From positions 124,001 to 188,000 of the IMG/VR virus record IMGVR_UViG_3300044638_006750: a stretch of 64,000 bases of DNA. The stretch is one strand, 5' to 3'. The number at the start of each line of letters is the position of its first letter. Positions within the stretch are counted from its first letter, which is position 1. The position numbers and the translations under genes are program-made. Below the pieces are notes generated by a model. That model searched no databases and was not told the origin of the DNA. It saw only the letters and a list, made by a program, of their open reading frames with translations. The DNA comes from a virus. Positions 1 to 64,000 of this stretch are shown piece after piece.

Positions 1-1
1 T

Positions 2-3000
2 ATGTCAATTATAAACAATAAATTTAGAAAATGGTATGGTCAGTCAGTAATTAATAGTACATTTAAACTGAAAGTAGAATTAGTAAATTCATACCCTAAA
101 GGAAATTATGGAAATATCCCAGACCTTCATCTTAAAAATAATAGAGATTTTGATCTATTAAAATCAAATATTGCCAGAAATTCTATTTGTAATTGGGAAA
201 TTATATTAGATACATATAAGACAACAGATGCAACACATAGAAAAGAACAGAGAATAAACATTAATCATACGGCAGCGAATCATATTGACTACACTCGTAC
301 AGATACATCTTTATCCAATACTTCTGGCAGCTATCCAGATGGTTATAATTTTATTGGTGATTTTACTGATCGTAAATTTCTAGTACCTCCAGTAAACATA
401 AATGCTCCGCACCAATATTTAACAGATTACAATTCATGTGTTTATCCTACTCAAGAATATAATAATTTCGGGTTTGCCAGAGTAGAGGACAATGCATTAA
501 GATTTATTTATCAAGCATTTAATCTTTTTTCTGCTGGTATTGGTATGGCAGCTGGTATGGGTGCGATTGGTGGTTTAACAGGTGCGTTTGTCGGAGGAAC
601 TATATTTGGGGCGGCGTCTAGTCTTGCCGTAAATAGCATAGTATCATATTACAATAATGCTAGAAGAACTAGACTAGTAGATGCTTTTGATGATAGTTTC
701 TATGACCCATCGTATGATAATTATGGTTATGGAGTACCAGATAAAGCGCTGATAGAAATTTCAGTAGACGGTGGATATAAATGGTATATATTTGATGCTA
801 AAATTTTCAAATATAACCAGTACTGTTCTCCAGTATATAAGCCTCTTAAAATACAGTACAATGGAGCCGGCCCAGTATCAGAAACTACTTGTTCTAAACT
901 AAGTACGTCTTTGGTCCCAACCACGCCATCGGCAACTTCTCCAATTATTGTCGATCCTAATACTTATAACAATATTACTGGATTGATCCTACCCGCAAAG
1001 AGCATTAAAGCCAAAGAGTTGTATATACATAAAAATATTAGATTATTAAATAATAAACCCAACATAACTAACATTTCTAATGTATTTATAGGTTTTAATA
1101 CATATGATCCGGAAAGCACAGTATGTATCGAGATTCCTCATGTTAAAGCATTTTATTATTTAAAAACTGGTACCATAACAACGAATGCTCAAATAGATAT
1201 CATATATCATGATCAGAATGGTTATGGATATAGAAACTTAATCCAAAAAACAATTAATAATATTGCTATTCTCAATAAAAATAATCAATATAATACATAT
1301 ATTTTATTTAACGATAAAACTCTTAAAAATACTTTAGACAAAAATTTAGATTCTAATATATTAATTCAAAAAAGCAATGCTGAAGATTTATTAGGGGTAG
1401 TTTTGTATAAGGGAGGTAATTTATTTACGGCGGCTAGTGTCAAAGCTTTAATAAACAATAATGTCTTCACGCCGGACTATACTATGCCGGTATATGGAGA
1501 AGGTGCTTGGGGCAGGGGTTCTTCCTCTAACAATCTTTATCCAGCTAAAAAACTTACAATACCTAAAGACTATAGCTTAATTGATTTTGCTAGAGGTTAT
1601 AGTCCAAATAGATATGTTGGACGAATTCAGGTAGGAAATAATTCTCCAATACTAACATCTTCTTTAGAAATAGGTTTGTTCGATAATATCAATGGGTGGC
1701 CGCTATACAAGAATCCAGAAAAATTTAACTTATATTCAATTAGTAGCGACAATAAACAATATCTATATAAAAATATTAGTGATTTAAATTCTATTTTTTA
1801 TTTTTATACAATGACAAGTATAGAAGGTTTAAAAAATAAAGATATGCCGACAGCTGGATCAATTACTTTATTAGACCATTTGATTCCTGCGAAATTGGGT
1901 AGTAGTAGTGGAGGTTTGTCTGGAGCTAAAATAGAAGCTATATATAGCAGTCTAGATGTTGAGGGCGCTAACGGTTGTTTTGGTGGCCACTATTGTAACA
2001 GGGCTAAATTTGATATTTTTGTCAACGGAATATATTTATTTACTGCTAATTTAAATAATTATGAGGAGGGATCTCCGCCTGATCCTCCATTAGATAATGG
2101 CGTAGGACAAGACCCATCAGATAGATATGCTTCTCATATTATCACTGACTCAGAAGCTGCGGCTATAGAGGCTGTTGACCCAGAAAACATATCTATTTCC
2201 TATAGACCAACAGCAGATAATCCCGACCCTCATAATAATATCACTTGGATAAGATTAATTTCTTCATCTGGAGTAGAGATAGCTAGCACTTGTGCTACAG
2301 ATGCTGGACTTAATACAGCAATATTACCATATGATGATAACAAATACTGGATCAGTTTAGATAAAGATCAATATGGAATATATAGTAGAACCACCAGTAT
2401 TAAAGTTTTAAAGAAAATAGAATACATTTGTAGTGAGCCTAGAACCGTTCCTGGCGGACTTAATTGCAACAATATTTGTGGTATTTCTAGAAATTATGGT
2501 AGCAGTATAGGTGTTGGAGATGATGGTGTGACATGGACACCTGCTATTACAACACCAATAGAGCTAATGAAAGTTCAAGCAAAGTCAACGGCTTTTAATC
2601 TGATAGGTGCTCAAGCTGATGGAGACCCGACATTGATATTTACTAATGTCCAAGCAGATGCTCATAAAGCTGCTATAGCACGGAAATATCCTCAAATAGA
2701 GTGGACCGAGATAGTGTTTAATAGGCCAGATGTAAGAATGTCGTGTGGAAACACTAATGGTGATACACTTATGTTTATTAAAGAATATTATTGGATAGCT
2801 AAAAATACAATAGGAGCATCTGGAGGATACGCAGGATTACCAGTCAAAGCATCCGCTCTAATAGCAAATAATACAAATATTAAAGTGAGATTTAGATATA
2901 ATACAAGAAAATTAAGACATGTAGATAATTTTTTTAGAAAATATATCATATCTCCCAATGGAACATACAAAGCCGGCGGTATTGCTGGAACAGACGAGAT

Positions 3001-3478
3001 GCCGATTAAAAATAGTTTTTATACATGGTTTTGTAATTATATAGATAGGGGAACAAGTACTTTGAATACTGTTGTTCCACCATATTATATGATGTTAAAT
3101 GAAATGATATTTAGAGGATTTTTTGGGAGTGCGGATGGTTTAGAAATCAAAGGATCATCATCTAAAACACAATATCCTCATGAATGGATACCTTATGAAT
3201 ACGACAATAGTATTTTTTGTAATAATAATGATGAGGAAAAAAATATTTTTATAGCAGGATTACATAATTTAGATCAATTAGGATATAAATTAAGATGTTG
3301 GTTATTGTCCAAATTAGTCACATCATCATATGATAAAAAAAGAATAGTAAATAGATGTTTAGCATATGTGACTGAGCTTGGAGGACCAGGAATCGTGCCA
3401 GATAAAAAAACATTTGATGTTCTATATGAAACAAATGATCCTAGAATTCAAGAATTAAAAGATACATTTTTAGGATAG
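2..3478 (+). CDS. large putative virion structural protein
   Basis: A 1158-residue protein that I cannot assign to a family. It is rich in Asn, Tyr, Ser and Gly with many short beta-type stretches, as in tail or fibre-associated proteins. Residues about 172-215 form a Gly/Ala-rich hydrophobic stretch (GMAAGMGAIGGLTGAFVGGT) that looks like a membrane-active hairpin or hinge. The ATG at base 2 is the first possible one, but the window edge hides any ribosome binding site, so the true start may lie upstream. The next gene follows after 5 bases on the same strand, suggesting one transcript. A structural role is inferred from size, composition and neighbours only. Confidence 0.55.
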   Translation: MSIINNKFRKWYGQSVINSTFKLKVELVNSYPKGNYGNIPDLHLKNNRDFDLLKSNIARNSICNWEIILDTYKTTDATHRKEQRININHTAANHIDYTRTDTSLSNTSGSYPDGYNFIGDFTDRKFLVPPVNINAPHQYLTDYNSCVYPTQEYNNFGFARVEDNALRFIYQAFNLFSAGIGMAAGMGAIGGLTGAFVGGTIFGAASSLAVNSIVSYYNNARRTRLVDAFDDSFYDPSYDNYGYGVPDKALIEISVDGGYKWYIFDAKIFKYNQYCSPVYKPLKIQYNGAGPVSETTCSKLSTSLVPTTPSATSPIIVDPNTYNNITGLILPAKSIKAKELYIHKNIRLLNNKPNITNISNVFIGFNTYDPESTVCIEIPHVKAFYYLKTGTITTNAQIDIIYHDQNGYGYRNLIQKTINNIAILNKNNQYNTYILFNDKTLKNTLDKNLDSNILIQKSNAEDLLGVVLYKGGNLFTAASVKALINNNVFTPDYTMPVYGEGAWGRGSSSNNLYPAKKLTIPKDYSLIDFARGYSPNRYVGRIQVGNNSPILTSSLEIGLFDNINGWPLYKNPEKFNLYSISSDNKQYLYKNISDLNSIFYFYTMTSIEGLKNKDMPTAGSITLLDHLIPAKLGSSSGGLSGAKIEAIYSSLDVEGANGCFGGHYCNRAKFDIFVNGIYLFTANLNNYEEGSPPDPPLDNGVGQDPSDRYASHIITDSEAAAIEAVDPENISISYRPTADNPDPHNNITWIRLISSSGVEIASTCATDAGLNTAILPYDDNKYWISLDKDQYGIYSRTTSIKVLKKIEYICSEPRTVPGGLNCNNICGISRNYGSSIGVGDDGVTWTPAITTPIELMKVQAKSTAFNLIGAQADGDPTLIFTNVQADAHKAAIARKYPQIEWTEIVFNRPDVRMSCGNTNGDTLMFIKEYYWIAKNTIGASGGYAGLPVKASALIANNTNIKVRFRYNTRKLRHVDNFFRKYIISPNGTYKAGGIAGTDEMPIKNSFYTWFCNYIDRGTSTLNTVVPPYYMMLNEMIFRGFFGSADGLEIKGSSSKTQYPHEWIPYEYDNSIFCNNNDEEKNIFIAGLHNLDQLGYKLRCWLLSKLVTSSYDKKRIVNRCLAYVTELGGPGIVPDKKTFDVLYETNDPRIQELKDTFLG

Positions 3479-3483
3479 TTTAA

Positions 3484-3993
3484 ATGTCAACTCCGACACC
3501 TACTGCAACCCCTACTGGCTCGCCTCCTCCTACAGCAACTCCAACGAGAACAGCAACCAGAACGCCAAATAATACTCGTACTGGTACTGCTACTGCTACT
3601 TCTACGCCAACACGAACACCAACTAATACCAATACTTCTACTCCTACCCCTACTCCTACGTCTACTCAGACACCAACACCAACAACAACTCAAACTAGTA
3701 CTCCGACCAGAACTCAAACCAGAACACCTACAAAAACACCCACAGCGACCCCTACTAATACTTCTACTACGACTAAAACACCAACCAATACAAAAACCCC
3801 AACCGCTACAAAAACTTCAACTCCAACAAACACTGCTACCCCATCAAACACGCCAACTAATAGTAAAACTCCAACACAAACATCTACTAGTAATAAAGTT
3901 TATATATGTACTACTAGAACTAATACTCCAACAGGTACTCCAACTCCATCACCCACTAATACAAATACTCCATCGGTTACATCTACCAAGCCA
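3484..3993 (+). repeat. Thr/Pro-rich repeat block 1
   Basis: Encodes residues 1-170 as degenerate T-P-T-x units with interspersed Asn, Arg, Lys and Ser. The nucleotide repeat is imperfect because synonymous codons alternate. Confidence 0.8.
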
Positions 3994-5571
3994 CTTAATT
4001 CTAATGAATATTACCTTAGTGATGATCTAAGAAAAATATCTCATGAAAAAGAAACACTACCGACTATTACTGTTTATGTCGATAAAGTTATAGTTGAATG
4101 TTTATGTCTAGACAATCCATTACAAAAAAAGAAATTAGTAAAAGGAGCTTCATTATTTAAGGATGAAATCACTTCTGTTATTTGGTTGATTAGAGAATTT
4201 CAGAATATCCTTGGAACAACTGCAACAGTTTTCTTCTTAAGGGCATTGGATGAAGAAGCAGGAAAAACTGAAATCTATAAGATTGGTGACTCATATGTGC
4301 CAGGACCTATTACTCCTACACCCAAACCAACAGAACCATACGTTTTCATTATTTCAGAAACCCCGACGCCAACACCGAATATTAGTTCTAGTACTATAGT
4401 TTCCGAAGTGATTAGAATATGTCCTACAAATACTCCTACACCATCTATCACTCCTACACAAACACCAACTAATAGTCCAACACCAAGCGCTACTACTACG
4501 AAGACACCCACAAACACCCCAACCAATACAACGTCTAATACTCCAAGCCCTGGCCCCTTACCCATTAAATATTTTATTGGTCCAAGATTAGCTGAAGGCG
4601 AAACATCTCTACAATTCAAAGGTAAATTTGCGTATATGCCATCTGAAGAAGATAGCGGACTGGTTCAGTGGGTCGGTGATACTTTGGAAGGCACAGGTAA
4701 GCTATTAGCTTTAGACCTAAATGGCAATGTAACAACGGTAGAACTATCTAAAAAATATGGTGTTCTCAATGACAGAATTAATCTTCAACCCCCGGCACCT
4801 GATGTAGTAAGAGAAGAGATATTTGTTGAATTAAGATGGCCAGTTAAATGTCAACCAGTAGGTCAGCTTAAAATTCCTTTCAAGGTTGAAAGATATGTTC
4901 CTCCTCCTACACCTTCCCAATCAGTGAGTAGTAGTCCAACTAATACTCCAACACCAAGCATTACAAAAACATCAACACCATCTAACACCCCGTCGAATAC
5001 TGTTACAAAAAGCAATACTCCGACCAATAGTCCGAGTCTGTCTGCTTCTTGTTCATCTAAGCCTACATCAACACCAACACCAAGTGTTTCTATAACGCCC
5101 ACACAAACTTGTAGTAATACTCCCACACCAACACCTACAGAATCTAAATATTCTAATTGTGTTTTAGTTCCAGCGCCCTATCCTGACCCTATAGAATATG
5201 ATGAAGAAACACAAGAATTAATTATTTTAGGAGATGTTAGTTTTACTACTCCAACACCATCTCCGACAGTCACGGGGTCTGTAACACCAACTCCATCGGT
5301 TACTGTGTCTGCAACGCCGACCAATACTCCTACTCCATCAGTTACTAGAACATCTACTCCTTCAGTGACCCCGACCAGAACTCCAACCAATACTCCAACA
5401 AACACTCGGACACCAACTCCTACTAACACTAGTACCCCATCTAATACTTTGACCGTAACACCGACACAGACACCAACCGCCACAGTCACCTATACCAGAA
5501 CTCCGTCACAGACACCAACCAAAACACCGACAGGTACTCCAACAAGCACATATACTCCCACCAGACCATGA
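3484..5571 (+). CDS. mucin-like Thr/Pro-repeat protein with interspersed globular segments
   Basis: A 695-residue protein built from four Thr/Pro/Ser-rich low-complexity blocks (residues about 1-170, 276-358, 472-553 and 587-695) that separate two globular segments (171-275 and 359-471) and a short acidic linker (554-586). The repeat unit is loosely TPTxTPTNT. Codons for Thr and Pro vary freely between units, so the repeat is kept at protein level. Such extended Thr/Pro stalks in other proteins are rigid spacers and common O-glycosylation acceptors; no catalytic motif is visible. It follows the large structural-type gene by 5 bases, with AGGA in the end of that gene as ribosome binding site. 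A surface or tail-stalk role is inferred. Confidence 0.7.
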   Translation: MSTPTPTATPTGSPPPTATPTRTATRTPNNTRTGTATATSTPTRTPTNTNTSTPTPTPTSTQTPTPTTTQTSTPTRTQTRTPTKTPTATPTNTSTTTKTPTNTKTPTATKTSTPTNTATPSNTPTNSKTPTQTSTSNKVYICTTRTNTPTGTPTPSPTNTNTPSVTSTKPLNSNEYYLSDDLRKISHEKETLPTITVYVDKVIVECLCLDNPLQKKKLVKGASLFKDEITSVIWLIREFQNILGTTATVFFLRALDEEAGKTEIYKIGDSYVPGPITPTPKPTEPYVFIISETPTPTPNISSSTIVSEVIRICPTNTPTPSITPTQTPTNSPTPSATTTKTPTNTPTNTTSNTPSPGPLPIKYFIGPRLAEGETSLQFKGKFAYMPSEEDSGLVQWVGDTLEGTGKLLALDLNGNVTTVELSKKYGVLNDRINLQPPAPDVVREEIFVELRWPVKCQPVGQLKIPFKVERYVPPPTPSQSVSSSPTNTPTPSITKTSTPSNTPSNTVTKSNTPTNSPSLSASCSSKPTSTPTPSVSITPTQTCSNTPTPTPTESKYSNCVLVPAPYPDPIEYDEETQELIILGDVSFTTPTPSPTVTGSVTPTPSVTVSATPTNTPTPSVTRTSTPSVTPTRTPTNTPTNTRTPTPTNTSTPSNTLTVTPTQTPTATVTYTRTPSQTPTKTPTGTPTSTYTPTRP
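4309..4557 (+). repeat. Thr/Pro-rich repeat block 2
   Basis: Encodes residues 276-358. It is split by a short non-repeat piece containing Ile, Val and one Cys, then resumes as TPTNTPTxS units. Confidence 0.75.
4897..5142 (+). repeat. Thr/Pro-rich repeat block 3
   Basis: Encodes residues 472-553. It is more Ser-rich than the other blocks and contains two Cys residues (in SASCSS and QTCSNT). Confidence 0.75.
5242..5571 (+). repeat. Thr/Pro-rich repeat block 4
   Basis: Encodes the C-terminal residues 587-695 and runs to the stop codon, so the protein ends in the repeat rather than in a folded domain. Confidence 0.8.
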
Positions 5572-5581
5572 GAGGTTAATT

Positions 5582-6016
5582 ATGAATATAGATATGAATG
5601 AATTAGATATTTTTTGTGATTTTGAACCTATTGATAATAGTGAAACAGAATTCAAATGTAAACTCTGTAATAACAGAATGCAATATGGTATGGCTGCTAC
5701 TGGACTACCGCAAATACCGTGTATAGCTAAATTATCTAAGCCAATACCGGCAGATAATATTAAATTAGTTCCAGTCAAAAGTCCTAGTTTTCCAAAAAAG
5801 GTTTATAACTTTATTTTGGCATTAGTAGATCATTTACGAACAGGCGCTAAAAGGACATCTAAAGAAGAAAGGGAGCACAGGTTATCCATATGCTCCCAAT
5901 GTGAGTTCTACGATGGTCTCGCTTGTACAAAATGCGGATGTCCTATAACAAGACACCAACAGTTTATTAGCAAGTTAGACTGGAAAAATCAGAAATGTCC
6001 AGTAGGAAAGTGGTAA
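5582..6016 (+). CDS. Cys-rich putative zinc-binding protein
   Basis: A 144-residue protein with an N-terminal C-x2-C pair (CKLCNN) and a C-terminal cluster C-x2-C, C-x2-CGC and a closing QKCPVGKW. The C-terminal part (residues about 90-144) is clearly homologous to the 80-residue protein encoded at 60348-60590, which shares the F-x2-KL-x-W-x2-QKCP-x2-KW signature. Metal binding is likely from the Cys spacing; the function is unknown. GAGG precedes the ATG. The gene ends one base short of the stop of the convergent minus-strand gene, leaving no room for a separate terminator. Confidence 0.7.
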   Translation: MNIDMNELDIFCDFEPIDNSETEFKCKLCNNRMQYGMAATGLPQIPCIAKLSKPIPADNIKLVPVKSPSFPKKVYNFILALVDHLRTGAKRTSKEEREHRLSICSQCEFYDGLACTKCGCPITRHQQFISKLDWKNQKCPVGKW

Positions 6017-6017
6017 A

Positions 6018-6380
6018 TTACTTCTTCTTGGCCTTGGAATCAGATTGACCAGCAGACTCATCTTTTTGCCACTTATGCCATCCCTTATTTGACAACCATT
6101 TACCTTCATCATCTTTTCTTCTAGGAAATAGTGTCCCACCCTTTTTATGTTGGCCGAATGCTAGAGTAGCTCCGCAGTCATTATTATTACATCTTAATTC
6201 ATAGTAATCATTATCATCCACATTGCGAACAACAAATCTATAATTTGTATTGCCGCACACCCCGCATTTTTCTTCTCCAAAAATTTCTTGTACTGAGGCT
6301 AGACCTTTAAAAATTTCTTTTTGGCCTTCTCCCTCAATTTCGAACTGTAATTTATTAGAGACTGTATACTGCACTTTCAT
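6018..6380 (-). CDS. zinc-ribbon protein
   Basis: A 120-residue protein. The central C-x2-C (CGVCG) and C-x4-C (CNNNDC) pairs form a zinc-ribbon pattern, followed by a Lys-rich tail that could touch nucleic acid. GAGGTGA sits just before the ATG. It is the last gene of the long minus-strand block and lies immediately downstream of the annealing-type protein, which suggests but does not prove a role in DNA recombination or as a single-strand-binding accessory. Confidence 0.65.
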   Translation of the reverse strand: MKVQYTVSNKLQFEIEGEGQKEIFKGLASVQEIFGEEKCGVCGNTNYRFVVRNVDDNDYYELRCNNNDCGATLAFGQHKKGGTLFPRRKDDEGKWLSNKGWHKWQKDESAGQSDSKAKKK

Positions 6381-6388
6381 ATTTCACC

Positions 6389-7108
6389 TCATGGTTTCCA
6401 ATTCTCCGAATATCCCAAAATACTCTCTGGAATTTCGTCGATATGTTGTTGATGTTTAGATAACTCTCTTATAATAGCAACAGCATCATCATGCATCAAG
6501 CCTCTAATATTATTACTATCAAAACCTAAATGGCTAATTAAACCTAAAGTATTGATATTAAGCCGTTTGGCCATAACATCAATAAAATTGATTTGATTAT
6601 TACTGATTTTGGAAACATTGTCTCCGGTTGGATCGTCCTCTACGTTTGTGGCCAATTCTTCCGCCGCCACTACTTTGCGCAACTTAAGAGCCCTTCTTAA
6701 TGCTCTTCCTTCCGCTCTGGTTTCGGCTACCGCCACAGGATGGTTTCTGTAAATTTTATCACAATTTCCCCAATAAACATCGGCAGCACCGCTCACTGTA
6801 CGACAGCGATTTAAATCATTGGCTCCCACACACTCATCGTTTAAAACGTAGCTTATGGTGTGTACCACGGTGGCTCTTTTTTCATTTGACGGGTCAGGAT
6901 TCTGTACCACATCACTAGTTGACTGAATAACAGAACATTTGAGAGCAATTTCAAAAATTCTTCTTAGGCCGTCTGTCGTTGGATTACCATCAATTTTTTC
7001 ATCCTCTGATAATAGGCCAAGTACATAATCGTTCCATTCTAAATCATTATGGCTAATCTGCTTGGGTTCTGTATTTTCGACAACTTTTTCTTTTTCCTTT
7101 TTCACCAT
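6389..7108 (-). CDS. putative single-strand annealing (Rad52/Erf-like) protein
   Basis: A 239-residue protein. Residues about 45-155 contain the pattern seen in phage annealing-type recombination proteins: a GLRRIFEIA helix, a VVHTISY strand, then AETRAEGRALRRALKL, the Ala/Arg-rich helix typical of Rad52- or Erf-like folds. The C-terminal third is helical and may recruit SSB or other partners. It sits 9 bases upstream of the zinc-ribbon gene and 2 bases downstream of the nuclease-like gene. The assignment rests on motif impression, not on a search. A second recombinase (UvsX-type) is encoded at 24099-25118. Confidence 0.45.
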   Translation of the reverse strand: MVKKEKEKVVENTEPKQISHNDLEWNDYVLGLLSEDEKIDGNPTTDGLRRIFEIALKCSVIQSTSDVVQNPDPSNEKRATVVHTISYVLNDECVGANDLNRCRTVSGAADVYWGNCDKIYRNHPVAVAETRAEGRALRRALKLRKVVAAEELATNVEDDPTGDNVSKISNNQINFIDVMAKRLNINTLGLISHLGFDSNNIRGLMHDDAVAIIRELSKHQQHIDEIPESILGYSENWKP

Positions 7109-7109
7109 T

Positions 7110-7913
7110 TTAGTCTCCTATTTCAAATATTCTATTATTAGTTGGAAATTTTGTTTTAATATTACCTAATACTGATTTCAATTCTTCGTAAATAATTAGA
7201 GCCCTAGAAGGAGAAAAGTCTTTTGACTGCTTAACTCTTATTAAGACCCAGCCTTTTCCAAGGATTAGTCCAGTTTTTTTATTATCATACTTTTGATTTC
7301 TAGACAGAGAATCGTCTCCCCATATGGGTTCAAAATGCGACGGGCCATCAACCTCAATCGCTGTATTCATGTTAGGCAGAAATAGGTCTATCTGCAACTT
7401 GGTATTTACAAGCACCTGCTCTTTATGAAAGTCTACACGATAACCGTCACCTATCAATTTATTAAAAATGTAGTGTTCGAGCTTCGACCCTGTTTTACTA
7501 GCATCTCTAACCGCCTTATTGGCTTTTTGTAGCATATCTTCTTTTATATTGTCGTCTAATGATTCCCACGCTAGTCTAGCTTTCTCTTTTCTATTTTTAA
7601 TTTCAGTCTCGGACAGATTATCCCATGATTGTAAAACAGATAAGCCTATCTTTTTCTTTGTTTCTGTATCTCTAGGCTTACCTTTGGTTGGGTGTTTATG
7701 TTTACCTGTAGCAAGAGCATTTTTTTGTGCGTCTGATTTGCTTCTTATTTTGATCTTAAATTTTTTCGCATCTCTACGAACTTTATTTGGATATGTCTCA
7801 TAAAGTTCCGCAATATCCGCAAAACTCTTATTTTGTTTAACATATAGGTCGATTAATATGTCTTTTTTTTCTACGTCACTCAGTATCGAGTATGGTTTTT
7901 TTGAAATTTTCAT
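7110..7913 (-). CDS. free-standing homing-endonuclease-like protein (VSR/EDxHD nuclease with NUMOD repeats)
   Basis: A 267-residue protein with three parts. The N-terminal helix-turn-helix (SFADIAELYETYPNKVRRDA) is followed by two NUMOD3-like DNA-binding elements (KGKPRDTETKKKIG and a second with LARLAWES-like helix at about residues 105-120). The C-terminal nuclease domain has D and E-x-D/H elements (LQIDLFLP, IEVDGPSHF, LIRVKQ), as in very-short-patch-repair-like homing endonucleases such as I-Bth0305I. It overlaps the upstream gene by 38 bases, typical of an inserted mobile gene. Activity against an intron-less allele of a neighbour is inferred. Confidence 0.65.
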   Translation of the reverse strand: MKISKKPYSILSDVEKKDILIDLYVKQNKSFADIAELYETYPNKVRRDAKKFKIKIRSKSDAQKNALATGKHKHPTKGKPRDTETKKKIGLSVLQSWDNLSETEIKNRKEKARLAWESLDDNIKEDMLQKANKAVRDASKTGSKLEHYIFNKLIGDGYRVDFHKEQVLVNTKLQIDLFLPNMNTAIEVDGPSHFEPIWGDDSLSRNQKYDNKKTGLILGKGWVLIRVKQSKDFSPSRALIIYEELKSVLGNIKTKFPTNNRIFEIGD

Positions 7914-8349
7914 ATGTTATATTTTCCATAATACCTATTGGTTTATTATTCCAGCAATTACTATAAACATTATATATGTATTGATTTTTAGCTATAATAG
8001 ACAAATTTTGGGTAGGTCCATACAAATGGTTAAGATATAGATAGTTTGCTTCAGTGTTTAGCCACGGAATATCTTTTGCATAAAAATATATCTTATTTAT
8101 ATTTGTAAAGCCCTTTGATATAATAAGAGATTCTGTGTCGGATATCCATAACTTACCATTAAAAAATTTGCACTGAGATATTGGTAAGACTGGCACGTTT
8201 AATCTGTGGGTTATAGAGTTCGTATTGTATGCAAAACACACATACTGGTTAGAATGATCATATTGAATAGCAGTATATATTGTATCATATATGTTTTGAT
8301 ACTCTTGATTATTATTTACAACAAACCCAAAATCACTAATTATTGACAT
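7876..8349 (-). CDS. hypothetical protein of the coupled 7.9-12.4 kb operon
   Basis: A 157-residue protein with no family I recognise. I start it at the ATG at 8349 (MSIISDFGFV), because AAGGA lies 5 bases upstream; an earlier in-frame ATG at 8382 lacks such a site and deepens the overlap with the next gene. It is rich in Asn, Tyr and Ile like its neighbours and contains no visible catalytic motif. It overlaps the preceding gene by 14 bases and the following nuclease gene by 38, so translation is probably coupled. Confidence 0.55.
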   Translation of the reverse strand: MSIISDFGFVVNNNQEYQNIYDTIYTAIQYDHSNQYVCFAYNTNSITHRLNVPVLPISQCKFFNGKLWISDTESLIISKGFTNINKIYFYAKDIPWLNTEANYLYLNHLYGPTQNLSIIAKNQYIYNVYSNCWNNKPIGIMENITYENFKKTILDTE

Positions 8350-8971
8350 AAAATTCCTTTTTGATATAATCGTTAATATCAATAATATCGCTATCCATGT
8401 TATCTACAGCAACCATAGTATCCATGTCGATATATGATGCACCACATAGGAGACTTTCATTTTTATATATATGATTTTTACCAATAATAGATTTATAGGA
8501 TGCTAATATAAAAGCCTTTTGATGTTCTAGTAATGTTCCTAAATTATATGGATTATTGATTTTGCTATTATTAAACATATGTATATCACAATCACTGCGC
8601 ATGGTGAGATCAACAATGTTGGATGGAAGCTCCTCAATATTATCTAGTAATATAGCTCTTTTATTATTTCTGGAGATACTATATTTTTTAAAAATCTCTC
8701 TATTAATTACATGCTTGAAATTATTTAAATCATCTATAATAAATAAATCTTTCATTGCATGGTATTGATTCATAAATGTTTTGATAGCAAAATGTTCTAT
8801 GTCAGACTTAGCTATACAAATTTTATATGGTTTAATAATATCGTATGCTTTAAAAATTTCTTCTACATTTAGAATATAAAAATCCACATATTCGGCATGA
8901 TTTGGTATAGATATTTTAATACTATCTAGTAATCTACTGTTGGTAGTAGAAATAATAATTTTGTGTTTCAT
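8336..8971 (-). CDS. hypothetical protein, possible degenerate glycosyltransferase-like fold
   Basis: A 211-residue protein beginning KHKIIISTTNSRLLDSI, an opening strand-loop-helix reminiscent of Rossmann or GT-B domains. Alternating hydrophobic strands (DFYILNV, KICIAKS, DLFIID, RAILLDN) support an alpha/beta fold, but no nucleotide-sugar motif is visible. It starts 2 bases after the stop of the nucleotidyltransferase-like gene. Function unknown. Confidence 0.5.
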   Translation of the reverse strand: MKHKIIISTTNSRLLDSIKISIPNHAEYVDFYILNVEEIFKAYDIIKPYKICIAKSDIEHFAIKTFMNQYHAMKDLFIIDDLNNFKHVINREIFKKYSISRNNKRAILLDNIEELPSNIVDLTMRSDCDIHMFNNSKINNPYNLGTLLEHQKAFILASYKSIIGKNHIYKNESLLCGASYIDMDTMVAVDNMDSDIIDINDYIKKEFYVNN

Positions 8972-8973
8972 TG

Positions 8974-9651
8974 TTATATAAATAATTTTGCTTTATTAAT
9001 ATCTTTAATATTATTAATTTTTGTAATTTGTGATTTAGGAATATAGATATTGTTAAATACTATAGATCTATCCAGTAGTTTATTTACCATCTCAAATAGA
9101 AATAATGTCTTTAATTCATGAGGTAATATGGTTTGTTTAACTAGATCCAAAGCACTGTCTGTTAGATATAAACATTCTGACCATAAAAAGGGTAAATCAT
9201 AGAATAAATATTCTACCTTATCAGGATTTAAACATCCAATGTTGAAATTATTTTTTTTACCCTTGATCAGAAATAGCGTATTCTGTGACGGCTTAAGCAT
9301 TTTACTAAAATTAAATCTGGTAATAATACCATTATTAATAAAAATAGCTCCCTTATTAGATTCTCTTTGTTCAATATAGGACACAATAGATGCTATTTGA
9401 CTACTAGTATCGTACTGTTTATTTTCTAAGAAATGTATATTTTTTTTATGGGCGGATGAAGATATGGTTTTTTTGATTCGTTCTGATTCAAAACCGGTTA
9501 GTAGGTAGATGGGATTGTGCTTATATATGGTTCTAATTAGTTCTATTTGATGTTCTATTAGAGTATATCCCCGTATATTAATTAAAGACTTGGGGCCAAA
9601 TGACTTCATGCCCTTAGTAATTTCAGGAATAATAAAAACTATATCAATCAT
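8974..9651 (-). CDS. nucleotidyltransferase-like protein with a degenerate nucleotide loop
   Basis: A 225-residue protein. The N-terminal third follows the plan of sugar-1-phosphate or phosphocholine nucleotidyltransferases: an opening strand (IDIVFIIP), a PKSL element carrying the expected Lys, LIEHQIELI, then a TGFESERI strand-helix and LENKQYDTSSQIASI. The Gly-rich G-x-G-x-R loop expected after the first strand is replaced by EITKGMKSFG, so activity is doubtful. It overlaps the upstream gene by 4 bases (ATGA). A role in activating a glycan substituent, or a decayed enzyme, are both possible. Confidence 0.55.
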   Translation of the reverse strand: MIDIVFIIPEITKGMKSFGPKSLINIRGYTLIEHQIELIRTIYKHNPIYLLTGFESERIKKTISSSAHKKNIHFLENKQYDTSSQIASIVSYIEQRESNKGAIFINNGIITRFNFSKMLKPSQNTLFLIKGKKNNFNIGCLNPDKVEYLFYDLPFLWSECLYLTDSALDLVKQTILPHELKTLFLFEMVNKLLDRSIVFNNIYIPKSQITKINNIKDINKAKLFI

Positions 9652-10376
9652 TTATATATTAAATATGGACAGCTTGGATTATCTTGAAAAAATAGTGCGG
9701 TTTCATAAAAGAATTTGGGCTTATCAGATCCAAGAATCTTATATGTATCATATGTCATAAATAATCCATCCAGATTTGTGAGACTAGATAGTCTTATTGC
9801 ATATTTTTGATCAATCACCATATCTATGTGTGCGTTGTTCATTATGTCTTCTAAATTATCCAAGGTATCCTGATTAGATACATACAAAAAACCTTTAGAG
9901 TCATATTTATCCAATAATACATCAACACATGAAATAATAGAAATTGGCTCATCTATATGAGGTAATATTTTACTAGCTTTCCATGGCACCGACAAATGTT
10001 TCTCAAAGGATGCCACCATATCGCCTTCTATTGTTTTACCAAAACACACGACATTTTTCGGCTTAAAAGAAGCATTATTAATACTGTCTATAATAGTTTG
10101 AACAGATTTATTTAAAGTATCAAAATTTAAGACTAGAGTATAATGTATCTGGTTGTTTCGTAATATAATTTCTTTGATTTGTTCTTTATTAATGGACTGT
10201 TGATTTTTTTCTAGTGTTTCACTACCAAAAGCATAAGAACAACTATATGGATGAATAGTATGATTAATACTGTCGATTATGATACTATCATTAGTAATAC
10301 TTTCCGGTATGCCAAACTCACACCACTCATCTTCTGAATAAAAAATACATTTTTTGCAGTATGTTGTGTCCATCAA
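9648..10376 (-). CDS. hypothetical protein with N-terminal Cys cluster, GT-A-like
   Basis: A 242-residue protein. The N-terminus has C-x2-C-x8-C (CKKCIFYSEDEWC), probably a metal site. From about residue 78 the sequence HYTLVLNFDTLNKSVQTIID resembles the first strand and helix of GT-A glycosyltransferases, but no D-x-D is obvious. Its start overlaps the stop of the gene before it and its stop overlaps the next start, both by 4 bases. The call is a weak structural impression. Confidence 0.45.
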   Translation of the reverse strand: MMDTTYCKKCIFYSEDEWCEFGIPESITNDSIIIDSINHTIHPYSCSYAFGSETLEKNQQSINKEQIKEIILRNNQIHYTLVLNFDTLNKSVQTIIDSINNASFKPKNVVCFGKTIEGDMVASFEKHLSVPWKASKILPHIDEPISIISCVDVLLDKYDSKGFLYVSNQDTLDNLEDIMNNAHIDMVIDQKYAIRLSSLTNLDGLFMTYDTYKILGSDKPKFFYETALFFQDNPSCPYLIYK

Positions 10377-10756
10377 TACTGGATCCTCTTTAGGGTAAAA
10401 ATAGTTTTAAAGTTATCTTCTACCATTTTATATAATATAATTTTTGGCTCTAAAGAAATGATATAATTAATAATATTCATAGGTTCTGTATGATGTTTGA
10501 TATCTCTCAAAAGAGATAATCCTGCATCTACCTCTATAGAATTTTTGGACAGAGCATCTATAATTTTACTATAGTCTAATAGGCTAATTACCAGCTCCCC
10601 TTCAATTCTTATTTTTTGCAGAATGGAATTTATGGTCGGTATTTTTTTATCCTCTGGTACTTTATCTAATCCGTTATATCGGATGGCGATTTGTGAATAG
10701 TCTGGTAATTGCTGAATTTCTGCAAAGTTTTCTTGATCTAAACATACTAAATTCAT
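10373..10756 (-). CDS. hypothetical protein
   Basis: A 127-residue protein. The middle (KIPTINSILQKIRIEGELVISLLDY) looks like the C-terminal half of a class I methyltransferase, where a helix leads into the GG-x-L-x-I strand, but the SAM-binding N-terminal half is missing. It could be a remnant or an unrelated alpha/beta protein. It is coupled to both neighbours by ATGA overlaps. Confidence 0.45.
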   Translation of the reverse strand: MNLVCLDQENFAEIQQLPDYSQIAIRYNGLDKVPEDKKIPTINSILQKIRIEGELVISLLDYSKIIDALSKNSIEVDAGLSLLRDIKHHTEPMNIINYIISLEPKIILYKMVEDNFKTIFTLKRIQY

Positions 10757-11508
10757 AGTAGCATCGCTTTCTTGAGTTGGTTTGCAAAGGTTTTAAAATC
10801 ATAATTTAAGCTAGTATTATTACTGTTCATTATATTTTTAGAATTAATAGTTTTTTGTTCTATTATATCTTTCATAAAAATTGCACTAGATCCAGATGAA
10901 ATGGCAACATAACTATCCAGAATATTTGAACATATTATTAAAGCGTATGTAGAAAAGTATTCAACTAATTTATTATAATCCATGTATTTGCTAAAGTCAA
11001 TCAATACTTCTATCTTGGACACCCCACCCATATCATATATAATATCTGTTAGTATTTTATCATGATTTTTATCTAATATAAGAATTTTATCATTTTTAAT
11101 TTTTGAGGTATTTTTGGTTTTTGGTATAGCAATTCTCAAATTTTTCTCAAAGATTTTATTGTTATTTGGATGTAAATTTATAACATTAAAAAGAGACAAT
11201 CTTTGCTTAATTAAAAATATGTCTTCTTTTTTCAGATAAGACATGTCATCGTGAATAAATAGTGTAAATTGTTTGATTCCGCTATTCGCATAATTATTTA
11301 CTAAATGAGGATTATGTATAAATACTCTGTAGTCATTTAATATAACATGTTTAGCCGTAAAATACTGTAGATCGCTTATTTGATTAGCTCTAATAATTTT
11401 ATCAGATAATTCAGACTCCATCAATAAATCAAAACAAGAATTATTGTTGATATATTGTATCAACGAATTATTTTCTGATCCATAAATTTTGTTATATGTA
11501 TTACTCAT
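10753..11508 (-). CDS. hypothetical protein, possible GT-B-like
   Basis: A 251-residue alpha/beta protein. Strand-like stretches KQFTLFIHDD, DKILILDKN, KIEVLIDF and ALIICSN are spaced like the two halves of a GT-B fold, but no donor-binding E-x7-E is seen. Overlaps of 8 and 4 bases join it to its neighbours. It may form part of a family with the similarly built genes at 8336-8971 and 11501-12379. Confidence 0.45.
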   Translation of the reverse strand: MSNTYNKIYGSENNSLIQYINNNSCFDLLMESELSDKIIRANQISDLQYFTAKHVILNDYRVFIHNPHLVNNYANSGIKQFTLFIHDDMSYLKKEDIFLIKQRLSLFNVINLHPNNNKIFEKNLRIAIPKTKNTSKIKNDKILILDKNHDKILTDIIYDMGGVSKIEVLIDFSKYMDYNKLVEYFSTYALIICSNILDSYVAISSGSSAIFMKDIIEQKTINSKNIMNSNNTSLNYDFKTFANQLKKAMLL

Positions 11509-12379
11509 AAAGACTACCGAGATCCAGTTTAGTTGACATAGTATAATGAATATTTGTGGCTTTATCTATACAGGACAGTTTTTTAAGCAATGAATCGTGG
11601 TCTATATGGTCATAGAAATTATTGCATTTTTGGAACTTAAATATTCGTTTGTTAGTAGATATAGTCTCAATATTATATCTCTTATCTAGGTTATATTTAC
11701 CTATAATTCTTTTATGGCTTTGTAGAGCATAGTAATACTCGATATCGGATATAAAAACAGCATTGATTTGCAATAAACAATCTATGCTATTAATAACAGA
11801 AATACGATAGTCGTCTGTAATGTTTCCACTAATACTGAGAATAACTTTTGTACTGCTTGGTGCGATTCCTATTTTTTTATGTAGATTTTCTATAAAGTCT
11901 AGAACCTTTTGTTCTTCTGTTGACTCTATGGCAAGAACTAGTATAGTATTTCTGAATCTTGCAGCTTCATAAAACACACAAACTAGATCTTCGATTATAT
12001 GGATATCTTGATTAAAGTTTAGAATAGCTCCAAATTTATAGTAATTATCAAATACGCGATTCAACTTAATTTTGTTTTGATTATATGAAACAATAAAATC
12101 TAGTTTTAGACTATCTATATGATTTTGATTCAATATATTTTGAGCTACGTCATTAGTGACACAAACTTTTGAAACAAGACTATATGCTTTAGGAAAATCT
12201 ATATATTCTATATATGGAATTCTAGGAAAAACAATATTTTTTGTATATTTTCTAGATATAAAAAGTTTATCATATAAAGTAAACTGCAAAATAGTTTTTT
12301 GAGAAGGATTAAAATGCTCTGCAATAGTCTCAGCTAACTTAGATTGTGATTCTTGTATTAATATAACATTATTATTCAT
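11501..12379 (-). CDS. hypothetical protein, GT-B-like
   Basis: A 292-residue protein. The centre (YKFGAILNFNQDIHIIEDLV then NTILVLAIE and TKVILSISG) matches the strand order of the C-terminal Rossmann half of GT4-type glycosyltransferases, and the protein lies directly downstream of a true GT4 gene. The usual E-G-F-G-x2-x3-E motif is absent, so it may be a diverged or non-catalytic partner. It overlaps the upstream fragment by 8 bases. Confidence 0.45.
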   Translation of the reverse strand: MNNNVILIQESQSKLAETIAEHFNPSQKTILQFTLYDKLFISRKYTKNIVFPRIPYIEYIDFPKAYSLVSKVCVTNDVAQNILNQNHIDSLKLDFIVSYNQNKIKLNRVFDNYYKFGAILNFNQDIHIIEDLVCVFYEAARFRNTILVLAIESTEEQKVLDFIENLHKKIGIAPSSTKVILSISGNITDDYRISVINSIDCLLQINAVFISDIEYYYALQSHKRIIGKYNLDKRYNIETISTNKRIFKFQKCNNFYDHIDHDSLLKKLSCIDKATNIHYTMSTKLDLGSLYE

Positions 12380-12665
12380 GACGAGGATCTTTGATGTGTG
12401 CGTATTCTATAAAATCATCATTGAGTTTTTGTTTATTACTATAAAAAGCTATTAATGTATTGTTATTCTTGATAACAGTATTAAAATATGCAATTGCGTC
12501 AGACCAAGAATAATTAGAAATTTTTTGATTACCCATTTCAAACCCTAGTGTCAATTTTTCTAACATGTTCAGTATAAAATAAGAATTAATATGATGGGCA
12601 CCATTAAGAAATTGACTACAGATTCTATCCAGCTTTTGGATATCTGACTCGCCCAAAGACTGCAC
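12372..12665 (-). CDS. C-terminal fragment cut off from the upstream glycosyltransferase
   Basis: A 97-residue open frame whose only start is a GTG at 12665 with no clear ribosome binding site. The frame is open for 35 more sense codons upstream (to 12770) and begins exactly after the TAA that ends the GT4 gene, in the same frame. Read through that TAA, the joined protein would continue FKW-x-KRLLELYQQ, the usual closing helix of a GT4 enzyme. I therefore read it as the tail of an interrupted 578-codon gene, translated only if reinitiation, readthrough or the GTG works. The tail itself is helical and of unknown role. Confidence 0.5.
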   Translation of the reverse strand: MQSLGESDIQKLDRICSQFLNGAHHINSYFILNMLEKLTLGFEMGNQKISNYSWSDAIAYFNTVIKNNNTLIAFYSNKQKLNDDFIEYAHIKDPRHE

Positions 12666-12770
12666 AATTTCTGGTGTTAGGTATGGTTTGGGTTGTATTT
12701 TTTTTATTTCGTCATACTTATTAGTATGGGCTGTTTGTTGTTTTTGTTGATATAGTTCTAAGAGTCGTTT

Positions 12771-14066
12771 TTACCATTTAAATATAATATGATTCCAGCT
12801 ATAATGATCTATACAGTTATTTCTTGTTGTAATTCTATTTCTATACTTAATGGGATAAGGAATATAAAGAAAATTATGCATAATTTCTACAAGACTATTA
12901 TTGTCTGGATAGGCCCTATAAGCCTGAGTTTCTAGCTCTTTAAATAATGTTGCGATTTGTACAGGGGTCGCGTTTAATTTTGAGACTATATCCTCCATGG
13001 CGCTATATGGGATCGTTGTGACAGGCACACCGCAAGCAGCAGCCTCTACTTGAGGCATACCGAATCCTTCGCATATTGAGTATTGTATGTACATATCAAA
13101 AGCATTATAAATATTTACCATCTGATCCAAGGTTACTCCGGATGTAACTGATGGCAAACTTGCGCTTTTATTTTTGCAATATATACAGTTTCTATGGGAT
13201 CCTGAATATACATCAGCAAATACCTTTTTGCAATTTTGACACAAATATGTCAACAATGTTCTGTTTAACATTCTGTTATCTTTAAGAAGGGTAGGTATAT
13301 CCCACCCCAAATAGTCGGGGTATCCGGTATGGAGATACAAGTACACCTTATCTGCAAAAGGAGAGTTCTCAGATGCGAGTTTGTCTATTAGCTGTCTAGT
13401 TGCTTTGATCAGCTCTGGGATTAGTTTCCTTTTTTGATTTCTCATCACAGAACCAAACACTATTTTATTTTCATCAATTTGTAGAGCTTTTTTAGCTATG
13501 CTACTATCTATTAGGCTATATGTGGTAGCATCTATCCCTGGTGATGCTGTATCTATATGATTTATATGTCCATTAGTTTGTAACTTTAAAACTTGTTCTG
13601 CCCAATCAGAATATGTAAAGATAGAATCAGCACCTAAATAAGTATCTAGCCAAGCTTCCTGCTGAGGATAAGAATCGACTGTTGGCATTACCATCCAGTG
13701 AAAACATTTTCTTAGAGGAGAGTATGCTTGATAGCAATTCATCCAATAGTCTCTTATATCTATAACCACATCTGGTTCAAAATCTATTAATGTTTTTTCA
13801 AACCTCCATCTACCAAAAGCATTTTCAGGACTAGCTGAATATTCTCCGAATCTTGGGTCTGTATTTTTAACACAGTTAGCATAATATCTCCATGTAATAT
13901 CTCGATCCCTAGGATCGTTTACCATACCATAGCAAGCCAGCTCGGCAACATGAAACGCCGGGTTCTTACTAAGTCTAGCAAGTAGTTCCTTGCCATACAC
14001 AGCATATCCAGTGCTCAAAAAACTGGCTTCATTGCACAATAAAATTTTTAATGGTTGTTGTGTCAT
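12771..14066 (-). CDS. GT4-family glycosyltransferase with zinc-ribbon insert, truncated by an in-frame TAA
   Basis: A 431-residue retaining GT-B glycosyltransferase. The N-terminal domain has FLSTGYAVYGKELL (donor-loop region); the C-terminal domain has GSVMRNQKRKL and the hallmark CEGFGMPQVEAAACG. Between them a four-Cys zinc ribbon (CQNCKK with CIYCKN about 20 residues later) is inserted, as in some phage GT4 proteins. I start at the ATG at 14066 (MTQQPLKILL), since an earlier ATG at 14108 would place a terminator hairpin inside the coding region. It ends YSWNHIIFKW then TAA, with coding potential continuing in frame to 12372. Confidence 0.8.
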   Translation of the reverse strand: MTQQPLKILLCNEASFLSTGYAVYGKELLARLSKNPAFHVAELACYGMVNDPRDRDITWRYYANCVKNTDPRFGEYSASPENAFGRWRFEKTLIDFEPDVVIDIRDYWMNCYQAYSPLRKCFHWMVMPTVDSYPQQEAWLDTYLGADSIFTYSDWAEQVLKLQTNGHINHIDTASPGIDATTYSLIDSSIAKKALQIDENKIVFGSVMRNQKRKLIPELIKATRQLIDKLASENSPFADKVYLYLHTGYPDYLGWDIPTLLKDNRMLNRTLLTYLCQNCKKVFADVYSGSHRNCIYCKNKSASLPSVTSGVTLDQMVNIYNAFDMYIQYSICEGFGMPQVEAAACGVPVTTIPYSAMEDIVSKLNATPVQIATLFKELETQAYRAYPDNNSLVEIMHNFLYIPYPIKYRNRITTRNNCIDHYSWNHIIFKW

Positions 14067-14072
14067 TATACG

Positions 14073-14100
14073 AAAAAGGGCTATGTTATTAGCATAGCCC
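14073..14100 (-). terminator. Rho-independent terminator after ssb
   Basis: On the minus strand GGGCTATG, a 7-base loop and CATAGCCC form an 8-bp stem followed by TTTTT. It lies 30 bases after the ssb stop and just before the glycosyltransferase start, so it would end the ssb transcript. Confidence 0.8.
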
Positions 14101-14129
14101 TGTTTCATTCCACTTCTTATGACGATATC

Positions 14130-14501
14130 TTAGAATGCGACCGTTTCTTCCTTAGATTCTTCCTTGCGTGAAGATAGCTTAGTAATCTTAGAAAAGTTAT
14201 TGACACGAATCTTGAGAGAAGAATGCTTAACTCCATCCTTTTCCCAAGAATCATTTCTAATAGAACCTTCCACAAGAACTAGATCGCCCTTCTTGAAGGA
14301 CTTTCCGATAATCTCAGCACCCGTATCCCATGCTTCACACGGAATGAAAGATGTGATCTTATCCTTACTTCCATTAGCCTTGGTATATTCTCTAGAAGTA
14401 GCTACTGTAAAGTTAACTACTGAAGTTTCCTTACCATTACTGCTAATTGATCTAAGCTCAGGATCTCTAGCTAAATTTCCACGAATAATAACAATATTCA
14501 T
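14130..14501 (-). CDS. ssb: single-stranded DNA-binding protein
   Basis: A 123-residue protein with the bacterial-type SSB OB fold: MNIVIIRGNLARDPELR at the N-terminus, VVNFTVATSREY and the FIPCEAWDTGAEII strand, then GDLVLVEGSIR. It coats single-stranded DNA during phage replication. The tail is short and ends ETVAF, acidic with a terminal Phe as needed for partner contacts. AAGGAG lies before the ATG. It appears to be its own transcript, with a GGTGTT element about 59 bases upstream and a strong terminator downstream. Confidence 0.92.
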   Translation of the reverse strand: MNIVIIRGNLARDPELRSISSNGKETSVVNFTVATSREYTKANGSKDKITSFIPCEAWDTGAEIIGKSFKKGDLVLVEGSIRNDSWEKDGVKHSSLKIRVNNFSKITKLSSRKEESKEETVAF

Positions 14502-14543
14502 CGTTTTCGACTCCTTGTTTAAAAACCAAAATGTCCCAACACT

Positions 14544-14560
14544 GGTATATTATAAACACC
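14544..14560 (-). promoter_or_regulatory. candidate phage promoter element before ssb
   Basis: Minus strand GGTGTTTATAATATACC, 59 bases before the ssb ATG. It contains TATAAT and shares the GGTGT start with six other gap elements in this window. Confidence 0.45.
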
Positions 14561-14572
14561 GTCCCACGCAAG

Positions 14573-16189
14573 TCAAGCCATCGGCAGATAACATTTTTCA
14601 ACGATTAGGTCGTTCTTCTTCGATGACTTCGTACCCTTAAAAATAAGAATATTACCTTCAAATAATTGGTTACGATATAAAGATAGCTGTTCGGTAAAGA
14701 ATATCAATGAATCTACATATCCTGTACTGTCAGAGATGCTTACAAAAGCCATCTCATTACCTTTATTCTTTCCGTTCTTAATTTTAATCACATTCATTCC
14801 ATCTATTTCTCCAGCCATAATAATAGATTTTCTTTGAGAGTCCTTGAACTCTTTACATGTTGTATTAGTCATACTAATATCATAAGAATCTACTTTAGAA
14901 TATGTAATATTAATGCCCAATAAAGCATTCTCATTATCGCATACCCACTCTATTTTATCTTCTAGTGAATATGGAGGTTTAATTAGAGATGTTATCAAGC
15001 CCAACAAAATATTCCTACGATTCTGTGTAATCTTTGGTTTTTTTACCAAAATATTCATCAGTTGAACAATATTAAATTGTTTGATATCTAGAGATAATAC
15101 ATATTCTATTTCTTTGGCTGTTAACTCGCTAGCTATATCATAATCAAATAACATCTCAGTTCTACTCTTCTTAATATAGCTAAAGGCTCCACTACAAATC
15201 ATAGCTTTTGCGGCGGTAGAGTTTATTTTCAATAGTAGCTTAAATAATATTTCTACCCACGACATATTGTATACATCTAAATTTTTAGATATGTCTACAA
15301 TCTTGTTATAAACAGAATCACCAACACCTTTTATGTCTGTTAGACCAAAATAAATCTTATTATGATGTATCACAAAAAACTGATTAAGTAATCTATAGTC
15401 TGGAACGCAAATTTCTATATCCATATCAGTTGCGTTTTTAACTAGTTCTTTAATTTCTTGTTGAGGATCTATTTTATCTTTGGCATACTTAAGGTAGGAC
15501 GCAAAGAATATCTTGGGGAAGTGGGCTTTGCTGAAAGCTGATAAATATGCATTTATAGCATAGCTAACTGCATGAGATTTATTAAAAGAGTATCTTTGAC
15601 TTTTTTCAATCCAGCTAAAAATCTGCTCTGCTTCGCTTTCATTAACTAAACCAGTAGCTTTGCACCCTTGAATAAAAATAATCTTAAGTTTTGCCATTTC
15701 TTCTGGCTTTTTCTTGCCAATGGCTTTTCTTAACTGGTCTGCTTCCTGTAAATCGAAACCAGCTATTTTTTGAGCTATTTCCATCGCCTGTTCTTGATAA
15801 ACCATTTCTCCAAAAGTGGTTTTGAGAATAGGCTCTAGTGCAGGATTAAAGTAATCTATAGACTCTTCGCCATTCTTTTTGTCTATAAAATGATTACTAA
15901 CCGTTTTCCCATCCCTAATAGCTTCCAGACACCCAGGTCGCATAATACTAATGAGGGCGGAAAGTTCTTCAATATTAGACGGTTTAAGCTTTCTCGCCAT
16001 GCTTTGTCCAAGACGAGACTCTAACTGAAAACAACCCTTTGTGTTTCCAGAAGAAAGCATGTCCCATGTTCTTTTACAGTCAAAATTTATAGAGTTCATA
16101 TCTATAGAAAAATCTATCTTTGGCATAGCGCCTTCGGATTTCTCTATGATTGGAAATCTACAACCACAATCAAAAGTATAATATTCCAT
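14573..16189 (-). CDS. dnaE: DNA polymerase III alpha subunit, C-terminal half (split gene)
   Basis: A 538-residue protein matching the fingers to OB-fold part of DnaE-type polymerases. CFQLESRLGQSMARKL and ISIMRPG (residues about 53-87) open the fingers, GEMVYQEQ and ADQLRKAIGKKK continue it, YSFNKSHAVSYA follows, a helix-hairpin-helix-like GVGDS lies near 290, and an OB domain (residues about 440-538, IIMAGEIDGM onward) closes it. The three catalytic Asp residues are not here but in the separate N-terminal half at 17066-18943. The first 20 residues contain FDCGCRFPI, absent from cellular DnaE and possibly a metal or docking site. The gene starts 1 base after the exonuclease stop. Confidence 0.9.
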   Translation of the reverse strand: MEYYTFDCGCRFPIIEKSEGAMPKIDFSIDMNSINFDCKRTWDMLSSGNTKGCFQLESRLGQSMARKLKPSNIEELSALISIMRPGCLEAIRDGKTVSNHFIDKKNGEESIDYFNPALEPILKTTFGEMVYQEQAMEIAQKIAGFDLQEADQLRKAIGKKKPEEMAKLKIIFIQGCKATGLVNESEAEQIFSWIEKSQRYSFNKSHAVSYAINAYLSAFSKAHFPKIFFASYLKYAKDKIDPQQEIKELVKNATDMDIEICVPDYRLLNQFFVIHHNKIYFGLTDIKGVGDSVYNKIVDISKNLDVYNMSWVEILFKLLLKINSTAAKAMICSGAFSYIKKSRTEMLFDYDIASELTAKEIEYVLSLDIKQFNIVQLMNILVKKPKITQNRRNILLGLITSLIKPPYSLEDKIEWVCDNENALLGINITYSKVDSYDISMTNTTCKEFKDSQRKSIIMAGEIDGMNVIKIKNGKNKGNEMAFVSISDSTGYVDSLIFFTEQLSLYRNQLFEGNILIFKGTKSSKKNDLIVEKCYLPMA

Positions 16190-16190
16190 C

Positions 16191-16895
16191 CTAAGTCATC
16201 AATGGTTTAGAAAATGAGTCCTTGAATTTAACTTTACTTGCCAGTTTTCTGTGAAGTTTCAAAAATCTAATCAAAATATCTGCTGTATCTTTTACGTCTT
16301 TAAGTGCATCGTGAGCACCATCTTTGCTAATACCTAAATAATCTCTAAGATTATCTAATGTATAGCTCTTTAGTTCTTTTGATCCTTCGAACCAATAAAA
16401 AACTAAATTCATAATATCTATTACATCTCTCGGATAAAATAAAGACGAATTACCTTCTTTATTAACATTCTTATATTTTACGCTTAGTTTTTGAACTATA
16501 GGCAAATCAAACCTATTAATATTATAGCCAGCCGCTATGGGAGCAGTAAAGCACGATTTTTTCTCTGAACGAATATGATACATATCTAAGTAGGATGTAA
16601 ACATTTTCCATCCAGCATCCTGCTTCGGATATGATTTCCATTGTGAGAGGATATCGTCTTTTGATGATCCTCTCACCTTGGCATGAAAATCCAAAACGTC
16701 TGAGTCTTCGTAGGAATAGCTGCTATTTTGTTCCAAAGCCTCTGGCTTGAGATTTATATTAAACTCGGAGTCTGGTATGACTTCCAGTTTAAATGGATCT
16801 ACAATAATAGCGGCTATTTGAACAGGACTACAAACATTGGGGTCTTTACCGTCAGTTTCTAAATCGAACACACAAATTTTTTGATTATTAGCCAT
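16191..16895 (-). CDS. DnaQ-like 3'-5' proofreading exonuclease
   Basis: A 234-residue DEDDh exonuclease. Exo I is FDLETDG (residues about 10-16), Exo II YNINRFD (about 123), and Exo III HDALKDVKDTA (about 194-204), with the His that defines the DEDDh class. It would remove mismatched 3' ends made by the split polymerase, like the epsilon subunit. Its gene lies between the two polymerase halves and overlaps the small gene before it by 8 bases, so all are probably made from one message. Confidence 0.88.
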   Translation of the reverse strand: MANNQKICVFDLETDGKDPNVCSPVQIAAIIVDPFKLEVIPDSEFNINLKPEALEQNSSYSYEDSDVLDFHAKVRGSSKDDILSQWKSYPKQDAGWKMFTSYLDMYHIRSEKKSCFTAPIAAGYNINRFDLPIVQKLSVKYKNVNKEGNSSLFYPRDVIDIMNLVFYWFEGSKELKSYTLDNLRDYLGISKDGAHDALKDVKDTADILIRFLKLHRKLASKVKFKDSFSKPLMT

Positions 16896-17073
16896 TAATT
16901 ACCACTGCTGTTCCTGGGGCAAAAAAAGTTTTGTTAGCCGCATTGGACACGTCCTCTGCATTAATAGATTTGCAACAGCTAACCTTAATCGTATCAATTT
17001 TTCTATACTGAGTGTCAGAACCATGAACTTTAAATTCTTGTCCAACATTTAGCTCAGAAAATAGTTTATTCAT
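16888..17073 (-). CDS. hypothetical small protein between the polymerase halves
   Basis: A 61-residue protein (MNKLFSELNVGQEFKV onward) of beta-rich look, with a GTAVVING end. I choose the ATG at 17073, preceded by a strong GGAGGT at 5 bases; an ATG 12 bases upstream has none. Its ribosome binding site and start lie within the last codons of the polymerase N-terminal half, so the two are coupled. The same small fold is often seen in phages as an unknown protein; function unknown. Confidence 0.6.
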   Translation of the reverse strand: MNKLFSELNVGQEFKVHGSDTQYRKIDTIKVSCCKSINAEDVSNAANKTFFAPGTAVVING

Positions 17074-18943
17074 AACTACCTCCATTTTTCAAAAGTGTAC
17101 TTACAGTCATAACCTTATCTAACATTGCAACGCCTAAGATATCGAACTTGATAATACCTAAAGTTTCTAAATCTTGCATTTCCATGCCAGCTATTTGTTG
17201 CTTATTTTTGGTATCATAAACCATAGGACATATATTCCCTAGTTTTTGATCAGAAATAACAATGCCAGCCGCATGTTTGGATTGGTTAACTTTAGTTCCT
17301 TCTAGACGAATGGCTTGCTCAAAACGCATCGCTAGGGGACCAGACAGCACACCATCCTCATTAATATAACACCAATTCTTGAGTTTGTCAACATTATTTT
17401 CTAGAGACCACTGTATAATCGAGGCTTCTCCATATTCTTCTTTCATTTCTTGTAGTTCGTCTGCAATCTTAGCCTCGTCGGGTATATTTTTTGTGATAGT
17501 GTTCATTTCATCAAAAGTTATATCTCCGTATACTCTTAAAACATCCTTTAAAGCCCCTCGACCCTTTAGGGTGTTAAAAGTAATCATTTGGGACACATTT
17601 TCTGTACCATACCTATTTTTGATATAACCAATAACATCTTCTCTCTTATTAATTGGTACGTCAACGTCAATATCTGGCATAGAGATTCTATCCTTAGTAT
17701 TTCTTCCTGCATTATAAAATCTTTCAAAGATTAGATTATATTTTAGTGGATCAATACTAGTAATACCAATCAAATAGGAAACCAGACATCCGGCAGCTGA
17801 ACCTCGACCGGGACCGGGCAACCAGCCACTATCTCGCACAAAATTGACGATATCAGACACTATTAAAAAGTAGCTAGACAGACCAGCCCCCTGTAAAACA
17901 GACAGTTCGTATTTGATCCTTTCTGCATACATGTCTTGTTGTTCTTTGCTAATATTATTGCTAATTTTTTCTCTCCACCCATTTCTACACAACTGTCTCA
18001 GAAATTCATCAGGATCATTATTGATGCATTCGAATGGAGGCAGCATTGGTTTATGAGAGATATCGTAATCTTCACACATACTATCTATAAGGTTGGTATT
18101 ATCAACTTCTTCTTGTGTATGAATTTCATTCATCTCTTCTGGAGACAGAATATAATAATTATCCGATACAAAAAATGTTGACATTGGTACAGACTCATTA
18201 TTTACTATCTTTCGATTAATGTCTGTAAATGTTGTTTTTAGATTATTACAAAGAAGTATTCTCTGATCTATCGCGTCTTCTTTTTCTGAATAGTGAGCAT
18301 CGGGTGTGCAGATCACTTTGGTATTAGTCAGTTTACCCAATTCACGAATACAGTCTGTCAATATTTTTTGAGCGGGGTTATGGTTTTGATCCATAAGTTG
18401 TGCTTCAAGAAAAAAATTGTCATTGCCAAATGCATTCTTGAGTATGCCTATTTTTTCTATGCCTATATTTTTCCAGTCTGGAGAAATCTTATCATCTTCT
18501 AAAATATGGTTAGCAATATATGATCCCAGATGACCACAGAAACCAATCATATTTCCATCTAAAAATTCTGACAACTTATCTATACTAAGTCTTGGCTTAC
18601 GATAGAAGTAGTCTTCTCTATTTGATTCGGATATAATTCGTATTAATTTATGCCAACCGGCCAAATTTTTTGCTAAAACTAAGAAATGACTAGGAGATTC
18701 TTCTTTATTTTTTATAGAAGGATCCGAGTCTGAAATATATAGTTCGCATCCCAATATGGGTTTGATACCAGACTTTTTTAAGGTGGTATGGAACTGAACT
18801 GCTCCGGCTATGTTGCCATGATCAGTTAATGCACAAGATCCTACCCCTATTTTTTTACATCTTTCTGATATTTGTGATGGTTTACTTAATCCATCCAATA
18901 AACTATAGTGAGAATGAACGTGCAGTGGAATATAATTTTTCAT
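17066..18943 (-). CDS. dnaE: DNA polymerase III alpha subunit, N-terminal half with PHP domain (split gene)
   Basis: A 625-residue protein with the PHP domain (LHVHSHYSLLDG at the N-terminus, LTDHGN near 40, PDAHYS near 215) and the palm. Catalytic signatures are PGPGRGSAAG (about 376-385), PDIDVD (about 423-428, the first two catalytic Asp) and IIKFDILG near the C-terminus (third Asp). The chain ends about 20 residues later, where cellular DnaE continues into the fingers, which are encoded at 14573-16189. PHP metal-binding His residues are retained. The halves must assemble to give activity. It overlaps the nuclease gene upstream by 4 bases. Confidence 0.9.
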   Translation of the reverse strand: MKNYIPLHVHSHYSLLDGLSKPSQISERCKKIGVGSCALTDHGNIAGAVQFHTTLKKSGIKPILGCELYISDSDPSIKNKEESPSHFLVLAKNLAGWHKLIRIISESNREDYFYRKPRLSIDKLSEFLDGNMIGFCGHLGSYIANHILEDDKISPDWKNIGIEKIGILKNAFGNDNFFLEAQLMDQNHNPAQKILTDCIRELGKLTNTKVICTPDAHYSEKEDAIDQRILLCNNLKTTFTDINRKIVNNESVPMSTFFVSDNYYILSPEEMNEIHTQEEVDNTNLIDSMCEDYDISHKPMLPPFECINNDPDEFLRQLCRNGWREKISNNISKEQQDMYAERIKYELSVLQGAGLSSYFLIVSDIVNFVRDSGWLPGPGRGSAAGCLVSYLIGITSIDPLKYNLIFERFYNAGRNTKDRISMPDIDVDVPINKREDVIGYIKNRYGTENVSQMITFNTLKGRGALKDVLRVYGDITFDEMNTITKNIPDEAKIADELQEMKEEYGEASIIQWSLENNVDKLKNWCYINEDGVLSGPLAMRFEQAIRLEGTKVNQSKHAAGIVISDQKLGNICPMVYDTKNKQQIAGMEMQDLETLGIIKFDILGVAMLDKVMTVSTLLKNGGSYE

Positions 18944-19938
18944 TCAACGCTTCCTGGTGCCTTGTACTTTCCAACAGTATACCCTGGAACTGTGTATTCG
19001 TCAACTACAGCATCTATGCCTTTTAGCTCGATATCGTGCTTAACCTGTTCACACTTTGTCATAAAGGTATCTTTTTGACACAACTGATTATCTCTATATT
19101 CGATGATTGGCAAAACATTAGAGTCTTGAAAAGTGCTTTTCCCATAATGACAAAGCTTACTACACATCCAGCTCTTATTCAATTTAGGTCTTTTTGTTTT
19201 CTTTATAATTTCAAATTTTTCTCTTAGCATTGATTCTGTTTTGGGCATATCGGATTTATCAAAATGAACGCTAAAAGCTCCACCGTCGTTAATAAAAAAT
19301 ATAGTAACCATTACATGTTCAATATCTGGATATAGATTTTGCACAGCATAGTGGTATATCCTGAGTTGAGGATCATCTTCTAATTTTTCTTGTGTTTTTT
19401 CTTGTCCCGTGGCCCAGTTAAGTCTGCGACCTGTTTTCCAGTCTACAATTTCCAAAGTATTATCATTAACTTTTGTAATTAAGTCTATTGTTCCCTTTAT
19501 TCCTAAATTACCCTCAAGCACACCTTGAGATGTATTATACTTATATTTGGCCCAAGGTTTTTGTATTACTATATCAAAATGTTGTTCTGGACATACAATT
19601 TCTCTATTCCTGGGATCAAACATCCCATTATTATATAAGATTGCTTTATCAACCCATGTTCTACAGTCTTTGCGATCCTTGTCTGTCCATTTATGATGAT
19701 GAAACCTACTAGTGTAATAATCATATACTTGATTACTAATATCATCTAAATTATAATTAGAAATATCTACATTTCCAATAGTATCGTCTTCAAATACTTG
19801 GTTTTTATTCTGCTGATTTTGTTTGATCATAGCAAGTATTTCTAGTACCTTATGTACTATTGTACCTTTATCAGCTTTTTGATTACTTGGTCCACGATAA
19901 CCCAAAACATACTCAAAAAAATATTGCTGCTCACACAT
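18940..19938 (-). CDS. RecB/Cas4-like PD-(D/E)XK exonuclease
   Basis: A 332-residue product from the first ATG. Nuclease motifs are GTIVHKVLE (motif I His), GTIDLI and EIVDWKTG (Asp, Glu/Asp and Lys) and QLRIYHYA. Cys residues near the N-terminus (CEQQYF) and near 258-265 (CSKLC) are placed as in nucleases with an iron-sulfur cluster. The family normally has an S-x-S/Y-x3-C lead-in, and here the codons upstream of ATG read ITYFRSSSYNAHS in frame. The natural N-terminus therefore probably starts at the ATA at 19980, which overlaps the stop of the kinase gene as ATAA. A role in recombination-dependent replication or DNA degradation is inferred. Confidence 0.8.
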   Translation of the reverse strand: MCEQQYFFEYVLGYRGPSNQKADKGTIVHKVLEILAMIKQNQQNKNQVFEDDTIGNVDISNYNLDDISNQVYDYYTSRFHHHKWTDKDRKDCRTWVDKAILYNNGMFDPRNREIVCPEQHFDIVIQKPWAKYKYNTSQGVLEGNLGIKGTIDLITKVNDNTLEIVDWKTGRRLNWATGQEKTQEKLEDDPQLRIYHYAVQNLYPDIEHVMVTIFFINDGGAFSVHFDKSDMPKTESMLREKFEIIKKTKRPKLNKSWMCSKLCHYGKSTFQDSNVLPIIEYRDNQLCQKDTFMTKCEQVKHDIELKGIDAVVDEYTVPGYTVGKYKAPGSVE

Positions 19939-19976
19939 CGAATGAGCATTATAGGATGAGCTTCGAAAATATGTGA

Positions 19977-20615
19977 TTATAATTGGAGTATTCCTTTATC
20001 TAAGAGAAATTTATAAATAGCTTGATTTTTTTCTTCTATGGATAGCTGAGAATTATTAAGAACTAAATCAAACTTTGACCAGTCATAGAAACATTGGTCT
20101 AAAGCAGACTCGCTATCGGAATTGGATTGAAAAGGATCCTTGGTTAGCCTTATGACAAGCCCATTGTTATTTTGTATAGTCTCAACCTCATTGGGAAATC
20201 TACAATCTGCTACTAAGGCCACATCTACATTTTCTGATTTGATTTTATTAATAGTAGCGGCTGACCAGACATCTTTTTTCATTTGTCTGAATATTGATGT
20301 TCCTACAAATTCCATAACTTGTCTAGCTGTCATAAATCCACTCTCGTGGTAATCTTTCATTCGTGTCCATGTAATATTGTACTCCGGCATATCTTTCCAG
20401 CGTAAAGACGTAAGAGTATTCTTGTCTTCGTCTGTACCATAGCATTGTTCATATGTTAGCCCCAATATATTGATACATATATCTTGTTTTAAAGGATCTG
20501 CAAAGCTGTATATTTTGCATGAAAGGTTGGGCTGATATTGTCTGATTACCAATTGAATATAATCACATGCTGTACTCTTACCAGACTGTTTTCGTCCCGC
20601 TAATGCTATGATCAT
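19977..20615 (-). CDS. deoxynucleoside monophosphate kinase
   Basis: A 212-residue P-loop kinase of the T4 gene 1 type. The Walker A loop is LAGRKQSGKST (residues about 4-14), followed by YSFADPLKQDI, the substrate-side FADPLK element, and RQVMEFVGT, then VADCRFPNEVE near 137-147. It phosphorylates dNMPs for phage DNA synthesis, complementing the reductase, dUTPase and dCMP deaminase encoded downstream. It overlaps the primase stop by 4 bases. Confidence 0.85.
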   Translation of the reverse strand: MIIALAGRKQSGKSTACDYIQLVIRQYQPNLSCKIYSFADPLKQDICINILGLTYEQCYGTDEDKNTLTSLRWKDMPEYNITWTRMKDYHESGFMTARQVMEFVGTSIFRQMKKDVWSAATINKIKSENVDVALVADCRFPNEVETIQNNNGLVIRLTKDPFQSNSDSESALDQCFYDWSKFDLVLNNSQLSIEEKNQAIYKFLLDKGILQL

Positions 20616-21781
20616 TGTATACTCGCTATTTGTGGTATTATTTCTTTCTTTATTTCATCAACAGATAGTTCACCAACATCGGAGCCGGTGAATTTTGGAC
20701 AATATATTCTATAGATTTTACGACATTTTTCTGTAATTTGTTTTACAGCCTTTTGTCCAGCCTCATCGTTGTCCATTAGAAGTATTATATTCATAGCTCC
20801 CGATGAATCAATCAGTAGTTTCTGCTTATCGCTGAGAGAAGAACCAAAAATGGCTACACTATTATGTATACCGGCTTCTTCTAATTTCCATACATTCCCT
20901 GGGCTTTCTACAAGAATAATATTTTTAGTTTTCTGAATATGGTCTTTTGCAAACCAGAAATTATATAGATGCTCTTGGGATTTGAATCCAAAATTATGTT
21001 TCCACTTGCAATATTTCCATGATTCTTCTTTGTCTGGACAAGAAACGGATGAGGCATGGTAATGCTTGCATTTATTACAGCAATCGAATATGCTTCTTCC
21101 TGTGCATCCGACAATAGACTTTCCATCTAGAGAATATATAGGTACTACTACTCGATTGTGCATTTCTTTACCTGGAGTAGCACATAAGCCTACATCATAT
21201 TTAGTCAATATCTCTGACGTATATCCTCTTTGAACATAATATGTAGCTGGTATCTGTAGAGATTGTCTAACCTGAGATCGTGTAACTGTGGACAAAGGAT
21301 TATTGTCTACTTTATTGGTTTTAACATTTTCTACTATTCTTGTAAATGTTGTTTTTTCAGCATCTGATCTGGATATTTTAATATCTTTTAGAGACTTATT
21401 AAGTAGCCCAAGACAAAATTCTACAGCTTCTTGAAATGACGCAGTATTGTCTCCGTCTTCTTTCCACTCATATTTTGATCTGGATAATACACCTCTGACA
21501 AAACCAATGATAGAACCTTTGAAAATCTGATCGCAATTATGCGTTCTACACTTCCAATTGCCTCTATAATAGTCTCCGGTATGATATATGTTCACCGCGG
21601 ACATATTATCTCCACCGTGTATAGGACATGACATTGTAACCATCTTATTGGTTATTTTATAATCAGTATCGGGAATATCGAGGGCTATCAATAAATCCTC
21701 TATATTATCACAAACCTGATCACAAATCACCTTAAGTTTGTTTTGGTCATACGAACGGAATTTCTGTGTCATTGTTTTCAT
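20612..21781 (-). CDS. DnaG-type DNA primase
   Basis: A 389-residue primase. An N-terminal zinc-binding domain (CPIHGG about residue 52 and WKCRTHNC about 78) is followed by an RNA polymerase-type core with VVVPIYSLDGKSIVG and a TOPRIM domain: ILVESPGNVWKLEEAGI (acidic E-S) and ILLMDNDEAGQKAV (D-x-D). An extra Cys cluster (CCNKCKHYH with C-x11-C) sits between core and TOPRIM. It primes lagging-strand synthesis with the helicase encoded just upstream. The start overlaps the helicase end by 35 bases; an ATG 9 bases in is also possible. Confidence 0.88.
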   Translation of the reverse strand: MKTMTQKFRSYDQNKLKVICDQVCDNIEDLLIALDIPDTDYKITNKMVTMSCPIHGGDNMSAVNIYHTGDYYRGNWKCRTHNCDQIFKGSIIGFVRGVLSRSKYEWKEDGDNTASFQEAVEFCLGLLNKSLKDIKISRSDAEKTTFTRIVENVKTNKVDNNPLSTVTRSQVRQSLQIPATYYVQRGYTSEILTKYDVGLCATPGKEMHNRVVVPIYSLDGKSIVGCTGRSIFDCCNKCKHYHASSVSCPDKEESWKYCKWKHNFGFKSQEHLYNFWFAKDHIQKTKNIILVESPGNVWKLEEAGIHNSVAIFGSSLSDKQKLLIDSSGAMNIILLMDNDEAGQKAVKQITEKCRKIYRIYCPKFTGSDVGELSVDEIKKEIIPQIASIQ

Positions 21782-23207
21782 TTGATGTGTCTACCACAAA
21801 TCCATCTTGGTTATTACTGCGAGTATTATTGATTTCTAACTTAGTTTTACCTTCGGTTATTTTAGCACACCAGCCCTTCATGTGACAATTGATATAGTCA
21901 TTGTCATCCAATCCTCCACCATGTCTACTAATAAGTGGAACTAATTTTCTATTGCCGTTTGTTGGCCCATCCTCCGCTATTTCCTCATCAGACTTACGCT
22001 TAAATATTGTAAAATTGCTACATAGCCATATGATTCTATCCGATCCAGATGCCGTGTCTGTAGATTCTTTGGTGATACCATCTCTATTAAGCTGTATAAA
22101 TGAGACAATAGGCACTTTGTATCTAACAGCAAAATTATGTAAACTTGTCATCATAAATCCTAGCACTTGGTATTCTTTCATATCTTGAGATATACCAGCA
22201 GAATCCATTAATTTCAAATAATCATAAAATATTACACATTCCTTAGCTGTACCGTCCGCATTCAGGCCAACCTCTTTAACCAACCATCTACGCATAATAG
22301 ACAATTGATCTTCAAAAGGTTTACCGGCTATGCTTTTATAATAAAGTTTTGCATTCTTTAAAGCTTCTGTAGCCTTAGATATTTTTAGTTTCTTATCATT
22401 AGATTCTGCAAATTGTCCTGTTTCAATAGCATTGATTTCTATTTCTGTCATCATAGCTAAGAGCCTATGAATATGATCTTCTTTGTTCATTTCTGTATCC
22501 ATATTTAATACAGGAATACCTCTTAGAGCAATATTCGCACCCATATTATCGGATAGCAGCGTTTTACCGGTTTTGGGTCTTGCGGCTATAACATTAACCG
22601 TTCCTCTTCTTAATCCTCCGCCGATAGATTGATCATAGATAGGGAAACCAGTAGGAATACCAACTTGATCCACTTTGTTGAGTTCAAGCTGTTCGACATA
22701 CTCTTCTAGAGAATGTCCTATTTTTTCTGGCGCTCCGTCGCTATCTGCGAGCAATGAAGAAAAGTTAAATATACTATCTTCAGCTATACCTATAATAGAA
22801 GAAATAGGTTCATTACCAGTTACATCTAAGATTTTCTCTTGTGTAAGTTCCAGCTGTTTTCTAAGAAGCCTAGCAATTTCTAGCTTACGGATTTTAGCAG
22901 CAAATTTTCTGACATTATCCAGACTGACAGGAAAATCTATAATAGCTTTTAAATGTTGTGTTTCCTCTTTTTTGCTCAGAATATTGGCAACCCCAATCTC
23001 CTGAGCAATCGAGTATATAGACGCTATATCTATAGTCGATTGTTGATTATCACACAATGTTTTTAAACACTTATAGATGATACTATTACTATCTATGGTA
23101 AATGATGTATCCTGGAGAATATCAGCAACATCAAGGTAAGCATCTTGACCATAAGCACATATACCAGCTAATACAGCTCTTTCTGCTGCGGGATCTGCCA
23201 AAATCAT
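21747..23207 (-). CDS. DnaB-like replicative helicase
   Basis: A 486-residue hexameric helicase. The N-terminal DnaB domain (MILADPAAERAVLAGI) precedes the RecA-like core: TGFPIYDQSIGGGLRRG, Walker A IAARPKTGKTLLS (about 207-219), NMDTEM, Walker B CVIFYDYLKLM (about 322-332) and SFIQLNRDG. The length fits the DnaB family. It unwinds the phage fork and would bind the neighbouring primase. A 3-base gap separates it from the gene before it. Confidence 0.9.
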   Translation of the reverse strand: MILADPAAERAVLAGICAYGQDAYLDVADILQDTSFTIDSNSIIYKCLKTLCDNQQSTIDIASIYSIAQEIGVANILSKKEETQHLKAIIDFPVSLDNVRKFAAKIRKLEIARLLRKQLELTQEKILDVTGNEPISSIIGIAEDSIFNFSSLLADSDGAPEKIGHSLEEYVEQLELNKVDQVGIPTGFPIYDQSIGGGLRRGTVNVIAARPKTGKTLLSDNMGANIALRGIPVLNMDTEMNKEDHIHRLLAMMTEIEINAIETGQFAESNDKKLKISKATEALKNAKLYYKSIAGKPFEDQLSIMRRWLVKEVGLNADGTAKECVIFYDYLKLMDSAGISQDMKEYQVLGFMMTSLHNFAVRYKVPIVSFIQLNRDGITKESTDTASGSDRIIWLCSNFTIFKRKSDEEIAEDGPTNGNRKLVPLISRHGGGLDDNDYINCHMKGWCAKITEGKTKLEINNTRSNNQDGFVVDTSNENNDTEIPFV

Positions 23208-23210
23208 AGT

Positions 23211-23705
23211 TTATCCTATTTTGCTATGAGAACTCATCAATTTAATTTTTTGAATAGACAGAAGAATATCCGACAGATTTTTTATATTTCCTGCAAGATA
23301 TTGAAGTCTGTCACTTCTTTGTTTCGCATACTTTCTAATCTTATTAAGAGCTATCGCCTTGTCATTATTTTTTATGGCCTGTAAAGACTTCTCTAAATAC
23401 CCGTACCCTTTATAATTATTGACCTCATCTGCGATAACATCCTTAATAGTCTCTTCTGCCCAATTGTATCTGGCTATTTCTCTATTAATAGTTCTTTGTA
23501 CATGAAATGAGAACTGACCTAATCTATAAGCTATCTGAGCACAATCTTCTGGAGTTAGTTTTTCCAACATATCCCTATTCATTGTAAGATAGTTTTGTAA
23601 TTCTGTCTCCTCAAAGATATTCGGCCTATACTTTTCTAAGCCTATGGAATTTTCATATTCATCTAATATGTTATCCCATGATTCAACCTGTTCTTTTGTA
23701 TTCAT
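23211..23705 (-). CDS. helical protein, possible recombination mediator
   Basis: A 164-residue all-helical protein without a motif I can name. The second half (NYKGYGYLEKSLQAI, then IRKYAKQRSDRLQYLAGNIK) resembles in pattern the helical C-terminal part of UvsY-type mediators, and the gene lies between the recombinase and the helicase, where a mediator or helicase loader would be expected. That assignment is a guess from context. Confidence 0.5.
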   Translation of the reverse strand: MNTKEQVESWDNILDEYENSIGLEKYRPNIFEETELQNYLTMNRDMLEKLTPEDCAQIAYRLGQFSFHVQRTINREIARYNWAEETIKDVIADEVNNYKGYGYLEKSLQAIKNNDKAIALNKIRKYAKQRSDRLQYLAGNIKNLSDILLSIQKIKLMSSHSKIG

Positions 23706-24105
23706 CCGTTATCCTTTGTTCCCATTGATCTACTGTCTCATTAAATGGTAGTTCTATGTATTTGATATCATTTTTGTAACACCATTCCACCTTTTCTCTA
23801 TCTCTCTTCTTGTGTTTCATAAACCCAAGCTGATTAGAGTGATAGTGTGCTACAAATTTATAGTGCTGCTCACCATGTACCTCTATACAGAATTTGATTA
23901 GAGGCAAGTAAAAATCGAGAAACAGAGTTTCTGACTTTCGTAGTATTATAGGCACTTCCTCCAGCACAACCAAGGTCGGGAAAATGTTCTTGATCAGCGA
24001 TCTGGCTTGCATGTGTAAATTAGATTTATTGGTTAATTTACTATGAGCCATATTTCCAATCAATTGCCAATTATGAGTGTTATCATCTAGATCTTTTATT
24101 AGCAT
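23683..24105 (-). CDS. PD-(D/E)XK-like endonuclease
   Basis: A 140-residue protein. LFLDFYLPLIKFCIEVHGEQ gives a D-x(n)-E-x-H nuclease core, followed by KKRDREKVEWCYKN and KYIELPF, as in VSR-like nucleases and the EDxHD family. The N-terminus lacks DNA-binding repeats, unlike the homing-endonuclease-like protein at 7110-7913. It overlaps the recombinase gene by 7 bases and the next gene by 23, so it is an established operon member. It may process recombination intermediates. Confidence 0.65.
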   Translation of the reverse strand: MLIKDLDDNTHNWQLIGNMAHSKLTNKSNLHMQARSLIKNIFPTLVVLEEVPIILRKSETLFLDFYLPLIKFCIEVHGEQHYKFVAHYHSNQLGFMKHKKRDREKVEWCYKNDIKYIELPFNETVDQWEQRITDEYKRTG

Positions 24106-25118
24106 TTTATGCCCATCATATTTTTCACTTCTCCATAAAGTTTGTCATAAACTTCTGGATGTTCCAATAGGTATAGTCTTACTTTTTCTACACCCTGAAA
24201 TTTGGGTTTGGTGTCACCATCGACAAAATCTAAAGTATACCATGCACCACCCTTATTAATCAAACCCATATCCGAAGCTAAAACAATTAGCTCTGTTTGC
24301 TTATCAATACCCTGCCCGTATCTTAGATATGATGTAATAGTACCGCCGGGAGGACCGAGAGCAGAACATACCACTTGCCAAGTAATTTCTTGACCGATTT
24401 GATTACCATCACTACCCAGTGTCCATGCACTAAATGATTTTGCTCTAAGTTTTATATCTGTTTGATATGCTATTGCCTGCCCAGACTTTTCTTTAAACTC
24501 AGCACCATAACCAGTGGGATTTCCCATCAAGTGTGTAATACCTATAACAATATTTTTATTTACTGGTATAACATTAGCTACTTTACGACAAAACTTAGCC
24601 AATAGTTTTGCTCCGTCCGCTCTTTGCATTTTATCCATATCAGATGTTATTTCTGCTTCTGTACACAATGCAGAATATGAGTCTATAATTAGAACACATC
24701 CAGGTTCTTCGTTAATAATTCTTTCTGCAATCTGTAAGTACTCTTCAGCATGTAATATTTTACCCTGTTGAGAACCTATAATATCAAATCTAGATAAATC
24801 AAGGCCGGGTATACCCTCTAAATCTCTTTTCTTCAATCTACCTTCGATGTTTAGATAGTACACATGTCTAGGTTTTTTAAGATCTCCCTGATACTCTTTC
24901 TTTTGTGCTGTAGCACAAAACGAGAGAGAGGTTGTAGTTTTGCCGCATTTGGGTTGTCCAGTTAAAACAACAAAGCTACCCTCTGGGATGCCTCCATTTA
25001 AAATAACGTCGATGGCTGGACTCACAGGGATCACTATTGATGTTTTGTCTACTACAGCACTAGCCGACAAGATGATGTCCGAACCAAAATCTTTAATTAC
25101 CCCTTCTTTAAGTCCCAT
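24099..25118 (-). CDS. uvsX: RecA/UvsX-like recombinase
   Basis: A 339-residue recombinase. Walker A is VLTGQPKCGKTTTS (about 51-64), Walker B CVLIIDSYSAL (about 136-146), and loop 2 includes GITHLMGNPTGYG and KSGQAIAYQTDIKLR, as in UvsX-type phage proteins. It forms filaments on single-stranded DNA for strand exchange and recombination-primed replication. It is shorter than RecA at the C-terminus but the catalytic core is complete. It overlaps its upstream neighbour by 11 bases. Confidence 0.88.
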   Translation of the reverse strand: MGLKEGVIKDFGSDIILSASAVVDKTSIVIPVSPAIDVILNGGIPEGSFVVLTGQPKCGKTTTSLSFCATAQKKEYQGDLKKPRHVYYLNIEGRLKKRDLEGIPGLDLSRFDIIGSQQGKILHAEEYLQIAERIINEEPGCVLIIDSYSALCTEAEITSDMDKMQRADGAKLLAKFCRKVANVIPVNKNIVIGITHLMGNPTGYGAEFKEKSGQAIAYQTDIKLRAKSFSAWTLGSDGNQIGQEITWQVVCSALGPPGGTITSYLRYGQGIDKQTELIVLASDMGLINKGGAWYTLDFVDGDTKPKFQGVEKVRLYLLEHPEVYDKLYGEVKNMMGIKC

Positions 25119-25527
25119 TGTCTATGTCCTCTAATTTAGATAGTATATTTGATTTACCTTTGATGTTTTGTCTATGAGAAATATTATCTTTTCTCTCTAG
25201 ATTTTTTGTCAAAGTATTGTTTTCTTTCTCTAACATCGACGCCTCTTGTTCAATAATAGGAACCAGATGCGGCGCTCGCAATGAATAGATTTTTTCACAC
25301 TTTGGATTCTTCAAAGCTCTAATCACAGCTTTTTCACCATACTTTTTAATTAATTTATTAGCACTAGCTATTTGATTTCTAAAAAATCCTGCCCACACTT
25401 TATTAGTCCAGAATCTATGATGAAGATCCTGCTTATCCATCTTAGCCTTTTTCTCGCAAATCATTTCTGTAATATATTGGGCGGCAGAAACAAATTTGTC
25501 ATTCGAGTATCTTGATGGGTATTTCAT
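25108..25527 (-). CDS. hypothetical protein, probable DNA-associated
   Basis: A 139-residue basic protein. The N-terminal two thirds are helical (FVSAAQYITEMICEKKA, FWTNKVWAGFFRNQI), and ALKNPKCEKIYSLRAPHL precedes a charged coiled tail. It lies directly upstream of the recombinase in the same operon. Function unknown; a replication or recombination accessory is plausible from position alone. Confidence 0.55.
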   Translation of the reverse strand: MKYPSRYSNDKFVSAAQYITEMICEKKAKMDKQDLHHRFWTNKVWAGFFRNQIASANKLIKKYGEKAVIRALKNPKCEKIYSLRAPHLVPIIEQEASMLEKENNTLTKNLERKDNISHRQNIKGKSNILSKLEDIDNGT

Positions 25528-25880
25528 TGTTTTTTATCAAAAATTTCCTTACTGGCTTTTGCCATTGATTTCTGTAGATGATCATCAAATATTCCTATAA
25601 ACCTATCATAGTCTTCTTTGACCGGAAGAGGGATATAGAAATTTTTTTCTACAACTTTAGACGTTTTGACTGATTGCCCTTTTTCATTAACAGACAAAAC
25701 TTGGAATACTACTTTTGCTAAAATCTCATGCTGGTAGTCTGTGTGTTTCTCTTGATCTTCAAACAGTTCTCCATATGAACCCCTAAAATAGTCTTCTGCT
25801 TCTTTAGTTTTAGCGGAAACTAAATCTTCTATTATTTTATCTATATGCTCTTGGTCGGTATTTTCTGGTATATCTGACAT
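25524..25880 (-). CDS. hypothetical protein
   Basis: A 118-residue acidic protein. The N-terminal half is helical and the middle forms strands (HEILAKVVFQVLSV, KVVEKNFYIPLP). No motif recognised. It overlaps the next gene by 4 bases within the replication operon. Confidence 0.55.
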   Translation of the reverse strand: MSDIPENTDQEHIDKIIEDLVSAKTKEAEDYFRGSYGELFEDQEKHTDYQHEILAKVVFQVLSVNEKGQSVKTSKVVEKNFYIPLPVKEDYDRFIGIFDDHLQKSMAKASKEIFDKKQ

Positions 25881-25883
25881 ATT

Positions 25884-26258
25884 TTATCCTGGAGATGTTG
25901 CGCAGTTATTACATTTGTATCTGTCTGTAGAGTCTACAACATTTTCACTAACCATTTCAGATTTGCCACATACTCTGCATTTAACTTCGACGAAGTTGAC
26001 AGGTCTGTTTCTCATGGTTGGAGGATATTTTGCTAATTTTTTATCTATAGCCACATCTTCTTGATGCATCTTAGCTTCTGGCATATCTGTAAATTTATTA
26101 ACTCTTTTAGTTTTGGTGTTAAATTTTCTACTAGTATCTTTTATAGGGTCGTCTACTCTTGGAGTTTCTGTTTCTTCCTCATCAGATATTAGAGACGATA
26201 ATAAAGATATTAGTTCTTTGATCTTTTTTGGGTCTTTAGATAATTTATCAAGATCCAT
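25884..26258 (-). CDS. zinc-ribbon protein
   Basis: A 124-residue protein with a disordered, charged N-terminus and a C-terminal zinc ribbon: VKCRVCGK and YKCNNC about 25 residues apart. Such ribbons bind nucleic acid or partner proteins. It is one of several zinc-ribbon proteins in the window; specific role unknown. Confidence 0.65.
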   Translation of the reverse strand: MDLDKLSKDPKKIKELISLLSSLISDEEETETPRVDDPIKDTSRKFNTKTKRVNKFTDMPEAKMHQEDVAIDKKLAKYPPTMRNRPVNFVEVKCRVCGKSEMVSENVVDSTDRYKCNNCATSPG

Positions 26259-26261
26259 AAA

Positions 26262-26639
26262 TTATTTTCCTTTATTTTTCTTACTTTCACTGGGAATGAA
26301 TATGCCATCTCTCATATATCTGTTTTGTTCTATACCAGCAGCGGGAGCATTCTTTTTTACAGCATCATTATATTCTGATGCGTCCTTAGTCATAATAGAG
26401 ACTGTTTTAGTTTGCTTGCCCATAGTAGTATTGATCATCAAATTCTTAGACTTACTTACTCCGGGTTCTTGTGCTGTTTTTATATTTGAACCAGTTGTGT
26501 TTGTCATATTATGTTTTTCAAGAATTTTTGATACTTGATCAACACTTAGTTTAAGCTCTTCCGCTATTTCTTCTGGTGTCTTATTTTGTTGAGCTAACCA
26601 ATTAACAGCATATATATTAGTCTTACTGATTCTAGCCAT
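26262..26639 (-). CDS. helix-turn-helix protein
   Basis: A 125-residue protein. Residues about 8-45 (YAVNWLAQQNKTPEEIAEEL then VDQVSKILEKH) form a helix-turn-helix of the sigma-70 region 4 or resolvase kind. The rest is polar and unstructured, ending in a short conserved-looking NRYMRDGIFIP. It may bind DNA, perhaps as a transcription modulator. Its start overlaps the preceding gene's stop by one base. Confidence 0.6.
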   Translation of the reverse strand: MARISKTNIYAVNWLAQQNKTPEEIAEELKLSVDQVSKILEKHNMTNTTGSNIKTAQEPGVSKSKNLMINTTMGKQTKTVSIMTKDASEYNDAVKKNAPAAGIEQNRYMRDGIFIPSESKKNKGK

Positions 26640-27049
26640 TATATCATCTCTCTTTCTGCGTTGTTAAGCCACGACTCATTTTTTGTTCTAAGGAATCTTA
26701 GATACATACTAAAAATTTTAGGATTTACATCTTGAAACTTAGTATTTTCTTTACATACTCTATTGATAAAATTCTGAGAAACACTTTCATTGAACTTACT
26801 CATTGGATTAAAAAGCTTTCCTCGGGAATCTAGTTTAACGTAGTATCTGGTACTGTTATTATCTGGGATATAAATAGATTTAGCGTAGGTTTGATTGTTT
26901 TCTACGTTAAGCCTAGGATTAAATTCGTCGTCCTTAAAGTCTTCTGATCCAGCTATAGTATAGTAATTCTCTGTTCTGGGTTTAGACACTGTTTGATTAT
27001 TAGCTTGAAAAATACAGCTACTATCTAACTTTTCTATTCTTTTGTCCAT
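26639..27049 (-). CDS. paralogous hypothetical protein A
   Basis: A 136-residue protein clearly related to the product of 27387-27791. Shared landmarks are YYT-x2-G-x-EDF near the N-terminus, a central Y-x-K strand with L-x-NP, then F-I-x2-VCK, VN-x2-IF, YL-x-FL-x-TKN-x2-WL-x2-A-x-RE at the C-terminus. The two copies flank a zinc-ribbon gene, which points to a duplication. Function unknown; a small phage-specific domain. Confidence 0.6.
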   Translation of the reverse strand: MDKRIEKLDSSCIFQANNQTVSKPRTENYYTIAGSEDFKDDEFNPRLNVENNQTYAKSIYIPDNNSTRYYVKLDSRGKLFNPMSKFNESVSQNFINRVCKENTKFQDVNPKIFSMYLRFLRTKNESWLNNAEREMI

Positions 27050-27387
27050 TTTACTTTTCCTTTCGATTTTTTCATTCTGCTCATACCACTCGGTAAGCTC
27101 TTAGTAGATTCCTCATACTTATAGCTATTATGTTTCATATTTAGTGCAGCTTTTTGGTCATCGCTCATTTTTTCACTATTTCTATTTGCTAGATGTCCCA
27201 GCGTTTTAATCTCACTGTCTGCTAATCTAACAGAGGTAGCTAGTGTAGACAGGTCATCATGATATGATCTGGTTGCATTTTTGGCTCCGCACTGTTCACA
27301 AGAAACCTTTTCTTTATAGTCTCGTAATGAACAGACTATCTCAAATTTAGTTGAACATTTCTCGCAAATATATGTATAGCAGGGCAT
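27034..27387 (-). CDS. FmdB-type zinc-ribbon protein
   Basis: A 117-residue protein starting MPCYTYICEKCSTKFEIV, the FmdB-family N-terminus, with the second pair in CEQCGAKNATR. I start at 27387, where the ATG overlaps the stop of the previous gene as TAATG; the longer form adds residues before the conserved M-P. The remainder is polar and Lys-rich. FmdB domains are small metal-binding modules often attached to regulators; role here unknown. Confidence 0.7.
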   Translation of the reverse strand: MPCYTYICEKCSTKFEIVCSLRDYKEKVSCEQCGAKNATRSYHDDLSTLATSVRLADSEIKTLGHLANRNSEKMSDDQKAALNMKHNSYKYEESTKSLPSGMSRMKKSKGKVKWTKE

Positions 27388-27791
27388 TATTTTATTTCTC
27401 TTTGAGCTTCCGTTAGCCACTGGATATTTTTTGTTTTTAAGAAAGTCAGGTATTTATCGAATATTGCCTTGTTGACTTCTATAAATGCTTTGTCTTTTTT
27501 GCACACCGAATCTATAAAGGATGGCTTTGAGCTATTAGTCGAGTATAACGATACCGGATTGTGTAATACCCTATTTGGGGATGCCTTTATATAATAAGAA
27601 AACCCCGCACTATTATTTAATGTATTAGATTGAAAAGCTTTTGGAGGCTTGTTCTTTACCGCTTTGGCACAGACACTATTATCTAACGATTTTTTAGCTG
27701 GATTACCATATTCATCAAGAAAATCTTCATCTCCTATTAATGTATAGTAAAATGATTCTACAATATTCTCTTTAATTTTATGTATGTTCAT
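27387..27791 (-). CDS. paralogous hypothetical protein B
   Basis: A 134-residue homologue of the protein at 26639-27049, sharing the YYT-x2-G-x-EDF start and the VCK-x5-F-x2-VN-x2-IF and TKN-x2-WL end. I start at 27791 where ATGA overlaps the HNH gene stop; the longer frame begins inside that gene. Divergence between the copies is high, so the duplication is old or selection relaxed. Confidence 0.6.
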   Translation of the reverse strand: MNIHKIKENIVESFYYTLIGDEDFLDEYGNPAKKSLDNSVCAKAVKNKPPKAFQSNTLNNSAGFSYYIKASPNRVLHNPVSLYSTNSSKPSFIDSVCKKDKAFIEVNKAIFDKYLTFLKTKNIQWLTEAQREIK

Positions 27792-28375
27792 GATATGTAA
27801 GACGCTGGTAAATAAGTCAGCCATTCCTCTGGGATCTCATCCTTTATCTTAGAGAGGTAAGACTTGAGTGGCAAGTACTTAACGCTTTTAGACGGCTTAT
27901 ATGGAAGATTTAGTAGTGGCATATTCGCTTGTTTTGGTGTTCTATTGCCCTTTTTCCTGTTACAAGGCAAGCAGGATGTGACTATATTTGTCCAATTTGT
28001 TGGCGTACCATTATTATGGTAATCCCATTGAGATTTAGGAATAATATGATCATACGTTAATTCATTAACTGGTCTAGATTCACCACAATATTGACATGTA
28101 AAATCATCTCTAACAAACAGATTTTTCCTAGAAAAATTAACTGTTATATGATTCTGCTTACGATATTTAGAGGTTTTAGCTATTGCAGGAACAGGAAATT
28201 TTTTCCCGTTTGGAGCATTTATAAAATCATTCTTATAAAAGTCCACAATTTCTATTCCTATAGTATTATCGTATGAATTTTTAATAGACCAGATTAAAGC
28301 CCTCCGCCACGATATGACGCACAGAGGGCTGTAATCGGCATTCAATACTAAACACTTACGATGATTGTCCTTCAT
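27788..28375 (-). CDS. HNH endonuclease
   Basis: A 195-residue HNH nuclease. CQYCGESRPVNELTYDHIIP gives the first zinc pair and the catalytic DH; WTNIVTSCLPCNRKKGNRTP gives the second pair and the final N-R-K-K-G-N. The N-terminus (CLVLNADYSPLCVISWRRAL) matches the stand-alone bacterial and phage HNH group. It may act in genome processing or as a selfish nuclease; position inside the conserved operon favours the former. It overlaps PhoH by 20 bases. Confidence 0.85.
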   Translation of the reverse strand: MKDNHRKCLVLNADYSPLCVISWRRALIWSIKNSYDNTIGIEIVDFYKNDFINAPNGKKFPVPAIAKTSKYRKQNHITVNFSRKNLFVRDDFTCQYCGESRPVNELTYDHIIPKSQWDYHNNGTPTNWTNIVTSCLPCNRKKGNRTPKQANMPLLNLPYKPSKSVKYLPLKSYLSKIKDEIPEEWLTYLPASYIS

Positions 28376-29078
28376 AATTATCTAATCTTGCTAAAATAGA
28401 AGCTATTATAGGATTCCTAACTATGTCCGATGATTCTAGTTTGGCAAAGCCTATGCCTTCTAGACCATCTAGAGCATGAATAAGGTCTATAAAGCCGCCT
28501 TGCAAGTGTCTCATTAGATCTGACTGTCCTATGTCGCCAGTCATAACTAATTTACTATTTTGTCCAACTCTAGTTAATAACATTTTTAATTGTTCGTATG
28601 AAGCATTCTGGCACTCGTCTGCTACTATAAAACAATTATGAAAATTTCTACCTCTCATTAATCCCAGAGGAACAACTTCTATTCTGTTATTAGTCTTCAA
28701 AGAAACGTATTGTGCAGGAGATATGAAGTAGTTTATCTCATCTAGAATGGGCAATAAGTACGGATGAAGTTTTTCTTCAGCAGTGCCTGGGAGATAACCT
28801 ATCTTTTCACCTGCTTCTATCACTGGTCTAGTAATAACTATACGTTTGACTTTTTCATCTAATAAATATTCTAAAGCCATTCCTATAGCAATGTGTGTTT
28901 TGCCGCTTCCAGCCAATCCTTGACAAAAGGTTACTGTATTTTCGGCAATTGTTCTGATATACTCTTGTTGATTTTTACTCCTGGGTTTTAATCTATTTCT
29001 ATATAACTGTGGGGCTGGCTGTAAATCGTTTGTTGCGTCTACAACCCTCTTCTTCTTATTGTTATTTTTTTTTCTCAA
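28356..29078 (-). CDS. phoH: PhoH-like P-loop ATPase
   Basis: A 240-residue PhoH-family protein. Walker A is GLAGSGKTH (about 54-62), then RIVITRPVIEAGEKIGYLPG (the family's hallmark) and Walker B FIVADECQNAS, with VMTGDIGQSDL as sensor. PhoH proteins are widespread in phages and are thought to be RNA- or nucleotide-related ATPases; their exact role is unsettled. A basic KKKRVV tail sits at the N-terminus. A possible promoter element lies 62 bases before the start. Confidence 0.92.
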   Translation of the reverse strand: MRKKNNNKKKRVVDATNDLQPAPQLYRNRLKPRSKNQQEYIRTIAENTVTFCQGLAGSGKTHIAIGMALEYLLDEKVKRIVITRPVIEAGEKIGYLPGTAEEKLHPYLLPILDEINYFISPAQYVSLKTNNRIEVVPLGLMRGRNFHNCFIVADECQNASYEQLKMLLTRVGQNSKLVMTGDIGQSDLMRHLQGGFIDLIHALDGLEGIGFAKLESSDIVRNPIIASILARLDNYEGQSS

Positions 29079-29117
29079 AGTATACCCTTTACTATAGAGT
29101 GTTACGATGTATCGATA

Positions 29118-29140
29118 CCAATTATAGCTTAATATACACC
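29118..29140 (-). promoter_or_regulatory. candidate phage promoter element before phoH
   Basis: Minus strand GGTGTATATTAAGCTATAAT begins 62 bases before the phoH ATG, in a 73-base gap. A second short match, AGGGTATACTTT, sits right before the gene and recurs at 61196-61207. Confidence 0.4.
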
Positions 29141-29151
29141 GCTATCTATAG

Positions 29152-29583
29152 CTATTTAGATAATCCACTAGATCCAAAACCTTTGGTTGATCTATCAGAA
29201 TTGTGCAATTCTTCGCATTCTACAAATGAAAAATTAAAATGTTGTTCAATAATAATTTGTGCAATTCGATCTCCTGTTTTAACATAAAAACTTTCGGAGC
29301 TGTCCGTATTGTATAGCAGAACACATACCTCTCCTCTATAGGAACTATCCACAACTCCTGCCATCACATCTATGCCATGTTTTAATGCTAGTCCAGATCT
29401 TGGAGCTATACGACCATAGTAAGATTTTGGTAGCTGTATGGCAATGCCTGTTTTAATTAGTTTACGAGATAATGGCTTGATCTCCTGCGTTTCCACTGCA
29501 AACAGATCGGCTCCTGCATCTGTAGGATTCGTCCTACGTGGCATAGAGGCTTCTGGATGTAGTTTTTTAAAGTAGATAAACAA
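29152..29583 (-). CDS. dut: dUTP diphosphatase
   Basis: A trimeric dUTPase with all five motifs: PTDAGADLFA, GRIAPRSGLA, GVVDSSYRGEV, GDRIAQIII and STKGFGSSG. It hydrolyses dUTP to dUMP and keeps uracil out of DNA. I place the start at a TTG at 29583 (then FIYFKKLHPEA), with AAGGAG 9 bases before it; this gives the normal family N-terminus and removes a 41-base overlap with the reductase gene that an ATG at 29637 would create. The C-terminal Phe-containing motif 5 is complete. Confidence 0.9.
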   Translation of the reverse strand: MFIYFKKLHPEASMPRRTNPTDAGADLFAVETQEIKPLSRKLIKTGIAIQLPKSYYGRIAPRSGLALKHGIDVMAGVVDSSYRGEVCVLLYNTDSSESFYVKTGDRIAQIIIEQHFNFSFVECEELHNSDRSTKGFGSSGLSK

Positions 29584-29596
29584 ACCATCTGTCTCC

Positions 29597-31792
29597 TTAT
29601 AATAGGCACGCGCCGCCTGCACAGCTGATCTCCTCAATACCTAGTGTGTTATCTTCTGTTTCGGACAGTTGAGTATAGTCTACTTTCTTAAAGCTATTAT
29701 AAAGATCACAATACAGCTTCCAATTGTAAACATCTTTCATGCAGTATGTTAATCGTTTAACATCTCCATCAAAATATTTACCAGCAAAGTTTTTCATTTT
29801 TGTGACAAACTTTAGCTTGTTTTCATTGTCATTTTCTTTAGCTTGGTTCATTGACACATAATCACATGCTGCCCACAGATTATTATCAAATGCATTTAGG
29901 CCAAGCTCTATTAATCCAGAGCACCACAACGCAGCATCTCCATATTCTTTGACTATTTCTCTACTTGTATAGACTGTTGTAAATGGTGCTTGTGGATAAT
30001 CTTTATCTCCACTTTGAGGTATTAAACTAATACCAGCAAAATATTTTCGATTATCGTAGATAAATTTTGTAACACTATCCCATTCATCTGGTTTGACAGT
30101 AACAGTATTACTAACGTTATGACTCAAGTAATCCTGAGTACATAATGATCTGTTCTTACCAGAATACACCCAATTTTTTTGTGTCTCTTTAACTATAGTT
30201 AACATTTCAACAGCTGGTAATTGATTTTTAAGTTTGGCTCCATCTGGTACTTCGATGGGAAACTTAATTACTTCATCTGTATTATTAGCAGACCATGATG
30301 ATCTTTCACAAGCTTGTGGATTGATTTTCTTGAAGTGCTGATAAGGAGCTTCTAGTACATTGGCTTGAACATGTCTGATATATCTTTTAGCATGATGGGG
30401 ATGTATGCCTGATGATGTTCCAAGCATACTTGAAGATGTTCCTTCTGGTTTGAGACAGGTTACTCTAGCCGCTTGATTGATACCAATCTTCTTCGAAAGT
30501 TCTTTGTTGGTCTCTACAGCTATTTTGGCTCCATTCTTTAGAACCTTTTCTGTTAATACTATATCATGTTTTTCCATAATACCAGTAAGAGACACACCCA
30601 ATAAAGCTTCTCTTTGAAATATTTTCTTACTAATATCTCCTAGATAATCAAGATCGGTAAAACCAGCCTGAAGAGTGCCGATAATTGCAGCAGCCTTGCA
30701 TCTCTCATAAAAGTCTTCTGCGTCATCTACGCTGGAACAATTTATAGTTGAGAGATTGCATCCTTGCCACCCGCTCTTACCGCTTTCTTCGTCAACAGGC
30801 CACATGCCGACTTCTACACATGGATTAAAAGTCATCTCAGTAGAATCGCTCCAGATAAATCCTGGCTCTCCAAATTCTTTGACACTTTCCATAAGTGTAT
30901 TAAATGCCTCAAAAGAGGTTTCATCCTTTAATAGGAGGGCAGAATTGTTACTTCTGGCTCTTTGTGGATTATCTATGTACCAATTACCAGTTTTGGCTTT
31001 AGCCATTTCTGTATCATCTGGACTAAATAATGCTAACGAAGCACTTCGTCGTACACCACCAGAGAGTACCGCATCACTACTATGCATAATGATATCATAT
31101 GCATCTATAGGTCGTAGTTTTTTTTGTCCATTTTCAATACACCTATCTAGCAGTGCTCTAATTTTTTCTAGACCATTCTGGAGAGGCTCAAAACCCGGAG
31201 CCTTGCCTACGCCAGATGACAGAGAAGATCCTTTTGCTCTAATATTAGAATAATCAAAAACAATGTATTGATCTTTATATTCTTTGAATCTATCTTCTGC
31301 TGGTTTAACAAAGTATGAGCTAAGAAGAACACCCAAAGCATCCGCCCAGCCTTCGATACTGTCCTCGATAATATATTTTTTTCCTTGTGCTGGTTTTGGC
31401 TCTTGAGAAAGCGCAGGGAGTTTAGATACATGGTGTTTTTGAACACTAAAACCAGTGCCACTGCCACACAACAACAACCAGAAACATTCTTGAAAAAATC
31501 TCAAACGATCACAATAAGAACTTGTACAATTATAGATCTTGGCATGTCTTTTCAGGATAGGTTCTCCTCCAAACTGTAAAGCTCTTTGACTACCCAAAAC
31601 TTTCTTTTTATACATCATATCGTATGCCCAATTGATTTGGTCGGCTATATCATAGCCAGCATACTTGGTATTCATCATGTCTTTAACGCGCTCTACCGCT
31701 TCTTTCCAAGTTTCTCTACGATTTTTTTCCTCAAGCCAACGAGCATATTTACTAACGAAAGTATAATTCTGTAATTCTTGTAGAGCAGACAT
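29597..31792 (-). CDS. nrdJ: class II (adenosylcobalamin-dependent) ribonucleoside triphosphate reductase
   Basis: A 731-residue monomeric class II reductase. YARWLEEKNRRETWKEAVER matches the N-terminus of the Lactobacillus-type enzyme, IYNC and the NPCVEV motif hold redox and radical Cys plus Glu, GGVRRSASLALFS is present, and the tail SCAGGACLL carries the two exchange cysteines. It makes dNTPs without oxygen but needs vitamin B12 from the host. I start at the ATG at 31792, with TAGGAG 5 bases before it; the GTG at 31798 overlaps that site. Confidence 0.9.
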   Translation of the reverse strand: MSALQELQNYTFVSKYARWLEEKNRRETWKEAVERVKDMMNTKYAGYDIADQINWAYDMMYKKKVLGSQRALQFGGEPILKRHAKIYNCTSSYCDRLRFFQECFWLLLCGSGTGFSVQKHHVSKLPALSQEPKPAQGKKYIIEDSIEGWADALGVLLSSYFVKPAEDRFKEYKDQYIVFDYSNIRAKGSSLSSGVGKAPGFEPLQNGLEKIRALLDRCIENGQKKLRPIDAYDIIMHSSDAVLSGGVRRSASLALFSPDDTEMAKAKTGNWYIDNPQRARSNNSALLLKDETSFEAFNTLMESVKEFGEPGFIWSDSTEMTFNPCVEVGMWPVDEESGKSGWQGCNLSTINCSSVDDAEDFYERCKAAAIIGTLQAGFTDLDYLGDISKKIFQREALLGVSLTGIMEKHDIVLTEKVLKNGAKIAVETNKELSKKIGINQAARVTCLKPEGTSSSMLGTSSGIHPHHAKRYIRHVQANVLEAPYQHFKKINPQACERSSWSANNTDEVIKFPIEVPDGAKLKNQLPAVEMLTIVKETQKNWVYSGKNRSLCTQDYLSHNVSNTVTVKPDEWDSVTKFIYDNRKYFAGISLIPQSGDKDYPQAPFTTVYTSREIVKEYGDAALWCSGLIELGLNAFDNNLWAACDYVSMNQAKENDNENKLKFVTKMKNFAGKYFDGDVKRLTYCMKDVYNWKLYCDLYNSFKKVDYTQLSETEDNTLGIEEISCAGGACLL

Positions 31793-31800
31793 AAACACTC

Positions 31801-31941
31801 CTATTGTTTTGAAAATGAGTACATGAATCCGAGGAACACAGTGAGATTAAAACAAAAATTTGCCATTTCTGTGTTACCACTCATCCAGTGAAAAAAATAA
31901 AAAAATATTCCGACATAGAACGCGCCGATATGTATTTTCAT
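31801..31941 (-). CDS. small membrane protein (46 residues)
   Basis: An unreported short frame. ATG at 31941 overlaps the stop of the deaminase gene as ATGA and the frame ends with TAG 8 bases before the reductase start. The product begins MKIHIGAFYVGIFFYFFHWM and contains two hydrophobic segments around a polar SGNTEMAN turn, so a two-span inner-membrane peptide is likely. Its exact fit into the gap between two real genes and the coupled start support it; function unknown. Confidence 0.65.
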   Translation of the reverse strand: MKIHIGAFYVGIFFYFFHWMSGNTEMANFCFNLTVFLGFMYSFSKQ

Positions 31942-32405
31942 AATACACCGGCTAGGTTATGAAGCCAAGAAAGATCAGCATCAACTTTGTGAATTTCCAT
32001 CTTGCTCATACTAATAAATGTATCGAATCTTTGTTGTGCGTCGTGATCAAATAGATGAGTTCCGTGATCATCGATCATGTAAACTTTTTTAATACCTTCT
32101 TGCCATAGAGCGATAATACAATCATTACAGCATTGGCCAGTGACGTAAGCTATTCCGTTATCTGGTCTAACCACACAATTAGACAATGCGTTTCTTTCTG
32201 AATGCACCATCCAAGGATATTTTTCTGGTCTTGACGTTGGAAGTTTAGTGTCATCCAATCCTCTAGGAAAACCATTATATCCTACACCTAAAATTCTATT
32301 ATTTTGATCAGTAATAACACAGCCATGCTTAGTATGTATGTCATGACTGCGCTGAGAAATAACCTTAGCAAGTCCTAAGAAATAATTGATCCAATCAGGT
32401 CGCAT
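31938..32405 (-). CDS. deoxycytidylate deaminase
   Basis: A 155-residue dCMP deaminase. HSERNAL provides zinc-ligand His and catalytic Glu, and CCNDCI the two zinc Cys; GVGYNGFPRG and YVTGQCC fit the family. It turns dCMP into dUMP for dTTP synthesis and works with the dUTPase and kinase encoded nearby. TAGGAT before the ATG serves as ribosome binding site. Confidence 0.9.
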   Translation of the reverse strand: MRPDWINYFLGLAKVISQRSHDIHTKHGCVITDQNNRILGVGYNGFPRGLDDTKLPTSRPEKYPWMVHSERNALSNCVVRPDNGIAYVTGQCCNDCIIALWQEGIKKVYMIDDHGTHLFDHDAQQRFDTFISMSKMEIHKVDADLSWLHNLAGVL

Positions 32406-32408
32406 ATC

Positions 32409-32654
32409 CTACTTTTCTAGCAATTTTTTGTAAAACACTAATGAAGCTGTAGCTCCTACTACACCCATCATTAGTCCAGCGGGTTGAAGAGGCGTCATGC
32501 CTAACAGGTATGTTATTGTACCTCCTGCATACGATCCTGCAACCCCTAGAGCCACTGTTTTTACAAAACCGAAATTTTCTTCTCCCGGCACTAAACTTTT
32601 TGCAATACTACCAACGAATATACCATATACTGACCATACTATTAAACTAAACAT
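32409..32654 (-). CDS. GlsB/YeaQ-like small membrane protein
   Basis: An 81-residue protein with three hydrophobic segments: VWSVYGIFVGSIAKSLVPG, VALGVAGSYAGGTITYLLG and PAGLMMGVVGATASLVFY. The AK-x-L-x-PG turn and G-x-x-G-x-Y/F-x-GG spacing are those of the transglycosylase-associated (GlsB/YeaQ/YmgE) family of stress-related inner-membrane proteins. In a phage it may alter the membrane or envelope. It overlaps its upstream neighbour by 8 bases. Confidence 0.75.
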   Translation of the reverse strand: MFSLIVWSVYGIFVGSIAKSLVPGEENFGFVKTVALGVAGSYAGGTITYLLGMTPLQPAGLMMGVVGATASLVFYKKLLEK

Positions 32655-33045
32655 TTGCGGCCTCCACTAAAGTCTTGATTTCATCCTTGGTTAATGTTTC
32701 TCCTGTATCTAACAATGCATTCAAGATCGAAAACGCATATTTATTATAGTCTTCTGGGCTCATTTCTCTTCTAAGAATTTTTTTAATTCTCATTTTGGTG
32801 AACCATCCTCTACGACTACTGAATTCTTTTATTTGTTCACCATACAATGCATATTTATCTTCTGCTGTGCAGTTAGCCAAAATTTTACTTTTATTACATT
32901 CTTGTAAAATTCTAACACACGTTAAGACAATACTTATAATCATTAAAATAGTAACTATAGCAAATCCATAATTGTCGTCTTTTGGAGTCTTAGATTTTTC
33001 TAAAATTTTAATAGCTATATTTTTTAATTTTTCGTCGTTATTCAT
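32647..33045 (-). CDS. single-span membrane protein
   Basis: A 132-residue protein with one membrane segment at about residues 27-45 (FAIVTILMIISIVLTCVRIL) and a soluble helical C-terminus. No family recognised. It belongs to the run of envelope-type proteins between the deaminase and the protease. Confidence 0.6.
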   Translation of the reverse strand: MNNDEKLKNIAIKILEKSKTPKDDNYGFAIVTILMIISIVLTCVRILQECNKSKILANCTAEDKYALYGEQIKEFSSRRGWFTKMRIKKILRREMSPEDYNKYAFSILNALLDTGETLTKDEIKTLVEAANV

Positions 33046-33048
33046 AGA

Positions 33049-33408
33049 TTATCTTCTTATATTTTTTTGTAAAGGACATTTACCATTTGGACAATTGTCT
33101 TTAGTCGGAGGGGCAGGCGCAGGAGTAATAGAAGTAATCGGTCCAATAGATATTACCCCACTAGCAGAAGAATCATCTGTTTCACAATATGTGCAATCTA
33201 TTTTTTTGATATTATCTCCACTCATATACCAGCCCTTACCCTTACACACTGGACAGTCTTTACGCTTATATTTTTTAACTACTTCATCTGTGTGCTTTGC
33301 TTTTATAATACCGCCAGCAAGAGTTACTGGAGCGGTTGTAGAGCCATAGTAGTGTGATTGAACGAACAGTAGTCCAATACATAAAAGTCCGATATTAATT
33401 TTGTTCAT
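33049..33408 (-). CDS. secreted or anchored protein with DnaJ-like Cys motif
   Basis: A 119-residue protein with an N-terminal signal-like segment (INIGLLCIGLLFVQS), then CPVCKGKGW and CTYC, which resembles half of a DnaJ zinc-finger, and CPNGKCP near the C-terminus. A Pro-rich stretch (ITPAPAPPTK) links them. It is probably exported to the periplasm or membrane. Overlaps the next gene by 4 bases. Function unknown. Confidence 0.6.
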   Translation of the reverse strand: MNKINIGLLCIGLLFVQSHYYGSTTAPVTLAGGIIKAKHTDEVVKKYKRKDCPVCKGKGWYMSGDNIKKIDCTYCETDDSSASGVISIGPITSITPAPAPPTKDNCPNGKCPLQKNIRR

Positions 33409-33617
33409 TTTTTACTCCACGGAAAAGGAATCACCTCGTTAATTTTATTAACCACCTTTTTAAGAGGTCTAACTCTATTAGGTTTATTAGGTGTAACTTC
33501 TGGCTTTTTTGGAATATAATTTTTTTGAACAGTATCAAAAATTCTAACTAATCTTTCAATGACACTGATAATTAAATTGACTATAGCCCTGACCTTTAGT
33601 CTTTCTCTCAGATTCAT
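33405..33617 (-). CDS. small basic hypothetical protein
   Basis: A 70-residue basic protein with an N-terminal amphipathic to hydrophobic helix (VRAIVNLIISVIERLVRIF) and a Pro/Lys-rich tail. It could associate with membrane. GAGGTGA lies before the ATG and a GGTGTA element 38 bases before it, so it is probably first in its transcript. Confidence 0.55.
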   Translation of the reverse strand: MNLRERLKVRAIVNLIISVIERLVRIFDTVQKNYIPKKPEVTPNKPNRVRPLKKVVNKINEVIPFPWSKK

Positions 33618-33637
33618 TAGTCACCTCTATAAAATAT

Positions 33638-33655
33638 GGTATATATTAATACACC
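33638..33655 (-). promoter_or_regulatory. candidate promoter/operator element, imperfect palindrome
   Basis: Minus strand GGTGTATTAATATATACC, 38 bases before the start at 33617. Twelve of 18 positions fit a dyad, and it resembles the elements at 14544 and 36538. Confidence 0.45.
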
Positions 33656-33682
33656 ATTTATAGTATTGTGAGAATGAATATT

Positions 33683-34609
33683 TTAGGCTAAATAGTCGAA
33701 ACCGTAATCTGGTAGCTTTTGTAGTGGGAATCCATCAAATCCACTAAAAGCATATGATCCGTTTTGTGATAGCATACCAGCGGCAACATCTGCATGAATT
33801 AAGAAAGATCCATCTGGTATCGGACCCCATTCTGGATGACCACCATCATTCCATTTACCCCAACTATTTTGTACAAGAAATGCTGGCTCTCCACCAGTGT
33901 CATCACATGCTATCCATGCCATGCAATGAGCCCAGCTTCCTGATTGTTTAGCAAAACCCTTTTTATCTCGTGTATTACTAAACCCATAACTAGAACATAC
34001 TGCCAAGCCGTAGCCGTTCGCTAGAGCATCTCTAGCTTCTTCTACTGTTCTAATTAAAGAAGCTGTACGTATTTGATGATCATTGGCGAGATCTAATACT
34101 TTATCTGGTAATCCTCTGCCTCCCCACCCAGCACCAAGATTACCATTATATTTGCTAAAGTCTGCTATGCCGGGATAATTTTTTCTAACTACAATACCAC
34201 CAACTTTACTAACAAATTCTGCTGCTCTAGCACAACTCATGCCCTGACCGGAAAATCCTCTATAGCCGTAGATAGCTTCGGTAGCTCCTTTCGCCACCCA
34301 ATCTTCTCTTTCATTGTGTACGTCTATTTCGACTGCTCGGCTTACATCACAAGCATTTCGTGTTCCATGGCTAACACAATCTCCTGTCGTTTGTCTTTCA
34401 TTATAAGGGTTTTTATCAAACTTCAACACACTCTTGTATGGTGTTGATAATTTACCTTTACCAGTATTACTAATTTTTTTACTGGCATCTCCAAACAAAG
34501 GATACTTGGAGGTTTCCATCAAATGGTCAAATACGTGCTGTTCCCATATGCATCCAGAAAAACCTTTGCGATAATTATCGTACAGTTCTTTAGGTGTAAA
34601 TCTAGCCAT
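33683..34609 (-). CDS. papain-like cysteine protease
   Basis: A 308-residue C1-type protease. TTGDCVSHGTRNACD carries the catalytic Cys (about residue 78), SWAHCMAWIACD the His (about 228), and FLVQNSWGKWNDGG the Asn (about 248), in the papain order with the N-S-W-G signature. No signal peptide or long propeptide is visible. It may cleave virion proteins during maturation or host targets. It overlaps the upstream membrane-protein gene by one base. Confidence 0.82.
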   Translation of the reverse strand: MARFTPKELYDNYRKGFSGCIWEQHVFDHLMETSKYPLFGDASKKISNTGKGKLSTPYKSVLKFDKNPYNERQTTGDCVSHGTRNACDVSRAVEIDVHNEREDWVAKGATEAIYGYRGFSGQGMSCARAAEFVSKVGGIVVRKNYPGIADFSKYNGNLGAGWGGRGLPDKVLDLANDHQIRTASLIRTVEEARDALANGYGLAVCSSYGFSNTRDKKGFAKQSGSWAHCMAWIACDDTGGEPAFLVQNSWGKWNDGGHPEWGPIPDGSFLIHADVAAGMLSQNGSYAFSGFDGFPLQKLPDYGFDYLA

Positions 34610-35103
34610 TATTTACTACTTTCATTACATGCCCATGCCAGAGCTTTAAAAGCATCCACAGCTTTAACTCTTAGTTCAGGAGACAAAACAATTTGATCAT
34701 CACCAATTGCTGTAACCATTACTTTTTTTGCCGCGTCTGCTAGATTGGTATACTTACCTTTTATATCTAGCCTACACATAGCCCCGGCTAAACTATTAGC
34801 CTGACGAATATCTTCTGTATTTTTTACTACCATATCTTCTCCATCTAGTTCAACAAGTCTAGACAGATCTAAATATAGGTCTCTTAATCTTCTAGAATCA
34901 TACTTATGATCAGCTACAGAAGATAAGATTTTTGTTACTTCTTCTGCCGCAGATTTGACTTCAGGGTCTGTTGGGGCCGATAGTTCTAAAACGTCAACAA
35001 CAACAGACGGTTTTGAATTAAGGAGATTAGATAAATCTGGCTTAATCAAACCCAGCAAAATTAGAACCCCAGCAAGACCAAGTAGTACGTTTTTCTTATT
35101 CAT
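34609..35103 (-). CDS. membrane-anchored hypothetical protein
   Basis: A 164-residue protein with one N-terminal membrane segment (VLLGLAGVLILLGLI) and a soluble helical domain containing VEEVTKILSSVADHKYDS-like helices and a Cys near the end. It is likely exposed on one face of the inner membrane. It lies next to the protease, perhaps as its partner or anchor. AGGAAGTG precedes the ATG. Confidence 0.55.
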   Translation of the reverse strand: MNKKNVLLGLAGVLILLGLIKPDLSNLLNSKPSVVVDVLELSAPTDPEVKSAAEEVTKILSSVADHKYDSRRLRDLYLDLSRLVELDGEDMVVKNTEDIRQANSLAGAMCRLDIKGKYTNLADAAKKVMVTAIGDDQIVLSPELRVKAVDAFKALAWACNESSK

Positions 35104-35485
35104 GGTTCACACTTCCTTTTTCAGCACATACGGTTGGACTTAAGTATGGAAACATTTGATCGGCTACTTTTACGGCTTCTACGCATCCGCTTGCTACAGC
35201 CAGATCACGAGTTTGTTTCCAAGACACAACAAGTTTAAAAAAGGTGTCCTCGGCAGTGCTTTTTGGAACTGTTACTGGATTAACAACAGGAACACTAACA
35301 GCCGGAAGAGATACCTTGTCTGAAGCACCTTTTACTTTCTCTACCAAGTTCACAACCAATTTTTGTACCGGGCTTAGTTTATCCTTAAACATGACCCATA
35401 GTACAATACCTACACCAGCATATAAAGCCAAATCCGTTGTGCTTACACGACTACTAAAATCTTGAAAACTTTCTGTAAAATTCAT
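35096..35485 (-). CDS. membrane-anchored hypothetical protein
   Basis: A 129-residue protein with a membrane segment near residues 17-34 (LALYAGVGIVLWVMF), then a Lys- and Val-rich region and a C-terminal soluble part with two Cys. GAGGAT before the ATG. No family recognised; it shares the one-span layout of its neighbours. Confidence 0.55.
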   Translation of the reverse strand: MNFTESFQDFSSRVSTTDLALYAGVGIVLWVMFKDKLSPVQKLVVNLVEKVKGASDKVSLPAVSVPVVNPVTVPKSTAEDTFFKLVVSWKQTRDLAVASGCVEAVKVADQMFPYLSPTVCAEKGSVNHE

Positions 35486-35496
35486 TGTATCCTCAC

Positions 35497-35919
35497 TTAT
35501 TTGTCTGAAACTTCTGGGATTTTATCTACTTCATTATTTACTGTTGACGACGGATTAACAAAAACACCAGTTTGTCTAAAGGTTGTTACCAAAGCGTCAA
35601 TCGATGCACTCACAAGGATCATAAGCAACTGTTTCACATACTTCTGTATAATAGGCTGTAAAACTTTGGGGACAAAAGGAAAATTTATTATTGTAAATAC
35701 TTGATCATAAAAGTTGCTTAACATAGCCATAGCTAATGTCTTTTTGTCTGCCCCTCTTAAATTAGGATTATTATCTTCTATATTTTGAATAACTTCGGCA
35801 ACTGCTAATTGTAATACATTCCATGCTTGTGGAAATGCTACTTGTTTAGCTGATTTAATAATATCTTTAGCTTTATTGACTAGATTTGTTAGATCGTTTA
35901 CGGACAGTTGTGCTTCCAT
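35497..35919 (-). CDS. hypothetical helical protein
   Basis: A 140-residue protein beginning MEAQLSVNDLTNLVNKAK. I choose the ATG at 35919, which has AAAGGAG 8 bases before it; an upstream ATG at 35976 lies inside the previous gene. Residues about 70-115 (FYDQVFTIINFPFVPKVLQP, LLMILVSASIDALVTTF) are hydrophobic helices that may lie in or on the membrane. Function unknown. Confidence 0.6.
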   Translation of the reverse strand: MEAQLSVNDLTNLVNKAKDIIKSAKQVAFPQAWNVLQLAVAEVIQNIEDNNPNLRGADKKTLAMAMLSNFYDQVFTIINFPFVPKVLQPIIQKYVKQLLMILVSASIDALVTTFRQTGVFVNPSSTVNNEVDKIPEVSDK

Positions 35920-36229
35920 TAGGCTTACTCCTTTTCTTTTTGGTTTTAATGATTGGGACGTCATTTTTCTCATCAACCCTTTTTCTTTCTTCTTCGTTTG
36001 CTGTATTCCACCACGTTTTTTTAATTTCTTTTCTACTATTAATATATTTCCAGAGAATAGCTAATTGACCACCTATTAATATAATGCTTTCTACTCCATG
36101 GCTAACATCTCTTATAAGATCTTCTTTTTGGCTGTTGTCTCCTATTAAACCTAGAAGATATAAACCGCTAAATAAGAAACTAACAAGAGTAAACCAAAAT
36201 TCGCTGGTTCTATATCCTGGTTTGATCAT
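35873..36229 (-). CDS. holin-like two-span membrane protein
   Basis: A 118-residue protein: MIKPGYRTSEFWFTLVSFLF opens with a G-Y-x-T-S-E-F-W element seen in small phage holin-like proteins, a second span is IILIGGQLAILWKYINS, and the tail is highly basic (RSKPNGSTTVRKRSNK). This is the arrangement of class II-type holins, so a role in lysis is plausible but unproven; no endolysin is seen next to it. I start at the ATG at 36229 (GAGGGGTGA upstream) rather than the TTG at 36244. Confidence 0.55.
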   Translation of the reverse strand: MIKPGYRTSEFWFTLVSFLFSGLYLLGLIGDNSQKEDLIRDVSHGVESIILIGGQLAILWKYINSRKEIKKTWWNTANEEERKRVDEKNDVPIIKTKKKRSKPNGSTTVRKRSNKSSQ

Positions 36230-36267
36230 TAGTTCACCCCTCAAATAATTTGATGTAATTTACAAAC

Positions 36268-36284
36268 TATAGTTTATATACACC
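36268..36284 (-). promoter_or_regulatory. candidate phage promoter element
   Basis: Minus strand GGTGTATATAAACTATAG begins 55 bases before the start at 36229, in the gap between two genes. Confidence 0.45.
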
Positions 36285-36301
36285 AATAAAATATATGAGT
36301 A

Positions 36302-36508
36302 TTATGTAGTGCTAATTACTTCTACAAAAATGCCATTATAGAATCTATTGCCGTATTTGTTAGATATAGTTTCTACTGTGGGGGTATTGAGTACTGTAAC
36401 ATTATTTGTTTTATAATTACCTGTTTTTTGAACACTAGTAACTAGCGTACCGTTTTTTATTGGTTCTGATGTCTTACTTTTTGTAATATCTGTAAATGGT
36501 CTTGCCAT
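36302..36508 (-). CDS. small hypothetical protein
   Basis: A 68-residue polar protein (MARPFTDITKSKTSEPIKNG) of beta-type composition, not recognised. GGAG is placed before the ATG, and a palindromic GTGTA element 48 bases before it. Likely a virion or accessory protein. Confidence 0.55.
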   Translation of the reverse strand: MARPFTDITKSKTSEPIKNGTLVTSVQKTGNYKTNNVTVLNTPTVETISNKYGNRFYNGIFVEVISTT

Positions 36509-36537
36509 AATAAAATCTCCAAGTTTTAAAAAATATG

Positions 36538-36555
36538 GTATATTATATAATACAC
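36538..36555 (-). promoter_or_regulatory. candidate promoter/operator element, near-perfect palindrome
   Basis: Minus strand GTGTATTATATAATATAC; 16 of 18 positions fit a dyad, the exception being one G opposite T. It lies 48 bases before the start at 36508 and is flanked by ACCATATTTT, as at 33638. Confidence 0.45.
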
Positions 36556-36557
36556 TT

Positions 36558-36878
36558 TTAGTGATTTTCTATTCTATTTTCTAATGCTTCTAGTGTTTTG
36601 CCTAGCATTGCAATTTGAACCTTAAGTTCGTTCATGACTTCTGTGTTTCTTTGTAAAGCAGCTGCGAATGCCGCTTGACTTTCTTTTCCGCTATTAAGTC
36701 TTTCCATAATAAATTGTCTATCATGAACATAAGGACTTTGAGTTTCTATCATAGATAAAACTTCGGCTTTTGTGGCCATATTTTTACCTATTGCAACCCA
36801 GAATCCCATCATGGTTACAATAATTCCAATACAAGTTGTTGCTATATTTTCCCAGAAATGTATAATAGTTTCACTCAT
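36558..36878 (-). CDS. membrane protein with coiled-coil tail
   Basis: A 106-residue protein: N-terminal membrane span (ATTCIGIIVTMMGFWVAIG), then a long helix with heptad-like hydrophobics (VQIAMLGKTLEALENRI). This layout recalls spanin- or holin-accessory proteins, but that is inference. AAGGGT precedes the ATG. Confidence 0.55.
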   Translation of the reverse strand: MSETIIHFWENIATTCIGIIVTMMGFWVAIGKNMATKAEVLSMIETQSPYVHDRQFIMERLNSGKESQAAFAAALQRNTEVMNELKVQIAMLGKTLEALENRIENH

Positions 36879-36893
36879 ATAAAATGACCCTTT

Positions 36894-37385
36894 CTAAGCA
36901 CAGCCAGGGGTATTAGATTGCATTAACTGAATACCTGCGACAGTGGTTAATCTTCTTCTATTTATAATAATTTTGCCTGTTTCACAATCTGATGTTTGAC
37001 ATGTGGATTCCGAGGTTTGTCCGTTTGCACTATCATCGCTGGCCGCTCTATTGGCCTTGGCCTGTAATGCCAACATAAACGCTTCAAACTCTTGAGTATA
37101 GTTATTAATGTTAGTACACTTATACATTGTTCTTGGATCGCCGCCTATTTGAAAATTAAAATCAAATTCAAATTCTAGAGTAAAACTAAAAGTATCTCTA
37201 CCTCCTTCAATTGGAGGGAAATTACTTACTGGTGTCCATCCGGTACTTTTGGAGTCATCACAGCCATTAGTGATTTTCTGTTGGCCTTCTCGTTTTAAAA
37301 AAAATGCATAAACAAAACTTATACTTCTAGAGAATCTGGGCATTCCTACTGATGGTGGATAACATGTTCCTGTTGGTGGATTCAT
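36894..37385 (-). CDS. putative virion protein
   Basis: A 163-residue protein, rich in Cys at its ends (TGTCYPP, STCQTSDCE, TPGCA) with a beta-rich centre (DTFSFTLEFEFDFNFQIGGD). No family recognised. Position before the next small beta proteins suggests a structural role. Confidence 0.5.
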   Translation of the reverse strand: MNPPTGTCYPPSVGMPRFSRSISFVYAFFLKREGQQKITNGCDDSKSTGWTPVSNFPPIEGGRDTFSFTLEFEFDFNFQIGGDPRTMYKCTNINNYTQEFEAFMLALQAKANRAASDDSANGQTSESTCQTSDCETGKIIINRRRLTTVAGIQLMQSNTPGCA

Positions 37386-37413
37386 AATTATTCTTTCTTA
37401 ATAAAAAAATATT

Positions 37414-37842
37414 TCAAGGAATAATGTTATTAACATCACATTGATAATTATCGTCAGAACCTATAAGAGAAAAACCAACAGTAGACATTGCACCAATAGT
37501 AGCACCCATGTTTCGCTCGGACACAGAAGATCCTGTATTATCAGACAGAATTGCGAATTGCGAATATGTCTCATATTCATTAGAGTTCATACTATTAAGT
37601 ATAGTATTATTGATAATACTAATAGGATTATTGTAATCATATCCTATAAGCTCGTCAGACAACCCATGTTCTGTATAATAGATATTATCTACTAAAAGAG
37701 GAATAGTTCTTTGGTTGTTAAAAGTATTATCCGAAAATATTTTACCGTCGTGAACAAACGCTGGTTTTCTCAGTTTAGAGACTGAACCAAAAATTTTTTT
37801 ACTAAAATCTGTACCAGATGATATTGATATATTTCTAGGCAT
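37414..37842 (-). CDS. putative virion protein
   Basis: A 142-residue protein, rich in Asn, Ser, Ile and Tyr, ending MGATIGAMSTVGFSLIGSDD with a Gly/Ser-rich stretch. AAGGAT precedes the ATG; the start overlaps the upstream gene by 8 bases. Not recognised. Confidence 0.5.
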   Translation of the reverse strand: MPRNISISSGTDFSKKIFGSVSKLRKPAFVHDGKIFSDNTFNNQRTIPLLVDNIYYTEHGLSDELIGYDYNNPISIINNTILNSMNSNEYETYSQFAILSDNTGSSVSERNMGATIGAMSTVGFSLIGSDDNYQCDVNNIIP

Positions 37843-38053
37843 ATTTTATCCTTACCGATAATGAAGGAAGTCTTGCCCCAATATTGAAATTGATTTTGGT
37901 ATTACGAGCATCAATATCTAATTCATTAAATTGTTTATATATATGATCTTTAGATACTATAAAGTCCGACACCGTAGTGTCGGACTTATAGATAGCATTG
38001 GTATGTTTATAGATACCATTCGGTTTTTTTACCAAATAGTTATTTCTATACAT
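37835..38053 (-). CDS. small hypothetical protein with an RNA hairpin in its gene
   Basis: A 72-residue basic protein (MYRNNYLVKKPNGIYKHTNA) ending in a beta-like FNIGARLPSLSVRIKY. Not recognised. The codons for YKSDTTVSDFI form an 11-bp perfect hairpin in the message. No strong ribosome binding site is seen before the ATG. Confidence 0.5.
   Translation of the reverse strand: MYRNNYLVKKPNGIYKHTNAIYKSDTTVSDFIVSKDHIYKQFNELDIDARNTKINFNIGARLPSLSVRIKYA
37962..37987 (-). promoter_or_regulatory. UNCG-type RNA hairpin inside a coding gene
   Basis: In the minus-strand transcript an 11-bp perfect stem (AAGUCCGACAC with its complement) is closed by C(UACG)G, a very stable tetraloop. Flanking TATA/TATA extends pairing with one bulge. 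Only three T follow, so it is not a standard terminator; a processing or attenuation site is possible. Confidence 0.7.
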
Positions 38054-38057
38054 TTAA

Positions 38058-38630
38058 TTAACCATTCTTTGCTTTGTAGTTAACAACAACAGGATTCTTT
38101 GCGCCACCCTTGAAGGTGAGTCTGCCGGGAACGCTTCTTGTTGGAGTTGCTGCAACATCTTTGTAATTGCCGCTAGCATCAACAAGAACACCTGCTGTAC
38201 CAGTTGTTCCAGTATCGTTTGCTACAGCGGGATAGCCAGCATCCCATTTACCAAGATAAAAATTAAACTTACCAGCTCTGATAGCTGTTAACTCTCTGCG
38301 AGTAAGTACTGATTCTAATTTATGAATACCTCTGATTTGGGATGGAACATCCGCACCAGATAGTAGAGCAGTATTAGCTAAGCCTGTAATTGTTGAAGAA
38401 ACTCTTAAAGCTACTGGTTGTCTGGTATTATAAGCAATAAGACCAGCACTAACAGCTTTTGCAACGTCAGTTGTAACAAGAACTCTAGAGCCTACAAAGC
38501 CTAGATTTGAGCCACCAAGACTAACACCAGCTACGTTGACAGCAGATGTTTTTACTCTTAGTACAGCTCCTCTATTGTTTTTAGTACTTGTTACAGTAAC
38601 TGCCGAACCATTTTGTTGAATTGTTGCCAT
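38058..38630 (-). CDS. putative abundant virion protein
   Basis: A 190-residue protein beginning MATIQQNGSAVTVTSTKNNR, Ala/Val/Gly/Thr-rich and beta-type throughout. Its gene is visibly less AT-rich and more regular in codon choice than its neighbours, as expected for a highly expressed head-decoration or capsid-type protein. I start at the ATG at 38630 with GGAG before it; an ATG 18 bases upstream has none. A single-gene transcript is suggested by gaps on its upstream side. Assignment by composition only. Confidence 0.5.
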   Translation of the reverse strand: MATIQQNGSAVTVTSTKNNRGAVLRVKTSAVNVAGVSLGGSNLGFVGSRVLVTTDVAKAVSAGLIAYNTRQPVALRVSSTITGLANTALLSGADVPSQIRGIHKLESVLTRRELTAIRAGKFNFYLGKWDAGYPAVANDTGTTGTAGVLVDASGNYKDVAATPTRSVPGRLTFKGGAKNPVVVNYKAKNG

Positions 38631-38675
38631 TTTATAATCTCCATGCATGGGTAAAAAAGGAAAACGATGAATATT

Positions 38676-38692
38676 CGTTAATTTTATACCCC
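38676..38692 (-). promoter_or_regulatory. weak promoter-like element before the abundant virion-type gene
   Basis: Minus strand GGGGTATAAAATTAACG begins about 61 bases before the ATG at 38630. It resembles the GGTGTA elements with one base changed. Confidence 0.3.
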
Positions 38693-38699
38693 AAACCTA

Positions 38700-39356
38700 T
38701 TATTTTGCTATATTTTTAGCAAATAGGCTTAGACCGTTTATAGAGTTCAGTCTAACTGCTTGTAAATCAGCCTTTTTAATGGCATTTGCTTGGTTATCAT
38801 TCCATATATTACCATTACAAATAATATTAATATCTGCAACTTTACGCTTAATCATAACAGATGCAAGGATGTTATCATTAATATCATCTAATAAATATCC
38901 TGTTGACGGCAAAATATTCTTAATACCATATCCATGTAGAATTTGAGCAATTTTATACAATAAATCATATGTGAATATTCTATATTCCAAAAAATACCTG
39001 ACTTCAATGTTCGTATAAGAAGAGCATAGCTCTAAAACATTTTTTACATCATCTCTAAACTTGTCGTATTTTCTGTTGGTTAATGGGCTTGGAGGAGCCA
39101 CAATATCAATAATAGAAGCCCCATTTTTGATGCATTGCTCAATGCACATTAGTCTGGTTTTTAGATCGGATGTACCCATAGGGTAGTCTATGGCAGCAGA
39201 GATTTTGATCCCACTAGGAATAATAGGTTTGACCACCTTTAAGTATGATGGTAAAACAGACAGTACGTCTATGTTGTATTTTATTGCTTCTGTAATATTA
39301 TCTTTATATTCATTATCATTAAGAGCAATATCGTATAAAGAATATTCTAATTTCAT
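38700..39356 (-). CDS. DeoC-fold aldolase-like protein without the Schiff-base lysine
   Basis: A 218-residue TIM-barrel protein like deoxyribose-phosphate aldolase. ISAAIDYPMGTSDLKTRLMC matches the G-F/Y-P-x-G strand-loop, NGASIIDIVAPPSPL the strand with the catalytic Asp, and the STGY loop is present. At the position of the Schiff-base Lys (KTSTG in the bacterial enzyme) this protein has LPSTG, so the usual aldolase chemistry is unlikely. It could be a different aldolase-fold enzyme or a binding protein. Overlaps the protease-like gene by 4 bases. Confidence 0.65.
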   Translation of the reverse strand: MKLEYSLYDIALNDNEYKDNITEAIKYNIDVLSVLPSYLKVVKPIIPSGIKISAAIDYPMGTSDLKTRLMCIEQCIKNGASIIDIVAPPSPLTNRKYDKFRDDVKNVLELCSSYTNIEVRYFLEYRIFTYDLLYKIAQILHGYGIKNILPSTGYLLDDINDNILASVMIKRKVADINIICNGNIWNDNQANAIKKADLQAVRLNSINGLSLFAKNIAK

Positions 39357-40018
39357 TTCTTTTTATTGATTTTGAGACTATCTATTGAAGGATATTGTTT
39401 AGATCCCAAAATACCATCAGCAAAACCATAATATACTGTTTCTTCTGCTGTTAATATCCAGTCGCATTTATTTGCTAATTGTGACACAATATGTTTTTTT
39501 GCCATCATTTTTTTCCAATTTTTTTCTTTTGCAATAACACTAGTTTCCATACACCGGTCAGTGAATATGTCAACCATCTTGTCGGTTTCTCTGTCGTTCC
39601 ACGCAATACTACTTGATGCTGCTTTTGTATGTTCTTCATTAATACTAATAGACCCATAATGAATAAGCATATTTGTATTTGGCATTAATATTCTAGAATG
39701 TGCAGCTTGAAACAACACACTGCTACAAGATTCTACTTTTGCATAGGCTAGTATTATTATCTTGGCTTTAGAAAATCTAATAGCATCATACATACCTAAT
39801 CCATCTTGCCAATCTCCTCCCGGCAGATGCATATGGACTAAAATAGGATCATGAGAGATATGATTAAGTAATCTAAGATTTTTTTCGAATACGACAGAAC
39901 ACTTAAAATCTATTTGCTCATCTGCACTATCCGACAGATAAGAATGAAGAAAAATTTCTCTATTTTTAATATCAATATTAAAATTATGTATCTGATCTAT
40001 ATTTACTAAATCAATCAT
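39353..40018 (-). CDS. ClpP-like serine protease
   Basis: A 221-residue ClpP-family protein. HLPGGDWQDGLGMYDAIRFS matches the N-S-P-G-G-x-V-x2-G region, AKVESCSSVLFQAA places a Ser where ClpP has A-S-M-G, and NMLIHYGS carries the catalytic His (I-H-x-P/Y). In phages such proteins usually mature the prohead or degrade scaffold. The C-terminal part has ILTAEETVYYGFADGI, the ClpP closing helix and loop. No ATPase partner is seen here. Confidence 0.8.
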   Translation of the reverse strand: MIDLVNIDQIHNFNIDIKNREIFLHSYLSDSADEQIDFKCSVVFEKNLRLLNHISHDPILVHMHLPGGDWQDGLGMYDAIRFSKAKIIILAYAKVESCSSVLFQAAHSRILMPNTNMLIHYGSISINEEHTKAASSSIAWNDRETDKMVDIFTDRCMETSVIAKEKNWKKMMAKKHIVSQLANKCDWILTAEETVYYGFADGILGSKQYPSIDSLKINKKK

Positions 40019-40415
40019 AGTATTTATCTATAAATTCATAAACATTGTCATTAATTTGTTTCATAACATCTCTATCTGTAAAAATTTTACCGATACCAAT
40101 TCTAAATCTATATCTAGTAATAATATCTAAAACCTCTACCCCGTCAGATTGCTCAATTACACCAGCAACATCTTTGGTAAGATTAAAGTTAGTGTGACCA
40201 ATCCAAAAATTAAAAATTTCACTCATATTCAAATCCTGCAAAGGCATTATCCCAATTGGCGTGATAATAGCTTTGGTAGGTATCATATGATGATTAGGTA
40301 ATATTTGTTCTTCGTCCAAATTATTTATATCGTCGATATCTTCTTCTGGAAGAGGCTCTTCTTTCTCAAATGGGTCAATCCATTTTTCCCAAACAATTAG
40401 ATTATTTCTAGACAT
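40011..40415 (-). CDS. hypothetical acidic protein
   Basis: A 134-residue protein with an acidic N-terminus (EEPLPEEDIDDINNLDEEQ) and a C-terminal alpha/beta part (DVAGVIEQSDGVEVLDIITR, FRIGIGKIF). It overlaps the ClpP-like gene by 8 bases and has GGAG before its ATG and a GGTGTA element 54 bases upstream, so it starts the transcript for the protease and DeoC-like genes. Function unknown; could be a scaffold or protease substrate. Confidence 0.6.
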   Translation of the reverse strand: MSRNNLIVWEKWIDPFEKEEPLPEEDIDDINNLDEEQILPNHHMIPTKAIITPIGIMPLQDLNMSEIFNFWIGHTNFNLTKDVAGVIEQSDGVEVLDIITRYRFRIGIGKIFTDRDVMKQINDNVYEFIDKYYD

Positions 40416-40452
40416 AAGGATCTCCTGTTCTTAATAGTAGAGATCTGGGCTA

Positions 40453-40469
40453 CTAAGTTAAGGTACACC
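40453..40469 (-). promoter_or_regulatory. candidate phage promoter element
   Basis: Minus strand GGTGTACCTTAACTTAG begins 54 bases before the ATG at 40415, inside a 63-base gap between genes. Confidence 0.45.
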
Positions 40470-40478
40470 GTGAACTTA

Positions 40479-40916
40479 TCAAGACCTTCTGAAAACCCTG
40501 CTAGGTCTTACTAATGGCTGATTAGAATTTCTGATTTCTTTTTTATGGTTGTCAATATGAAAAGCCGACCAAAAAGAGATAATATTGTTAACAAATAATA
40601 CGGTCTTTGGATCATCAACGTCTGAACTGCTGAGTAAAATATCGGCTATTTTTTGAGCATAAACACCATCCGTGATATTGCTTAATAATCTTCCATAGTT
40701 TTCAGCATTTTCTATCAATTCACCATCATTCATTTTTTCTATATCAGGAAAATAACACTGTATTCTTATATCTCTATTATCTATAATATCAAAAATAATA
40801 GATCCAGTAAGATTATCTTTACTATTTTGCGTAACTAACTTATCTTTGGATTTTGTAAATAAGTTTTTGATAGCTTTGTAAATTTTGGATTTCTTTAATA
40901 TCGATAGTATATCCAT
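40479..40916 (-). CDS. hypothetical protein
   Basis: A 145-residue protein. The N-terminus is basic (KKSKIYKAIKNLFTKSKDK) and the rest alpha/beta with FDIIDNRDIRIQCYFPDIE. It shares 77 bases with the upstream gene in another frame, an unusually long overlap, so the true start may be downstream or the overlap real. Not recognised. Confidence 0.55.
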   Translation of the reverse strand: MDILSILKKSKIYKAIKNLFTKSKDKLVTQNSKDNLTGSIIFDIIDNRDIRIQCYFPDIEKMNDGELIENAENYGRLLSNITDGVYAQKIADILLSSSDVDDPKTVLFVNNIISFWSAFHIDNHKKEIRNSNQPLVRPSRVFRRS

Positions 40917-41202
40917 TTTGTAATGATATTCCTCTTGGTAGAAAAGTATAGTAGTATATATTTATACTATCATCACTACTATTATATTGAACATCATATA
41001 GTATACGAGAGGGCTCAAAATTCAAAGCGCCCAAATGGTATTCTATAATGGAATTCAATACATTGTCTATAGATCCGAACTTATCTTGCAGGGTAATAGA
41101 TGGGATTGTTACCCCCTCACCCGGAGAAGAAATAACATTATATGTCGGCCCGCTATCATCCATAGCGGGTATAAGCATCAGCAAGACAACATTAGCCTGC
41201 AT
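40840..41202 (-). CDS. hypothetical protein
   Basis: A 120-residue protein with alternating strands (DVQYNSSDDSINIYYYTFLP). Its first residues (MQANVVLLMLIPAM) are hydrophobic. It overlaps the sigma-factor gene by 11 bases and the next gene by 77. Not recognised. Confidence 0.5.
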   Translation of the reverse strand: MQANVVLLMLIPAMDDSGPTYNVISSPGEGVTIPSITLQDKFGSIDNVLNSIIEYHLGALNFEPSRILYDVQYNSSDDSINIYYYTFLPRGISLQNGYTIDIKEIQNLQSYQKLIYKIQR

Positions 41203-41782
41203 TAATTAAATCCCCTATCGACTTCAATCCCTTTTTAATATTTTGTCGTACAGCCTCTCTGGTTGTTCCGTATTTTGATCCTATCTCGGAAAGAGTCTGG
41301 TTATGAAAGTAATATAACTTAATTTGTTCTTTCTGCTTATCTGTTAAAATATTACTATCAAATAAATCTTTTACTAACTTTTGTCTGTTAGATTCAGATT
41401 CCATCATCATAACAATTTCTGATGGATCAACATCTCTACTATCTTCTATCTGATCATCAAAAGCTATATCATCATTAGATCTAGTTCTATTAATAGAAAC
41501 CGATCTGGTATTTTTCTTATATTTATTGGTAATATATGTTTTTAAGGCCCAAATAACACACTGGTTTCTGTAAGAATAAAGAGTTTTCTTTTTACCAGTA
41601 TCCTTACCAGTTCTATTTTCATCCCATTTCCAGTCTGCTGTTATGATAGCGTTTACTATTTCTCCAAATGCCTCATCATTACTTATAATTTCCATCGCTA
41701 ATGATGGATAAAATTTTGGAGCTAGTTTTCTAACAGCTTTTTGTGCAATTGTTCTATACGTATTTAGCGTTTGGTATTCCAT
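41192..41782 (-). CDS. sigma-70-like transcription factor
   Basis: A 196-residue protein with sigma-factor layout: residues about 65-100 (TLYSYRNQCVIWALKTYIT) resemble region 2 with its aromatic DNA-melting face, and the C-terminus (LTDKQKEQIKLYYFHNQTLS followed by EIGSKYGTTREAVRQ) is a region 4 helix-turn-helix. It would redirect host RNA polymerase to phage late promoters, and the GGTGTA elements in this window are possible targets. It lacks region 1 and is shorter than housekeeping sigmas. AAAGGA precedes the ATG. Confidence 0.75.
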   Translation of the reverse strand: MEYQTLNTYRTIAQKAVRKLAPKFYPSLAMEIISNDEAFGEIVNAIITADWKWDENRTGKDTGKKKTLYSYRNQCVIWALKTYITNKYKKNTRSVSINRTRSNDDIAFDDQIEDSRDVDPSEIVMMMESESNRQKLVKDLFDSNILTDKQKEQIKLYYFHNQTLSEIGSKYGTTREAVRQNIKKGLKSIGDLINAG

Positions 41783-41832
41783 TTGTGTCCTTTGAATATA
41801 AAAGTCCTAGTAAATTATCTATCGGCAATCGT

Positions 41833-42528
41833 CTATTTCTTATTGTCTTTTGTCAGCTTGTTCCATTGTTCAGGGTCCGGTCTATCTTTATCTCCCGGTT
41901 TGGCCGGTCGATATTTTTTACCCTCCCTTTCTTTTTTCTTTCTGATATTGTCCCAAAGACCCGGTTTTGATGAACCAGCATCAGAACTATCATCGTCTTC
42001 GTACTCCGAAAACATTACAAAATCTCTGATGGATCGTAATTGATCCTCTATAACAGCAATTTTACCGAGAACCCACGCTTCTGTCAAGTTATCTATTACC
42101 TTGGGGTCATCGGAAGAATTATAAATATTTTTGGCATGGATAGAAATGGTTTTAAGTGCTGTTAGAGCCATGCTTAAAAATTCATTGCCAACAATTGCTT
42201 CATCTTCTTCTTCTGCTATAAGTGGAAGATTATTGTATTGTGTATTTCTAGAATCCTCATTAGAGAAATCAGAAGCCAATACCATATGTTTCATTTCTTT
42301 TTTTAGAACCTGTCCTGCGGTCCAATTTGGTCCAGCATTTGTGGTTTTATATGCCACAACCAAACCCATTGGTTCTGTGAAGGTGTCGATACCTTCTACA
42401 ACACCTATGCTATGGTAATACTTACACTCTTTGTCGTTATTCATAACCATATTGCCAACTGTGATTTTTTCATTACTTTTAGATAGTTCTTGTTGAATAT
42501 CTGTTAAAATATTTTTAAGTCTTTTCAT
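41833..42528 (-). CDS. hypothetical protein
   Basis: A 231-residue protein. The N-terminal part contains a small beta barrel-like stretch (NEKITVGNMVMNNDKECKYY, VEGIDTFTEPMGLVVAYKT), then a helical middle and a charged tail (KKEREGKKYRPAKPGDKDRP). A head-assembly or late role is possible from location. AAGGAT precedes the ATG. Confidence 0.5.
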   Translation of the reverse strand: MKRLKNILTDIQQELSKSNEKITVGNMVMNNDKECKYYHSIGVVEGIDTFTEPMGLVVAYKTTNAGPNWTAGQVLKKEMKHMVLASDFSNEDSRNTQYNNLPLIAEEEDEAIVGNEFLSMALTALKTISIHAKNIYNSSDDPKVIDNLTEAWVLGKIAVIEDQLRSIRDFVMFSEYEDDDSSDAGSSKPGLWDNIRKKKEREGKKYRPAKPGDKDRPDPEQWNKLTKDNKK

Positions 42529-42533
42529 TGAAT

Positions 42534-42950
42534 TTAATCCTTAAGTGGACCGTTTGTAAGCCATGCATCACAAGTTCTACTACCAGCACATTTAAAATCA
42601 AATAATTCACAATATCCAAGATTAGATAAATCAACTATTGCTCCCGCTTCATTGAGATCTTCTTCACAAATACCCATTTCTATACATTTCATAATTTTTT
42701 CTTTAACAATGAAAGCAGCACAATTTGAACATAACATTGTTTTGGCTTCGTCTACAGTGGTCTTGAATAAGTCGGCTTTCTTTTGCCAAAACTCTGGATT
42801 ATCTAAATTCGGATTAGCAGGTCCATAGTTTGCCTTTTCAACACAAATTTTTCTGTTAGCTAAATTTAAGCTAATGTCCTGTGTCGCAGGTGGGCACTCC
42901 ATTTTTGCCTGAACAGAATTGAGAATTTCATTAACTCTAGAGTCTTTCAT
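42534..42950 (-). CDS. conserved Cys-rich phage protein, HiPIP-like pattern
   Basis: A 138-residue protein. C-S-N-C near residue 74, C-I-E-M-G-I-C, then GYCELFDFKCAGSRTCDAW at the C-terminus. The C-x2-C with a later G-Y/W-C and C-D-A-W resembles high-potential iron-sulfur proteins, and similar Cys-rich proteins are common next to phage head genes. Iron-sulfur or zinc binding is inferred. AGG precedes the ATG; the next gene starts 1 base after it. Confidence 0.6.
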   Translation of the reverse strand: MKDSRVNEILNSVQAKMECPPATQDISLNLANRKICVEKANYGPANPNLDNPEFWQKKADLFKTTVDEAKTMLCSNCAAFIVKEKIMKCIEMGICEEDLNEAGAIVDLSNLGYCELFDFKCAGSRTCDAWLTNGPLKD

Positions 42951-42951
42951 G

Positions 42952-43554
42952 TTAAACCTGTATCGATAAGAAGTTGTCTAGACCCATTTGTTCAATTAGT
43001 TTTAGATAGCTTTCATAAAGTTCAATACCGTCTTCACTACCCTGAAGTAATGGGATCATCATATTAGCAGTAAGTTCATCCCCTACTGCCCTTGCCGCAA
43101 CAATTGTGGCACGTTCAGCAACAGCGGCTTCTTTTACCGAAGCTAAATTATAATTAATCATTGATACCATATCATGTCGTGTCCATGCTGGAGGAGATAC
43201 TGTTAATGGTTGATAGTCTTGATCAAAAAACTCTAATCTAGCTATATTAGCCATAGCATGTTGATGTTCTTGTACAGCGTCAGCCTTGATTACTTCCGCC
43301 AGTTTTTTATATCCCCATCTCTCTAAATGAACTGCTTGAGCACTTAATACTGTTGTTTGTTGCCAGTGAATATTAAGAGATTTTTTTAATAGATCAATAA
43401 CAGTTTCAGAGGAATGTGTTTCTACTTGTTGTGATTCTGTATTATCTGATACTATTTCTGGCTGTGGTTCTTGTTCTGGTTCTGGTTTTTGTTCTTCTGT
43501 ATTGGTTGCTTTTGCCACATCTTGTTCTTCAATTAGTTCATCTATTGATTTCAT
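42952..43554 (-). CDS. bacterioferritin-like protein with acidic N-terminal extension
   Basis: A 200-residue protein. Residues about 52-200 follow the bacterioferritin four-helix bundle: LLKKSLNIHWQQ, HLERWGYKKLAEVIK, then E-x2-H (QEHQHAM), SPPAWTRHDMV, VKEAAVAERATIV and the SEDGIELYESYLKLI helix. The ferroxidase set is incomplete: the first Glu is replaced by His and the last His by Ile, so iron oxidation may be weak or lost. The first 50 residues are a Glu/Pro-rich tail (EQKPEPEQEPQPE). Phage bacterioferritins are unusual; a DNA-protective or structural role is possible. Confidence 0.7.
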   Translation of the reverse strand: MKSIDELIEEQDVAKATNTEEQKPEPEQEPQPEIVSDNTESQQVETHSSETVIDLLKKSLNIHWQQTTVLSAQAVHLERWGYKKLAEVIKADAVQEHQHAMANIARLEFFDQDYQPLTVSPPAWTRHDMVSMINYNLASVKEAAVAERATIVAARAVGDELTANMMIPLLQGSEDGIELYESYLKLIEQMGLDNFLSIQV

Positions 43555-43578
43555 CGTATAATTTCCTGTTGAATTAGT

Positions 43579-44136
43579 TTACCATGCTTTACAAGACCAA
43601 TATCTTGCTTTCCATTTTGGACCAGGATTATCACAATTGTGTCTAGCCCTAAAACTTTTACGTCTTTCTGGAATATTTTTTTTGATTTTCATGTTAGGGT
43701 CGCCAAAATTAACTTTGACAACATTACCTTTTTCATTTTTGACATAAACACTAAATTTTTTAGGACCACCCGGTGTTCTAAATGGTTTATTAAGTGTTAC
43801 TTTTCTTCCTTGGTATTCTGATGCTACTATATGAGAAATATCATAATCTTCTATCTCTTCGCCTGCATCAATATAGTCTTCATCTTTGGGAATAATTAAA
43901 TTGGATATGCTCAATTCTTCTACGCTACCACATTCTTCACAATCGAATTCTGACATAAAACCCAATATGGCAGCAACATTGTCTAAAAGGCTATTTTTTG
44001 ATTTTTTAGTTTGTCCTAGACAAATAGCTACTCGTTGTTTAGCGTCAGGATAGTCTTTTTTCATAATTTCGCTACTCATGCAACGAGAAACAAATTTTTG
44101 ACTATCTTCATTTGGTTTTTTTTCTGGGATTGGCAT
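43579..44136 (-). CDS. conserved phage protein with RRKSFRARH C-terminal domain
   Basis: A 185-residue protein. The N-terminus (PNEDSQKFVSRCMSSEIM and AKQRVAICLGQ) is the short segment found in many phage structural and protease-related proteins; C-x2-C (CEECG) follows; the C-terminus FGDPNMKIKKNIPERRKSFR then ARHNCDNPGPKWKARYWSCK is a strongly conserved phage domain with two Cys and basic residues. Function unknown, probably head or DNA related. AGGAG precedes the ATG. Confidence 0.6.
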   Translation of the reverse strand: MPIPEKKPNEDSQKFVSRCMSSEIMKKDYPDAKQRVAICLGQTKKSKNSLLDNVAAILGFMSEFDCEECGSVEELSISNLIIPKDEDYIDAGEEIEDYDISHIVASEYQGRKVTLNKPFRTPGGPKKFSVYVKNEKGNVVKVNFGDPNMKIKKNIPERRKSFRARHNCDNPGPKWKARYWSCKAW

Positions 44137-44155
44137 ATAGTGTCTCCTACATTAG

Positions 44156-45241
44156 TTATACACAATTTATGATCTTGTCGGCAGAGTTATCCCATGAAAG
44201 CCTTTGGGCCGTATCTAGACCATTTGGATTTGTTTTAATATTATTCTTATATACATATCTTAAATGATCAATAATTTGATCTATTTGAGACTGTCCCAGT
44301 TTAGCCCAATTACCTTGTCCTCTAAAATATTTACCATCATATGCTGGCTCTGTCTCATTAATATCGACCATAAAACAATTGTCACTGGTGCAAAACTCTG
44401 TGTGTGCAGAGTAGTTGCTAGCTATAGCAGGTTTATTCATCGCCATTGTTTCTAGCAATTCAAGATTCCACCCTTCGGCTCTTGATATATAAACACCACA
44501 ATCTATATATGCTAATAATTTGGCAACGTCATTGTGCGTTTGTAGTTGCGGAAACACTTTAACTTTATCCTTTAGTTTACTATTTTGATACATTGTTTCC
44601 CATTGAACCTTTTCTTCTGGGAGGATATATCCATTATCGGAGGAGGCATTAATCCATAATTCAAAGTTTTCATTATTGGGAAATGCTTTCTCAAAAATAT
44701 TTAAAAGTATATCATGACATTTTCTAATCTCCCACTTACCAATAACAGAGAATATATATTTGTCTGGTTTATTTGTAATTTTATTAACTAGCGTATGATC
44801 GAATATGGAAGTATCAACACCCAATGGAACAACCGTTATAGGTGTTTTGATGCTATATTTATTCACTAATATATCTTTAGCCCAATGACTAGCAACATAT
44901 ACATGATCACAGCAACGGAAATTATGTTGTTCAATATTTGTTATTGTATCTAATTCAAAAAATGGGAAAACCCTATATTCGCCAGATCCTATGCGAGAAG
45001 CTAAATCCCAAGCGTGCCATATCTTGAGAGATACAGCTTTGTGATTATAACTATTTCTATTTTCTAGAGCTTGTTCTATAAGAGGTATTTTGTTCTGATT
45101 TATAGCTATGGGTTGGCCAATAGGAAATAGTGAAGTTTTTACACCCCGCTCCATAAGAGCCACTAGTATATTACAGCCAGCCACCCCATATCCTGTGTAA
45201 GTTACGGGTGCTTGTAGATTTATTTCTGATAATTTGCTCAC
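44156..45241 (-). CDS. GT4-family glycosyltransferase
   Basis: A 361-residue GT-B transferase. The N-terminal half has YTGYGVAGCNIL (acceptor-side loop); the C-terminal half has FSVIGKWEIRK and SRAEGWNLELLETMA, the E-x7-E donor-binding signature. It starts at a GTG at 45241, with GGAG 8 bases before it inside the end of the guaC-like gene. It is the most downstream member of the sugar operon; donor and acceptor are unknown. Confidence 0.85.
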   Translation of the reverse strand: MSKLSEINLQAPVTYTGYGVAGCNILVALMERGVKTSLFPIGQPIAINQNKIPLIEQALENRNSYNHKAVSLKIWHAWDLASRIGSGEYRVFPFFELDTITNIEQHNFRCCDHVYVASHWAKDILVNKYSIKTPITVVPLGVDTSIFDHTLVNKITNKPDKYIFSVIGKWEIRKCHDILLNIFEKAFPNNENFELWINASSDNGYILPEEKVQWETMYQNSKLKDKVKVFPQLQTHNDVAKLLAYIDCGVYISRAEGWNLELLETMAMNKPAIASNYSAHTEFCTSDNCFMVDINETEPAYDGKYFRGQGNWAKLGQSQIDQIIDHLRYVYKNNIKTNPNGLDTAQRLSWDNSADKIINCV

Positions 45242-45244
45242 TAG

Positions 45245-46345
45245 TTAGACTCCGAAAATAGGGTTTTTATTAGAATGAATTTGATTAACTCTACAAAACT
45301 GTCCACATTTGATCATATGCTTAATATGTGAGGCGCCAATATAACAGCAGCAAGACCTAATACCTCCTAGTAATTCTTGCACAACTTTATCTAGAGATCC
45401 CCTGTAAGGTATAGTAATTTTTGTCCCCTCTGAGGCTCTATAGCTTTTTTTGCCGTCTTCGAAAATATCTTGTGAATGATGAGTACTCATTCCATAGTAT
45501 GTGAATCTTCCCTTGCTTTTTTCATCTGTACCAATTACTTTAGAGTAATCTCCACCAAATTCCCATTCTCCCTCACAAGGTTCAGTACCAGCAAAATACC
45601 CACCAAGCATCACAAAATCACTTCCTGCACACAATGCTTTACACACATCTCCTACTGTTTTATGTCCACCATCAGAACAGATCAACCCCAATTTTTTAGG
45701 GCCATTTTGAAGACCATGAGCAACATATGAATTTTCTAAAACACAAGATAGTTGCGGTATTCCGCATCCAGTTAAAAATCTGGTAGTACAAGCACTGCCA
45801 CCGCCTATACCCGCTTTAACTATGTCTATACCACCATATATTAAAAGTTCTTGCGTTGATGAAGTATTTGTAACATTACCTGCCATAATAATACTATCAG
45901 GAAAACTTTCTCTAACTTTATGACAATATTTAACAAATGCATCCATATGTCCATTTGGAACATCGATACAAATATTTGGTTGTTTGTGTAATAAATTTTT
46001 TAAGTCTAGCAGATAGTTAAGATCGCTTTTTTTATATCCTATCGAAACAAAAGTATAATCAATATTTTGAGGATAATTTGTAAAATAATCTAGTAGTTGC
46101 TGGATTGTGTGATACTTATGTAAACAAGCTATCATTTTATGATTAGCTAGTTGTTTGGCCATTTCAAAAGAACAAAAACTCATATTGGCACACATTATAG
46201 GTATGCCCGTCCAATGTCTAGGACTATGATAAAATTGAAAAGTTCTTTCTAGATTAATATCTGATCTACTAGTTAAAGTTGATCTTTGAGGAACAATAAG
46301 AACATCATCAAAATCTAACTTTGTTTCATTAATAATTTTTTGCAT
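45245..46345 (-). CDS. guaC: GMP reductase
   Basis: A 366-residue protein strikingly like bacterial GuaC: LDFDDVLIVPQRSTLTSRSD at the N-terminus, PIMCANM, AGNVTNTSSTQELL, VKAGIGGGSACTTR with the catalytic Cys, SDGGHKTVGDV, DFVMLGGYFAGTE and LLGGIRSCCCYIGA. It reduces GMP to IMP with NADPH. In a phage it may rebalance purines or supply a precursor for modified nucleotides or nucleotide sugars. The next gene is also nucleotide-related. Confidence 0.9.
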   Translation of the reverse strand: MQKIINETKLDFDDVLIVPQRSTLTSRSDINLERTFQFYHSPRHWTGIPIMCANMSFCSFEMAKQLANHKMIACLHKYHTIQQLLDYFTNYPQNIDYTFVSIGYKKSDLNYLLDLKNLLHKQPNICIDVPNGHMDAFVKYCHKVRESFPDSIIMAGNVTNTSSTQELLIYGGIDIVKAGIGGGSACTTRFLTGCGIPQLSCVLENSYVAHGLQNGPKKLGLICSDGGHKTVGDVCKALCAGSDFVMLGGYFAGTEPCEGEWEFGGDYSKVIGTDEKSKGRFTYYGMSTHHSQDIFEDGKKSYRASEGTKITIPYRGSLDKVVQELLGGIRSCCCYIGASHIKHMIKCGQFCRVNQIHSNKNPIFGV

Positions 46346-46348
46346 GTT

Positions 46349-46879
46349 TTATACCGAAAAGAAATACCACCTTTTGTGTGTATCAATATTCTCTGAATTA
46401 TCTATATGAGACAGATAGTTTTTAAGTTCGTCCCAATTAGAAAATATCATTTGGTGAGGTATAGTACCAAATAGCCAGTCCGGCGTTTGATTCTTACCTT
46501 GTTCCATATGTACTATTATGGGTTTTTTTTGTCTATTTGCCCAAAAAATTTCTTCGTATGTTCCACATGGATGAATATCTAAGTTTAGATTAACAATTAG
46601 AAAATCACTAATGTCTACTAATCTCAGATCTACACGACGTATAACCTTCATCATTTCTGCTAGTTCGTCGTATCTTTCAGACGCCTTTAGCTTTGTTTTT
46701 ATAATATGAGAATCATTGTCTTCCATACCTGTTGTAGTCGGCTTTGTTATAGGGTTGAATACTACAACACCCTTTTGTTCTAAAAATGGAGTTATATTAT
46801 CTCTCCATGTCATACCTCTGTCTGGAACTCTATCCATAGCACCAGCGAGATATACTCTTTGATTCTTTAGTCTATTCAT
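46349..46879 (-). CDS. nucleoside 2-deoxyribosyltransferase-like protein
   Basis: A 176-residue protein: VYLAGAMDRVPDRGMTWRD at the N-terminus and FLIVNLNLDIHPCGTYEEIF fit the family that cleaves or transfers N-glycosidic bonds of deoxynucleosides (the Glu in TYEE is the catalytic candidate). Located directly before GMP reductase, so it may take part in nucleotide salvage or in making modified bases. Could instead be a nucleotide N-hydrolase. Little upstream of the ATG resembles a ribosome binding site. Confidence 0.72.
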   Translation of the reverse strand: MNRLKNQRVYLAGAMDRVPDRGMTWRDNITPFLEQKGVVVFNPITKPTTTGMEDNDSHIIKTKLKASERYDELAEMMKVIRRVDLRLVDISDFLIVNLNLDIHPCGTYEEIFWANRQKKPIIVHMEQGKNQTPDWLFGTIPHQMIFSNWDELKNYLSHIDNSENIDTHKRWYFFSV

Positions 46880-46932
46880 AGAAACACATTAATAAAAAAA
46901 GCACAAGAAGAAAAAGTAACATACAACATTAT

Positions 46933-47601
46933 TTATAGGTTAGACCAATCACCATTTAGTTTAGACCATTTGATATGCATAAGCGTTTCTGAGACACCAA
47001 AATAATATGGATTAATCAATCCTCTAAGTTTATTAGATTTAATTGTACTTGAAGCATTGTTGTGATGCTTACATAGTATACCGGGTGTTTTCTGAATAGT
47101 CCAGCCGTTTTTTCTTACACGCTTCATATAATCTATGTCTAAATGATAAAACGGACAACACAACCAGTCCCATTCTCCAACATCGCTTAGCATCTCTGTT
47201 TTGTATGCACAAAACAAATCTTCATTTTCATTGGCGTCCTGATGAACCCATCCTATTTTTTTAGAGGTGTCACTAAATGATAACTTAGCGGCTTCTAGCA
47301 GTATATTGTCCCCATTTTCTGTCATAACCTCGCAATCGTTGTGCATAAAGGTTATGAAGTCTGTATTTTCATTAATAGCAATAAACCTCATCCAATTATA
47401 GGTTTGAGCTGTGGTCAATGGTACTGGAGGTCTAATCAGCATGAATCCAAACTCAATATTTTGTCCAATATACTCAGCTAATGAACCATCATCACTATTG
47501 TCTATTAGTAGTGTATTAGGCCATAAATTAGGGACGCTTTTTAAAGCGGATAGGGTTAAATCTGGTCTGTTAACATGCGGAATAAAATGAATAAATTTCA
47601 T
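46933..47601 (-). CDS. GT2-like glycosyltransferase
   Basis: A 222-residue GT-A enzyme starting MKFIHFIPHVNRPDL. TLLIDNSDDGSLAE gives the nucleotide-binding strand, FMHNDCEVM the D-x-D-like metal motif. I start at 47601 after the stop of the macro-domain gene; the longer frame uses a TTG. Acceptor unknown. Confidence 0.7.
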   Translation of the reverse strand: MKFIHFIPHVNRPDLTLSALKSVPNLWPNTLLIDNSDDGSLAEYIGQNIEFGFMLIRPPVPLTTAQTYNWMRFIAINENTDFITFMHNDCEVMTENGDNILLEAAKLSFSDTSKKIGWVHQDANENEDLFCAYKTEMLSDVGEWDWLCCPFYHLDIDYMKRVRKNGWTIQKTPGILCKHHNNASSTIKSNKLRGLINPYYFGVSETLMHIKWSKLNGDWSNL

Positions 47602-47603
47602 AA

Positions 47604-48182
47604 TCAACTATTTTTTTGATTTTGTTTATTATATGTATAGACAAAGACATCATAGTTGCCCCAGATATCTTCAATCAGATCAGAGATAAAATTCCAATTG
47701 CCTCCAGCAATACCAGACCCGAATTTTGGAGTATGTATTTCTATTTTTTGGTTTTCTGATTGTGCTTGAAAATTCTTGATGAATTGACCAACAAGAGTCA
47801 TTGATTTAACTAGTGCCTGATAATTTAAACATCTTCTATGATTTTTATCTGGTAATCCGTTTTGAGCTATCATATTAGCAAACATTAGTTTATAGCCATA
47901 TTTATTTTTAACCGGAATCTCTATAATTTGTGCGTGTCCAAAATTATTTCTCATAAAGGTTTTACCAAGCATGTGATAATTTTCTTTTACGATAGGGTAG
48001 TGATTAGATACGGCAGCGGCAAAACCTCCGCCAAACACATCTATATTATTACATACATGAGGTACTATGACCGAACTTCCAAGTTTTTCAGAAGATAGTC
48101 TTTTTATTATTCTCTCAAAAATATCGTCATTACTTACTGTGTAAAAAGACCTATGAGATGCGTTGTGGTATTTTGTTTGCAT
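47604..48182 (-). CDS. macro-domain protein
   Basis: A 192-residue macro domain: SVIVPHVCNNIDVFGGGFAA binds ADP-ribose diphosphate (N-x2-x3-GGG), KLMFANMIAQNGL and HTPKFGSGIAGGNW are the second loop. Such proteins bind or hydrolyse ADP-ribose derivatives and may counter ADP-ribosyl-based host defence. AGAGGAG precedes the ATG. The enzyme type (hydrolase or phosphatase) cannot be fixed from sequence. Confidence 0.82.
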   Translation of the reverse strand: MQTKYHNASHRSFYTVSNDDIFERIIKRLSSEKLGSSVIVPHVCNNIDVFGGGFAAAVSNHYPIVKENYHMLGKTFMRNNFGHAQIIEIPVKNKYGYKLMFANMIAQNGLPDKNHRRCLNYQALVKSMTLVGQFIKNFQAQSENQKIEIHTPKFGSGIAGGNWNFISDLIEDIWGNYDVFVYTYNKQNQKNS

Positions 48183-48243
48183 AGATTACTCCTCTTTTGA
48201 CTTATAGTAGCTCCCAACCTACATACAAGCAAACCATCAGCAT

Positions 48244-49077
48244 CTAAGACAAAATCTGTTCTATCAGATCGTCAGATATCGCCATTTCTTTATCGCTCGG
48301 GGAGTAGTATTTAGATTCTTCGTTAATCGTGGTATTATCAAAAATCCTATCTATCCACGTAAAACCATACTGATCCTTGTCATATTGAAGAACTGGAGTA
48401 GAATTATGTTCTAAAAAATTTTGATTAGATATTTTTTTCAAAAAATCAAATGATACTTTTTTTTCTAGCCTTTCTGCAATATTTTTAAACATAGCCATAC
48501 TTAATATTCTACAAGGGTGGTTATGAGTAGCAAATAATTTTGTTTTTAAAAAATTTTGATTTATAAAATTACTAACATTTTCATAACTGTGTTTAATTAA
48601 TGATTTATCCAATCTATGTTTAGATTGAATGAAACTATTTCTTGTATCTTCAATAGATTTTTTATATATATGAACAATATCGTATGCATATAATTCCAGC
48701 TCTAAGTTACTCATTCTAATTTCTTTTAGGTCTGAAATGTCAAATGTTTCAAAAAAGTTATTTGGAATATTTTTGTCTGTATTTAAAATTTGATAATTTT
48801 TTATAGTTTCTGTAATAATTAAATCTGTTTTCTGTAAAATGTTACGAATATCAGAGATCGGAAAAAGATAATTTTTCTCTGCATTCCATTTCTGTCCCCA
48901 AAACGGAGTATAAATACAATAAATGTTAAACTCTGGAAAAAGTAAACTTAAATAATACATTATTGGAGTTGTTCTACAGCTTCCCAAAAATAAAATATTT
49001 CTAGGTCCACACCCTTTATAAATCATGAAATTATTGCTAGCATTTAATTCACTAAGTTTCGCAGCGAGTATTATCAT
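48244..49077 (-). CDS. WcbI-like polysaccharide biosynthesis protein
   Basis: A 277-residue protein. NILFLGSCRTTPIMYYLSLL matches the G-x-C-x-x loop of the WcbI acetyltransferase-associated family found in capsule loci, and THNHPCRILS fits its later His-Pro motif. These proteins act in assembly or modification of surface polysaccharide, so it fits the surrounding module. The start overlaps the next gene's stop by 4 bases. Confidence 0.6.
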   Translation of the reverse strand: MIILAAKLSELNASNNFMIYKGCGPRNILFLGSCRTTPIMYYLSLLFPEFNIYCIYTPFWGQKWNAEKNYLFPISDIRNILQKTDLIITETIKNYQILNTDKNIPNNFFETFDISDLKEIRMSNLELELYAYDIVHIYKKSIEDTRNSFIQSKHRLDKSLIKHSYENVSNFINQNFLKTKLFATHNHPCRILSMAMFKNIAERLEKKVSFDFLKKISNQNFLEHNSTPVLQYDKDQYGFTWIDRIFDNTTINEESKYYSPSDKEMAISDDLIEQILS

Positions 49078-49721
49078 TGAATTAAATTTAAAATTTCTTT
49101 ATATTTGTTTGTTTTTAAAGTATTACAACTTGATGATGAGAAGTGTATTAATTTCCCTATTTTTGGATAATTAGCTACAAGATTTAAACTTTTATAATCT
49201 GTTTTACGGTTAGATAACATAATCATATCTGATGTATGTTCTTTATTATTTATAAGATGAATGTCTATTGGTTTTAGAACCATAAATGATTTCAACATAT
49301 TAAAATAATCTTCAGATCTACCAGACACTACACAAGGGACATGTCCCTGATAAATAGTTAATTCTGTGAAATCAAAAAAATTTATATCTTCTTGAAATGT
49401 ATTATTTATTACATCATAATCAATCATTACTCCTCCTCCTATGTTAGCCATTGCTAACCATCTCATATAACAATGATAGTCGTAGGACGAAGGATTGATG
49501 CTTGGGAATGTTTTTATTATTGTTGAATACTCATTATATAAAGGATGAGACAAAGCGTCTTTTTCGGATATTATCTTCAGTTCCCATCCATGATTTAGCC
49601 AAGATTTTGCACATAGCTCTATTAAAGACTCTTGAGAATATTCTTTTGCAGGCCGATGTTCGATCTCGGGTACAACTTCATAATATGTATAGATAATATT
49701 ATTTTTTGTGCAGTATTGCAT
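49074..49721 (-). CDS. GT32/DXD-type glycosyltransferase
   Basis: A 215-residue protein. The middle has YMRWLAMANIGGGVMIDYDV: the R-W/Y-x2-L-x3-GG-x3-D-x-D signature of GT32 (Och1-like) transferases. The C-terminus is short. It would add a sugar from a nucleotide donor using a metal held by D-Y-D. It overlaps the following gene by 23 bases. Confidence 0.75.
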   Translation of the reverse strand: MQYCTKNNIIYTYYEVVPEIEHRPAKEYSQESLIELCAKSWLNHGWELKIISEKDALSHPLYNEYSTIIKTFPSINPSSYDYHCYMRWLAMANIGGGVMIDYDVINNTFQEDINFFDFTELTIYQGHVPCVVSGRSEDYFNMLKSFMVLKPIDIHLINNKEHTSDMIMLSNRKTDYKSLNLVANYPKIGKLIHFSSSSCNTLKTNKYKEILNLIQ

Positions 49722-50949
49722 AGTTATATTTTTCTTTTAGTTCTGTGATCGGCATATTTCTATTCTCTTCACTATTTAAACTTAAATTAACAATCAATGT
49801 TGTATACACATATTGTTTTTTTATATAGTTCCATAATATTTTATTGTGTTTAGATGATTCTCTATCAAAATGATAATGCATTACTAATTTAAGCAAATAG
49901 TCGTATGGCATGTCTGGACTATGATATTTAATATACTCTGGCATTACAGACTTACAAAACTGCATATATTCCTGAAATAAAGGATTTCCAGTAGCATATA
50001 TAGAAGTTCCTCCATTAATATGGCTATTTAATAAGGACGAATATGATTCATTACTAACGCCATCATACTGAGAACCAGAAATTAAAAAAGGTTGGGATGA
50101 ACAGTATTTAACCAGTCTATCTAACCACTTATCAGATAGATAACAGTCGCACTCCAACAATAAGCTAGAGTTGTATTTTCTTAACAAATCCATAACTGCA
50201 AAGAAAACATAGTTTGGACCCGATTTATATCCGTATAGAGGGATTACATTTTCATCACAATCAGAATTTTTTCCCCAATAAATATCTAAGTCTTGAGGGA
50301 TATCTAAATAAATAATCTCTAAATGTTTAAATTTGTTTTTTAAATTATTGATACCATTATTGTTTTCATAAAATTGTTGATCATATTTTTTATTAGCTAT
50401 AATTATTAAATCTATATTTTTTGACAAATCGGCATTGGTGTTTTTATCTATCTGGTCTAAGAAATTAAGATATGAGTTATCGGTAATTTCTTGTTCACCT
50501 GTTGCCAGTAAACAAATACATTCTAGGTTATTTTCATAGTGTTTAATGCTATCAAGCGAACAATACTGAGAGATATCTTTAAATAATCTAGTATCTTCTT
50601 TATTGACTTCAAAATATGACAATATATGATCATTTGTAATTAAAGTTTTATCTATTTCATTAAAATCTTTTTTTAAGTTATTAATAATTTGTTTAATATT
50701 ATGATATTTTTTTTCATATAATTGAATTAGAGTATAATAATACCATTCTGAAAATTCAATATTCTTGCTTTCCAACACTAAATTAATTTTTTCATCAATA
50801 TTATCTATCAGTTCTGAGAGTTTGTAGTATGGCCAAGACTGATTGGGGTTTAAATTAATAGCTTTATATAATAGTTCTTTAGCTATTTCTGGTTGATTAT
50901 TTTTAATACACAGCATTGCAGCTTTAGCGTATTCTTCCCAATTATTCAT
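49699..50949 (-). CDS. TPR-containing GT-A-like glycosyltransferase
   Basis: A 416-residue protein. The N-terminal 40 residues (EEYAKAAMLCIKNNQPEIAK then LLYKAINLNPNQSWPYYKL) form a TPR helix pair; the remainder holds a GT-A-type core with SSLLLECDCYLSDKWL, whose D-x-D-like E-C-D-C may bind metal. TPR modules could recruit an acceptor protein, as in O-GlcNAc transferases. Acceptor unknown. Confidence 0.55.
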   Translation of the reverse strand: MNNWEEYAKAAMLCIKNNQPEIAKELLYKAINLNPNQSWPYYKLSELIDNIDEKINLVLESKNIEFSEWYYYTLIQLYEKKYHNIKQIINNLKKDFNEIDKTLITNDHILSYFEVNKEDTRLFKDISQYCSLDSIKHYENNLECICLLATGEQEITDNSYLNFLDQIDKNTNADLSKNIDLIIIANKKYDQQFYENNNGINNLKNKFKHLEIIYLDIPQDLDIYWGKNSDCDENVIPLYGYKSGPNYVFFAVMDLLRKYNSSLLLECDCYLSDKWLDRLVKYCSSQPFLISGSQYDGVSNESYSSLLNSHINGGTSIYATGNPLFQEYMQFCKSVMPEYIKYHSPDMPYDYLLKLVMHYHFDRESSKHNKILWNYIKKQYVYTTLIVNLSLNSEENRNMPITELKEKYNYAILHKK

Positions 50950-53104
50950 TATATCTTTCTATATTAGAGATGCCTAAATTTTTGATAATATCTAAGAATT
51001 TTTTTTGATTAATAGCTTGAAATTTTTTAGTGCCTTTTAAAATATCTGTTCCGCTAGAGGAACCCTCGTCGTGAATAGCCTCGCATCTTGGATCATATAT
51101 GGTTTTTAATCCATAAAAATGAGCCCTGTACTGCCATTCACTATCTTCATAATACATAGAATCTAATTCATGGCTAAAAACACCTATTTTATTAATTGCT
51201 CCTCTTTTCATATATAATAAACATCCTGAGCAATATCCAGTATATTTAGGAATATTATATTTATAAGTTTTAGGATGGTCATATCTACCTTTATTCAAAC
51301 CAGTACCATCACTGTATAACTCTGCTCCAGCTTCAGCTAGTCTTCCGTCAGGATATATTGTTTTACCTCCAGCCGCCGCTATATAATCTGCTATATATGC
51401 GCTAGAATATAAATAATTTAACCAATATTTATCTATAATTTCAATATCATCATTAATTAATAATATATCTGACTCTTTGTATCTTGGATCAAGCATAATC
51501 TTATTATTTGGAATAATAAAATATTCATTTTGATTGTTTTTTATATATTCAATAGTATTAGGATATATTTGAACATATTTTTTTAATAGTCTCTCGGTTT
51601 CTTTATTTGTTCCATTATCTGTAACTACAATTTTATAATTTAAATAAGATGTTTTTTGTAAAATAGAATCTATACATTTACGTAATTTTTTGGGTTGATT
51701 ATATGTAACTATACTAATTGTAACTTGTTTATCTTGTAGCGTGTGTTTGAGAACATTGATAGCAGACTCTTTGGATACTATTTTATCTAGATGTTCTTTC
51801 CCGGCCTCACCCAGCTGTATTTTTTGTTTATTTTTAAGACTAAAATAGTACTGTAGACCATCTATAAATTCAAAATTAGATTCTGCTATAATAGCATGGT
51901 TTTTATGTATAAAATTAATACCTTCGTTTCCTATACTGGAAGTTATAATAGGAATGCCACTCATACCAGCATCACATATTTTCCCTTTTATGCCTGCTCC
52001 CCAATTTAGAGGAGCAATTAATATACTTGTTTTTTTATATACATCAGAAATTTTTTCTATACAACCCAAGTATTCTATAGAAGGATCAGAAGAGATATTA
52101 TCTTGTATTGTTTTATCTAAATTTGGACCAATAAGTAATAGTTTTGGTTTTATTTTAAGATTATTGTATATATTAGTTAGTTGAAAACTTTTAAAAATTT
52201 CTATAGATCTAATAGCACCATCTAGATTGGGACCATGGGCGTAATTTCCTATAAAAACTATATTATTCCCTAGTTTACAAGTATGTTTGTGATGAATATT
52301 GCTTAATATTTTAATGTTATGATTATATCCTATTTCATCTTGTATATATTCTTTATCTTTTTCTGTAACGGCAAAAATTACATTAGCAGATAAATATACT
52401 TGTTTTTCTATTTTTTTACGAACATCAAGAATGGATTGTTGTATATTTAAGTGTCCAGAGTCCTTTCCTCGCTGTTCTCTAATCCAGTGTACATCAACAG
52501 TATCTATAATAATTTTAATATTTGGATAATATTTTTTTACGATGTCAAGATATTGATTAGCTATATCATACCAAGAAAAAATTACATTGTCAAAAACAAT
52601 ATTTGATTTTTTAGCTTTTTTTAAATATGTGTCTAAGTATATTTGTTTGTCTATGTCTGGCAAAAAATATGGTATTTTTATAGCGTCTAGAGCATCTAGA
52701 TATTTTTTTTTAGAGGATCCATTACAAAGAAACCAGACATTATATTGCAGATCTATTTTTAATATTTTAAGTATCTCTAATAATCTATTGCCTCCGCTGC
52801 TGGTGTCGTAGTCTGGCGCCATTGGCGAAAAATATAATAGATTTTTACCATTATTCCAAATTTCTGGCACCAGTTCATGTGATGAAACGGTCTCTGAAAA
52901 CGATGGAACAATTTTTTTGTAAGCTCTATTCTCTTTACGTCCATATAAAATATAATGTTCTTTAGCCTTTTGTTCATCGTCTATACCGGCGACTATGAGG
53001 TCAGGATGTAACAGCGTATAAATAATAGGATCAAAATCTTTAGGTAGCAAAAATCCATATTGCTCAACAACTCTTTTGGTATATGTATTTGAAACCCATC
53101 TCAT
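50942..53104 (-). CDS. fused GT4 + GT2 glycosyltransferase
   Basis: A 720-residue two-domain protein. The first 65 residues hold an FDPIIYTLLHPDL and HYILYGRKENRAY element seen in phage and bacterial surface-glycan enzymes. Residues about 85-455 form a GT-B domain (IVFIGNYAHGPN, LIAPLNWGAGIKGKICDAGM), and about 460-720 a GT-A domain (TISIVTYNQPKKLRKCIDSI, ILLINDDIEI with the N-D-D metal motif, and H-D-E near the end). Two activities in one chain suggest a disaccharide unit is built in one place. Confidence 0.85.
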   Translation of the reverse strand: MRWVSNTYTKRVVEQYGFLLPKDFDPIIYTLLHPDLIVAGIDDEQKAKEHYILYGRKENRAYKKIVPSFSETVSSHELVPEIWNNGKNLLYFSPMAPDYDTSSGGNRLLEILKILKIDLQYNVWFLCNGSSKKKYLDALDAIKIPYFLPDIDKQIYLDTYLKKAKKSNIVFDNVIFSWYDIANQYLDIVKKYYPNIKIIIDTVDVHWIREQRGKDSGHLNIQQSILDVRKKIEKQVYLSANVIFAVTEKDKEYIQDEIGYNHNIKILSNIHHKHTCKLGNNIVFIGNYAHGPNLDGAIRSIEIFKSFQLTNIYNNLKIKPKLLLIGPNLDKTIQDNISSDPSIEYLGCIEKISDVYKKTSILIAPLNWGAGIKGKICDAGMSGIPIITSSIGNEGINFIHKNHAIIAESNFEFIDGLQYYFSLKNKQKIQLGEAGKEHLDKIVSKESAINVLKHTLQDKQVTISIVTYNQPKKLRKCIDSILQKTSYLNYKIVVTDNGTNKETERLLKKYVQIYPNTIEYIKNNQNEYFIIPNNKIMLDPRYKESDILLINDDIEIIDKYWLNYLYSSAYIADYIAAAGGKTIYPDGRLAEAGAELYSDGTGLNKGRYDHPKTYKYNIPKYTGYCSGCLLYMKRGAINKIGVFSHELDSMYYEDSEWQYRAHFYGLKTIYDPRCEAIHDEGSSSGTDILKGTKKFQAINQKKFLDIIKNLGISNIERYNE

Positions 53105-53784
53105 ATGATTAAATCAGTATTGTAAAAATTTTGCAATAATTGAATTTCGTATTTAATTTTATTACATATTATGTTTTTTACTTTGTCTCCTATTATAGAA
53201 TCAGAATCAACAGGAGACCTATTCATATGGTGATTAGTAATATGTAGTTGAAACGGATTTGAGTCATTAAAAATTTCACAAAGTTTTTGATTTTCTACCT
53301 GAAAAATAAAGTTATATTTTTTAAGTTCTTCTATAGCAATCTCATATTTTTCTTTTAAAGATTTTTCTTTATATTTCACATTAGTTAAATATTCTATAGT
53401 CATATTGCCAAATCTGTCTAAGTAATTATTAAGCAAATTTTCTGAAAGGTTGTCTATGTGTTGACCATAAAAATAATGAATGTGGCTTATCACTCGTTTA
53501 ACAGGATCTCTGATAGTCAGTATTCTGTATGTGTCTTCTATAGAAAGCTTAAAAATATCTTCTATATAATAGCTGGGACTATGGTCTATGAACATCAGAG
53601 TATCAGAGTGAATTGTGTCTATTAAATGAGGTTGTTCATATAAACACATATTTCCATGAGTAAATTGCGAGATATATGCTGGGGCTTGTTGAAAATGTTC
53701 GTTGTTCTTATAGCCTTCATAAAATCCTCTTTTAAGACTGGACCCTCCACATCTGGGAATATGATTTAAAACTAAGTATTTCAT
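53101..53784 (-). CDS. sulfotransferase-family protein
   Basis: A 227-residue protein with the PAPS-binding P-loop (LVLNHIPRCGGSSLKRGFY) at the N-terminus and the 3'-phosphate loop RILTIRDPVKRVISHIHYFY at about residues 87-107, as in carbohydrate 2-O-sulfotransferases. It would move sulfate from PAPS to a sugar hydroxyl. A phage-coded carbohydrate sulfotransferase implies a sulfated glycan. It overlaps the fused enzyme gene by 4 bases. Confidence 0.8.
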   Translation of the reverse strand: MKYLVLNHIPRCGGSSLKRGFYEGYKNNEHFQQAPAYISQFTHGNMCLYEQPHLIDTIHSDTLMFIDHSPSYYIEDIFKLSIEDTYRILTIRDPVKRVISHIHYFYGQHIDNLSENLLNNYLDRFGNMTIEYLTNVKYKEKSLKEKYEIAIEELKKYNFIFQVENQKLCEIFNDSNPFQLHITNHHMNRSPVDSDSIIGDKVKNIICNKIKYEIQLLQNFYNTDLII

Positions 53785-53788
53785 ATGT

Positions 53789-54541
53789 TTAGTTACAAAT
53801 TAGATTATTAATTAATAGTTTAGATAAAGGAACATCTTTATTGCAGACATACGAGTCTGAGCAATGATGTATGACACAATTGGGATCAATTAGCGAAAAA
53901 CTATAGTGTAATAAATTCCTAGAATAATATCCTTGAGGAATATTATAGTAAAGCAATCCTTCAGCCGATGATTCTAATATACCCTCATGTTTGCCTGTTC
54001 CAGCATATTCTTTTGAAGCTGGACATGAAAGATATTCTTTCATCATTATTTTATCCATAATATACATTGCTTGATGATTTTCTGGTAAATTAATATAATT
54101 TGATTTGTATTTTTTAATATCTCTAATGGAGTAAGTCCTGGTTATATCTGTTAAATACCATCTGTTTTGCAAATGCTCTACCCTGATGAATCCGGGAAAA
54201 AATCTTTTATCATCTATTTCTTGTCTATGATATAACCAATAATCTATATTATTCTGATCGATAACTACATCGTCTTCTGTATATATAAAATGTGTGTATG
54301 ATGAGTCATCATAATATTTTTGCATTACTGGAATATGTTTCCACGGTAAATGGAACGGGTGTTCTAGCTCTCCAACATAATAATATTCGGTATTTGGATT
54401 ATTGCATATAACAGTTATATCTATATTATATGACGTATTTTGTAATTTATTTATCACACGTTCTAAAAATTTTTTTCTTTCTTCTCTGTAATAGAAAGTT
54501 ATTACACAGGCTATTTTATCCGCCATACCAGTATCTTCCAT
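53789..54541 (-). CDS. GT-A-type glycosyltransferase
   Basis: A 250-residue protein. IACVITFYYREERKKFLERV opens the fold, and THFIYTEDDVVIDQNNIDYW carries the D-D metal motif, followed by TGKHEGILESSAEG, an acidic catalytic-side loop. The start ATG overlaps the upstream gene by 26 bases; a second ATG 15 bases in is also possible. Acceptor unknown. Confidence 0.65.
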   Translation of the reverse strand: MEDTGMADKIACVITFYYREERKKFLERVINKLQNTSYNIDITVICNNPNTEYYYVGELEHPFHLPWKHIPVMQKYYDDSSYTHFIYTEDDVVIDQNNIDYWLYHRQEIDDKRFFPGFIRVEHLQNRWYLTDITRTYSIRDIKKYKSNYINLPENHQAMYIMDKIMMKEYLSCPASKEYAGTGKHEGILESSAEGLLYYNIPQGYYSRNLLHYSFSLIDPNCVIHHCSDSYVCNKDVPLSKLLINNLICN

Positions 54542-55403
54542 TCTCTATTTTATTAGCATTATTTGGAATCAAATGTTCTGGAATTTCTGTAATCCAATAA
54601 TCTTTTGGCTTTCCACCAGAATCAATACCAAATAGTTTTTGTATACCAGAACCCATATGTATAGCATCTATATTAAAAGAATGAATATAGTCTGTTAGAA
54701 TACACCCCATTGGACCACATCCCACAAAAGCTATATCAAAACTACCTAGCAATGAATCAATTTGCTCTTTCATTATCTTTATATCTGTTAAATAATTGTC
54801 GTGTGATCCATTATTAAAAAATGTAAAAGGAGTTTTTATTCCAATCATATTTTTTATAGTACTCATTGATGGATATATTTTTTTTAAATTACCAGAAAAA
54901 TATTGATCTAGCATCAAATCAGAAAAACCATTAATAATTAATACTCTTTTATTATCTAATAATGGTAATATGGGGGTATAAATACACCAATAGTCTTTGT
55001 ATTGATCTAGTTCTGATTTATAAATATTGATTAAATTGGTTGAGCAGACCACTTCGTTCTCGATTGCAAAATTTGTTAGTATGGTTTTATATGGTTCTTT
55101 TAGTAAAAATCCATGAATAAATATATGCCAGTATGTAGCTTTATGTATTGATTGTTGACACATATTCAAAAATTGATTATACACATCACTATTTTTTACT
55201 GATTCAGTATCTATATCAAAATATGTTCCACCAATAGTTTTATCATAAAATCCTGTAGAACTGTATAACCAATTAATAAATTGATTTTCTAAATCAGTAA
55301 TCATTATTTTATCTATTGAATTATCATATTTTTTAGACTTTAAGAGATGTCTACAAAACATAACGGTTGTTTCTGTGTTTCCGGGTCTGGTGAGTTTTAA
55401 CAT
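54516..55403 (-). CDS. GT-D-like (DUF1792-type) putative glycosyltransferase
   Basis: A 295-residue protein. SFDIAFVGCGPMGCILTDYI and IHMGSGIQKLFGID near the C-terminus are the glycine-rich strand and loop typical of the GT-D fold enzymes acting on bacterial serine-rich surface proteins. The N-terminal region (MLKLTRPGNTETTVMF) fits too. Those enzymes build glycans on repeat proteins, which makes the Thr/Pro-rich protein a possible target. Assignment is by fold pattern. Confidence 0.6.
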   Translation of the reverse strand: MLKLTRPGNTETTVMFCRHLLKSKKYDNSIDKIMITDLENQFINWLYSSTGFYDKTIGGTYFDIDTESVKNSDVYNQFLNMCQQSIHKATYWHIFIHGFLLKEPYKTILTNFAIENEVVCSTNLINIYKSELDQYKDYWCIYTPILPLLDNKRVLIINGFSDLMLDQYFSGNLKKIYPSMSTIKNMIGIKTPFTFFNNGSHDNYLTDIKIMKEQIDSLLGSFDIAFVGCGPMGCILTDYIHSFNIDAIHMGSGIQKLFGIDSGGKPKDYWITEIPEHLIPNNANKIENGRYWYGG

Positions 55404-55405
55404 AA

Positions 55406-56188
55406 TTATTTACAGTTTAATTGATATAATGATATATTGATATCTAAAATATTTGTACGCAGTGGAACCTCATGAATTTCTGCATCATGATGGTTGTGAT
55501 ATATAGTAAAAGCATCTGGATGATTAATGCCAGATTTATAAAAACGATCAATAATTGGATAATAACTATAGTATCCGTTTGGTTTAACTGCCTCAGCAAA
55601 TTTACGATCCCCTACTACTTCTCCTCTGAGATATCCAAATTTTTCCCATATATGTCGAGGAACGGCGAACTCTGTACAATTAAGCCAATGTACCTTTTGT
55701 ATTAAATGCCAATCTTCTATATTCTTTTCAATATTTCTACATGTAGACAAAGCTGATCCGCCATAAGCTTTTTGATCATCTTTTATAAAAGATTCATATA
55801 GTGTTTCATAAAATAATAGATAGTCTTTAGCTAATACCGCATCATCTTCAGTAAAAATTACATAGTCGCTATGCTGGAAACACTCATCAATTAAGATTTT
55901 TGCTCCTTTATATGGTCCAACATTATTATTAGATAATTTAATTATTATATTTTTATATAAGTATTTTTTCTGTTCTTTATAGCTATAAATATAGTTAATC
56001 ACATGTTTATTTGCAGCATACCAATGACTCCTATTGTTATAGGACATATTATGAGTATTGTCAATAAAAAAAACAAGAGTATATTTTTCTTTTCCTATAC
56101 ACTTTTCTAAAGACGCGAGCAAATCTTGAAGTGTGTCTATTTTTACAAAACACTGTATTCCTATTACGTAATTATTTTGTTGTTGCAT
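55406..56188 (-). CDS. GT-A-type glycosyltransferase
   Basis: A 260-residue protein: VIGIQCFVKIDTLQDLLASL as first strand-helix, NNVGPYKGAKILIDECFQHS, and YVIFTEDDAVLAKDYLLFYE with an E-D-D metal motif, similar to the GNT-I group. A conserved W and D later suggest a functional enzyme. It overlaps the dehydratase gene by 17 bases. Confidence 0.7.
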   Translation of the reverse strand: MQQQNNYVIGIQCFVKIDTLQDLLASLEKCIGKEKYTLVFFIDNTHNMSYNNRSHWYAANKHVINYIYSYKEQKKYLYKNIIIKLSNNNVGPYKGAKILIDECFQHSDYVIFTEDDAVLAKDYLLFYETLYESFIKDDQKAYGGSALSTCRNIEKNIEDWHLIQKVHWLNCTEFAVPRHIWEKFGYLRGEVVGDRKFAEAVKPNGYYSYYPIIDRFYKSGINHPDAFTIYHNHHDAEIHEVPLRTNILDINISLYQLNCK

Positions 56189-57173
56189 AGTGGTCTAGTG
56201 TCCACGCTATAGTTTTTTTCATAGATGTATCAAAATCTACTTTTGGCTTCCAGCCCATATTAGCTAGTTTTGTTCCGTCTAGAGCATATCTACGGTCATG
56301 TCCTGGCCTGGTTTTATGAAAGTCTACATATTCTAATATTGGTGTCTTGTTCATTATATTGCCAATATATTTAACTATTTCATCATTTTTAAATTTGGTA
56401 TCACCCACTACATTATAATGTTCACCAGATATACCGTGTTCAAGTAAAAATAAAGTAGCATTTGCAGCGTTTCTAGCATGGAGCCAGTGTCTTTCTCCAA
56501 CATATTCAATTTTTCCATCATCATCTATTTTGGAATGTATTGGTATGGGTAGGTCATGAACAATATGATGTATAGCTTTCGCTATTAATTTTTCTTTATT
56601 TTGTCTTTCACCAAACATATTCATCGTATATGTTGTAATAATTGGAAGACCATATGTGACATGGTAACTGATTCCAGCAGCGCCTTGTCCGCACTTACTT
56701 CCACTATATGGATTAGACGGCCTCCATCTATCGTCCTCTTTGTAATCATAATCGTTTGGTGCGGGCCCAAAAACCTCATCTGTTAAATAATTGATAAATA
56801 CTGCGTCAGGATTAGTTTTTCTATACCATTCCAGTAAATTAACTGTGCCAATTACATTATCCTCAAAAAATTGTTTTGGATGAGTAATACTTCTGTCTAC
56901 ATGACTATTAGCAGCAAGATGAATAATATAGTCTACTTTTCCTATGCTTTCTGAAAGATGATCTGAAATATCATATTTTAAATCATGATACAAAAATTTA
57001 ATTCTATTTTGAGAATTCTGTATATGTTTACTCATCACAAGTCTATTCATATCTCCTATGTTAGAAAGTCTACATAAGGCGATAATATCCCAATTAGTAT
57101 CGACCAGAACCTCTTCTATCATATGAGAACCAAAAAATCCTGCCGCGCCAGTAATAAGAACAGTTTTTTTCAT
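56172..57173 (-). CDS. NAD-dependent nucleotide-sugar 4,6-dehydratase-like enzyme
   Basis: A 333-residue short-chain dehydrogenase-type enzyme. VLITGAAGFFGSHMIEEVL binds NAD, INYLTDEVFG supplies the T-D-E of dTDP-glucose 4,6-dehydratases, and PYSGSKCGQG the catalytic Y-x3-K. It converts a nucleotide sugar to its 4-keto-6-deoxy form as a glycan precursor. No partner epimerase or reductase of the rhamnose pathway is seen in the window. Confidence 0.85.
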   Translation of the reverse strand: MKKTVLITGAAGFFGSHMIEEVLVDTNWDIIALCRLSNIGDMNRLVMSKHIQNSQNRIKFLYHDLKYDISDHLSESIGKVDYIIHLAANSHVDRSITHPKQFFEDNVIGTVNLLEWYRKTNPDAVFINYLTDEVFGPAPNDYDYKEDDRWRPSNPYSGSKCGQGAAGISYHVTYGLPIITTYTMNMFGERQNKEKLIAKAIHHIVHDLPIPIHSKIDDDGKIEYVGERHWLHARNAANATLFLLEHGISGEHYNVVGDTKFKNDEIVKYIGNIMNKTPILEYVDFHKTRPGHDRRYALDGTKLANMGWKPKVDFDTSMKKTIAWTLDHYATTK

Positions 57174-57194
57174 AGTATTAACACCATTAAATTT

Positions 57195-57893
57195 TTAGTT
57201 GGTTGGTACGCAATATGTAAATTGTTGATTTTGATTAATATGACAAAATTCTATATCATGTTTGATAACTTTAATATTATTTTGTCGAAGCCATGTCAAG
57301 AGTCTGGTTTCTGAATTACCCGGTATAGCATTACATATATTATAGAAGTCACAATAAATTTGCATAGCTTTTGGTCTACCTATAGCCAATCTATCACAAA
57401 TGCCATCAAAATCGAATTTTTGTGGTACTATAATAGTATGATTATCCAAACCGTTTAAATTTATGTTTAATATTGGCTTATAGAAAAACAGATCTGGTCG
57501 TATTCTGATTATATAGTCAAAGGTATCAGATATTTCTGATATTAAATTATAGGCTCCTTTTACAAAATACCACTGCAACATAAAATGTTTAAATTTATCT
57601 TCATGAACAGTATTATTATTCATTTGACTATGAAATTGTGACCAACCACCTATACCATTAGGTATGCAGAACGCATGAAGGTCTTCTACTGGATCTTTTT
57701 TCCATATTTTTTTTTCTATAATTTTTTGATATTCATTAATAACAGTTTCAATATTATAATTTCCCTCTAGTATATTAAAAACATAATTAATGTCATAGTC
57801 TTGAAAAATATCTTCAAAATATTTTTGTATAGTTGGATAACTATAGACAAAACCTCTTAATTGTCCAGAAAATAAAAATGCTACTTTACTCAT
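57195..57893 (-). CDS. putative glycosyltransferase of the RxRPDL type
   Basis: A 232-residue protein. FLFSGQLRGFVYSYPTIQKY, IIRIRPDLFF, CDRLAIG and SETRLLTWL form the conserved positions of a sugar-transferase-like group found in viruses and capsule loci. R-P-D could bind metal and sugar nucleotide. It overlaps the neighbour by 8 bases. Confidence 0.6.
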   Translation of the reverse strand: MSKVAFLFSGQLRGFVYSYPTIQKYFEDIFQDYDINYVFNILEGNYNIETVINEYQKIIEKKIWKKDPVEDLHAFCIPNGIGGWSQFHSQMNNNTVHEDKFKHFMLQWYFVKGAYNLISEISDTFDYIIRIRPDLFFYKPILNINLNGLDNHTIIVPQKFDFDGICDRLAIGRPKAMQIYCDFYNICNAIPGNSETRLLTWLRQNNIKVIKHDIEFCHINQNQQFTYCVPTN

Positions 57894-58809
57894 ATAATGA
57901 TTGATATATTTCTATAAATTCTTTAGATCTCGTTGGTAATACGTCTTCATTATTTATTAATTTTAACGTATTTCTATATCCAACAATTTCATTTTCTAAA
58001 TTTTTAATTAAGTCCTGAGGATTTCTATCTTGATAAACAGATGCCTTATTATATATAAGAGAATTTGGAAAAACTCTTTGTATAGTATAGGATGGCCATA
58101 TGTCATCCATTCTCCCAACATGAGGAAGAACATAATAGTGTTTCATTACAGATTTATGTAAAAATGTATTTTGGCTATTAAATGGAGATATGTTAGTGCT
58201 ACAATATGGTCTGGTAATATCAAATTTAACTAGTGGTTTATATGATAGTCTACACATAGCATCTATATCTGGATCCCCATCCCACAAATCAGCTTGAATC
58301 AATGGTTTAAGATGTGTTTTCCCTCTATATATAAAAGAATTTTTTTTCCATAAAAGCTCTATAGGAAATCCTCTGTGCCATAAATGAGGGTAGTTTGTTA
58401 CGGAAAGAGGATCGAATACGCCGCTGTCATTTTCATACAGATCACACTCTATAGTTTTATCTATATGTATGTCCGATGACCATGAATCATATGGTATATT
58501 ATCATCATCTACCGTAGCTATAATAGTATTATTAGTTTTTGATGCATATATAAATCCTATATTTCTTCTTTGAATAGAATTCCATCCTATATTATCTGAT
58601 AATTCTTTAAGAGAATATTCTTGTTCATCTGGATGTATATACTGAACAGCTTTTCCGTGTTCTTTAGCTAATTTTTGATATAGTTCATGTGGAGTTTTTT
58701 TATCTCCAACTATAAAAAATATATATTCTTTTTCTTGAGCAATTTTACAAAACTTTATAGTCGCCTCTGTTGGGCTATTGATTGTTGTGGTAACTATACT
58801 AATACTCAT
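57886..58809 (-). CDS. GT-A glycosyltransferase, STELLO/DUF288-like
   Basis: A 307-residue protein beginning MSISIVTTTINSPTEATIKF. ATVDDDNIPYDSW carries the D-D-D metal motif, and DLWDGDPDIDAMCRLSYKP is a second strongly conserved acidic loop, as in DUF288/STELLO and GT75 proteins. I start at 58809, where ATGA overlaps the epimerase stop. It probably transfers or interconverts a sugar; acceptor unknown. Confidence 0.65.
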   Translation of the reverse strand: MSISIVTTTINSPTEATIKFCKIAQEKEYIFFIVGDKKTPHELYQKLAKEHGKAVQYIHPDEQEYSLKELSDNIGWNSIQRRNIGFIYASKTNNTIIATVDDDNIPYDSWSSDIHIDKTIECDLYENDSGVFDPLSVTNYPHLWHRGFPIELLWKKNSFIYRGKTHLKPLIQADLWDGDPDIDAMCRLSYKPLVKFDITRPYCSTNISPFNSQNTFLHKSVMKHYYVLPHVGRMDDIWPSYTIQRVFPNSLIYNKASVYQDRNPQDLIKNLENEIVGYRNTLKLINNEDVLPTRSKEFIEIYQSLYE

Positions 58810-59777
58810 TTTTGATAAACGCTTTCTAGCCATTTATATAGCTTAATAGTACCATCCTTAAGTGGGTAGTTTGGCTGCCATCCTAGTTTTTGTTTAATAA
58901 GAGTATTATCAGAATTTCTACCCTTGACACCCTCTGGACCAGGAATATTTTTAATAGTTAAATTTTTACCAGATATATCAATAATCATTTGAGTAAAATT
59001 ATTAATGCTAATCATTTCATCAGAACCTATATTCACAGGACCAGAAAAATTAGATCTGTTTAATCTAATAATGCCTTCCACACATTCGTCTACGTATAAA
59101 AATGACCTAGTTTGATTGCCACTACCCCAAATTTCAATAGTGGAATTATTGGGGGCTTCTAAAACTTTTCTGCATAGTGCTGCTGGAGATTTTTCCCTGC
59201 CCCCTTTGTATGTGCATTCTATACCAAAAATATTATGAAATCTAGCAACATGAATATTTAAACCAAAATTACGTTGGTATGCAAGATAAAGTCTTTCACT
59301 AAATAATTTCTCCCAGCCATACTCACTATCTGGTTCAGCAGGGTATGCTGAAGCTTCGTTGCATTTAGGATTGTCTGGATCTGTTTGATTATATGCTGGA
59401 TATGCACAAGCGCTGCTACTATAGAATAAAGATCCGACGCCATATTTATGAGCATACTTTGCAACCAACAGGTTTATAGATGCGGAGTTAGTCATAACAT
59501 TAGCGTCATTTTCTCCTGTAAAAATATATCCCGCGCCTCCCATATCAGCAGCTAATTGATATATTTCATCGAATGGTTTATTGTTGGAATCTAATAAAAC
59601 AGCTGATACAGTATCCTCGTCTGTAAGATCCCCTATAATAAATTCATCTGCTGGACTAATAGAATAAGCAGGATGGTGAAGATCGACACTACGAACCCAT
59701 AGTCCTTCAAGCTTTAGTCTTTTGACTAAATGAGATCCTATAAATCCTCCGCCTCCTAATACTAATGCAGTTTTCAT
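58806..59777 (-). CDS. GDP-mannose 3,5-epimerase-like enzyme
   Basis: A 323-residue enzyme strongly resembling plant GDP-mannose 3,5-epimerase: ALVLGGGGFIGSHLVKRLK binds NAD, QLAADMGGAGYI, SSACAYP (catalytic Cys), EYGWEK (Tyr and Lys), FHNIFGIECTYKGGREKSPA, WGSGNQTRSFLYVDECVEG and PGPEGVKGRNSDN are nearly the same as in the family. It makes GDP-L-galactose or GDP-L-gulose from GDP-mannose. A phage-coded copy points to L-galactose-type sugars in its glycan. Confidence 0.88.
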   Translation of the reverse strand: MKTALVLGGGGFIGSHLVKRLKLEGLWVRSVDLHHPAYSISPADEFIIGDLTDEDTVSAVLLDSNNKPFDEIYQLAADMGGAGYIFTGENDANVMTNSASINLLVAKYAHKYGVGSLFYSSSACAYPAYNQTDPDNPKCNEASAYPAEPDSEYGWEKLFSERLYLAYQRNFGLNIHVARFHNIFGIECTYKGGREKSPAALCRKVLEAPNNSTIEIWGSGNQTRSFLYVDECVEGIIRLNRSNFSGPVNIGSDEMISINNFTQMIIDISGKNLTIKNIPGPEGVKGRNSDNTLIKQKLGWQPNYPLKDGTIKLYKWLESVYQK

Positions 59778-59786
59778 TATTTTTAT

Positions 59787-60344
59787 TTACTCCTTAATTA
59801 TGTACCAGCTGTGATCTAAAAAGGTTTTAAGCGAAGTATTTTTATTTAAAATAAACTCATCTATAGCTTGTTTGGTTCCTGGATGATCTATACTGTAATC
59901 ATGTCCAGCTAAAATACCACCACTTATTAGTTTTGGATACCAAACAGAAATGTCTGTTTTCACATTATCATAGTCATGATTACCATCTATATAAACCATA
60001 TCTATAGATTCATTTGCAAATCTAGAACAGGCTTTTGTTGATATGGTTTTTAACTTTTTACATCTGTTGTTTTTAATAAAATCTTCCAATCTAGCATCAA
60101 AAATTTTTTCATAGATCGGATTTTGGTTCCATGGATCGACACAATGTATAGAATGAATATTTTCAAAGCCAAGAAAAATAGTTGTGGATTCACCAAGGTG
60201 AGAACCTATTTCAACCAAATTATTAATATTGGGTTTATCTTTTAGTATACTATTTATCATACTAATTAGTCCAACAACTTGGCTAGACTCAGCATCTGAC
60301 CACCAAGGGAAAAATCGTACAGACATAATATAATTAGTGTCCAT
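59787..60344 (-). CDS. class I SAM-dependent methyltransferase
   Basis: A 185-residue protein of the methyltransferase 24 kind: LVEIGSHLGESTTIFLGF as SAM loop, IHCVDPW as motif II Asp, DMVYIDGNHDYDNVKTDI and LAGHDYSIDHPGTKQAIDEF later. It likely O-methylates a sugar in the module; small-molecule or glycan targets are typical for this family. The upstream gene ends 3 bases before its start. Confidence 0.8.
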   Translation of the reverse strand: MDTNYIMSVRFFPWWSDAESSQVVGLISMINSILKDKPNINNLVEIGSHLGESTTIFLGFENIHSIHCVDPWNQNPIYEKIFDARLEDFIKNNRCKKLKTISTKACSRFANESIDMVYIDGNHDYDNVKTDISVWYPKLISGGILAGHDYSIDHPGTKQAIDEFILNKNTSLKTFLDHSWYIIKE

Positions 60345-60347
60345 GAT

Positions 60348-60590
60348 CTACCATTTTTCTATAGGACACTTTTGGTCGGCCCAGGCTAATTTATTTAGAA
60401 AATGTTTTTTATTTGATAAATTACAACCACATATGCCACATTGATTATTTACTCTGTCAAAATTTTCACAATATATACAAATATTCCATCTTCGATCTAT
60501 TTCAACCTGGGTTGATTTTGGAAAACCAGCCCATACATGAAACCACAAAGATTTAAGAAAGGTTGTTATTCTTAATAAGAGTATCGACAT
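60348..60590 (-). CDS. Cys-rich protein paralogous to the 5.6-6.0 kb gene
   Basis: An 80-residue protein with N-terminal hydrophobic helix, then C-x2-C, C-x2-CGC and QKCPIEKW. The Cys cluster matches the C-terminal half of the 144-residue protein at 5582-6016, including F-x2-KL-x-W. Probably a metal-binding module; function unknown. It overlaps its upstream gene by 38 bases. Confidence 0.7.
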   Translation of the reverse strand: MSILLLRITTFLKSLWFHVWAGFPKSTQVEIDRRWNICIYCENFDRVNNQCGICGCNLSNKKHFLNKLAWADQKCPIEKW

Positions 60591-60810
60591 TTGTCTGGTT
60601 CTTTATAGGATAAAAGTTATTATCTTTATCTAGAGAATATAAGCTAGACTCCTGCACTATAGTATTAGGCTTAAACCAAGATGCACAGCCATTTTTTAGG
60701 TTTATACAATTTTTTTCGCCACTTTTTTTGAAATCTGCTGTTACAATATATAGATTATCTAAATAATTAAAGCAGTCTGCGTGTTTCAATTCCTCTATGT
60801 ATTTGTCCAT
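60553..60810 (-). CDS. hypothetical protein
   Basis: An 85-residue protein with three Cys (ADCFNYLD, KNCINLKNGCASWF) and a polar C-terminus. The C-x6-C pair may bind metal. Not recognised. It is joined to the Cys-rich gene by a 38-base overlap. Confidence 0.45.
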   Translation of the reverse strand: MDKYIEELKHADCFNYLDNLYIVTADFKKSGEKNCINLKNGCASWFKPNTIVQESSLYSLDKDNNFYPIKNQTNVDTLIKNNNLS

Positions 60811-60820
60811 AAATTAGATC

Positions 60821-61033
60821 TTATCGATTGTACTTTCTCAGTTGTTCTTCCCAATCCTCCCACAGTTCGTCTTGGTTCATGTCTATTTTTTTAGATTTGA
60901 ATTCATTCTTGATTTTAATTTTTTTCTTGAATTCCTCATTCTCTTGTTTTTGGATTGGCAAACCCTTTTTCTTAAAAAAATTTTCTCTTCTTAAAGATTT
61001 TCTATCCTCATAATCTTTTTTATTTTTTGACAT
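60821..61033 (-). CDS. small highly charged helical protein
   Basis: A 70-residue protein that is almost entirely Lys, Glu, Arg and Asp, with a tail ELWEDWEEQLRKYNR. Probably helical and nucleic-acid or protein binding; not recognised. It is the first gene of the minus-strand sugar operon, 60 bases after a GGTGTA element. Confidence 0.5.
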   Translation of the reverse strand: MSKNKKDYEDRKSLRRENFFKKKGLPIQKQENEEFKKKIKIKNEFKSKKIDMNQDELWEDWEEQLRKYNR

Positions 61034-61078
61034 GACAAATCGAATTTTATCTCCCTAGCTATTGAAGTAAAGTGAACA

Positions 61079-61094
61079 ACCAATATAGTACACC
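61079..61094 (-). promoter_or_regulatory. candidate promoter for the minus-strand sugar operon
   Basis: Minus strand GGTGTACTATATTGGTTG begins 61 bases before the ATG at 61033, inside the 199-base divergent gap between 61034 and 61232. No gene is seen in that gap. Confidence 0.45.
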
Positions 61095-61193
61095 CAGACT
61101 GATGGTTGTCAATATCTTTTTTGTCTAGATTTTCTTTGCTTGACAGAGCTAAAAACGAGCTTATATATTATGCAGGCCCGGTAAGATAACTTA

Positions 61194-61209
61194 TAGGGTA
61201 TACTTTACC
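61194..61209 (+). promoter_or_regulatory. possible promoter-like element for the right-hand plus-strand genes
   Basis: Plus strand TATAGGGTATACTTTACC, about 25-40 bases before the ATG at 61233. The 12 bases AGGGTATACTTT recur just before phoH on the other strand. The rest of the divergent gap holds nothing else I can support. Confidence 0.3.
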
Positions 61210-61232
61210 TCTAATACAATACAATCTATTAC

Positions 61233-62891
61233 ATGCATAATACAACTCTCGTTACGGGTATATGGGATCTTGGTAGGTCTGGACTAGAAGAGGGGTGGTC
61301 AAGGAAATTTGATCATTACGTAGACCACTTCAAGAGGCTGCTAGAAGCAACAAAAGACACGAATATGTGTGTTTTTATAGATCCTGAGCACGAAAAGATA
61401 GTATGGGATGTACGAGATAAAAGCAACACAGCAGTCATTAATCAATCTGCAAAATCATTTAACAGTAGTTTTTTTCCATTTTTTGATAAAGTACAATCTA
61501 TAAGAACCAATCCAGACTGGTATAATCAGGTTGGATGGCTTAAAGAAAGCACACAAGCTAAAATGGAATGGTATAATCCGATGGTTATGAGCAAAATGTT
61601 CATGCTGCATAACGCTAAATGCTATAACATATTCAATACAGACTATTATTTTTGGATAGATGGAGGTATAACTAATACTATACATCCTGGATATTTTTAT
61701 CATGACAAAGTAATAGAAAAAATAGAACAATTAGTTAATAAATTCTTGTTCGTATGTTTTCCATATGAAACAAATAGCGAAATACATGGTTTTAAGATAG
61801 ATGCCATGAAAAAATTCGCACAATCAGAAATTGTCAATAGGGTTGCAAGAGGAGGATTTTTTGGTGGACATAAAGAATTTATATCATATGCAAATGATAT
61901 GTATTATGGTCTTCTAAGAGACTCATTGAACGAAGGGTTGATGGGAACCGAAGAAAGTATTTTTACATTAATGACTTATCTTGATCCTGAAGTTTTTCAG
62001 GTAGAAATGATTAATGATAATGGTTTGCTTGGTACATTTTTTGAAAATGTGAAGGACAATAAAACAGAATTAGCTAAAAGTATTAGTCCTAAAAAAGTAT
62101 CTCATAAAAATAATGATATTATAGTATATATTAATGCTTTCAATTCTCCAGAGCAACTACAAATGGTTTGCGATTCTTTTGAAAAGAACGATAAAGCCTT
62201 TTTAACAGACACTAAAATTTATCTTATTAATAATACCACAAAAGAAGAACTATTTCCTATATACGATAAAATATCAGAAAAATATGGTTTTACAGAAATA
62301 AGGAAAGGCAATATTGGGGTTTGTGGAGGTAGGCAACTAGCCGCCGAACACTTCGCTGAGTTGGGTGCAAAATATATGTTATTTTTTGAAGATGATATGT
62401 TGGTTGATAGTGGAGAAAATAGATATTGTAAATTTGGTTTTAGAAAAAATATTAGCAATTTATTAAAAAACTCTATCTCTATTATGGATATAGAGAACTA
62501 TGATTTTTTGAAGTTAACATTTAGTGAGTTTTATGGTAATAATTCAGAACAATGGGCGTGGCATAATGTGCCAGGAGAGAGGAAAATAGAATACTTTGGA
62601 AATATAAAAAAAAGACCACAAACAAAGTTTTCTTCTATAAAAACATTTAACGGTATTCCATATGCAGAGGGAGAGATTTACTATTCCAACTGGCCTCATA
62701 TTATATCTCAGGACGGAAACAAGAAAATGTTTCTAGACACTACATGGGCGCATCCTTTTGAACAGACATGGATGAGCCATATTTATACATTAACAAGAGA
62801 AAACCAAGTTAAGCCTGCAATTCTTTTAGCTAGTCCAATAACACATAATAGGGTGCATTTCTATGAAGCGTCAGAGAGGAAAGAAAACTGA
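61233..62891 (+). CDS. HtrL/YibB-type glycosyltransferase fused to a GT2 domain
   Basis: A 552-residue protein. The N-terminal part (TLVTGIWDLGRSGLEEGWSR and NIFNTDYYFWIDGGITNTIH with the W-I-D-G-G loop) matches the WlaTC/HtrL sugar-transferase group. The C-terminal part (IVYINAFNSPEQLQMVCDSF, NIGVCGGRQLAAEHF and MLFFEDDMLVDSG) is a GT2 domain with an E-D-D metal motif. It is divergent from the main sugar operon and starts 199 bases from it. Confidence 0.8.
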   Translation: MHNTTLVTGIWDLGRSGLEEGWSRKFDHYVDHFKRLLEATKDTNMCVFIDPEHEKIVWDVRDKSNTAVINQSAKSFNSSFFPFFDKVQSIRTNPDWYNQVGWLKESTQAKMEWYNPMVMSKMFMLHNAKCYNIFNTDYYFWIDGGITNTIHPGYFYHDKVIEKIEQLVNKFLFVCFPYETNSEIHGFKIDAMKKFAQSEIVNRVARGGFFGGHKEFISYANDMYYGLLRDSLNEGLMGTEESIFTLMTYLDPEVFQVEMINDNGLLGTFFENVKDNKTELAKSISPKKVSHKNNDIIVYINAFNSPEQLQMVCDSFEKNDKAFLTDTKIYLINNTTKEELFPIYDKISEKYGFTEIRKGNIGVCGGRQLAAEHFAELGAKYMLFFEDDMLVDSGENRYCKFGFRKNISNLLKNSISIMDIENYDFLKLTFSEFYGNNSEQWAWHNVPGERKIEYFGNIKKRPQTKFSSIKTFNGIPYAEGEIYYSNWPHIISQDGNKKMFLDTTWAHPFEQTWMSHIYTLTRENQVKPAILLASPITHNRVHFYEASERKEN

Positions 62892-64000
62892 TAATTTGAT
62901 TTTTGTACAGATAGCGTCATATCGTGATCCAGAGCTATTGAATACTCTAAGAGATATGATTAATAATGCTGTACATCCAGAAAATCTTAGAATCGGTATC
63001 GCTTGGCAGCATAGCGATGCAGACAGTTGGGATAAACTTGATGAATTTAAAGATGATTCTAGGTTTAGAATTCTAGACATCAATTACAAAGACTCTAAGG
63101 GTGTTTGTTGGGCGAGAAATGCCGTTCAACAACTATATGATGGAGAAAAGTACACCCTACAACTAGATTCACACCATAGATTTGCAAAAGACTGGGATAA
63201 AACTTTAATAGATATGCTAGTAGGACTACAAAAGGAAGGCTATGCAAAGCCCCTTATTACTGCATATATACCTAGTTTTGATCCAGAACATGATCCGGAA
63301 AAAAGGGTTCAAGAACCATGGAAAATGAATTTCGATAGATTCATACCCGAGGGCGCAATATTCTTTTTGCCAGCATCTCTTGAATCTTTCAACGATAAGG
63401 ATAGACCTATTAAGGGAAGATTCTATTCTGCTCATTTTGCTTTTACTGTTGGAGAATTTTGTAAAGAAGTTCCACATGATCCTAATTACTACTTTCATGG
63501 AGAAGAAATTAGCATAGCAGTTAGAGCATATACTCATGGTTATGATATATTTCATCCTCATAAAGTTGTTTGCTGGCACGAATATACTAGAAAAGGCAGA
63601 TCAAAACAATGGGACGATGATCCTGTTTGGCCTCAAAGAAATAATGATTCTCATATGAGAAACAGAAAGTTGTTCGAAATGGACGGATTAACAAATGATA
63701 TTGATTTTGGTCCATGGGGTTTTGGTAAAAAGCGTACAGTAGCAGATTATGAGAAATATGCAGGTATATCGTTTAAGAAAAGAGCTGTACAAAGATACAC
63801 ATTAGACCATAAAGAGCCGCCAAATCCAACTTATGCCACAGAAGAAGAATATCAAAAATCATTTCTGAATATCTTCAAGCACTGTATTGATATTGGCTAT
63901 TCTCAAGTACCCGAAACAGATTATGATTTCTGGTGTGTTGCATTTAAAGATGAAAATGGTCAGGATCTTTATAGACAAGATGCTGATGAAGCAGAAATTG
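62863..64000 (+). CDS. GT60-like GlcNAc transferase, cut by the window edge
   Basis: An open frame from ATG at 62863 to the window end (at least 379 codons, no stop). It overlaps the previous gene by 29 bases. Residues about 13-31 read IFVQIASYRDPELLNTLRDM, then KGVCWARNAVQQLYDGEKYT, LQLDSHHRFAKDWD with the D-x-H metal site, RFYSAHFAFTVGEF and YFHGEEISIAVRAYTHGYD with HPHKVVCWHEYTR. These are the hallmarks of GT60, best known from the enzyme adding GlcNAc to hydroxyproline of Skp1 in Dictyostelium. Bacterial relatives modify surface molecules. Family call is firm; acceptor is inferred. Confidence 0.82.
   Translation, partial: MKRQRGKKTDNLIFVQIASYRDPELLNTLRDMINNAVHPENLRIGIAWQHSDADSWDKLDEFKDDSRFRILDINYKDSKGVCWARNAVQQLYDGEKYTLQLDSHHRFAKDWDKTLIDMLVGLQKEGYAKPLITAYIPSFDPEHDPEKRVQEPWKMNFDRFIPEGAIFFLPASLESFNDKDRPIKGRFYSAHFAFTVGEFCKEVPHDPNYYFHGEEISIAVRAYTHGYDIFHPHKVVCWHEYTRKGRSKQWDDDPVWPQRNNDSHMRNRKLFEMDGLTNDIDFGPWGFGKKRTVADYEKYAGISFKKRAVQRYTLDHKEPPNPTYATEEEYQKSFLNIFKHCIDIGYSQVPETDYDFWCVAFKDENGQDLYRQDADEAEI

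Follow-up and report, generated by a model that had tools for sequence, protein, structure and literature searches.

A phage gene set that may carry out mucin-type O-glycosylation of the phage's own virion proteins

Enzymes of glycosyltransferase family GT60 start mucin-type glycosylation on serine or threonine, and in protist mucins their target is threonine, to which GlcNAc is added (PMC8724618). The corresponding protein family, PF11397, is present in many bacteria too, with unknown function, and in the literature searched we found no biochemical study of a PF11397 enzyme from any phage or bacterium. Only few cases of virion glycosylation are known for phages. Two glycoproteins have been reported in Xanthomonas phage XacN1, and its GT60 gene, ORF334, was proposed as a possible explanation (PMC5852040); a link to mucins was not made by the authors in the sections of that paper that bear on the glycoproteins.

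We have followed up a related gene in a phage record of 232,683 bases (IMG/VR record IMGVR_UViG_3300044638_006750). The stretch under analysis, here called the window, comprises 64,000 nucleotides (positions 124,001 to 188,000 of the record). A preliminary description, made from the sequence alone, had proposed that this phage glycosylates its own surface, with a Thr/Pro-rich stalk protein as the acceptor and a sugar module of about 20 kb. We consider it likely, at a probability of roughly 0.7, that the phage runs mucin-type O-glycosylation of its own virion proteins. What is shown here comprises the parts, the predicted fold, the conservation of an enzyme pair, its linkage to threonine/proline-rich (T/P) genes and their joint absence from a relative. 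The features of the window are:

1-3478, + strand: C-terminal half of a protein of 2266 aa, located where the structural region ends (gene start before the window, genome position 120678)
3484-5571, + strand: T/P-rich mucin-like protein, 695 aa, with T/P stretches separated by folded segments; acceptor candidate
46933-47607, - strand: probable glycosyltransferase between backbone genes (PHROG galactosyl transferase 3e-6 only; absent from the close relative G041)
48244-49077, - strand: WcbI-like protein, weak (PF18588 E 0.0012, 19 bits vs. cut-off 29.2)
49074-49721, - strand: module gene without usable family (a 46% identical relative lies near GT60 in locus L020)
49699-50949, - strand: module gene without usable family (weak TPR-like N-terminus)
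50942-53104, - strand: two-domain glycosyltransferase, GT4 + GT2 (PF13692 5e-10, PF00535 1.5e-13; above cut-off)
53101-53784, - strand: probable sulfotransferase (PF03567 E 1e-3, just under cut-off)
53789-54541, - strand: module gene without family (no profile match)
54516-55403, - strand: possible GT-D-like protein, unproven (PF22882 E 0.03, 14 bits vs. cut-off 27; C-terminal 50 residues only)
55406-56188, - strand: possible GT-A glycosyltransferase (PF05060 MGAT2 E 5.5e-4, under cut-off)
56172-57173, - strand: dTDP-glucose 4,6-dehydratase-type nucleotide-sugar enzyme (TIGR01181 2e-69, under its cut-off; PDB 2hun E 5e-50)
57195-57893, - strand: DUF7796 protein, possible glycosyltransferase (PF25072 3.7e-7, above cut-off)
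57886-58833, - strand: module gene without usable family (no profile support)
58806-59777, - strand: GDP-mannose 3,5-epimerase-type enzyme (PDB 2c59 E 2e-85)
59787-60344, - strand: candidate sugar/glycan methyltransferase, Methyltransf_24 (PF13578 1.3e-18, above cut-off)
61233-62891, + strand: conserved partner, HtrL_YibB domain + second GT-A-like domain (PF09612 9e-12, above cut-off; overlaps the GT60 gene)
62863-64000 and past the window end (genome 186863-188140), + strand: candidate GT60-like polypeptide GlcNAc-transferase (PF11397; 425 aa)

The GT60-like call made in the preliminary description held, the gene at 62863 encoding a full member of PF11397 (E 6e-75, 253 bits vs. a curated cut-off of 21, with most of the domain covered). 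It has relatives at 64 loci, and the residues D102-S103-H104, which we take to be the metal-binding acidic motif, are invariant in 42 sequences. The AlphaFold model of the protein (pLDDT 92, pTM 0.89) has a GT-A fold related to polypeptide HexNAc-transferases: in a fold comparison, the 24 best PDB matches are polypeptide GalNAc-transferases (best E 8e-10, 10-15% identity), whereas searching the PDB by phmmer or profile gave no meaningful match. On the grounds of family and predicted fold, the protein is probably a polypeptide alpha-GlcNAc-transferase; transfer activity and donor sugar are inferred. Bacterial relatives have a T/P gene at most two genes away in 6 of 80 loci, and T/P genes are found among 7/273 near genes vs. 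5/706 far genes (p 0.04), which is suggestive of a possible link and no more.

The overlapping partner gene is present in 50 of the 64 GT60 loci. Its model (pLDDT 88, pTM 0.59) matches two-domain glycosyltransferases, including LH3, LARGE1, ColGalT1 and chondroitin polymerase, without any single one being singled out. The GT60 block starts with this gene at 61233 and runs beyond the window end to genome position 191651.

Comparison with G041 narrows the variable module proper to 48244-60344, to which the GT60 block has to be added. The whole 44-60 kb block cannot be taken as one module, because the genes at 44156-46879 (GT4, above its curated cut-off, as well as GMP reductase-like and deoxyribosyltransferase-like genes) belong to the backbone, as does a macro-domain-like gene at 47604. 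The sugar genes of the proposed 20 kb module exist, yet they form a smaller and more mixed block than the preliminary description had it. About a dozen glycosyltransferases had been counted, and only about half have profile support. The two nucleotide-sugar enzymes (56172, 58806) and the methyltransferase held and count among the genes supported above a curated cut-off. The sulfotransferase is weakly supported, with recognisable sulphate-donor motifs (HIPRCGGSS and RDPVKRVISH, by sequence reading), the WcbI-like protein does not reach its family cut-off, and the argument drawn from a GT-D-like enzyme at 54516 lacks a profile match of usable E-value. GDP-mannose dehydratase occurs in GT60-lacking relatives as well. 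A GlmS gene was not found in the relatives tested; it is therefore an accessory of the window phage, and GlmS as the common supplier of GlcNAc was rejected.

On the acceptor side, the system is larger than first described. The stalk protein was confirmed as an open frame (423 of its residues lie within T/P-rich stretches), and it is one of about a dozen candidates: T/P-rich segments occur in 11-12 genes of the structural region and not just one, including genome ORFs 55525, 79967, 82375, 88300, 89883, 97736, 101861, 104165, 106897, 110197 and 127484, with about 2,170 segment residues summed. As a control, the reversed DNA pattern gave almost no matches. The phage thus possesses long Thr/Pro-rich repeat domains such as mucin-type acceptors have. 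These genes follow the terminase, the portal and a 4284-aa probable tape-measure gene; that their products are virion components is possible, resting on gene position only, without proteomics for this phage. The extreme T/P protein, in the genome G028, has 4267 aa, 48% T and 21% P.

The linkage between enzymes and T/P genes is seen best in other phage lineages, where GT60 and partner bracket 1-6 hypervariable genes and have T/P-rich tail genes as neighbours, all on one strand. At five loci (L049-L053), a T/P tail gene lies 41-90 bp upstream of GT60, and in three of these (L049, L050, L052) a second T/P gene follows 12-41 bp downstream of the partner, all on the same strand. The 55 intervening genes in 16 loci mostly differ, whereas GT60 and partner stay conserved. 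When 120 loci were picked by the T/P DNA pattern alone, 13 contained GT60 and/or partner, in every case as the neighbour of a T/P gene that lies on the same strand 20-210 bp away. Among records chosen without regard to T/P, 17 of 18 that bear the partner show the T/P pattern, as compared to 3 of 15 partner-less records (Fisher p 1e-5, no kinship correction). Counting against this reading, the window phage itself has some 57 kb between its GT60 gene and the closest T/P gene, and G102 and G017 have a GT60 relative but neither partner nor TPT. The wide occurrence of PF11397 in bacteria and the module genes without profile support also speak against it.

The close relative G041 shares 141 of 306 genes and has conserved flanks between which module and GT60 block are missing. 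It has zero TPT residues: it carries homologues of ORFs 55525 and 82375 without the TPT segments, and it has no homologue of the 3484-5571 protein. The preliminary description had suggested checking whether stalk and module co-occur in related genomes, and the relatives without the module are also without TPT segments. A relative keeping the stalk without the module would refute the idea; such cases were sought, and the one case, of 234 kb, is almost identical to a phage with GT60 and very probably breaks off before reaching the locus. Records rich in T/P but without GT60 were set aside as counter-evidence by inference: G066 has the giant mucin of G028 and most likely does not extend as far as the locus, and G086 is a 150 kb fragment judged from gene positions to stop before it.

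A GT60-like enzyme is found in only 3 of 50,697 cultured-phage records, and the same three carry the full-length partner. In XacN1 and RAS14, TPT segments, short in XacN1, lie in a giant protein near the baseplate genes (residues 3091-3161 of XacN1 ORF325 and 3097-3124 of its RAS14 counterpart).

Which residue would receive the sugar remains inferred. The preliminary description took the GT60-like gene as a hint at hydroxyproline and suggested looking for a prolyl-4-hydroxylase. A search for the prolyl-hydroxylase-type domain PF13640 across the 232,683-base record found no match; other dioxygenase families and the host were outside this search. Since GT60 enzymes glycosylate the threonine of protist mucins, hydroxyproline is not necessary. 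On both grounds it was downgraded as the acceptor, and threonine is the more likely residue; in this detail, our reading differs from the preliminary description.

Taken together, self-glycosylation of T/P-rich surface proteins is supported by the fold, the neighbourhood in several lineages, the joint loss in a relative and the published XacN1 glycoproteins. In the mechanism that we propose, whose donor, acceptor residues, step order and role are inferred, the GT60-like enzyme would place the first sugar, probably alpha-GlcNAc, onto threonines of the TPT repeats in tail and other structural proteins in the cytoplasm of the infected cell. The two-domain partner and the variable transferases would next extend the glycan and decorate it with deoxy- or epimerised sugars, with methyl groups and probably with sulphate. 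This would turn the T/P stretches into stiff, protease-resistant, glycan-coated stalks, and the swappable middle genes would give each phage a different surface glycan.

Among the alternatives, the one that survives best, though we regard it as unlikely, holds that the T/P stretches serve the tail proteins only as flexible linkers without sugars and that the sugar genes have other targets; the two would co-occur since jumbo phages often have both. In favour of this view, secreted bacterial proteins commonly contain T/P linkers, and some GT60-lacking relatives carry other threonine-rich linkers of the PTTTTT type. However, the TPT type follows the enzyme pair and not jumbo genomes generally, and the pair adjoins T/P genes in several lineages.

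It is less plausible still that the module changes a host polysaccharide (capsule, O-antigen), for instance to block superinfection. The variable, low-GC gene content resembles polysaccharide loci, and RgpF-, WcbI- and sulfotransferase-like genes are present. Against this, the conserved GT60 enzyme resembles protein-acting transferases, the enzyme pair lies among tail genes in other lineages, and neither a flippase nor a polymerase was recognised in the scanned genes, which cover part of the genome only.

Glycosylation of phage DNA bases is even harder to sustain. Phage transferases are known to glycosylate DNA, and for the core transferases of a different lineage of aquatic jumbo phages this was one of the functions considered (PMC12619734); GMP reductase-like and deoxyribosyltransferase-like genes are nearby. 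These nucleotide genes, however, are backbone and also present in the module-less G041, the predicted fold of the GT60 enzyme matches polypeptide transferases, and a dozen variable sugar genes exceed the needs of base modification. Finally, that virion proteins are glycosylated mainly on capsid, tail tube or the like and not on TPT stretches has a precedent in mycobacteriophages, glycosylated at the C-termini of capsid and tail tube subunits (PMC12619734), and XacN1 has two reported glycoproteins despite its short TPT segments, yet it is very improbable given that linkage and joint loss concern the T/P genes.

Beyond mucin-type glycosylation in this one phage, a bolder reading, against which we would still lean slightly, is that such glycosylation is widespread in contractile tail machines (many jumbo phages and some bacterial contractile injection systems), with GT60-type starters coating TPT stalks, among them jumbo-phage mucins of over 4,000 residues, and with interchangeable sugar genes that provide every phage with a surface glycan of its own. 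Under this bolder reading, a pathway thought to be eukaryotic would exist in phages and bacteria. The main proposal, if true, would by itself account for many of the transferases in a large set of aquatic jumbo phages that have not been cultivated, and would supply tools for mucin-type glycosylation from a simple bacterial source. It would also raise the question of an origin common to the eukaryotic GT60/GT27 starters and the tail-associated enzymes of phages and bacteria. The main proposal is directly testable in the cultured phages XacN1, RAS14 and CM1.

The combination of mucin-like acceptors with a starter enzyme dedicated to them and a glycan cassette that can be exchanged is not described in the literature that we found, but each of the closest known systems resembles it in part. 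The CAZy GT60 alpha-GlcNAc-transferases of Dictyostelium and Trypanosoma cruzi, including Skp1 Gnt1, share the PF11397 family with the phage enzyme; the T/P-rich acceptor candidates resemble the protist mucins of these systems, and the Skp1 enzyme is known to act in the cytoplasm, as proposed for the phage. Unlike them, the phage enzyme is phage-encoded, linked to tail and variable sugar genes, untested for activity and without a PF13640-type prolyl hydroxylase found. The GT27 polypeptide GalNAc-transferases, the mucin-type starters of animals and Toxoplasma, provide the 24 best structural matches, and their DXH metal motif corresponds to the invariant D-S-H. At 10-15% identity, however, the phage enzyme is not a GT27 member by sequence, and it has a strand-rich C-terminal region (residues ~337-423) instead of a recognised ricin-type lectin domain. 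In mycobacteriophages (Freeman et al. 2023, cited in PMC12619734), phage-encoded transferases act on virion proteins, as we propose here, but the acceptors are capsid and tail tube C-termini, and no mucin-like repeats or variable cassette are described in PMC12619734. XacN1 resembles the window phage in having a GT60 relative (ORF334, 48% identity) and the partner (42%), which share one region with a giant protein that contains TPT segments; it differs in its short TPT segments, and acceptor and glycan of its glycoproteins have not been identified (PMC5852040). While GT-D membership of the 54516 protein is not established and no dedicated secretion machinery was recognised, the likeness to the streptococcal Fap1 serine-rich repeat system with its GT-D enzymes lies in a gene cassette for the cytoplasmic O-glycosylation of long Ser/Thr-rich repeats.

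We consider it likely (about 0.7) that this phage O-glycosylates threonines of its own TPT stalks, mucin-like threonine/proline (T/P) stretches, by a GT60-type system whose activity is inferred. The window covers bases 124001-188000 of an IMG/VR virus record of 232,683 bases, whose structural region lies on the + strand, extends to genome 130016 and contains eleven ORFs with TPT-type stretches, which total about 2,170 residues and are mostly located between folded segments. The preliminary description had proposed a single T/P-rich stalk, at window 3484-5571 close to the end of this region; this held, but it is one among the eleven. Structural markers and sugar genes are as follows.

Genome 47525: terminase, structural-region marker
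Genome 49624: portal, structural-region marker
Genome 64020: probable tape-measure protein of 4284 aa, structural-region marker assigned by size and place
Window 48244-60344, - strand: sugar module of transferases and modifying enzymes, flanked by backbone genes
Window 61233 to genome 191651, + strand: GT60 block, beginning with a two-domain protein (the partner) and the GT60-like gene and continuing past the window end with two more proteins without assigned family and two methyltransferases
Genome 42006: GlmS, outside the module
Genome 45799: GDP-mannose dehydratase, outside the module
Elsewhere in the genome: GT25 and an RgpF-like protein, both outside the module
Genome 207784-212937: small sugar-gene cluster, outside the module

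The sugar block has a G+C content of 27-30% across 48-58 kb, versus 32-35% in the preceding kilobases. The transferases previously claimed for the window held only in part, with profile support for about half, and the scores for GT-D (window 54516), WcbI (48244) and a sulfotransferase (53101) were under the curated cut-offs. A second low-GC block (27%; window 8336-12665, - strand), partly common to the related phage G041, carries small genes of unknown function and an NTP-transferase-like protein at 8974; a GT4 at 12771 adjoins it. The GMP reductase-like gene at window 45245-46345 is a backbone gene in this phage's clade, and a similar-looking gene was noted close beside GT60 in another lineage (loci L044, L046, L048, L056).

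The GT60-like protein matches PF11397 (E 6e-75) and has relatives at 64 loci in viral contigs, mostly 50-92% identical (one 27%); D102-S103-H104 is invariant in 42 sequences. Its AlphaFold model is confident (pLDDT 92.1, pTM 0.89), and its best 24 PDB fold matches are all polypeptide GalNAc-transferases (top E 8e-10), which fold comparison alone reaches, none of the sequence searches doing so. GT60 enzymes, those of T. cruzi among them, initiate mucin-type glycosylation at Ser/Thr, and a related enzyme acts on hydroxyproline of Skp1 (PMC8724618). Threonine is therefore by analogy the natural acceptor to expect, the acceptor residues being inferred. The 232,683-base record yielded no PF13640 dioxygenase. 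Some lineages carry a second, diverged GT60-like gene in tandem after the first (L056:11250-12515, L063:8292-9551).

Partner and GT60 overlap both in the window and in its nearest relatives; in other lineages GT60 comes first, one to six genes intervene, the partner is last, and the cassette can be located among tail genes. Across 16 loci, the 55 intervening genes for the most part show no relation to one another, none having homologues in more than three other loci, such that GT60 and partner form a conserved bracket around exchangeable cargo. At three loci (L049, L050, L052) GT60 is preceded, at a distance of 41-43 bp, by a T/P-rich gene, and another starts 12-41 bp past the partner, all on the same strand; the upstream half of this arrangement is also present at L051 and L053, and at L054 the T/P gene after the partner is on the opposite strand. 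In an independent sample of 120 loci picked solely by their T/P DNA pattern, 13 contained GT60 or partner, and all 13 had an adjoining T/P gene on the same strand, 20-210 bp away.

Among records of at least 100 kb not picked by T/P, the T/P pattern was present in 17/18 partner-bearing versus 3/15 partner-lacking records (p 1e-5), the sole partner-bearing record without it being a 136 kb fragment. GT60 and T/P agreed, both present or both absent, in 11/13 records >150 kb that had been picked through their terminase or ribonucleotide reductase (p 0.03). Both p values ignore kinship and record incompleteness. Exceptions are G102 and G017, with a GT60 relative and neither partner nor TPT, and G086, a 150 kb fragment with T/P and no GT60.

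The relative G041 (230 kb; terminase 82% identical, 141/306 genes common) lacks the equivalents of genome 172244-184344 and 185233-191651, with flanking genes present and their order kept. It has no TPT-type residues, and its homologues of two T/P-bearing structural genes come without the T/P segment. GT60, partner and TPT DNA pattern are all absent from G040, G047, G098 and G106. PTTTTT-type threonine-rich linkers, a small part of which a looser residue count scores as T/P, occur in some GT60-lacking relatives (G041, G040, G106), and G041 has collagen-like GVQGTQG repeats; these features suggest an alternative kind of linker or some other modification.

Bacteria also have GT60 relatives: in Burkholderia and Paraburkholderia (L480, L481) they adjoin type VI secretion genes, in Azospirillum (L483) tail-sheath genes, with a long TPTPTP run in a nearby gene, and on a Klebsiella plasmid (L485) a gene bearing TPTPTP. 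Some bacterial PF11397-type genes in or beside such secretion or tail-sheath loci are near linker-bearing VgrG proteins. Since T/P-gene enrichment across 80 bacterial genome loci is weak, this link is a lead only.

The phage records G028 and G066 encode proteins of >4,200 residues; that of G028 (L368, C1:53915-66718; 4267 aa, 48% threonine, 21% proline) consists nearly throughout of TPTNTPTN-type repeats. Among 50,697 phage records, GT60 is confined to three, the same three that carry the full-length partner: Xanthomonas phage XacN1 and the Stenotrophomonas phages CM1 and RAS14. The two of these three isolates examined, XacN1 and RAS14, encode a 3,100-3,300-aa protein near the cassette with TPT segments close to its C-terminus, adjoining baseplate wedge genes in XacN1. 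Proteomic analysis of XacN1 is reported to have found at least two glycoproteins, which the authors suggest are caused by phage-encoded transferases including ORF334 (PMC5852040). ORF334 is a GT60 relative, and this report comes nearest to experimental support for our reading, though its available text does not name the acceptors.

The host is probably a planctomycete, because the genome encodes two proteins typical of Planctomycetota: a DUF1501 protein (genome 216029-217276, L010:12529-13776; PF07394 1.7e-101) and a subtilase whose N-terminus reads LEQLETRALLS (genome 39620-41287, L004:620-2287). The relative G098 has a DUF1501 protein that is 74% identical. The DNA polymerase III alpha-type polymerase (window 14573-18943, - strand) is apparently split: an exonuclease-like gene separates the piece at 17066-18943 from that at 14573-16189.

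We propose as the most likely mechanism that GT60 would start O-glycans on threonines of TPT stretches inside the infected cell, that the partner and variable enzymes would then extend and decorate them, and that the finished glycan-bearing stalks would be incorporated into the particle. What they do there is a matter of guesswork; stiffening, protease protection, decoy or receptor glycans and escape from host surface defences are all possible. Topic searches found no literature joining phage virion and mucin-type glycosylation, which is weak evidence, as subscription papers were mostly outside their scope. The proposed system would join these two known kinds of glycosylation in a new variant form.

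What the first reader, a model, noticed from the sequence alone, without database searches (positions are those of the whole stretch)
12372..12773. GT4 glycosyltransferase split by a single TAA with an open tail
After the TAA at 12771-12773 the same frame stays open for 35 codons without any start and then for 97 more. The amino acids across the stop (FKW, stop, KRLLELYQQ) fit the usual closing helix of GT4 enzymes. One base change, TTA to TAA, would explain it. Readthrough, a nonsense mutation or a sequencing error are the options.
Basis: seen in the sequence. Interest (0 to 1): 0.65.

Follow-up and report, generated by a model that had tools for sequence, protein, structure and literature searches.

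The report
Phage glycosyltransferase with fresh nonsense stop
A sugar-attaching enzyme gene of a large uncultured phage carries one in-frame stop where a near-identical sister sequence and dozens of related phages keep an amino acid, so it is an ordinary recent loss-of-function change (or a sequence error), not a new kind of gene.

Summary
On the minus strand a GT4/GT-B glycosyltransferase ORF (14108→12774, 445 codons) stops at TAA 12773-12771. The same frame then runs open for 132 more codons to TAA TAA at 12374-12369. The tail is real coding sequence and part of the same ancestral protein: 74 of 74 complete homologues from other phage contigs are single ORFs (534-569 aa aligned part) that run through this point.

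A near-identical sister contig (IMGVR_UViG_3300046777_002220, 4 differences in 12,577 bp) has GAA (Glu) there and encodes an intact 578-aa protein. The stop replaces a commonly conserved Glu (45 of 63), directly after a Trp invariant in 63 of 63. It cuts the closing GT-B helix (residues 438-458, AlphaFold pLDDT 92) and removes a C-terminal helical domain that matches no Pfam or PHROG family. No comparable lesion was found elsewhere in the window. TAA ends most genes here, and no suppressor tRNA was found.

Best reading: a recent E446* nonsense change. Linked differences nearby favour a real haplotype, but a local assembly error is not excluded without reads. Readthrough and a split gene are unlikely. 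Low interest.

The parts
12774..14108 (-). GT4 glycosyltransferase core (residues 1-445), as truncated in this record
   Evidence: ORF; Pfam Glycos_transf_1 E=3e-10; GT-B fold in PDB search, best 3oy2 E=1.5e-18
12771..12773 (-). Premature TAA in place of conserved Glu446 (GAA in sister contig and in L022)
   Evidence: 65 homologous ORFs align across it
12375..12770 (-). Open tail: rest of the closing helix plus C-terminal mostly helical domain (residues 447-578 of the intact form)
   Evidence: continuous with the core in sister and homologues; coding score; no Pfam or PHROG match
12369..12374 (-). Ancestral double stop TAA TAA, overlapping the start of the next gene (ATG at 12379)
12735..12797 (-). 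Closing C-terminal helix, residues 438-458, cut by the stop after eight residues
   Evidence: AlphaFold2 model of the sister protein, mean pLDDT 91.7
13176..13241 (-). Zinc-ribbon-like four-Cys insert (C290, C293, C308, C311), all at least 90% conserved
13044..13070 (-). E-x7-E type GT4 motif (E347...E355), intact upstream of the stop
   Evidence: invariant in 63 sequences
12782..12782 (-). Linked difference from sister: TTT (Phe443) here, GTT (Val) in sister
12663..12663 (-).
11501..12379 (-). Next gene of the collinear block; its start overlaps the end of the tail frame by 8 nt
   Evidence: a 48% identical homologue sits at the same place in L022

Best explanation
The record carries a recent nonsense allele (E446*) of a 578-aa phage GT4 glycosyltransferase. 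A single G-to-T change turned GAA into TAA. Shown: the intact form exists in a near-identical contig and in all complete homologues, the stop cuts the closing GT-B helix, and it removes a conserved C-terminal domain. Inferred: the 445-aa product keeps the donor-site motif but is probably misfolded or inactive, and loss of translation over 391 nt may lower expression of the overlapping downstream gene. Also inferred: the stop sits on a real, slightly divergent haplotype in the phage population rather than arising in assembly. That the stop is derived and the tail belongs to the gene is about 97% certain; that it is a biological allele rather than an error is about 60%.
For: Sister contig: 4 substitutions in 12,577 bp and an intact 578-aa ORF with GAA at the site. 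74 of 74 complete homologues run through, 534-569 aa. Trp445 63/63; Glu446 45/63 plus Asp 7/63. 65 homologous ORFs cross the stop, and no comparable lesion appears elsewhere in the window. The 391-nt gap left by the stop is the largest in a 41-gene block whose gaps are mostly -47 to +8 nt; with the tail it becomes an 8-nt overlap, as in homologues. Three of the four differences from the sister lie within 120 bp, P about 0.001 if independent, which fits a linked haplotype better than one stray base error.
Against: No reads were available. A cluster of three substitutions could also come from a thinly covered or chimeric join in this assembly. No second contig with the TAA form was found. The tail shows no further decay, as expected whether the change is very recent or an error.
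Confidence: 0.6

Rival explanations
1. Consensus or assembly error: the phage gene is intact and the TAA is an artefact of this 232,683-base virus record.
For: The only near-identical contig has GAA. It is the single lesion found. Differences cluster around it. The frame downstream is undecayed.
Against: It is a substitution, not the indel typical of long-read error. Three linked substitutions must be explained, and good coverage normally removes stray errors (general knowledge).
Confidence: 0.35
2. Programmed or suppressor-dependent readthrough: TAA is read as an amino acid and a 578-aa protein is made.
For: The frame beyond is open and conserved.
Against: Relatives have a sense codon, so no stop is conserved. 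TAA is the commonest gene-ending codon in the window (43 of 73 ORFs with a stop). ARAGORN reported no suppressor tRNA in the record. The tail itself ends in TAA TAA.
Confidence: 0.03
3. Two working genes: a shortened GT4 plus a separate small protein restarted at GTG 12665.
For: The window has GTG at codon 482 where the sister has GTA.
Against: No ribosome-binding-like sequence precedes it (CCTAACACCAGAAATTGTG). The restart would leave out residues 447-481. No complete homologue is split.
Confidence: 0.02

Closest known systems
GT4 family GT-B glycosyltransferases (Pfam PF00534 Glycos_transf_1; PHROG 2170)
   Same: GT-B fold, E-x7-E type motif, closing C-terminal helix; 63 of 63 homologues match PF00534; PHROG 2170 E=1.6e-20
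   Different: Carries a four-Cys zinc-ribbon-like insert and a C-terminal domain of about 120 aa with no Pfam or PHROG match; in this record it is truncated
Putative glycosyltransferase of Paramecium bursaria Chlorella virus NY2A (PDB 3oy2)
   Same: Closest solved fold (E=1.5e-18, TM-score on target 0.82)
   Different: 15% identity, 392 residues, shorter than this protein
Synechococcus phage S-CBS4 and S-EIVl 'glycosyl transferase group I'
   Same: Only matches among deposited phages (24% identity)
   Different: Only 380 and 422 aa, without the tail domain

Membership tests
GT4 (PF00534) glycosyltransferase | Match to Glycos_transf_1 above the gathering score | tested here: met
   40.3 bits against cut-off 26.4; 63 of 63 homologues match at E <= 0.01
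GT4 (PF00534) glycosyltransferase | GT-B double Rossmann fold with closing helix | tested here: met
   Model pLDDT 91.7 and GT-B PDB matches for the intact sister form; the truncated form lacks most of the closing helix
GT4 (PF00534) glycosyltransferase | Retaining glycosyl transfer from an activated sugar | not testable with these tools
   No assay; donor and acceptor unknown
Nonsense allele / pseudogene | Intact orthologues exist and the stop is derived | tested here: met
Nonsense allele / pseudogene | Stop is present in the organism and not an error | not testable with these tools
   Needs reads; one record each way
Stop-codon readthrough gene | Stop conserved among homologues | tested here: not met
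   0 of 74 complete homologues stop there
Recoded phage (TAA as sense) | TAA avoided as terminator and a suppressor tRNA present | tested here: not met
   43 ORFs end in TAA; no suppressor tRNA reported

The most novel reading that the evidence does not exclude
The TAA/GAA difference is a maintained on/off or length polymorphism of the phage glycosyltransferase, selected in the population (for example by host receptor or defence), with the short form having its own role.
Probability: 0.04. Interest if true: 0.4.

Novelty: new member of a known kind. Interest (0 to 1): 0.12.

Why it matters
Little by itself: single nonsense alleles and consensus errors are routine in metagenomic phage records. 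The useful by-product is that the gene should be annotated as one 578-aa enzyme. Its C-terminal domain, present in at least 74 complete homologues of a widespread group of phages, has no Pfam or PHROG family yet.

Tried and rejected
A DNA search of deposited phages found nothing. Single-protein scans for the core, the tail and the downstream gene found only the sister contig. The first pattern scan had a misplaced N and found nothing; corrected. A recoded stop, suppressor tRNA and internal restart were rejected. A separate downstream gene was rejected because all complete homologues are fused and the downstream start abuts the end of the long frame. Other apparent stops in homologue alignments were antisense shadow ORFs or lay at a gene start (16198-16201). 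Ribonucleotide reductase relatives gave no further near-identical contig with which to measure strain differences (best 91%). Paper searches gave nothing relevant.

Full report
What is there. The window is bases 124001-188000 of an IMG/VR virus record of 232,683 bases. On the minus strand an ORF runs from ATG 14108 to a TAA at 12773-12771. The same frame continues without a stop for 132 codons to TAA TAA. The first 35 of those codons hold no ATG, GTG or TTG, and the remaining 97 begin with GTG at 12665. The tail is coding by composition: its codon score is as high as that of the core, the other five frames are negative, and an open run of this length has a chance of about 4e-5.

Sister sequence. 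A scan of viral contigs found one near-identical contig, IMGVR_UViG_3300046777_002220 (12,577 bases, all of it aligning to window 24844-12268). It differs by four substitutions: at 19105, 12782, 12773 and 12663. The one at 12773 makes the codon GAA (Glu), so the sister encodes an uninterrupted 578-aa protein. Three of the four differences fall within 120 bp, which independent placement would give with P about 0.001.

Homologues. An alignment-based scan reported 504 viral relatives and kept 80, and a second scan gave a 46%-identity relative on a contig binned as an alphaproteobacterial MAG. Seventy-four have a complete ORF of the expected architecture. Their aligned parts are 534-569 aa and all run through the site; none ends there. 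In a 63-sequence alignment Trp445 is invariant and position 446 is Glu in 45 and Asp in 7. The closest outgroup, L022 (69% identity), has GAA. A comparison of 2,279 relatives' ORFs with the window found 65 that cross the stop at 12773. No other sense-strand lesion turned up beyond one hit near a gene start at 16198-16201; the rest are antisense shadows. That check only covers the parts of the window that the fetched relatives align to.

Gene layout. Genes here are tightly packed: the 41-gene block has gaps mostly between -47 and +8 nt. The gap after the premature stop, 391 nt, is the largest. With the tail included it becomes an 8-nt overlap with the next gene, and in the homologues inspected the next gene starts at -4 to +10 nt from the end of the long frame.

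Structure. AlphaFold2 on the sister protein with 63 sequences gave mean pLDDT 91.7 and pTM 0.90. A helix spans residues 438-458, so the stop removes 13 of its 21 residues and then a mostly helical C-terminal domain (about residues 479-573). The core matches GT-B glycosyltransferases, best the chlorovirus NY2A protein 3oy2. The tail has no Pfam or PHROG match. In GT-B enzymes the C-terminal helix packs back on the N-terminal domain (general knowledge), so the 445-aa product is expected to be unstable or inactive; this is inference.

Mechanism and rivals. TAA is the most used terminator in the window (43 of 73) and ARAGORN reported no suppressor tRNA in the record, so recoding and readthrough are unlikely. 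The GTG at 12665 has no ribosome-binding-like sequence before it. What remains is a single G-to-T nonsense change that is either real in the population or an error in this record. The linked differences tilt towards a real haplotype, but reads are needed. I put 0.60 on a real nonsense allele, 0.35 on an assembly or sequence error, and 0.05 on readthrough or a split gene.

Verdict. An ordinary nonsense allele or consensus error in a common phage glycosyltransferase.

Noticed in passing
L075 (IMGVR_UViG_3300016472_001021), insert between locus positions about 4005 and 5206: This homologue of the same glycosyltransferase has a roughly 400-aa in-frame insertion immediately before the catalytic EG(L/F)G motif that looks like an intein with LAGLIDADG-like motifs (starts CLGKDEQI, ends GATFQ before Cys). 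The call rests on reading the sequence; no intein model was run.
   Followed up: partly
window 14573-18943 (-): DNA polymerase III alpha subunit appears to be encoded in two separate ORFs (17066-18943 and 14573-16189) with an exonuclease-like gene between them; the exonuclease / C-terminal half / SSB / GT4 order recurs in most homologous loci.
   Followed up: partly
L110:9291-9643 (-) (record position about 217291-217643): The phage record encodes its own tmRNA with tag GANQLALAA.
   Followed up: no
L103:9011-9085 (-) (record position about 29011-29085): tRNA-like gene with a four-base anticodon call (gaga), identity undetermined, near a cluster of eight ordinary tRNAs.
   Followed up: no
window 3484-5571 (+): 695-aa protein made largely of TPT/SPT repeats.
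   Followed up: no
window 12375-12770 (-): C-terminal domain shared by at least 74 phage GT4 enzymes (ends in a conserved (E/D)DFI.YA..K motif) without any Pfam or PHROG family.
   Followed up: partly
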